Virus record (IMG/VR): IMGVR_UViG_3300047334_000344
Span: 1 to 22,032 of that record
DNA length: 22,032 nt
Reading direction: 5' to 3' (one strand)
Source of the DNA: a virus
Shown piece after piece: positions 1-22,032 of the stretch; position 1 is the stretch's first letter, and every line of letters starts with the position of its first letter. The position numbers and the translations under genes were made by a program. Under the pieces are notes generated by a model. That model was not told where the DNA came from and did not search any database. It worked only from the letters and a program-made list of their open reading frames with translations.

Positions 1-246
1 ATGCGCAACAAAAACGATGCGCAGCGTAATGAACTGTTGGGCAAAGACGTCGAATTTGCCCCGGCGTTAGATAAGAAAATGTTCTTTTCTGAAGAAAAGA
101 ACCAAAAGACTTTTATTCCGGCACTCGCGGATAGATCCGAGCCAGGGCCGGAAAGTTGGGAGGAACAGGAGAAGAAAAGTCTTTTACCTACTTTCTACGG
201 CAAAAAAGAACTTTCTCAAAATCCAGATTCAACACGAATACAAGAA
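1..246. other. Gene-free flank left of the tailspike gene
   Basis: No convincing gene. A plus-strand open frame of 86 codons runs over repeat copy 1 and into the end of the tailspike gene; its composition is that of the repeat, and it has no visible ribosome-binding context because it begins at base 1. Apart from the repeat at 81-211 I see nothing in this stretch. Confidence 0.5.
81..211 (+). repeat. Two-hairpin intergenic repeat, copy 1
   Basis: The left arm (81-117) begins with a near-perfect palindrome, GTTCTTTTCT and AGAAAAGAAC around a two-base centre, followed by CCAAAAGACTTTTATT. The right arm (about 175-211) carries AAAAGTCTTTT and ends in AAAAAAGAAC, so the two arms are imperfect inverted repeats of each other around a core of about 57 bp. 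The core shares CGGC, CTCGCGGATAGAT, GGCCGGA and TGGGAG with copy 2 at 13445-13572. It lies just past the stop of the last late gene, where hairpins could end minus-strand transcripts, but no GC-rich stem with a long T tract is present. The right arm is more diverged than in the other copies. Confidence 0.85.
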
Positions 247-2517
247 CTACGCTATGCTTAGCACACCATTATTGTTCCAAACCTGCCCAGACCCCGCGAT
301 CGGCTTCGTCGTCGGCAAACCGGGCAGGAAAATACCCCCTGTAGATGAGAGCGATAGGGCGCCCTTTGGTTCGATGCCAAGCCCGCCCGAATTGGTGGCA
401 ATCGTGCTAAGATTGGACCCCGCCGCATTCTGCACGACGATCCAGTTCGTCGCATTTGCGACATTCAAGAAGCTGACGAGATTGCCGGTTCCCACTGTCC
501 CACCGGCTGCATCAATATAGAGATGTCCGCCCTTGGTCCGAATGATGCCATTGACCTGCTGGTCCGCACCGTCAAAACACAAAATCGGCGCGTTAGTCGT
601 CGTCGCCGGCTGATTGCGCACGTAATTTGTCGCTGATGCCACATTGTTGATATAGAAAAGCACCTGACCGGATTGCCCTGCCCATACAAAATCCTTGGTA
701 CTTCCTACTCCGGATGGAGCATTCCCAAGTGCAGGAGATAGGAATGAGATAAAATTTTCAGAATTATTTGTCGATTGATCAATTAGAGCAGTTGATAGCG
801 AAACATTGCTCAAATTCAGCCCATAGGTTAGCAACCCCACCGTTCCATTTCCGCCGTTTATCTGGATCGCTGTCGCCATATCTTCGAAGTGGCAACTCTC
901 AATCGTATTGTCTGAAGAGTCCCAAGTACTACTGAAGCTGAAAGCGATGTCCTGAGGTGAACCACCACTAGGACCACCGACAAAATTGCATTGGCTCACA
1001 TGAAACTTTGAAACGTTGGTCATATTGAAAAAAGTCTGCGGCGTGTTTGGTCCAGCATCACGCGAGATATCAAGTCCCGAGAAAAATCCACCCGTCACAT
1101 TGTTCAGAAGCACAGTGCCAAGATTGGTGTTTATTTCCCCATTGGCGACCCACAGACCGAGCAGCATCGCTGTGTTTGCTTTGTAGCTCGGCCACAGTGT
1201 CTCGTTTGTCTGTGTGAAAAGATAGTCGGCGCCAACGACGACCGGCGCATGAATATATATGCCCTCGCAATACCCGGTCTGCAGAACGATCGCGTTTCCG
1301 AAATATGCCTGTATCCCATCGATTCGCGTATCAATTGAACCATTCACCTCGATTGTCGCAGATGCTGTGGCACCTGGGGCGGCCGGGGGCCCAAACCAAG
1401 AAATATTTCTAACTTGCGTGCTCCAGCAATTGTTCAGAACAATGCCCCGTAGAAATGTTTGAGGAAATGGCGTTGCGCCATTGCTTGCATTTGGATAGCT
1501 GAAGATCTCGATTTCATCTATGCTGGCTGAAATATATCCAAAACTGGAAGTGGCAGGATAGGTTATACGAATTGCCGCGCCAGTCTGCCCAGTCATGCTT
1601 TCCGCGATAAATGATATGCCATGCACGACAATCTTGTTAAAAAGGCTTGTGGGCACAAAATCGAAACCGATTCCGGTATGTTGAAAATGTAACTTGGTTT
1701 GACCACGGCCCAAACCACGCAAGGCAACCGGCTTGCCAGTGAACACAAGAGGTGTGCTGAACCAAAAATCTCCGCCTGGAATGAAAATTTCACCACCGGC
1801 GGAGCCAAGCTGGTTGAAGGCGGCAATGAAAGCAGCCGTGCAGTCGGCACCGCCCGCTACGGCACCGAAATCGAGCACGTTGATTACGTCGATAGCGCGG
1901 GTGCCCAATTGCCGCGAAGTGCCGGCGCCCCCGGCCTTCACGGTTCCTAGTGTCACGTCGCCGGCAATGGGAGCCGTCACCTGACCACTCGCATTCAAAC
2001 CGGCCGCACCACCTGCCGGAATAAGCGACGCAAGCGCCGTTATCGAGCCGCCCGCGCTGGTAATATCCTGAGACAAGGTTTGCAGTTGCGACGTGACAGT
2101 TGGATCGGTGGTCGCGCCAATGACACCATTTTGATTGATGGTTACATTAGAACCCGCGCTGAACAGAGCGCGCAACGAGGGGATAGGGAGTTGCTTCGGC
2201 GTTCCGCCCGAGTTAATGATGGCTTCATCGGTGGAAAGAAAACTTTGAGCCTGAACAAAGGAAGCATGATCGCCGCCATTTGCCGCGATGCTGGCGTTCT
2301 GTACAACAAGGCCTAAACCTACCGTGAGCGATTCCGGCCCGCCAGGTCCGAGTGACGCGCGGCCGAGCACGCAAGGGCTTGGCACCTCGATGGCTGGCTG
2401 CACGCTACTCAACAGTTCTGCCACACTCACAGAGCGAGTGACACCGCTCTGCTCGATCGGCAACACGTCTTGCGGGCCTGTCGAAATTGCACTCGGAAGT
2501 TCATCGATTGTAGGCAT
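247..2517 (-). CDS. Tailspike / tail fibre with pectate-lyase-type beta-helix
   Basis: A 756-residue, probably trimeric, receptor-binding protein at the tip of the tail. Residues 1-45 (MPTIDELPSA... then a VSVAELL motif) resemble the short N-terminal anchor common in tail fibres. Residues 110-205 are low in complexity and may form a stalk. From about residue 209 the motif INVLDFGAVAGGADCTAAF followed by GGEIFIPGGDFWF is the signature start of the pectate lyase superfamily domain (Pectate_lyase_3), continuing as an Asn- and Gly-rich right-handed beta-helix to about residue 600. The C-terminus (GLPTTKPIAGSGQVWNNNG) is a typical fibre end. Many such domains cut or bind surface polysaccharide, but the catalytic residues cannot be assigned by eye, so enzyme activity is inferred. 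The ATG has GGAG five bases upstream. It is the last gene of the late block. Confidence 0.85.
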   Translation of the reverse strand: MPTIDELPSAISTGPQDVLPIEQSGVTRSVSVAELLSSVQPAIEVPSPCVLGRASLGPGGPESLTVGLGLVVQNASIAANGGDHASFVQAQSFLSTDEAIINSGGTPKQLPIPSLRALFSAGSNVTINQNGVIGATTDPTVTSQLQTLSQDITSAGGSITALASLIPAGGAAGLNASGQVTAPIAGDVTLGTVKAGGAGTSRQLGTRAIDVINVLDFGAVAGGADCTAAFIAAFNQLGSAGGEIFIPGGDFWFSTPLVFTGKPVALRGLGRGQTKLHFQHTGIGFDFVPTSLFNKIVVHGISFIAESMTGQTGAAIRITYPATSSFGYISASIDEIEIFSYPNASNGATPFPQTFLRGIVLNNCWSTQVRNISWFGPPAAPGATASATIEVNGSIDTRIDGIQAYFGNAIVLQTGYCEGIYIHAPVVVGADYLFTQTNETLWPSYKANTAMLLGLWVANGEINTNLGTVLLNNVTGGFFSGLDISRDAGPNTPQTFFNMTNVSKFHVSQCNFVGGPSGGSPQDIAFSFSSTWDSSDNTIESCHFEDMATAIQINGGNGTVGLLTYGLNLSNVSLSTALIDQSTNNSENFISFLSPALGNAPSGVGSTKDFVWAGQSGQVLFYINNVASATNYVRNQPATTTNAPILCFDGADQQVNGIIRTKGGHLYIDAAGGTVGTGNLVSFLNVANATNWIVVQNAAGSNLSTIATNSGGLGIEPKGALSLSSTGGIFLPGLPTTKPIAGSGQVWNNNGVLSIA

Positions 2518-2544
2518 GTTTGCTCCGTTCCGTGAGAGCGTGGG

Positions 2545-3027
2545 TCAGCTAGTGGTCAGCGAAGCGCCGGTCTGGTCCGTCAGTGGCGCACCCGTTTGAT
2601 CGGTGATTACGTTGTTTGCAACAACTGGAGTCGCCAACGCCTCTACCGGTAAGGAGACGGTTCTCGAAAAGATGCGCCCGCTATTCGTTCCGACGACCAC
2701 AGTCACAGCGTAGGTTGTGCCTGCAACTCCCCCAGCAAGCCACAGAACCGCCTGATCCCCATCAGCGCTTGATGATTGCAGAGTTAAATCACCTGTATTG
2801 TTCGGGTAGATACTAACGTCGATCGTCGCGATAGCATCCCCGTCATTGCCCGCAAGCGCATCGGACAGATCAAAAACATAATCGAGAACGTCGCCCGGAT
2901 CCTTGATCGGCCATATCAACGCCGGCGGTTGTGTTTGCAGCACGCCGCGCGGATATGGGCCGAAGCCTTCCACCACCACAACACGTGACGTCGATGGCTG
3001 CCAGGTGTAGGTTGCACGTGTCGGCAT
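2545..3027 (-). CDS. Putative fibre-tail adaptor protein (gp77-like)
   Basis: A 160-residue protein between the Gly-rich fibre and the tailspike. The central part, with KDPGDVLDYVFDLSDAL at about residues 42-58, then IATIDVSIYP and LWLAGGVAGTTYAVTVVV, fits the phage fibre-tail adaptor family (gp77-like), which has a small beta-sandwich fold. It would join the spike or fibre to the baseplate. The C-terminus has a short tandem repeat, TDQTGAPL and TDQTGASL, probably flexible. The ATG at 3027 has GAGGA six bases upstream. Family assignment is from memory of the motif and is moderately sure; the adaptor role is inferred from family and position. Confidence 0.65.
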   Translation of the reverse strand: MPTRATYTWQPSTSRVVVVEGFGPYPRGVLQTQPPALIWPIKDPGDVLDYVFDLSDALAGNDGDAIATIDVSIYPNNTGDLTLQSSSADGDQAVLWLAGGVAGTTYAVTVVVGTNSGRIFSRTVSLPVEALATPVVANNVITDQTGAPLTDQTGASLTTS

Positions 3028-3106
3028 GCCATTTCCTCTCAGCTACTCAGCTGCGGCAAAGTTTCCGGCCTTCGCATCGCATGGGCTAGGTATGCGCCGG
3101 AAAAAC

Positions 3107-4351
3107 CTACCATTCGACCACCACCAAGCCCGGCCCGCCATTGCCCCCAAGCCCCGACTCTATGCCGCCAGATCCGCCGGCACCGGGCGACACACCATTC
3201 ACTCCGGCAATGGAACCCACTGTTGAGCTCACTGACGCAACGGCGCCGGAGCCACCGAATGCTCCACCACCGGCCCCGCTCATCCAGTTTGGCGCGCTTC
3301 CAAAGGCCGCCCCTCCAGGTGACCCACTTACCGAAAAGCCCGTACCAGAGCCTTGACCGCCGGCGGCACCGCCTAAACCACTGCCCGACGGTGCGCCATC
3401 CGATCCGGCCACCCCGCCAGTCGCCGACGCCAAGGCGCCAAAGCTTGAATTACCCCCGCCCGCCCCAGAGCCCGCCCCGCCATTGCCAACCGTGACGTCA
3501 ATAACTTCGCCCGGCGTCACCGCGTAAAAACCCTCACTGTAGCCGCCGCCCGCCCCGCCACCGCCCGGCCCTGTAAAGCCAGCGCCACCCGCACCGCCGC
3601 CGCCCCAAATACGAACTTTGACGCCGGTAACACCCGCCGGAACCTGCCATCCGCCCTGTGTAGTCGGCCCGAATGCGGCGAGATTGTGCGTACCTGGCGA
3701 AAGTTGCGGCAACTTCCATGTCAGGAAAGGCGCCGTCGGAAATTTAGTAATATTGGCGCTGGTAATTTCTGTCGCACCGTAAGCAACCGAAATCACGTAA
3801 AGTCCGACCCACCCAGAATCCACGCCTGGCGTCACCTGCGTTCCAGTTGGTCCTGGCGCCCCAGCCTTCGCCTGAAGTTGGACACTCTGCAGACGCTGGG
3901 TCATCTGCGCCGCCCCTGAATTGCCGGGCCCGCTATACGGGGACGATGGATTGGCTGAATTGTAATACGGCAGCACAATCGGATTGGCGTCCGCTTCCAG
4001 CAGGCTCGCCTCGATGAGGTAGTTGATCGACTGGCCTGACGCGCTCGGTGCTGCCAGCGTAAATTGTGTGCTACCCAGATTGACAGCTATGCGCAGAAGC
4101 GGATCATTCAAGGCCGGAAGAGAACCAAAAGCAGTGGTATCTACAACACCGAACTGCGTTATGCTTCCGGCACCAACCGAAACAGTCATCGAAGCCGGCG
4201 ACGTTGGCGTGCATGCCAGACCATCCACAACGGTCGAAGTTCCCAGTGTAACCTGCGCAAGATAGCCGAGCGCTACCATAACATTCCGCTCGACATTCAG
4301 CACATCCGTGTCAAGCGGTATGCTGCCGGGATAGACAATCTGTCTGTCCAT
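3107..4351 (-). CDS. Tail fibre protein with Gly-rich C-terminal domain
   Basis: A 414-residue structural protein. The N-terminal part (MDRQIVYPGSIPLDTDVLN..., residues 1-60) is a recognisable fibre head found beside gpI/gpJ genes. A tiny collagen-like stretch (GAPGPTGTQ) lies at about residues 164-172. From about 234 the motif GGWQVPAGVTGVKVRIWGGG opens a Gly/Ser/Ala-rich domain to the C-terminus, typical of glycine-rich phage appendage domains that form polyglycine-helix sandwiches. The ATG is preceded by AAAGGG at good spacing. It follows the gpI-position gene after a 223-bp gap and precedes the adaptor and spike, so it is probably a baseplate-attached fibre that binds the host surface. 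The binding target is unknown. Confidence 0.8.
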   Translation of the reverse strand: MDRQIVYPGSIPLDTDVLNVERNVMVALGYLAQVTLGTSTVVDGLACTPTSPASMTVSVGAGSITQFGVVDTTAFGSLPALNDPLLRIAVNLGSTQFTLAAPSASGQSINYLIEASLLEADANPIVLPYYNSANPSSPYSGPGNSGAAQMTQRLQSVQLQAKAGAPGPTGTQVTPGVDSGWVGLYVISVAYGATEITSANITKFPTAPFLTWKLPQLSPGTHNLAAFGPTTQGGWQVPAGVTGVKVRIWGGGGAGGAGFTGPGGGGAGGGYSEGFYAVTPGEVIDVTVGNGGAGSGAGGGNSSFGALASATGGVAGSDGAPSGSGLGGAAGGQGSGTGFSVSGSPGGAAFGSAPNWMSGAGGGAFGGSGAVASVSSTVGSIAGVNGVSPGAGGSGGIESGLGGNGGPGLVVVEW

Positions 4352-4441
4352 ATAATAACCCTTTCCATATCCTGCGTAGCTGGTAGTCGCGAAACAACTC
4401 TGCGATAGAACGCTACGAGACCCCTATCTACCCAAATCGTG

Positions 4442-4488
4442 CGAGGTCCGCCTTTGGGCGCAATGCCGCTTTGCATTGTACCGCCTCG
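4442..4488. repeat. Short structured hairpin, copy A
   Basis: In the 223-bp gap before the tail fibre gene. The inner stem pairs CAATGC with GCATTG around CGCTT-type bases, and outer CGAGG (4442-4446) pairs with CCTCG (4484-4488). The core GCAATGCCGCTT and the following GCATTG and ACC are shared with the hairpin at 14474-14504. No T tract follows on the minus strand, so it is a weak terminator candidate; it may be a dispersed repeat or an mRNA-stabilising stem. The rest of the gap (4352-4441, 4489-4574) shows nothing clear except the ribosome-binding site of the fibre gene. Confidence 0.6.
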
Positions 4489-4574
4489 ACGTAATATTCT
4501 GACAAAATAATAAACTTAATCCAGCTGGATGAAATCGACCGGATTGCGTAAACCGGCCCGGCCACTGTCCAACC

Positions 4575-5234
4575 TCAACCCTGTATGCGGGTCCAGCCCA
4601 TGTATCCGGCAGGGAGTATGGCAGTAACGGCCGCGTAGATATCGGCGTCCTTTACAGGCACTGTCACCATGGAAAGGTCTCCATAATAGGAATATCCCCC
4701 AGTGCCATAACCAGCAAAATTTGCGATTCCTCCCGCGGAAGGGCGTTCCACCGTAATAAAGCTTTGGTACGGCAGATTGAGATTTCCCCATCCCCCCGCA
4801 ACTGAATAGCCAACGCCACCACTATTGTAGCCGCCCGTATCATCTGGGCGAGCAGGTTCAAATATGGTTGGCGTGTTGCCGGTCAGCTCCGTCAACGCCA
4901 GTATGAGGGCCGATCGCGTTCCTCGAGGCCGCAACAACGCCTGCTTTATCCGCAGGCGAAACTCTGTATCCGTTTCCTGCACCCGGCGCGGCAGGCTGCT
5001 GCCGAAAAAGTCCACGCTCGCCATGTCCAGAAAAGGACCATACACCGTGGCGAGGCGGGCAAGCAGCATCACATCGGTAATAAGGGCATAGATTGCCGAC
5101 CAAGCTCTACCAAACCCAGCCAGCACAGCCTGCAAATAGCTGGGTTGTTCCGGCGGCGCCGTAGGGCTGGCGAACCATCCAGTCGGAAGCACGGCTAGCA
5201 TACGCCGCACAAAATCCGCAACATCACCAATCAT
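4575..5234 (-). CDS. Baseplate / tail protein in the gpI (YmfQ-like) position
   Basis: A 219-residue protein one base after the stop of the gpJ gene (TAA, C, ATG), so it is probably translated by coupling. The N-terminal half has helical text such as FLDMASVDFFGSSLPRRVQETDTEFRLRIKQALLRPRGTR in pieces near residues 68-107: an LDxxA/FG pattern followed by an R-rich DxxFRxRI segment, as in gpI and YmfQ-type tail proteins that link baseplate wedge to fibre. The middle is Gly/Tyr-rich (GGYNSGGVGYS). The likely role is connecting the gpJ wedge with the tail fibre encoded next. The position supports this better than sequence similarity does. Confidence 0.6.
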   Translation of the reverse strand: MIGDVADFVRRMLAVLPTGWFASPTAPPEQPSYLQAVLAGFGRAWSAIYALITDVMLLARLATVYGPFLDMASVDFFGSSLPRRVQETDTEFRLRIKQALLRPRGTRSALILALTELTGNTPTIFEPARPDDTGGYNSGGVGYSVAGGWGNLNLPYQSFITVERPSAGGIANFAGYGTGGYSYYGDLSMVTVPVKDADIYAAVTAILPAGYMGWTRIQG

Positions 5235-5235
5235 G

Positions 5236-6357
5236 TTAATTTACCGTCACGCCGAAGCACACCAGCACCCCATTATCCGGTGCGGCCACATCCAGTCTGG
5301 CGCCATTGATCGTCGTTCCAGTCACACTCACAACAGACGGGTCTGTGTTATGCGCTATCGCCTCGATCATGGAGATCGCCAAGGTGCCGGCTATGGGCAG
5401 GCCCGCAATCCATGCGAGAACATTTTGCTGTATTTGGGTCTCAACTTGCAATTCCGTCAGCGAATTAGAGGTGGCAATGGTCATTGCCACGGCAACCTCA
5501 ACAACCACCGGCCCGCTCACCGCGTATGTCGCGCCAATAGGCCTAACGGCCTCAACGGCTGTGCCGGCGTTGCTGATAAGGCTTGCTGGCGGATAGCCCG
5601 TCCCGTCATCGACAACAACGCAGAAATTGCCAGGCAGAGGATTCCCCTGTGTATCAACGTTTTCCAGAACGCTATACCGCAAACCCTGCTGCAAAGACGC
5701 AATCGCAAACTGGATCGCGGTGCCAGTCGCCAAAGAACGGCTATTTATGTAAAGCTGAAATCTGGCGCGAAAAGCGGCATCGCTTTCGGGGTCAATACCT
5801 CCCGTCAATGCTTGTGCATTTGTAACCGTATCTATACCGGGAATCGCAGTCTTAATAAGCTGGATTGTATTCGGTTGCACATTCCCTGCACTTCCCGGCA
5901 GAAGCGCCTGTACCGGAACGGTAACACTGGCTAACGAGGCTGCCAGACTATACCCATTACTCCCGTTCCAGGCTGGATTACCCGGTGCCGCAACAACTAC
6001 AAAACTCTGCGAGTTGTTGCTCACACTCACCATCTCGTTCACGGAAATCGTCGTGGCAATGCCAACAGTATAGCGGGAAAAAGTCACCAGACCCACCGCA
6101 GGCGCGCCAGGCAATCGTGTCAACGAGAAATCCGCCATCCAACTATCAAGATCGCTCCCGCTGCTGGTGGCTGCCCGCGTCATTGATAGCACCTGCAGGA
6201 TGAGCCATTGCATCCAGAGCGCTATGGATGCACAGGCCTCAAGCAAGGCGCGCAGAACGCTACCTACGGAAAGATCTATCAACTGCGCAGCGCCACCCTG
6301 CACGCCCGCAGCCATGTTTTGAACAAGCGTCGTAAAATTTTGCAATGGCAAGATCAT
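5236..6357 (-). CDS. Baseplate J / gp47-like wedge protein
   Basis: A roughly 373-residue baseplate wedge component. The N-terminal region has LIDLSVGSVLRALLEACASIALW followed by TRAATSSGSDLDSWMADFSLTR, the usual gpJ pattern in which a helical hairpin is followed by a short loop naming the first beta domain. The middle has the VTVPVQALLPGSAGNVQPNTI stretch, which is highly typical of the family, then GIDPESDAAFRARFQLYI. The frame extends to a GTG at 6366 overlapping the previous gene, but the ATG at 6357, one base after that gene's TAG, is the simpler start. In contractile phages this protein forms the wedges around the hub with gp25/W and I. Confidence 0.9.
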   Translation of the reverse strand: MILPLQNFTTLVQNMAAGVQGGAAQLIDLSVGSVLRALLEACASIALWMQWLILQVLSMTRAATSSGSDLDSWMADFSLTRLPGAPAVGLVTFSRYTVGIATTISVNEMVSVSNNSQSFVVVAAPGNPAWNGSNGYSLAASLASVTVPVQALLPGSAGNVQPNTIQLIKTAIPGIDTVTNAQALTGGIDPESDAAFRARFQLYINSRSLATGTAIQFAIASLQQGLRYSVLENVDTQGNPLPGNFCVVVDDGTGYPPASLISNAGTAVEAVRPIGATYAVSGPVVVEVAVAMTIATSNSLTELQVETQIQQNVLAWIAGLPIAGTLAISMIEAIAHNTDPSVVSVTGTTINGARLDVAAPDNGVLVCFGVTVN

Positions 6358-6358
6358 T

Positions 6359-6727
6359 CTACGCACTCACTGAAAATGACAGAACCTGCGTAGCCCCAGT
6401 TGCAGAATCGATGTATCGAATATACACATAGACACTGCCATTTTGTGCATTCTGCACGTCAATAACCGGCTCGGGGAGCCTTGCAACCACCGACTCCATG
6501 AATATCTGGCTTCTAATTGTCGACCTCATTGCGGCAACATTGGCGACCTGGCCAGTGAACTGAGCAAGTCCAGCACCATACTGCAAATGCCAAATGTAAT
6601 CACCTGGATTTGTCAACAGACGACGCAAAACACGTTGCTGTCCCAAGACGGTCCCCGACGCCAGAGCGATATCTCCTGTCGGTCCAGCGGCGAGATCGCC
6701 GCCCCACAGCAAAGCTGCGTCCTGCAT
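6359..6727 (-). CDS. Baseplate wedge protein, gpW / gp25-like
   Basis: A 122-residue protein directly upstream of gpJ. RRLLTNPGDYIWHLQYGAGL at about residues 35-54 matches the family core, in which RRLxTxPGd is followed by a YGxgL motif, and the rest is a short alpha/beta domain. In T4 and P2 this protein ties the baseplate wedge to the sheath. It has a good ribosome-binding site: AAAGGA seven bases before the ATG at 6727. Its stop TAG lies one base before the preferred ATG of gpJ. It is separated from the upstream spike gene by 218 bp, which breaks the otherwise gapless tail block. Confidence 0.75.
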   Translation of the reverse strand: MQDAALLWGGDLAAGPTGDIALASGTVLGQQRVLRRLLTNPGDYIWHLQYGAGLAQFTGQVANVAAMRSTIRSQIFMESVVARLPEPVIDVQNAQNGSVYVYIRYIDSATGATQVLSFSVSA

Positions 6728-6945
6728 CCCGTAATCCTTTCGCTGCGCCTGATAATTCTGTCCCGTAATGTGTCCGTGTTCAAAAAGGCCTAAGCAGAAG
6801 GTGTGTTCTTTTTAGAAAAAATACTTTTATTCTGCACTGGCTGAGATATCCGTACCATGGCCTCTCAATGCCGGTAGCGCTTGAATTTGCCGTAGGGGGG
6901 GCTGCTGTGCAGCCCAACACCAGCAGCGCAATCCAAATTCAGAAG
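6728..6945. other. Intergenic gap between spike and gp25-like genes
   Basis: 218 bp without a credible gene inside a tightly packed block. Two things are visible: a run at 6805-6834 resembling half an arm of the two-hairpin repeat (GTTCTTTTTAGAAAA, then TACTTTTATTCTGC), and a perfect 7-bp hairpin GGGCTGC/GCAGCCC with a 3-base loop at 6898-6915. Neither has a terminator-like T tract on the minus strand. Confidence 0.5.
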
Positions 6946-7470
6946 TCAATCCTTCGGCGTTGGTGGCGTAGTGCTCGGCTCGTGCACGTGCTCGTTATAG
7001 TGCTTACGCAAGTCCGCCAGCGAGTTGTAAGAATCGAATACGTTGCCAGTAACATGCAGGTCGCCCGTGTGCGTCCACGTCGCGGCATTGCTCTGTATCG
7101 AACCATCGTTACAAAGCTTTAGATAGCTACCACTTTGGTGCACCAACCAAAACTCGCCAACCGGTGCACCAGGCGTTGCTACCGTGTTCGACCATAAGCG
7201 GCCAACAATAATGCCGTGCTCGGAATCCCCTTCCTGGCACAAAACAAGCACCTGCTCGCCGCTCGCCGGCGGGCATGCCAGGCCCCAGCCTGCCCCAACC
7301 CAAGGAGCCGCAACGGGCAACCAGCCCGAGAGCACATTTTCGGGCTGAATCAGAACCCGCGCGGTGAAAGTCGCGGGATCCACCGAACTAACAACCGCCA
7401 ACCGCGGCTGCGCCCAACCCTGATCGATCTGCGAAGCATGAGCCTTGCAAAGATTCAAAAATCCGTCCAT
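6946..7470 (-). CDS. Baseplate assembly protein V (central spike)
   Basis: A 174-residue spike protein that tips the tail tube and pierces the outer membrane. Residues 20-100 form the OB-fold part (QPRLAVVSSVDPATFTARV, then the GEQVLVLCQEGD motif). The C-terminal beta segment ends in RKHYNEHVHEP (about residues 155-164), where HVH at 161-163 matches the HxH apex motif that binds iron in P2 gpV-type spikes. The ATG at 7470 has AGGA seven bases upstream and overlaps the end of the gpD-like gene by 16 bp. The Pro/Thr tail after the motif is short. Position next to the hub protein gene agrees with a hub-spike assembly. Confidence 0.85.
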   Translation of the reverse strand: MDGFLNLCKAHASQIDQGWAQPRLAVVSSVDPATFTARVLIQPENVLSGWLPVAAPWVGAGWGLACPPASGEQVLVLCQEGDSEHGIIVGRLWSNTVATPGAPVGEFWLVHQSGSYLKLCNDGSIQSNAATWTHTGDLHVTGNVFDSYNSLADLRKHYNEHVHEPSTTPPTPKD

Positions 7471-8465
7471 GGCGGAATCCTGGCTTCAATCGTTTGTGTA
7501 AATCCATGTTGGAAAGACATCCAACGCTCTACCGACGTAATCATGTACAGTCCGTCGAAATCAGTCCCAGTTTGAGATATACTCAATGTCCCCCGCGGCA
7601 GCGTCGTAAGGTCACCAGGCATGTCTATCGAAACCACACGCCCTTGCTGCGCCATCAACGCAACCACACGGCTGGCCAAACTCTGCGCAGCATCTGCTGT
7701 CAAATTCGGTCTTACCACCACATAGCTGGCGCCACTTCCGGTGTAGCCACCTGTTGAAGCCGTCTGAGCAATGGTTTGATTTCCACGGCAGTCCCAACTT
7801 TTCACTGAAACACTCAATCCCGCCGCCAGCGGCAGAGAGCGCTCCAGACGCATGGAGATGCAATCTTGTGGCAACAGGAAAAGCAAATCCGACTGCCCTA
7901 CCAGTGGTGCGAAGTTGAGAGTCGAACCCTCTACCCACACGTCAAAGTTTTCCAGCTCGGCCAGCCTAACAAGCAAATCCCATTCGGTCGTCGATCGAGC
8001 ATGTTGATCCAAAGTCGTGCGTACATGATCGTTCTGAAAATTTCGGCCGACAAGATTTGTGGTCGGAGTCACCGCAGGAACAAGACCCTGGCGTGTCGCC
8101 AGAGTCGTCGCGATCTCGCTCGATGTCTGGTTTTCAAAGCTTTCCTGCGTGCGCGCCTCGATAAAGCGAGCCGTTAAATCGCGCCCTTCCACAACCACCT
8201 CGTCCTGAGCAGGATCAACCGCTATGCGGTCCACCGGGCCCACGATCATGCTTGACCAAGACCCATCCACTCCTAGCCTTATCTCAATCTGGATCTGATT
8301 AGGCGCCCAAACCTCATATCCGGATGCCGTCAGCGAAACCCGAAGGCGGAAGCGATTTGCCGATTGGTAGGCATTGCTCGATATTTCCACATCGATTATG
8401 CCCGCTACAGGAATTCCCTCAACCAAAACAAGAACCGCAGGCGAGCGAACCCTACTGCTGCCCAA
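7455..8465 (-). CDS. Late control gene D-like baseplate hub protein
   Basis: A 337-residue hub protein of the gpD / VgrG N-domain / gp27 type. The N-terminal part (VLVEGIPVAGIIDVEISSNAYQ, then FRLRVSL) and the VEGRDLTARFIEA motif at about residues 93-105 are characteristic; the C-terminal part has GTLSISQTGTDFDGLYMITSVERW, typical of the last beta domain. It forms the trimeric adaptor between tube and spike. The frame can start at GTG 8471, but that codon overlaps the AGGAGG at 8476-8471; TTG at 8465 lies five bases after this strong site and is the better start. It overlaps the LysM gene upstream and the spike gene downstream. Confidence 0.85.
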   Translation of the reverse strand: MGSSRVRSPAVLVLVEGIPVAGIIDVEISSNAYQSANRFRLRVSLTASGYEVWAPNQIQIEIRLGVDGSWSSMIVGPVDRIAVDPAQDEVVVEGRDLTARFIEARTQESFENQTSSEIATTLATRQGLVPAVTPTTNLVGRNFQNDHVRTTLDQHARSTTEWDLLVRLAELENFDVWVEGSTLNFAPLVGQSDLLFLLPQDCISMRLERSLPLAAGLSVSVKSWDCRGNQTIAQTASTGGYTGSGASYVVVRPNLTADAAQSLASRVVALMAQQGRVVSIDMPGDLTTLPRGTLSISQTGTDFDGLYMITSVERWMSFQHGFTQTIEARIPPWTDF

Positions 8466-8637
8466 TGCCACCTCCTGCCGAAATATTCACATCAGGCAAG
8501 GTAAGCGTAACCATTCCGCTCAACCAGGGATCAGTTATACCGTTGAGTTGCGCTATCCGGATCCACTGTGTCGCATCTTGCAGGTATTGCGCGGCAATCT
8601 GGAACAAATTGCCTCCTGTGACGGTTACGATCTGCAT
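8452..8637 (-). CDS. Tail protein X (LysM-like)
   Basis: A 61-residue protein with a single short LysM-like fold: MQIVTVTGGNLFQIAAQYLQ, then WIRIAQLNGITDPWLSGMVTLTLP. The pattern of VxxGxxLxxIAxxYLxDAxxWxxIAxxNxLxdPxxL is that of the P2 gpX family, which sits in the baseplate hub region. Its ATG overlaps the previous stop as TGATG, so it is translationally coupled, and it overlaps the gpD-like gene by about 14-20 bp. Confidence 0.8.
   Translation of the reverse strand: MQIVTVTGGNLFQIAAQYLQDATQWIRIAQLNGITDPWLSGMVTLTLPDVNISAGGGIGQQ
8466..8476 (-). promoter_or_regulatory. Strong ribosome-binding site deciding the gpD start
   Basis: AGGAGG at 8476-8471 on the minus strand, five bases before TTG at 8465. 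It lies inside the last codons of the LysM gene. The GTG that the longer frame would use overlaps the site itself, so the TTG start is preferred. Confidence 0.6.
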
Positions 8638-9317
8638 CAGGTGCCCGCACCGCTCAGATTGTTGATCGACCTTTCAACATAACCACGTGCAGCGCAAAGT
8701 TGAGCTAATGTGCCCGAGGCGCTGACAAGCGTTGTCAAATTCGTCGATGCCAAATTCAGTTGGCTCGCCTCGATTGCGGTATTTATCGCTTGCGCTGTTC
8801 CCGCGAGAGCATTCGTGGCCGCGGTATAGTCCGTATTTCCCTCGGTAAGAGCATCAGATACGGATGTCGCTGAGATGGCTGTCGAGACATCGCAATACAA
8901 AGAGGCTGTCGTAAGGTCTCCTAGAATCGCGTCCGAGAGGTCTGGGGCATAATCTATTACCCGTTGGGCCTGATCAGAAACCACCGTGCATGAGATACTG
9001 TATGGGATCCACCAAGGATTTCGAAACTCCATGCTCAAAGACTCAATAATAACAGTGTAGCAAAATTCGTCCCAGGAAAGACTGAGTGGAGCCCCTGCTA
9101 CACGCATGGCATCAAGCACCCGCGCGCGAGATCCAGCATCGCTACCCGAAAAAATTCCAGACCACCTTATTGCCGAGTCATCGCGGCCCATTGCATCAAT
9201 AATGCGCGTTCCACCGATGAGCGTGTGAACGGTAAGTTTCTGCTCCCCACCGAAAGAGACCTGGCCTGGGACTTCAAACTCAGTCAGTGCCAGGTCACCG
9301 ATCATCAGAAGTGCCAT
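8637..9317 (-). CDS. gpU-like / baseplate hub-associated tail protein
   Basis: A 226-residue protein between the tape-measure-position gene and gpX. The first 120 residues (MIGDLALTEFEVPGQVSFGGEQKL, then GGTRIIDAMGRDDSAIRWSGIFSG, SRARVLDAMRVAGAPLSLSW) match a family that often sits in this place in alpha- and betaproteobacterial phages and recalls gpU and the N-terminal domain of DNA-circularisation proteins. It probably caps or joins the tube to the baseplate. The C-terminal 100 residues are Ala/Ser/Thr-rich and probably helical. The start overlaps the upstream stop as TAATG. The name is by resemblance and position, not by a decisive motif. Confidence 0.65.
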   Translation of the reverse strand: MALLMIGDLALTEFEVPGQVSFGGEQKLTVHTLIGGTRIIDAMGRDDSAIRWSGIFSGSDAGSRARVLDAMRVAGAPLSLSWDEFCYTVIIESLSMEFRNPWWIPYSISCTVVSDQAQRVIDYAPDLSDAILGDLTTASLYCDVSTAISATSVSDALTEGNTDYTAATNALAGTAQAINTAIEASQLNLASTNLTTLVSASGTLAQLCAARGYVERSINNLSGAGT

Positions 9318-10477
9318 TATCCCCCCACTGTCACACCGGGCAACAACCGTCCTCGCTTTGCATCAAAACCAGTGGGCCCAGCGTCCGCCCGCTCCGCTTG
9401 CTTCTGCATAAAACGCGAAACCCAACGTCCAACCAGCATTCCGTCCAAGTAAACATCGCCCGACGAGGCTTGCGGGTGATTTCGCCGCAATTGAGGTGCA
9501 TGAGATTTACGCTGATCATCAACCATTGGCGTATCTGAAACGCGCGGTCTCTCCGTTGGATAACCCGGCCAGGCTCCGTGCTTGAATCCAGCTGTGCGAT
9601 CTTCTTTTTGAAAAACTGGAGAAGTTTTCCAATCACCTGAGTCCGTTTCGTTGCGCGGCAAAACCGGCGCCTTGGCGGTCGAACTTTCTTGGATTTGCGT
9701 TTCAACCTGGCTGCCACGCACCTCAGAAACAGCCACAACCATCGTCTTGGCGTCTGACTGCTCAGACGAACGGGCACCTACATTTAAGTCGGAGAACAGC
9801 GCCAACCCTATACTCTGCGGTCTGGAAATGCAGTCCGCGGAGTTTAAGTTTTCAATGGGAATCTGTCCGTGTGATATTGCTGGCGGCACAATAGAAGGGG
9901 AAGGCTGCTGAACAGGCGTAGCCATCGCAAATACCAGCCCGCTACTTTCGGGCGCAGGAATTTCCATTGCCGGAGGCGCAGAAGGCGAGTGTTCGTGCTT
10001 ATAAATTTGTTCGCTTGCAACTGGCTCGCCAGCTCGCAAATCTGCCGGCCGATCATCCCGTGTCGGTGCTTTTGCCTGCGGCTGAAGGGCCACTGAAAAA
10101 ACGCTCATTTGGGTCTGGTCCGGAGTAAGCACCCCTGCTTGATCTGCCGGTTCAACGACTGAATGTATGTTCGAAATCTCTTTCGTGTCAGGCTGCGAGT
10201 CGTCGATTACACCCTGCACGATCGCGTCTGCGCCCGGTTCCACCAATTTTGTGTTCTTCACACCTTGTGGAACTGGTGAAGAAGGTGGTTGGTCGCGGGA
10301 TATCGAAACGGGGATTGATGACGCCCTCAAGCCGGCGTCCCGCAACGATTGAATAGCAACGCCGCTTGAACTTACTGCCTTCTCAAGAGCAGCCAGGTTG
10401 CGTTGAGCCAAAGAGAGGCCGTCCGAAACGCCGTCCTGTAGCGCCAACGACACACCGATTTCAAACGCCTCGATCAA
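9317..10477 (-). CDS. Short, largely disordered protein in the tape-measure position
   Basis: A 386-residue protein with three parts. Residues 1-50 are helical (FEIGVSLALQDGVSDGL, then AQRNLAALEKAVSSSG), like the start of tape-measure proteins. Residues 55-335 are Pro/Ser/Gln/Glu-rich, with no coiled coil or membrane segment and repeated SPSAPP- or PAPES-like text, so probably unstructured. The last 45 residues (DVYLDGMLVGRWVSRFM, then GPTGFDAKRGRLLPGVTVGG) look folded and conserved. Gene order, after tube and chaperone and before gpU and gpX, is where the tape measure belongs, but P2 gpT is about twice as long. It could be a minimal tape measure or a tape-measure chaperone-like protein. The TTG start overlaps the upstream stop as TTGA. 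Confidence 0.55.
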   Translation of the reverse strand: MIEAFEIGVSLALQDGVSDGLSLAQRNLAALEKAVSSSGVAIQSLRDAGLRASSIPVSISRDQPPSSPVPQGVKNTKLVEPGADAIVQGVIDDSQPDTKEISNIHSVVEPADQAGVLTPDQTQMSVFSVALQPQAKAPTRDDRPADLRAGEPVASEQIYKHEHSPSAPPAMEIPAPESSGLVFAMATPVQQPSPSIVPPAISHGQIPIENLNSADCISRPQSIGLALFSDLNVGARSSEQSDAKTMVVAVSEVRGSQVETQIQESSTAKAPVLPRNETDSGDWKTSPVFQKEDRTAGFKHGAWPGYPTERPRVSDTPMVDDQRKSHAPQLRRNHPQASSGDVYLDGMLVGRWVSRFMQKQAERADAGPTGFDAKRGRLLPGVTVGG

Positions 10478-10749
10478 AGCGTTGTGCCCCCCAAACGCTC
10501 AACGAAAGCTTGCAGCACCTCAGGCACTGCGTCTCGAGCAATCCCCTCCATGATCGCTCCTGGTGGATAGCCTGCCTGGCCCACCTCATGCCGCCGCAAT
10601 TCAGCCGATCGGCTCGCTACGATAACTCTGTCTCCGTCGAGAACAATATGGATTTCGCTTGGCAAACCGTACTCAGAAAGTCCCCGACGCAACGCGTCCG
10701 CAAGCCGCTCCCCAGCAGCAAGCAAAGCATGGCTCAAACTCTCTTCCAC
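10474..10749 (-). CDS. Small tail-region protein of unknown function
   Basis: A 91-residue protein (96 if the TTG at 10764 is used). The GTG at 10749 has GGAG nine bases upstream and is preferred. The sequence is predicted helical at the N-terminus (LSHALLAAGERLADALRRGLSEYG), followed by a beta-like VLDGDRVIVASRSAEL stretch and an acidic-basic C-terminal helix. It sits between the frameshift tail chaperone and the tape-measure-position gene, where P2-like phages usually have nothing, and overlaps the chaperone's shifted frame by 16 bp and the next gene by 4. It may be a partner of the tape-measure-position protein. No family is recognised. Confidence 0.6.
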   Translation of the reverse strand: MEESLSHALLAAGERLADALRRGLSEYGLPSEIHIVLDGDRVIVASRSAELRRHEVGQAGYPPGAIMEGIARDAVPEVLQAFVERLGGTTL

Positions 10750-11248
10750 TGACGTGTGCTCCAATCAAATTCCAGTCCGTCGAAACGCCCCATCGCAACA
10801 ACCCAAGCAAGCCGTTCATCCGGGGGAATCGAAAAAGCGACGTCAAACGGCACCCCGTTCTTGACCAGGTAAAGGCAGTCAACCAGATCGGGGTGCCCAC
10901 TCAGTTTCCCTGTGCGGTAGTCCCCATCGAAACCTGGGGCTCGGACGCGAGGGCCGCTGCCACCGCGGCGATGCCCACGTCGCCGAGGCGCGCAACCAGT
11001 GCTTCCACCTGGCCCTCACTCACGGGCGAGGGCACCGGGATCGTATCGATGGCGGTCACCGAGGCCGCCAACGTTGCCATACCCAGATACAAATTGTTCT
11101 GAGAAAGTGTTGGTCCAATCGCCTTGAACAAACGCAGCCTGTCGAGCGCCGTCAGCCTACGCAACACCAGTTCTCGGCCATCACCATCCTTAACGACCAT
11201 TGGCGTCAAAGCTGAATTGATAATCTGCGCTGTTGGGGACATCATCAT
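10734..11248 (-). CDS. Tail assembly chaperone, -1 frameshift fusion form
   Basis: Fusion made by -1 ribosomal frameshifting, equivalent to E+E' of P2 or G+GT of lambda. The zero frame ends GCA CAG GGA AAC TGA; G GGA AAC at 10910-10904 is a canonical X XXY YYZ slippery heptamer directly before the stop. After the shift the frame reads LSGHPDLVDCLYLVKNGVPF, then DVAFSIPPDERLAWVVAMG and FDGLEFDWSTRQWKRV, and stops with TGA at 10736-10734: 56 added residues, about 171 in total. The added part reads like a real protein and resembles the C-terminal extension of such chaperones. The joined protein would bind the tape measure and tube subunits during tail assembly. The shift itself is inferred from sequence. 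Confidence 0.8.
10901..11248 (-). CDS. Tail assembly chaperone, unshifted short form
   Basis: A 115-residue zero-frame product (MMMSPTAQIINSALTPMVVK...), the equivalent of P2 gpE. It contains the text LVLRRLTALDRLRLFKAIGP typical of tail-chaperone N-terminal domains, then a helical stretch to LASEPQVSMGTTAQGN. The ATGATGATG start overlaps the tube gene's TGA, so coupling is likely; which of the three Met codons is used cannot be decided. It ends at the TGA next to the slippery site. In related phages the short form is made in large excess over the fused form. Confidence 0.85.
   Translation of the reverse strand: MMMSPTAQIINSALTPMVVKDGDGRELVLRRLTALDRLRLFKAIGPTLSQNNLYLGMATLAASVTAIDTIPVPSPVSEGQVEALVARLGDVGIAAVAAALASEPQVSMGTTAQGN
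10904..10910 (-). promoter_or_regulatory. Slippery heptamer GGGAAAC for -1 frameshifting
   Basis: Minus-strand G GGA AAC, read in the chaperone frame as GGA AAC, immediately followed by TGA. Both tRNAs can re-pair with GGG AAA after one step back. The downstream -1 frame is open for 56 codons and overlaps the start of the next gene. Confidence 0.8.
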
Positions 11249-11673
11249 ATACGCTGACGCTGAGTTGCAAAGAACTCAAGCTTTTGTTTCACGCTCGCAT
11301 CTCCCTTCCAGCTTCCTGCATTGACTAATTTGAAAACAACGCCACTATACTGATACGTCGATGTCGAACCATCCACCTCGGTCACATATTGGTAAACCGT
11401 CCCGGCTGGAAGTGAACCCTGAGAAAAAAATGTTTGTTCGGCTTGTGCAATGAAATCGTCCACGGCGCTGGTGCCACGTTCAACCTCAAAACTGCCTTCC
11501 CATCCTTTGGGTAGTTCAGCCCCCATGGGAACACCATCCAAACGGTCGAGTCGAACCGATTGCGTCATTTGCCTGGTCTCGAAGCCACTTACGTAAGTCA
11601 GGTCGACGCGCCCTTGCGGCCCAATCACCACAAGCTGGCAGTCGCGCCCGATCGAGAAAGAGTTGATCGGCAT
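11245..11673 (-). CDS. Contractile tail tube protein (FII-like)
   Basis: A 142-residue inner tube subunit that polymerises inside the sheath. MPINSFSIGRDCQLVVIGPQ is followed by a VDLTYVSGFETRQMTQSVRLDRL stretch and an acidic-to-basic beta-rich C-terminal part ending in VFKLVNAGSWKGDASVKQKL. The open frame extends upstream to a TTG at 11697, but the ATG at 11673 with GGAGAG about 8 bases before it is the credible start. It follows the sheath gene by 83 bp and its stop overlaps the chaperone start, as is usual for the tube gene. The size agrees with P2 gpFII-type proteins. Confidence 0.85.
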   Translation of the reverse strand: MPINSFSIGRDCQLVVIGPQGRVDLTYVSGFETRQMTQSVRLDRLDGVPMGAELPKGWEGSFEVERGTSAVDDFIAQAEQTFFSQGSLPAGTVYQYVTEVDGSTSTYQYSGVVFKLVNAGSWKGDASVKQKLEFFATQRQRI

Positions 11674-11756
11674 CGTTTGGTCTCTCCTAAATCCCAACCT
11701 CGCTATTGCGAGATGAAGAAATTTGGTTCTGGTCTAAACTAAGCTTGGTCAGAGGC

Positions 11757-13337
11757 CTACTGCCCAGAGGGAATTCCGCCCGGCAGTGTCTGCCTCTGAA
11801 CAATGACCGTCTGCCCCCCCTCCACATTCACAATGAACATTTCATTTATGCTCTGAAACTGTACCTGTGCGTTGCTCTGCACAAAACCAAGACTGGTCAT
11901 GCTCTGGGGGTTATTGCTTGTGTCACAAATAACTGAGAATGGCAGAGAACCATCCGTGCTTCCCAGAACGCCTTGTCCATAAAGGTTTTGGAGAAAGCTG
12001 AGCTGGGTGGATCTTATCTGCTGAAACAGGGATGAATTGATAACCTGCCCAACAAACTGGCCCATCCCCGCCGACAATGTCGCGGCAATATAGTTGGTCA
12101 AACGGGTGTAATTGTCGCCGTGAATAGCAGGGTTGGACGACGTATTGTGGCCGCACCGAACACCCCAATAGGCGCCCCCCGGTTGCGGATTGGAAATCAC
12201 GTCAATTCCGCTCTGGAACAACACTTGAAGTTCCGCATCGCTATAGGTTGAAACCTGACCGGAATTTGGTGGCCCAGACCATTGCGTTCCAACCACGCTA
12301 TACAACTGCTTGTTCAAGCTGGATTGTTCAGGCGAAAGATTGGCAAGTCTACCCGCAACAAAGCCTTGCGGCGATACCAACCGAGTAACCGCATTTGCCT
12401 GGTCATACCAGTAAATCCAGTCGCCAAACATCAGCTTGGCAGAATAGGAGTCCAAACCGGCCGATTGCATCAGGGATACCGCGCCAGTGATCGTCTGACC
12501 TTGTGGTCCGGTCAGGATCATATAAACGCCTTCCGAAAGGCCAAATGCCGCCTGCGTCGACCATTGCGTCGAATCATCGGAATCAACAAGAACACCAATA
12601 CCACAGCCTTGCGACCGCAGAGCATACATGCCGCTGCGCGGCAGACTGTCTTGGCCAACCAATGAGGCCGCCGTAACTCCAGCCGCGCCATCGCTGCCGC
12701 CAGCGAGCGATTGAGGCCCGAAAGCCGCCGGCGTCCCCGGCGTCGCTGTTCCCAGCGTGGCAACAATAAGCTGTGAAGGCCCTCTAAGGGCGCCGGTTCC
12801 CTGATTGATTGCATTGACCAAGTTCTGCCAAAATGCGGCAGCCGAAGGGGCGGCAATATTTGTATAAACTTCCGGCACTAATCCTGGAAGGCTCACAACA
12901 AGCTGCCACGTCGCACTCGCGGCACCCGGCGATAGCGTAAGCGTAATGCTATTTCCCAACGATCCCGTATAGAGTGCTGTGAACATGGCAACAAATGTGT
13001 CGTTGGCAGCACCTTGTGCAGAGCTCGCAGCCACATCAGTGCCGTCTGTCACCCGAACGCAGCGAAAGGCCGAGGCGCCCTGCTGAACGGCTGTAGCAAC
13101 TGAGGTACCCATGTCATATTTACGCGCCACAATCGGGCCGAAATTCTGCGCATAATCAGCCATTGTGCCTACCACGACGGGTTGATTGACCGGCCCCCAA
13201 CTCGCCGTTCCCACTACGCCAATCAGATTCGTCGGCACGCCATTTAAAACAAGATTTTGTGGCGGCACAATCTGAACATACAGGTCCGGAACAACCAAGC
13301 CCGTCGTATTCAAACTTCCCTGCTGAACTATAGGCAT
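11757..13337 (-). CDS. Contractile tail sheath protein (FI-like)
   Basis: A 526-residue sheath subunit; its contraction drives the tube through the host envelope. Residues 33-55 (GVPTNLIGVVGTASWGPVNQ) are the N-terminal sheath motif, and the C-terminal third (NYIAATLSAGMGQFVGQVIN, then GQGVLGSTDGSLPFSV) holds the conserved core that interlocks between rings. Residues 190-330 carry an insertion domain. The ATG at 13337 has GAGGGG nine bases upstream. The gene opens the tail module after a 275-bp gap containing repeat copy 2, which separates it from the head module. Confidence 0.92.
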   Translation of the reverse strand: MPIVQQGSLNTTGLVVPDLYVQIVPPQNLVLNGVPTNLIGVVGTASWGPVNQPVVVGTMADYAQNFGPIVARKYDMGTSVATAVQQGASAFRCVRVTDGTDVAASSAQGAANDTFVAMFTALYTGSLGNSITLTLSPGAASATWQLVVSLPGLVPEVYTNIAAPSAAAFWQNLVNAINQGTGALRGPSQLIVATLGTATPGTPAAFGPQSLAGGSDGAAGVTAASLVGQDSLPRSGMYALRSQGCGIGVLVDSDDSTQWSTQAAFGLSEGVYMILTGPQGQTITGAVSLMQSAGLDSYSAKLMFGDWIYWYDQANAVTRLVSPQGFVAGRLANLSPEQSSLNKQLYSVVGTQWSGPPNSGQVSTYSDAELQVLFQSGIDVISNPQPGGAYWGVRCGHNTSSNPAIHGDNYTRLTNYIAATLSAGMGQFVGQVINSSLFQQIRSTQLSFLQNLYGQGVLGSTDGSLPFSVICDTSNNPQSMTSLGFVQSNAQVQFQSINEMFIVNVEGGQTVIVQRQTLPGGIPSGQ

Positions 13338-13444
13338 GCCTTAAAACCCCTCTATTTCATAACCGGCACGACGGCTTCACGCACACATCAATAAATGCCT
13401 GCCCCAGAAGAAAAGTCTCCCGGTCAACGAGTTTAGAGTAAGAT

Positions 13445-13572
13445 GTTCTTTTCTAAAGAAAAGAACCAAAAGACTTTTATTTCGGCGCTCGCGGATAGAT
13501 ACCGGCCCTGGCCGGAGAGGTGGGAGACAACCAGAGGTAAAAGTCTTTTGCTTTTTTTCGTCAGAAAAGAAG
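13445..13572 (+). repeat. Two-hairpin intergenic repeat, copy 2
   Basis: The left arm (13445-13479) has GTTCTTTTCT, two bases, then AGAAAAGAAC-type bases, and CCAAAAGACTTTTA; the right arm (13538-13572) has TAAAAGTCTTTTGC and ends TCAGAAAAGAAG. The arms are inverted complements, each able to fold alone, around a 58-bp core sharing CTCGCGGATAGAT and GGCCGGA with copy 1. It occupies nearly half of the 275-bp gap between head and tail modules. A stem made by both arms together could act on transcription or RNA processing. Same orientation as copy 1. Confidence 0.85.
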
Positions 13573-13612
13573 ATATTTCCTAAAACCCTGCTCTATCATC
13601 GCCTCAGGAACA

Positions 13613-14428
13613 TCAACCGTAAAACGAAGTGCCAGACCAGATCAGGTCGCCAAACAGCATAGATGGGGCAGCCGCTTCCACGGTCGTCCCATATTCCACG
13701 TCATAGACAAGATCCCTTCGATACTGTTGAGCATCCTGATCTTCGTCATAACTTGCCGTCGACCTGAACCGAATGCGGCCTGCCGTGCCGTCAGCAAGGG
13801 TCAGAAAGGAAACGGAAGAAAGAGCACTTCCTACGCAACTGCAAAGTGTATCGCGTGACATTGGATCAGGGCTCCAAACAGTAATCCTGAACCCTTGCCT
13901 CTGGCGCGCCCATTCAGTGACAGATGAACCATCCGCGACTACGCGCGCAGTGATCGATTCAGCACCTGGAATGCTTACCGTCGCACCTGATAGCCAGCAA
14001 GCCCTAACCTTGCGCACAGTCTGAGCAAGCATAGCCGCAACAAGTGCAGGTGTATCTCCATTTTGGCTTCGATAAACGAAAGGCTCGTTCTGAACAAGCA
14101 AGCCTGCAACCTGCCCGATGGCGGCCGTCCCGGAGAATGTCGCGGCGTTGCCATTCACCGCCACGAGCAAGGTCTGGCTTCCGGGTGTGCTATGTGTGCG
14201 AGGCGCCCAGCGGGTCGTGTTCCGTGTTGCATTCGGCATCGAAAATATACTAACATTGGCCACCCGGCCGGCAAGATCATTCCCCAGCGGACCAATTAAC
14301 GGCCACCCGCGATATATACGCACAGGATTTCCGGTTATGCTCGGGGCCGTCAATCCGGCCGGATAAATGGTTCCTGTAACGGCAGCGACAAGAGCCGTTT
14401 CTACGTCAGAAAGGTCTGCCAAAGCCAA
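13613..14428 (-). CDS. Head-tail completion or tail terminator protein (by position)
   Basis: A 271-residue protein between the connector genes and the sheath. It opens MALADLSDVETALVAAV, then GNPVRIYRGWPLIGP, and has a middle section with VARNT/GTAAIGQVAGLLVQNE-like beta text and a C-terminal RRDLVYDVEYGTTV segment. No signature motif of a named family was recognised, but the order capsid, connector, stopper, terminator, sheath makes tail terminator the best guess. Start codons available are TTG at 14428 and TTG at 14422; GAGGG lies 3 or 9 bases upstream of them, so the second is equally possible. Confidence 0.6.
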   Translation of the reverse strand: MALADLSDVETALVAAVTGTIYPAGLTAPSITGNPVRIYRGWPLIGPLGNDLAGRVANVSIFSMPNATRNTTRWAPRTHSTPGSQTLLVAVNGNAATFSGTAAIGQVAGLLVQNEPFVYRSQNGDTPALVAAMLAQTVRKVRACWLSGATVSIPGAESITARVVADGSSVTEWARQRQGFRITVWSPDPMSRDTLCSCVGSALSSVSFLTLADGTAGRIRFRSTASYDEDQDAQQYRRDLVYDVEYGTTVEAAAPSMLFGDLIWSGTSFYG

Positions 14429-14473
14429 ACACCCTCGTTCTCGATCTTTTCATTGATCGCCCCAGTTCTGTCG

Positions 14474-14503
14474 TGGAATGCAATGCCGCTTGGCATTGCA
14501 CCA
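14474..14503. repeat. Short structured hairpin, copy B
   Basis: Perfect 9-bp stem TGCAATGCC / GGCATTGCA with a GCTT loop at 14479-14500, and TGG pairing with CCA outside it. It lies in the 123-bp gap (14429-14551) between the terminator-like gene and the next gene. It shares GCAATGCCGCTT, GCATTG and the following ACC with the structure at 4442-4488. There is no T tract beside it on the minus strand. The remainder of the gap holds only the ribosome-binding region of the downstream gene. Confidence 0.65.
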
Positions 14504-14551
14504 TCTCATGGCACAACCTCGCGATATGACCGACTCACGGCACCCGCTCAG

Positions 14552-15178
14552 TCACGCGCCGAGCTGACGAACAAGCAGCCGCCACCCAAGCGAGCTTTGC
14601 TCCGCCGAGCCAACCACATAGTGTCCGCCGATATCATCGCTCACAACATCGGCAACCATCAGATCAACAGGCAAGCCAGGCAACAGCAAATCCCAGCTGG
14701 CTAGGCGGGTTTCCCCAGGGCGCAGGCCCACACTATGACTGCCACTCGCCAATAGGCTAGCGGGCCAGTTCGAAATCACAAGCTCACCCGGTGACGCAAA
14801 AAAACCACTATAATTTCCTTGTTGCGCGGGTGATGGCCGCACAATCGTCACCACGCGATTTGTCAATACGCACTGAATTGGCAAACTTGGCCATTGGCGA
14901 GCAATGAAGTATGTCGCATAACTCCCCACCAGGTAATCGCCGGCTTGTGTGTAGCTTGCGTCGAAATTCCCCCACCACAAGGCCTGTCCATAATCCGGGC
15001 CTTGCGGCAGTCCGCTTCCCTCAGCGGAAAACGCGGCACAAACGTCGATCACTCGGTTCTGAGGCCGTGTCGGTTGATTGGCGCCCTTCGGTCTATACAC
15101 CGTATAAGGCGACCCCAGCTTCCGGGCCGATGCACCGGCCCCCTTGGCAATAAGATCCTGTAACTTCCGCGCGTTCAT
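14552..15178 (-). CDS. Head closure / head-tail connector protein (by position)
   Basis: A 208-residue protein. The open frame extends 22 codons further upstream, but the ATG at 15178 overlaps the preceding stop as TAATG and begins MNARKLQDLIAKGAGASARKLG, which is the natural start. Typical text follows: VIDVCAAFSAEGSGL, GPDYGQALWWGNFD, VLTNRVVTIVRP, beta-rich to the C-terminus. It reads like a small beta-barrel stopper of the head-tail interface. Gene order, two places after the capsid gene, supports a head completion role; no specific motif was recognised. Confidence 0.6.
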   Translation of the reverse strand: MNARKLQDLIAKGAGASARKLGSPYTVYRPKGANQPTRPQNRVIDVCAAFSAEGSGLPQGPDYGQALWWGNFDASYTQAGDYLVGSYATYFIARQWPSLPIQCVLTNRVVTIVRPSPAQQGNYSGFFASPGELVISNWPASLLASGSHSVGLRPGETRLASWDLLLPGLPVDLMVADVVSDDIGGHYVVGSAEQSSLGWRLLVRQLGA

Positions 15179-15552
15179 TAAACCACCCAACTCACGCCCG
15201 CATTTGCGAGCCCATCTCCAGGCGGAACGCCAAAGAAGCTGCACAACCGCCTACGCCAAGCGTCAAGCAACCTTAGCCTATCTCCGATCTCCGACTGATT
15301 GTGCTTCCAGGTTGCGGCTGCCTCTGTGTCAAGATTATCGCTCGCGGTCGGAACCGCCGACTCCAGTTGCGAGATCGTCGAAAGATAGTTAAGCACAACT
15401 GCTATTTCCGCCGGCGAAAGATTGTTCATGCGATATTCCAGCAGCCCATATGCAACAAAAAACCGCCAACCAATATTTCCCGCGGGTGAGGCGCCATAAG
15501 CGGGATAGCCGCAGAAGCGCCGCACATCCGTCTTCTGCTGGTCAGTAAGCAT
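15178..15552 (-). CDS. Head-tail connector / adaptor protein
   Basis: A 124-residue, mostly helical protein directly after the major capsid gene. The text MLTDQQKTDVRRFCGYPAYG, then FFVAYGLLEYRMNNLSPAEI, LESAVPTASDNLDTEAAATW and AWRRRLCSFFGVPPG matches a widespread small phage protein of this location that I remember as uncharacterised in most genomes; it is comparable to gp6-type connector proteins that ring the portal. The ATG has GGGAG five bases upstream. Its stop overlaps the next gene by one base. Confidence 0.7.
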   Translation of the reverse strand: MLTDQQKTDVRRFCGYPAYGASPAGNIGWRFFVAYGLLEYRMNNLSPAEIAVVLNYLSTISQLESAVPTASDNLDTEAAATWKHNQSEIGDRLRLLDAWRRRLCSFFGVPPGDGLANAGVSWVV

Positions 15553-15603
15553 GCGAACTCCCAGTCAAGGCTCAGCCAGCTCGCGCGCCGGCGCCAATCG
15601 TGA

Positions 15604-16932
15604 TCAGCCCATATGCTCAATCATGACTGCACGTTTGAAGTTTGCATTGGTCGATGTCGGCACGGTTAATGAATTCGTTGTTGTATCAGAAGGCGCACAA
15701 AAGCCGCCAATCCAATACCAGGATTGCGCAATGATTTGCTGCAGCCTATCAATCGGCTCCCGTGTCACCATGCATACACCATCCACAAGTGAAACTATAG
15801 AATCCTTGGGGGCGACATCGTCGGCAGCCATGCCGGCGAAGTCGCCCTCAATGAGGGCGCCTTGCCCAACCACGATTGGCCGCCGCACCACCGAGCCCGC
15901 AACGCTTGGCGCCGCCTGCACGAAGGATTCCGTCGTCAGCACAAAGCGCAGCCCCAAGAACTCGTTCACCACGCCTTGACCCGGCTTAAAAACCTCGTTT
16001 GCTGATAGAGCGCCGATGAAAAGTCTCTGGAAATCCGGATCGGCAAAGAGTTGCCGAGCACTGATCGGATCAAGATAACAGTTGTAGGCGCCATCAATGT
16101 CGGGAACCGCATTCAGCCGCAACCCAGCCACGGCATCCAACACATTACTCATCGAAAGCGTATCGCCCACCTGCAGCTGAGCCGTATTCGTTCTGCCATT
16201 CGGCCGCAGGATCAAGGAGGAGGTTGCCGCCTGCACGGTATTTCCAGCAGTCCCGTCACTCACCGAGACGTTCCCGGAAAAGGTCAGAGTGCCGCTGATG
16301 CCGCCCGGGGCCGTCGAAACATTTGTGGCATCGGCGCTTGTTCCGATCAGCGTATAGGTGTCCGCGCCCACGGTCACTGTCAGCGGATTAGCGCCACCCA
16401 CAGGCTGCTGAACACCGTTCAGATACGCCGTAAAGAAGCCACGGATATCGTCGACAGCCAAGGAGGGCGAAGCGCTGCCCAGCGTGGTTCGCACACGCGT
16501 ATTGCCACCGAAATAGGCACTAAACAATGCATTGCGCGCCAGGTCATCCAAGCTGCGTCCGGCCTGTTCACCATTCACGTAGGCGTTCTGCAAGAACTGG
16601 CTCGCAATACCCACGCGGCTTGTCACCATGTTCAGATCCATGGTCGCCGCATAGTGATTGAGCGTCAGTGTGTATTGTTCCACGCTCCAAGATCCCGGGC
16701 TAAGCCCGTTATCCAGATTCGTATTGGTGTTGGCAGCCAGTGGAACAGTCACGGCCGGCAACAGGCCTGCCCGCGTTTTCGTCAGCGTTTCGCCGATGCC
16801 AACGGCGAATTCTTCACGATCCGCGCAAGCCCTGTAGCCAAGTTTTGAGCGTAACGCCTGCTCGAACTCACGCTCAAGGAAACCTTGCTGGATAATCGGC
16901 TGCAGCGCGGCCGGAAAATTCGCAATGCTCAT
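15604..16932 (-). CDS. Major capsid protein (HK97-fold)
   Basis: A 442-residue capsid subunit. MSIANFPAALQPIIQQGFLE opens an N-terminal helix, then EQALRSKLGYR and ETLTKTRAGLLPAV; the centre has an Ig-like or insertion stretch (ADTYTLIGTSADATNVSTAP...), and the C-terminal half has NCYLDPISARQLFADPDFQRLF and GVVNEFLGLRFVLTTESF, a pattern seen in P22- or Mu-like major coat proteins. The frame can also begin at TTG 16944, but ATG 16932 with GGGGA about five bases upstream is preferred. An intrinsic terminator-like stem lies just upstream. The scaffold-like protein is encoded before it. Confidence 0.85.
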   Translation of the reverse strand: MSIANFPAALQPIIQQGFLEREFEQALRSKLGYRACADREEFAVGIGETLTKTRAGLLPAVTVPLAANTNTNLDNGLSPGSWSVEQYTLTLNHYAATMDLNMVTSRVGIASQFLQNAYVNGEQAGRSLDDLARNALFSAYFGGNTRVRTTLGSASPSLAVDDIRGFFTAYLNGVQQPVGGANPLTVTVGADTYTLIGTSADATNVSTAPGGISGTLTFSGNVSVSDGTAGNTVQAATSSLILRPNGRTNTAQLQVGDTLSMSNVLDAVAGLRLNAVPDIDGAYNCYLDPISARQLFADPDFQRLFIGALSANEVFKPGQGVVNEFLGLRFVLTTESFVQAAPSVAGSVVRRPIVVGQGALIEGDFAGMAADDVAPKDSIVSLVDGVCMVTREPIDRLQQIIAQSWYWIGGFCAPSDTTTNSLTVPTSTNANFKRAVMIEHMG

Positions 16933-16942
16933 TCTTATCCCC

Positions 16943-16967
16943 AAAAAATAAGGGGGCCGCGCCCCCC
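16943..16967 (-). terminator. Intrinsic terminator-like stem before the capsid gene
   Basis: Read on the minus strand: GGGGGC, loop GCG, GCCCCC, directly followed by TTATTTTTT. A 6-bp pure G/C stem with an immediate T-rich tract is the standard intrinsic terminator form. It lies between the scaffold-like gene (ends 16995) and the capsid start (16932), with the capsid ribosome-binding site directly after the T tract. Confidence 0.7.
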
Positions 16968-16994
16968 ATAGTTGCCGATCCTACTAAACCCTCG

Positions 16995-17399
16995 TTATCG
17001 TCTACGAAGCAGCTCCGCTCTGGCAGCGCGCCACTCTTCAACACTCATCTCAGTTGCCAGCTTACGTTTGATTGGTGCAGCCTGTGGCACAGTCGAGGTA
17101 CTACTTGAGCTTGCCGCGGCAAACAGCCATGGCTTGTCCCGGCGAAGTTTCGCGATAACATGAGCTGCATCATCATGAGTCTCAGCGCCCTTTGCCGATA
17201 GGATGGACGGATCTAAAAGCTTCAGCCCGTCCAGGTCCACAATTCCGGCGCGAACCGCCTCGGCCTTCAATTCGGCCTCACGCAAGCGTGCGGCCGACTG
17301 CATCTCGGCCTCGTGCAACTGTCGTTCCAAGGCCTCTGCATGCGCCTTCAAGGCCGCAAAGGCAGCCGCATCCATAGTATCACCGCCAACGTCGCTCAT
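16995..17399 (-). CDS. Scaffold-like phage protein
   Basis: A 134-residue protein between portal and capsid. Residues 10-50 form a charged coiled coil (AFAALKAHAEALERQLHEAE, then MQSAARLREAELKAEA). VRAGIVDLDGLKLLDPSILS around residues 49-68 is a motif familiar from phage capsid scaffold or assembly proteins at this spot, followed by a Ser/Thr linker and a basic C-terminal helix ending LRRR. It is much shorter than many scaffolds. It overlaps the portal gene as ATGA, so coupled translation is likely. It probably guides assembly of the procapsid around the portal. Confidence 0.7.
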   Translation of the reverse strand: MSDVGGDTMDAAAFAALKAHAEALERQLHEAEMQSAARLREAELKAEAVRAGIVDLDGLKLLDPSILSAKGAETHDDAAHVIAKLRRDKPWLFAAASSSSTSTVPQAAPIKRKLATEMSVEEWRAARAELLRRR

Positions 17400-18790
17400 C
17401 CTACCCCCTCGGCCCTGATTTTCGCTATTTCTCCAGCCACGTCCTCAATGTCGTAATCCGACGCGAGTATTCGCAACGCTGTTTCCCGCGACATTTGCGC
17501 CGCACCAACAAGCGAGATAAGTGTCTCAGCCTTTCGTTGGCCATCTAGTGCATCATCCGGATACCAATCTGGCCAACGCAAACTCAAACGCGCATTAACA
17601 TTCAATGGTGCCAGTTCTCGGCCTTCTACCTGCAAGGCAAATACATGGCTTGCTCTAAGAACCATCCGGGCAAGTGTCAGCAATGCACCCTGGCCGTAAC
17701 TCACCCGGAGATTATCCGCGAGCCATAACAAGCCCTGATTCATCAACTCAATGGCACGGCCGCTTGCAGGAGCCGTCATGCGTTGGGGGTCTGCCCTGTT
17801 TCCGTGCAGACTTTCCAGGGCAAATTCTCTTAGCACCCGAACGTATTCTATTACCGCCTGGCTTGCTGTCCCACCAATCTCCAGCAGTTTCGCGTCACCC
17901 TTCTCGCTTACAACCAAAGCGTTCGCAGCGCCTCGAACCATTGTTCCTTCCAATCCGGCCGGCTCGCGGATTAGCAAGGTAGGATCACTGCTATATTTCA
18001 AACCGCGTCCAGCCTGACTCAATTGATAGTCGATCTCGATCCCGGTATCGATCGCATTTCGAAATGTACAAGAACCATCGACACCACTACCGCCGGGTAG
18101 ATTCCGGACCCATACGACCGGAACAAATCCCAATGCATGTCGGGTCGATCTTTCTGCGTCCCTCACAGCCGTGGCGGAGCTTCCTACAGGAACAGGCTCG
18201 AACCAATGCTCACAATCCTCGTCCCAAACGCGCTGAAACCAATACATCGCGCCAGGATCAGCAATCGCAACACCCTGAGCGGCCAAGCTGGCTCCGCTCA
18301 CCTTATATCTTTCGGTTACGCGCAATAACCTATCCGGCGCTTCTCTGTCCCATTCGGGAGTGAGATACAGCGTCTCCATCACATCAAAAAACACTCGCCC
18401 ACGCAAAACGCGCAACAGCACGGCAACCGAGCCCACGGCGCCGCGCAGCGCAGTTTCCACCATGACGGAGTTCAGCTTTGTATCACGTACCACGGCAGCA
18501 AGGGCGTCGCGCACTTCAGCATCGGAGGACTCAATCGCTGGGAAATGGGCCTCGCTGAATAGCAGCGCAACACTATCCTCCACCACAAGGCGCGCCAACC
18601 CGTAACGGACGGATGGCCGCCTCTGACGCAGCGGCACATACTCGCCACTCAAACTGCGTTCCTCATGAAATTCATAAGGCAGGCAATCGTAGATCGTGCC
18701 ATCTAGAATACGCTTATATATCTCCAAAACGCGCGTGCGCTCGGGATAGTCGGCATCCATCGGCACCAAGTTGGAGATCGTGCGGAGCAA
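17396..18790 (-). CDS. Portal protein
   Basis: A 464-residue portal that forms the dodecameric DNA channel at one capsid vertex and docks the terminase. The sequence has LARLVVEDSVALLFSEAHFP early, the HGNRADPQRMTAPASGRAIELMNQ helix region, and the C-terminal RWPDWYPDDALDGQRKAETLISLVGA followed by SRETALRILASDYDI, the standard end of SPP1 gp6-type portals. The TTG at 18790 has AAAGGA at seven-base spacing; ATG at 18760 in the same frame has only a weak site, so TTG is chosen. It is preceded by a 73-bp gap after the terminase. Confidence 0.85.
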   Translation of the reverse strand: MLRTISNLVPMDADYPERTRVLEIYKRILDGTIYDCLPYEFHEERSLSGEYVPLRQRRPSVRYGLARLVVEDSVALLFSEAHFPAIESSDAEVRDALAAVVRDTKLNSVMVETALRGAVGSVAVLLRVLRGRVFFDVMETLYLTPEWDREAPDRLLRVTERYKVSGASLAAQGVAIADPGAMYWFQRVWDEDCEHWFEPVPVGSSATAVRDAERSTRHALGFVPVVWVRNLPGGSGVDGSCTFRNAIDTGIEIDYQLSQAGRGLKYSSDPTLLIREPAGLEGTMVRGAANALVVSEKGDAKLLEIGGTASQAVIEYVRVLREFALESLHGNRADPQRMTAPASGRAIELMNQGLLWLADNLRVSYGQGALLTLARMVLRASHVFALQVEGRELAPLNVNARLSLRWPDWYPDDALDGQRKAETLISLVGAAQMSRETALRILASDYDIEDVAGEIAKIRAEGVG

Positions 18791-18863
18791 TTGTCATTCC
18801 TTTGTCGAGTCTAAACCGGAAGCAGCCGTGGCCTTGCGGCCGCCACGATACGCGACGCAGCAG

Positions 18864-20267
18864 TCATCGCTCAATGAAGCTGAGATTTTTGAACCGCGCT
18901 GCAGGAGACTGCGAGATCAGCAAACTAAATGCCCGTGCCAAAGCATCTACCTGGTCGTCCTTCCTGCCATGTGGGAAGTTAGCCAACTCATCCATAAAGG
19001 CGGCATTCCAGGCGGCACGTCGCACAGCAACTGTTCCGGCTGAAACTTGCGAAGCGAAAGGCATCGCCCGCGTCTCCTTCATGCCCGTCTCAGGTGTCGA
19101 AATCACACGGAACCCCGCCAGCATTTGCGTCAGAAACAAGATCTGCGCCTTGCCCGCCTGTCCAGGATCCTGTGGAAGTCCAATAGTCACCAATGCGCCA
19201 TCGTTCGAAGCAGTGGCTCGAACCCGCTCTGCCACGTCCCCCGGCGCCGCACGAAAGCGCACCACATCATCCACAAACACGCTTCCCAGCGCATCGCGCA
19301 CTAACCTCACGCCAACAGTCCAATCGGCGTCATGGCTGCCTTCCCCACTGCCAGCAAGATCCCAGGCTCGCACAGCCACGCCTGCCGGCACTTCGTCCAC
19401 CACCCGCAGCTTGCGGGGATCGAATATCTGGCCACCCGCCCCCATAGGCGATTGCTGAAACAGCGCGGAAAAATGCCGCTCACCAAGCATATTACGTTTC
19501 TCTAACAATGCAGCATCATCCTCCCACTCCGGCCAAAGTGCGGCTCCAACCTCGCGTCCAAGCGGGTCGCCATCCTCGGCCATGGCGGGCAGCCGCAACA
19601 ACTCCCAGCCACCCTGCTCAATAAGGCGCCCCGCCAAATCATCGCAGTGCCATCTTGTCATGATCACAACCACCCGGCCTCGCGGCTTCAGTCGCGTAAT
19701 CAACTCGGATCGAAACCACTCCCACAAATGCTCTCGGGAAGGAAAGCTTTCCGCATCCACGAATGAACGAATTGGGTCATCCACCAGCGCCAGGTCCGCG
19801 CGCCGGCCCGTCACCGCCCCATGCACACCAATCGCAAAATATTCTCCGCCCACCTGCGTCACAAACCTGCCGGCTGCCCTCGCATCCGCGCGAAGTCTGA
19901 GGCCAAGTAAGGTGGAATGCGTTTCCACCAATCCACGCACTCCCCGCCCAAAATCATGTGCCAGCCGCGCTGTGTGGCTGGCTGCGATCACGGCGCTTCT
20001 GGGGTACCGCGCAAGCCACCACGCCGGGAACAAGCGGCTTGCATAGGTACTTTTGGCTGATCCTGGTGGCAGCAACACAATAAGCCGCCTGGTTTCGCCG
20101 GTAGAAACGCGTTGCAGGGCATTGATGATTTCAAGATGATGCCGCGCGGGTGCTTGCCCCCAGTCCCGCAGAGCAAAGCTTGACCAGGCTTCAAGGCTCG
20201 TCCTGATCTTCTCCCTCAAATTCCATTGCGACTCCAAGAATTGCACTGTGGGTGGCGCAGGATTCAT
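18864..20267 (-). CDS. Terminase large subunit
   Basis: A 467-residue packaging motor and nuclease. The N-terminal ATPase has Walker A LPPGSAKST at residues 66-74 (Lys72), Walker B DLALVDD at 158-164, and TRWHCDD at about 204-210 as the coupling motif. The C-terminal RNase-H-like nuclease begins with VRAWDLAGSGEGSHDADWT, giving the first Asp, and closes with GRKDDQVDALARAFS, giving the last acidic residues. The ATG at 20267 lies inside the end of the upstream small gene, a 77-bp overlap, without a clear ribosome-binding site, so translation is probably coupled. Length and motifs agree with intact function. Confidence 0.93.
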   Translation of the reverse strand: MNPAPPTVQFLESQWNLREKIRTSLEAWSSFALRDWGQAPARHHLEIINALQRVSTGETRRLIVLLPPGSAKSTYASRLFPAWWLARYPRSAVIAASHTARLAHDFGRGVRGLVETHSTLLGLRLRADARAAGRFVTQVGGEYFAIGVHGAVTGRRADLALVDDPIRSFVDAESFPSREHLWEWFRSELITRLKPRGRVVVIMTRWHCDDLAGRLIEQGGWELLRLPAMAEDGDPLGREVGAALWPEWEDDAALLEKRNMLGERHFSALFQQSPMGAGGQIFDPRKLRVVDEVPAGVAVRAWDLAGSGEGSHDADWTVGVRLVRDALGSVFVDDVVRFRAAPGDVAERVRATASNDGALVTIGLPQDPGQAGKAQILFLTQMLAGFRVISTPETGMKETRAMPFASQVSAGTVAVRRAAWNAAFMDELANFPHGRKDDQVDALARAFSLLISQSPAARFKNLSFIER

Positions 20268-20448
20268 AGGGTATTCTGTCCCTCAGCCTCGGCAGACCTG
20301 TTGGTTCAATCCCGGCCTCAGCTTTCGCTTGCTGCAAGGGATGCACCGGCTTGGCAAATGCCGCGGCCTGATCAAAATTTGTCGCCTGCGACCGAAGATG
20401 CTTGGTCGTAATCAGCACATGCAAAGGCGAAGTCGCGTCATCCGCCAC
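20191..20448 (-). CDS. Small protein in the terminase-small-subunit position
   Basis: An 85-residue frame starting at GTG 20448, with a very strong ribosome-binding site, GGAGG, five bases upstream (GGAGGG at 20458-20453). Text: MADDATSPLHVLITTKHLRS, AKAEAGIEPTGLPRLRDRIP, ILGVAMEFEGEDQDEP. There is no visible helix-turn-helix or terminase-small motif, and it overlaps the large terminase gene by 77 bp. The strong site makes it a real gene candidate; it may only serve to carry ribosomes to the terminase start. It is the first gene after the putative late promoter. Confidence 0.6.
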   Translation of the reverse strand: MADDATSPLHVLITTKHLRSQATNFDQAAAFAKPVHPLQQAKAEAGIEPTGLPRLRDRIPYESCATHSAILGVAMEFEGEDQDEP

Positions 20449-20551
20449 TTATCCCTCCAAGTCAGCTTGCATGGAATTGAGAACGGGCAGGCCAGTCAAA
20501 GGCGCCGCCAGACCGCCCGGCCGTGTTGCACAAGCCGCCAGCGTTGAAGAA

Positions 20552-20581
20552 AATATACCTAAAGTTGGTCCAACTGGGCAA
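20552..20581 (-). promoter_or_regulatory. Candidate late promoter with palindromic operator
   Basis: Minus-strand TTGCCC (20581-20576) and TATATT (20557-20552) are 18 bp apart. The spacer holds a perfect 13-bp palindrome, AGTTGG and CCAACT around one centre base (20563-20575). Transcription would begin near 20545 and give a leader of about 97 nt before the small gene at 20448. The -35 match is partial (TTGCCC versus TTGACA), so the promoter is a prediction; the palindrome is exact. Confidence 0.45.
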
Positions 20582-20661
20582 GCAAAATCGACAGATTTTT
20601 TTTCTTTCCAAAATGCGGAAAATCTGGGCGATATCGTCGCTCGAAAAAAGTTGAAAAAAGT

Positions 20662-20790
20662 CCTTCTTTTCTGAAGAAAAAAAGCAAAAGACTCTTGTTC
20701 TTCTACCAGTTCTCCGTTGGGAGTCCATGACCGGATGATGCCGCCAGCGCAGGAATAAAAGTCTTTTGGTTCTTTTCTTCAGAAAAGAAC
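20662..20790 (-). repeat. Two-hairpin intergenic repeat, copy 3 (inverted)
   Basis: Same 129-bp design as copies 1 and 2 but in the opposite orientation: the GGTTCTTTTC-type arm lies on the right (20755-20790, AAAAGTCTTTTGGTTCTTTT then CTTCAGAAAAGAAC) and the GCTTTTTTTC-type arm on the left (20662-20696). The core is more diverged than in copies 1 and 2; only short motifs such as TGCGCTGGCGG match on the reverse strand. It separates the terminase transcription unit from the plus-strand gene and could isolate the two. Confidence 0.8.
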
Positions 20791-20853
20791 GACTTTCCTT
20801 TTTGCCTCCAATGCCCGCGGCACCCTGAAACGTGAGCGACGCGCTCTTTCATA

Positions 20854-20862
20854 TGCTATAAT
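20854..20862 (+). promoter_or_regulatory. Extended -10 promoter for the secreted-protein gene
   Basis: TGC TATAAT at 20854-20862: a perfect -10 with a TGN extension. No good -35 hexamer at 17-18 bp. Only six bases separate the hexamer from the ATG at 20869, so the start of transcription would fall at or next to the A of the ATG, which predicts a leaderless mRNA. Confidence 0.6.
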
Positions 20863-20868
20863 GTCCCC

Positions 20869-21219
20869 ATGCGCTTCCTTTGCTTGGCACTCGCCCCGCT
20901 CGCCACCTGTTCCACAATGGCTCATTCAGCAAACTACGCGGGTGAGTTGCGGCCCGTTGCAGGAACCTGCGATCCGGCCTCCCAGGCGGTTCTCACATTG
21001 CGTGGCACCGCCATCGTCTTCGCGCCGGCCGCTGGCACCATTCTCTTACACGGTGAGGTTGCTGGTCAGCAGGCCGCAGCCCAGCTCACGCTCTCCGACG
21101 CCAACAAACATCCATACAGGCTTGCCTTTCAGGCTACTCTTGCCGGCAATGATATTATCGGCACCTACTCTACCCCGCGCTGCCGCTATGCCGTCAAACT
21201 CCACCTGACCCGAGACTAG
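20869..21219 (+). CDS. Small secreted protein of unknown function
   Basis: A 116-residue protein, the only plus-strand gene in the window. The N-terminus (MRFLCLALAPLATCSTMAHSA) is a signal peptide with cleavage probable near residue 21; Cys14 sits in LATC, which is not a canonical lipobox. The mature part is beta-rich with two cysteines (34 and 105) that could form one disulfide, and ends GTYSTPRCRYAVKLHLTRD. It is flanked by minus-strand phage genes and driven by its own promoter, the layout of a moron (lysogenic conversion gene), but it might be a host gene of no phage role. No family was recognised. Confidence 0.7.
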   Translation: MRFLCLALAPLATCSTMAHSANYAGELRPVAGTCDPASQAVLTLRGTAIVFAPAAGTILLHGEVAGQQAAAQLTLSDANKHPYRLAFQATLAGNDIIGTYSTPRCRYAVKLHLTRD

Positions 21220-21241
21220 GGCGCCACGTGCAGCTGCATCC

Positions 21242-21730
21242 CTACTTCGTTTGGTCAAACTTCTGCAGAGCGCCAACCGCGGCAACGAGCATGTCGATTC
21301 CCTGCGCATGCCACCGTTGAACGGCTTTATGGTCGGCCCCCAGCACGCCGCCCAGCCGCCGCCATGAAAACAGGTGCCTTTCAGTCACCGGGCTCACTAG
21401 GCACCGCGCACCCACAATCCGCCGCAGCACATACCGTTCCTTCGGGATCAACGCGATCCAAGCCAAAGCTTCATCCATCCGCGTGATCCGGGAAGCCGAG
21501 GGCACTGGCGGCCTGATTTTTCCCGCCTCCCATCCATACGCAACCTGCGCCTCATGCACCACGTCGAGGTGGCTCACCCGCAGCCGCGTTGAATAGCCAG
21601 TTCCTGGCAAGGCGAGCAGCGTCGCCCCGGCCTCTTCCAGCCGATAGACGATAAATGCGGAGTCGATCTCGCGTGGCTCCTGGCTAGGCGCAACCTCTGT
21701 CCAGCCTGAGAAAACGGACCTTTTGTTCAT
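21242..21730 (-). CDS. DUF6362-like phage regulatory protein
   Basis: A 162-residue protein. AQVAYGWEAGKIRPPVPSAS, RITRMDEALAWIALIPKERY and the C-terminal RHLFSWRRLGGVLGADHKAVQRWHAQGIDML fit DUF6362, a family commonly found next to GcrA-like genes ahead of the terminase in alphaproteobacterial prophages. The last part is a probable helix-turn-helix. The ATG at 21730 has AAGGA seven bases upstream, and it starts 11 bases after the GcrA-like gene's stop. A role in late transcription or in terminase recognition is possible; neither is shown here. The gene converges with the plus-strand secreted-protein gene across 22 bp. Confidence 0.7.
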   Translation of the reverse strand: MNKRSVFSGWTEVAPSQEPREIDSAFIVYRLEEAGATLLALPGTGYSTRLRVSHLDVVHEAQVAYGWEAGKIRPPVPSASRITRMDEALAWIALIPKERYVLRRIVGARCLVSPVTERHLFSWRRLGGVLGADHKAVQRWHAQGIDMLVAAVGALQKFDQTK

Positions 21731-21741
21731 GATATGTTCCT

Positions 21742-22032
21742 TTATAAAAAGACAGGATAGGGATAAGGTTCGCCTTCGAGAACCGTACCGGCATTGATAA
21801 GGCCCCAGGTCAGCGGGTGCCCCGCCTGTCTCGGTGGCCGGTCACGCGCCTCTTCCTGAGTGCAGGGCGGCGGCTTCAATCGTCGTCTCGCTCCGATCTT
21901 GCGGCCTCTCTCGAGCACCGTGTTCCGGCCAAGCCCCATCGCATCGGCAATCCGGTCCCAGGTCATTCCCCCGCCACGCAGCATGCGAAGCCGCTCATCC
22001 AATTCCGGTGACCACCTCACATACGTACGCAT
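21742..22032 (-). CDS. GcrA-like helix-turn-helix protein (reaches the window edge)
   Basis: A 96-residue frame reaching the window edge: its ATG is the last codon of the window (22030-22032), so the true start may lie further out. VRWSPELDERLRMLRGGGMT, WDRIADAMGLGRNTVLERGRKIGARRR is a GcrA-type HTH, with the W-S/T-xE-xxxLRxL and IAxxMGxxRNTVxxRxxxIG pattern. The C-terminus RQAGHPLTWGLINAGTVLEGEPYPYP is typical of prophage-borne relatives. GcrA in alphaproteobacteria binds methylated DNA and sigma70 RNA polymerase to control cell-cycle genes; this phage copy could steer late or host transcription. Confidence 0.7.
   Translation of the reverse strand: MRTYVRWSPELDERLRMLRGGGMTWDRIADAMGLGRNTVLERGRKIGARRRLKPPPCTQEEARDRPPRQAGHPLTWGLINAGTVLEGEPYPYPVFL

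Follow-up and report, generated by a model that had tools for sequence, protein, structure and literature searches.

The window analysed here, a 22,032-nt virus record of IMG/VR, carries three copies of a double-hairpin repeat that occurs by the hundred in some Acetobacteraceae genomes and has almost certainly colonised resident prophages. Our analysis indicates that this is probably a non-autonomous REP-like repeat of the Acetobacteraceae, with a single hairpin arm as its unit and, more tentatively, a third-strand fold and copying through single-stranded DNA.

Double-hairpin repeats in a contractile-tail phage block

The three copies aligned over their whole length of ~130 nt (plus strand, 81-211; plus strand, 13445-13572; minus strand, 20663-20790). 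Pairwise identities were 76-80%, with E values of ~1e-23 to 1e-29 in a search inside the window, bearing out the preliminary description of three related double hairpins at these sites. Every copy consists of two hairpin arms in mutually inverted orientation, forming a ~128-bp inverted repeat. The left arms of the three copies are near identical (GTTCTTTTCT[A/G]AAGAAAAGAACCAAAAGACTTTTATT). Two distinct arm types had also been proposed; this holds for copies 2 and 3, which have a GCTTTTTTTC-type right arm, and fails for copy 1, where the right arm is degenerate. The features of the window are as follows:

81..114, plus strand: copy 1 left arm; hairpin 81-102 (GTTC-TTTTC-TGAA-GAAAA-GAAC), linker C, and ACTTTT after the purine tract of the tail
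104-108, plus strand: purine tract AAAAG of the copy 1 left-arm tail, the mirror of GAAAA
171..211, minus strand: copy 1 right arm; hairpin degenerate, minus-strand tail AAAAGACTTTT intact
13445..13478, plus strand: copy 2 left arm; hairpin 13445-13466, tail AAAAGACTTTT at 13468-13478
13539..13572, minus strand: copy 2 right arm; outer stem of the CTTC type
20757..20790, minus strand: copy 3 arm in element orientation; hairpin 20769-20790, upstream of the terminase block
20663..20696, plus strand: copy 3 second arm; hairpin 20663-20684, tail AAAAGACTCTT
~6804-6862, plus strand: decayed fourth arm; 78% identity over 46 nt to copy 1, E 6e-5
247..20448, minus strand: syntenic structural operon of a contractile-tail phage around the repeats (spike, baseplate J, sheath, major head protein, portal, terminase)

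Copy 2 sits between the phage genes g16 and tail sheath. The decayed fourth arm, overlooked in the preliminary description, is flanked by a gp25-like and a gpV-like gene. The earlier statement that all copies lie outside genes is correct for copies 2 and 3, which are intergenic. Copy 1 falls in a frame open from 1 to 261 that encodes 86 aa without a Pfam match, is truncated by the contig end and may or may not be a true gene. The window had no match in Rfam at the gathering score.

A single arm is the repeating unit

Each arm is ~50 nt long and begins with the head AAGGAAG-NN, which is followed by a 22-nt hairpin composed of a 4-bp outer stem, a pyrimidine tract (Y), the loop TGAA and a purine tract (R1). 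On the 3′ side of the hairpin come a one-base linker (C), a second purine tract (R2) and then ACTTTT. Close pairs of arms on host contigs were head-to-head in 94 cases, compared with 12 in any other arrangement, and solo arms also occurred. The core between paired arms is variable, with lengths mostly of 41-44 or 60-62 nt, and arms and core together yield the ~128-bp double hairpin.

The outermost pair of the hairpin (positions 0/21) covaries inside the arm, with G-C, C-G and T-A accounting for 301, 90 and 37 of 441 arms. Across the two arms of a dimer the same pair assorts independently, G-C being combined with C-G in 27 of 98 dimers when ~25 would be expected from the frequencies. Since the arms of a dimer choose their outer pair independently, the small hairpin is the conserved structure, and a function for the long stem of the 130-bp palindrome, mismatched in these 27 dimers, was ruled out. 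We therefore conclude with high confidence that the repeating unit is the arm rather than the palindrome.

The second purine tract mirrors the first

Base 27, which lies outside the hairpin, tracks the pair 8-13: the triples (8, 13, 27) were TAA in 308 arms, CGG in 124 and anything else in 9. When perfect-stem arms were parsed without a preset tract length, R2 was the mirror of R1 in 414 of 428, compared with 217 (sd 8, max 249) when tails were shuffled within genomes only, although arms are inherited in subfamilies and these mirror counts are not independent events. The mirroring covers both tract length (4-7) and the position of G, over the R1 classes AAAAA, GAAAA, GAAAAA, AAAA, AAAAAA, AGAAA and GAAAAAA. 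In a set of 124 distinct arms, no column pairs scored higher in mutual information than 0-21, 8-27, 8-13 and 13-27, and a shift of the partner column by 1-3 positions lowered the mutual-information sum to background.

The rule also held in other sets. In separate virus loci, 104 of 111 perfect-stem arms were mirrored, versus 50 when shuffled. Three classes were then searched in 65 genomes by patterns that left the tail free, with rows counted by hand. For the 7-nt class R2 was AAAAAAG in 133 of 134 arms from other genomes, as predicted. The internal-C class had R2 = AAAGA in 124 of 125 arms with R1 = AGAAA, a tail found in 0 of 18 arms having R1 = AAAAA. For the 4-nt class, all but about ten of ~160 listed rows had R2 = AAAA. 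The T-run adjoining R2 was constant at 4 whatever the length of R2, which rules out pairing with the T-run as the source of R2 length, and the outer base pair varied independently of tract class.

A parallel relation such as that of R1 and R2 cannot arise from Watson-Crick pairing. The three-way covariation suggests that the order Y-R1-R2 can form a purine-motif intrastrand triplex, with a pyrimidine-motif triplex on the other strand. Whether such a third-strand fold would be a selected feature is, on these sequence comparisons, evenly balanced. That spread or function depends on recognition of the triplex, in DNA on either strand or in RNA on the pyrimidine strand, with hairpin and tail co-evolving triad by triad, is a plausible reading that we place a little short of an even chance. 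Pyrimidine-type intrastrand triplexes are reported to be able to form in RNA and purine-type ones not (PMC4666352). A run of 4-7 mostly A-A-T triads is short for a stable purine-motif triplex, T-A-T triads on the complementary strand are more plausible, and the fold may be strained because a single linker base has to span the 4-bp outer stem.

The main rival reading dispenses with the triplex: an unknown protein reads hairpin and tail together, or a few ancient subfamilies that differ at linked positions have been faithfully copied. Each genome is dominated by two or three subfamilies, as this account would have it, and the scarcity of triads, mostly A/T, and the possibly too tight linker also speak for it. 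Against it, the rule holds for lengths of 4-7, for three G positions and in many genomes, irrespective of the outer base pair and beside an invariant T-run, and protein half-sites are not naturally mirror-symmetric. We regard it as a serious competitor, although a rather doubtful one.

The repeat is dispersed in Acetobacteraceae and has entered their prophages

A 36-mer common to the arms matched exactly in 20 stretches from GTDB species genomes, all of them Acetobacteraceae-type MAGs. One 36-mer-positive MAG is labelled Acidobacteria, yet it fell inside the family-level draw around a Rhodovastum MAG. For a family-wide count, a 21-mer arm pattern and its reversed control were both searched with ≤2 mismatches. 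The arm was found in 93 of 397 Acetobacteraceae genomes, with zero matches for the control, and the richest genomes held 890, 706, 332 and 257 arms, the maximum density being 890 arms in 4.3 Mb. Of 288 other alphaproteobacterial genomes, a single one had one arm match, when the control pattern had 3 matches. Because of this difference between the family and the rest of its class, the repeat appears to be restricted to Acetobacteraceae. Most host genomes are MAGs, and the gene calls on host contigs were our own. Neither plasmid nor phage collections held a BLAST match to the element, although the low-complexity filter possibly masks the arms.

A terminase homologue (E 1e-60 or better) was present in 141 of 397 Acetobacteraceae genomes. 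Gene order was nearly always conserved among the terminase relatives from 22 virus loci. The repeat filled differing gaps in these syntenic relatives (terminase/portal, g20/head protein, g17/g16, sheath/tube and others), and the corresponding gaps were empty in many of them. The exact empty-site joins between phages were unreadable, as the intergenic flanks are too diverged. Genes of the window's phage family were present in 46 of 68 newly fetched arm-bearing virus loci. As occupied gaps differ and many are empty, we are close to certain that a host repeat has colonised resident prophages, and it is present in the window's phage because this phage resides in repeat-bearing Acetobacteraceae hosts. 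Both the copy count in host genomes and the comparison of empty sites, suggested in the preliminary description, favour its proposal of a dispersed host element.

Arms cluster just after stop codons

Placement relative to genes was examined in two MAGs with home-made gene calls. Heads facing a stop codon lay within 15 nt of it for 58 of 97 dimers and 49 of 92 solo arms, compared with 8% of random intergenic positions. About 90% of arms were outside called genes, and arms were depleted in divergent gaps. Several arms overlap a gene end by exactly 12 nt, as would be expected if the TGA of the loop provided the stop codon.

These positions could reflect punctuation, kept after stops as a transcript end, an mRNA-stability element or a translation-attenuation element. 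The strong clustering and the depletion in divergent gaps speak for such a role, and in E. coli, ribosomes reportedly stall at REPs that lie no more than 15 nt from a stop codon (PMC12306157); stop-proximal arms may therefore act on translation or on the mRNA. However, terminator-like sites at arms were only at chance level, solo arms had no orientation bias (head versus tail toward the stop, 92 versus 95), and syntenic phages differ in occupancy. The earlier suggestion that the repeats end or process transcripts thus finds no backing, and we consider punctuation unlikely as the explanation. The lack of orientation bias and the polymorphic occupancy favour tolerated insertions.

The repeat resembles known families and misses their defining features

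Like GTAG REPs and REPINs (PMC3733652, PMC3116915), the arm is a short 5′-headed hairpin that forms intergenic head-to-head dimers at high copy number in a lineage-specific manner. Unlike those mobilised by RAYTs, it has no cognate RAYT, and the GTAG/GGAG tag 5′ of the hairpin is absent: positions -2 and -1 of its head are variable. Alphaproteobacterial CGTC REPs (PMC3733652) are likewise REP-like head-to-head dimers with no dedicated transposase, but the arm lacks both their CGTC/TGTC tag and their CCA tail, and the survey that described them reports none in Acetobacteraceae, the family in which our repeat occurs (PMC3733652). ERIC, or 127-bp intergenic repeat units (PMC2759123), share with the dimer a length of ~127 bp, palindromic symmetry, intergenic location and an ability to extend reading frames. 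In contrast, they are not known to match our repeat in sequence, Rfam giving no match, and its unit is the arm rather than 127 bp.

The BoxC/PIT/TMECO repeats of Enterobacteria are built as a Y tract, loop, R tract, loop and mirrored R tract (class II; complement, class IV; PMC4666352). The arm follows this Y-R-R mirror order, and both repeats are dispersed and intergenic with no strand bias, sometimes occur as inverted pairs and have no known transposase. However, the tracts of the arm are A/T-rich and do not fit the BoxC/TMECO consensus CCCTCNCCC...GGGNGAGGG, which is G/C-rich, and they would give 4-7 triads where BoxC has 9. The arm also adds a conserved 4-bp stem, a fixed one-base linker and a covarying third tract, reaches ~890 copies per genome, appears confined to Acetobacteraceae, lies close to stop codons and is common in prophages. 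The repeat therefore resembles REP/BIME and PIT/BoxC but misses defining features of each named family. Neither arm sequences nor a description of the repeat were found in the literature searched, which covered papers outside subscription, and it is apparently a previously undescribed variant of the REP/triplex-repeat kind.

Candidate mobilising enzymes

Mobilisation by a RAYT transposase, as for REP/REPIN elements, would suit the headed hairpin, the head-to-head dimers and the high intergenic copy number. The RAYT model NF047646, which detects RAYT genes that Y1_Tnp (PF01797) misses, matched in 23 of 43 arm-rich and 2 of 37 arm-free genomes (p 2e-6), a correlation that could stem from shared ancestry. 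Three RAYT genes had arms 68-99 nt downstream. However, the RAYT genes inspected were flanked by their own GTAG...CCCACCCTAC repeats, with the arm absent or beyond those, which ruled out the arms found 68-198 nt from a few RAYTs as cognate repeats. Moreover, no match to NF047646 was found in the element-rich genomes G131, G333, G122, G174, G215 and G336, and the arm has neither a GTAG nor a CGTC tag. RAYT mobilisation is accordingly improbable.

A MITE moved via its inverted ends by a DDE transposase is very unlikely: the inverted-repeat layout and a larger MITE-like unit in G001 (CTNA flanks, GAGTCCGTCC-type ends), which carries the element as cargo and was rejected as its source, are outweighed by 98 dimers with no target duplication enriched at any offset, by many solo arms, by the absence from host contigs of a multicopy transposase flanked by arms, and by the lack of arm-like terminal repeats in the sole transposase between distant arms (IS1595 type, locus L124; rejected as mobiliser). 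No autonomous relative sharing the element ends was seen in ~1 Mb sampled from two MAGs, where assembly gaps may hide one. With no target duplication and with RAYTs carrying GTAG repeats of their own, strict REP/RAYT or MITE membership does not apply.

No mobilising enzyme was found and no transposition was observed in the genomes compared. Given the hairpin unit, the head-to-head dimers and the lack of duplication, our best guess, held tentatively, is an enzyme acting on single-stranded DNA. In the REP-like repeat that we favour, two arm units usually sit head-to-head around a variable core, and a single strand may fold as an intrastrand triplex where R2 mirrors R1, as the covariation suggests. 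A putative single-stranded-DNA enzyme would most likely recognise the folded strand and copy the unit in trans. Insertions survive chiefly just after stop codons, as the placement of the arms shows.

Potential intrastrand triplexes have been listed by the thousands in bacterial genomes. The natural variants described here, in which Y, R1 and R2 change together over lengths of 4-7 in many genomes, provide matched material for a direct test of the triplex; if the triplex reading is true, they would show by sequence comparison that selection has kept a triplex in a family of dispersed repeats. The work also adds an abundant, apparently undescribed repeat to the Acetobacteraceae, where the published survey had CGTC REPs missing, and reveals prophages colonised by it. 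The repeat would further account for odd C-terminal peptides where genes run into an arm.

Across the arm-rich and arm-free genomes that we compared, presence of the arm (the ∼50-nt hairpin unit of the dispersed repeat) was strongly correlated with RAYT transposase genes (p = 2e-6). The repeats belonging to the RAYT genes themselves differ from the arms. The window also has two additional palindromes of the TGCAATGCCGCTTGGCATTGCA type, at 14479-14500 and 4459-4480, which are similar to the GTAG-tagged repeats on either side of a RAYT gene in genome G003 (locus L204). Canonical REPs, besides the arm repeat, seem to have also inserted into the window phage.

Arms were also found beside or within other mobile elements. 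At four loci of genome G001 (L089, L093, L102 and L125), one repeat copy is carried as cargo inside a MITE-like unit, which is present in multiple copies and has CTNA flanks and the ends GAGTCCGTCC and GGACAGACA; in the L125 unit, the core between its two palindromic hairpins is deleted. An intact IS1595-family transposase (L124, 1097-1993) adjoins a solo arm, and no terminal repeats matching that arm were found for it. The richest arm carrier was a MAG named Acidobacteria bacterium BOG_genome_mining.39 (CAJCIS01, L031-L043), which falls in the family-level draw of a Rhodovastum MAG; its Acidobacteria label is probably wrong.

Some reading frames run through the arms. Since an open frame at window 1-261, truncated at the contig end, crosses the repeat dimer at 81-211 (copy 1), this copy may supply a protein C-terminus. 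Read in the opposite direction, arms encode KSFLVLFFKKE-like peptides, which may contaminate annotations.

A homologue of the window phage's terminase, mostly single copy, was present in 141/397 Acetobacteraceae genomes, and most terminase loci inspected had structural genes syntenic with window 247-20448. In this family, the phage cluster may represent either a highly prevalent prophage or a domesticated locus resembling a transfer agent.
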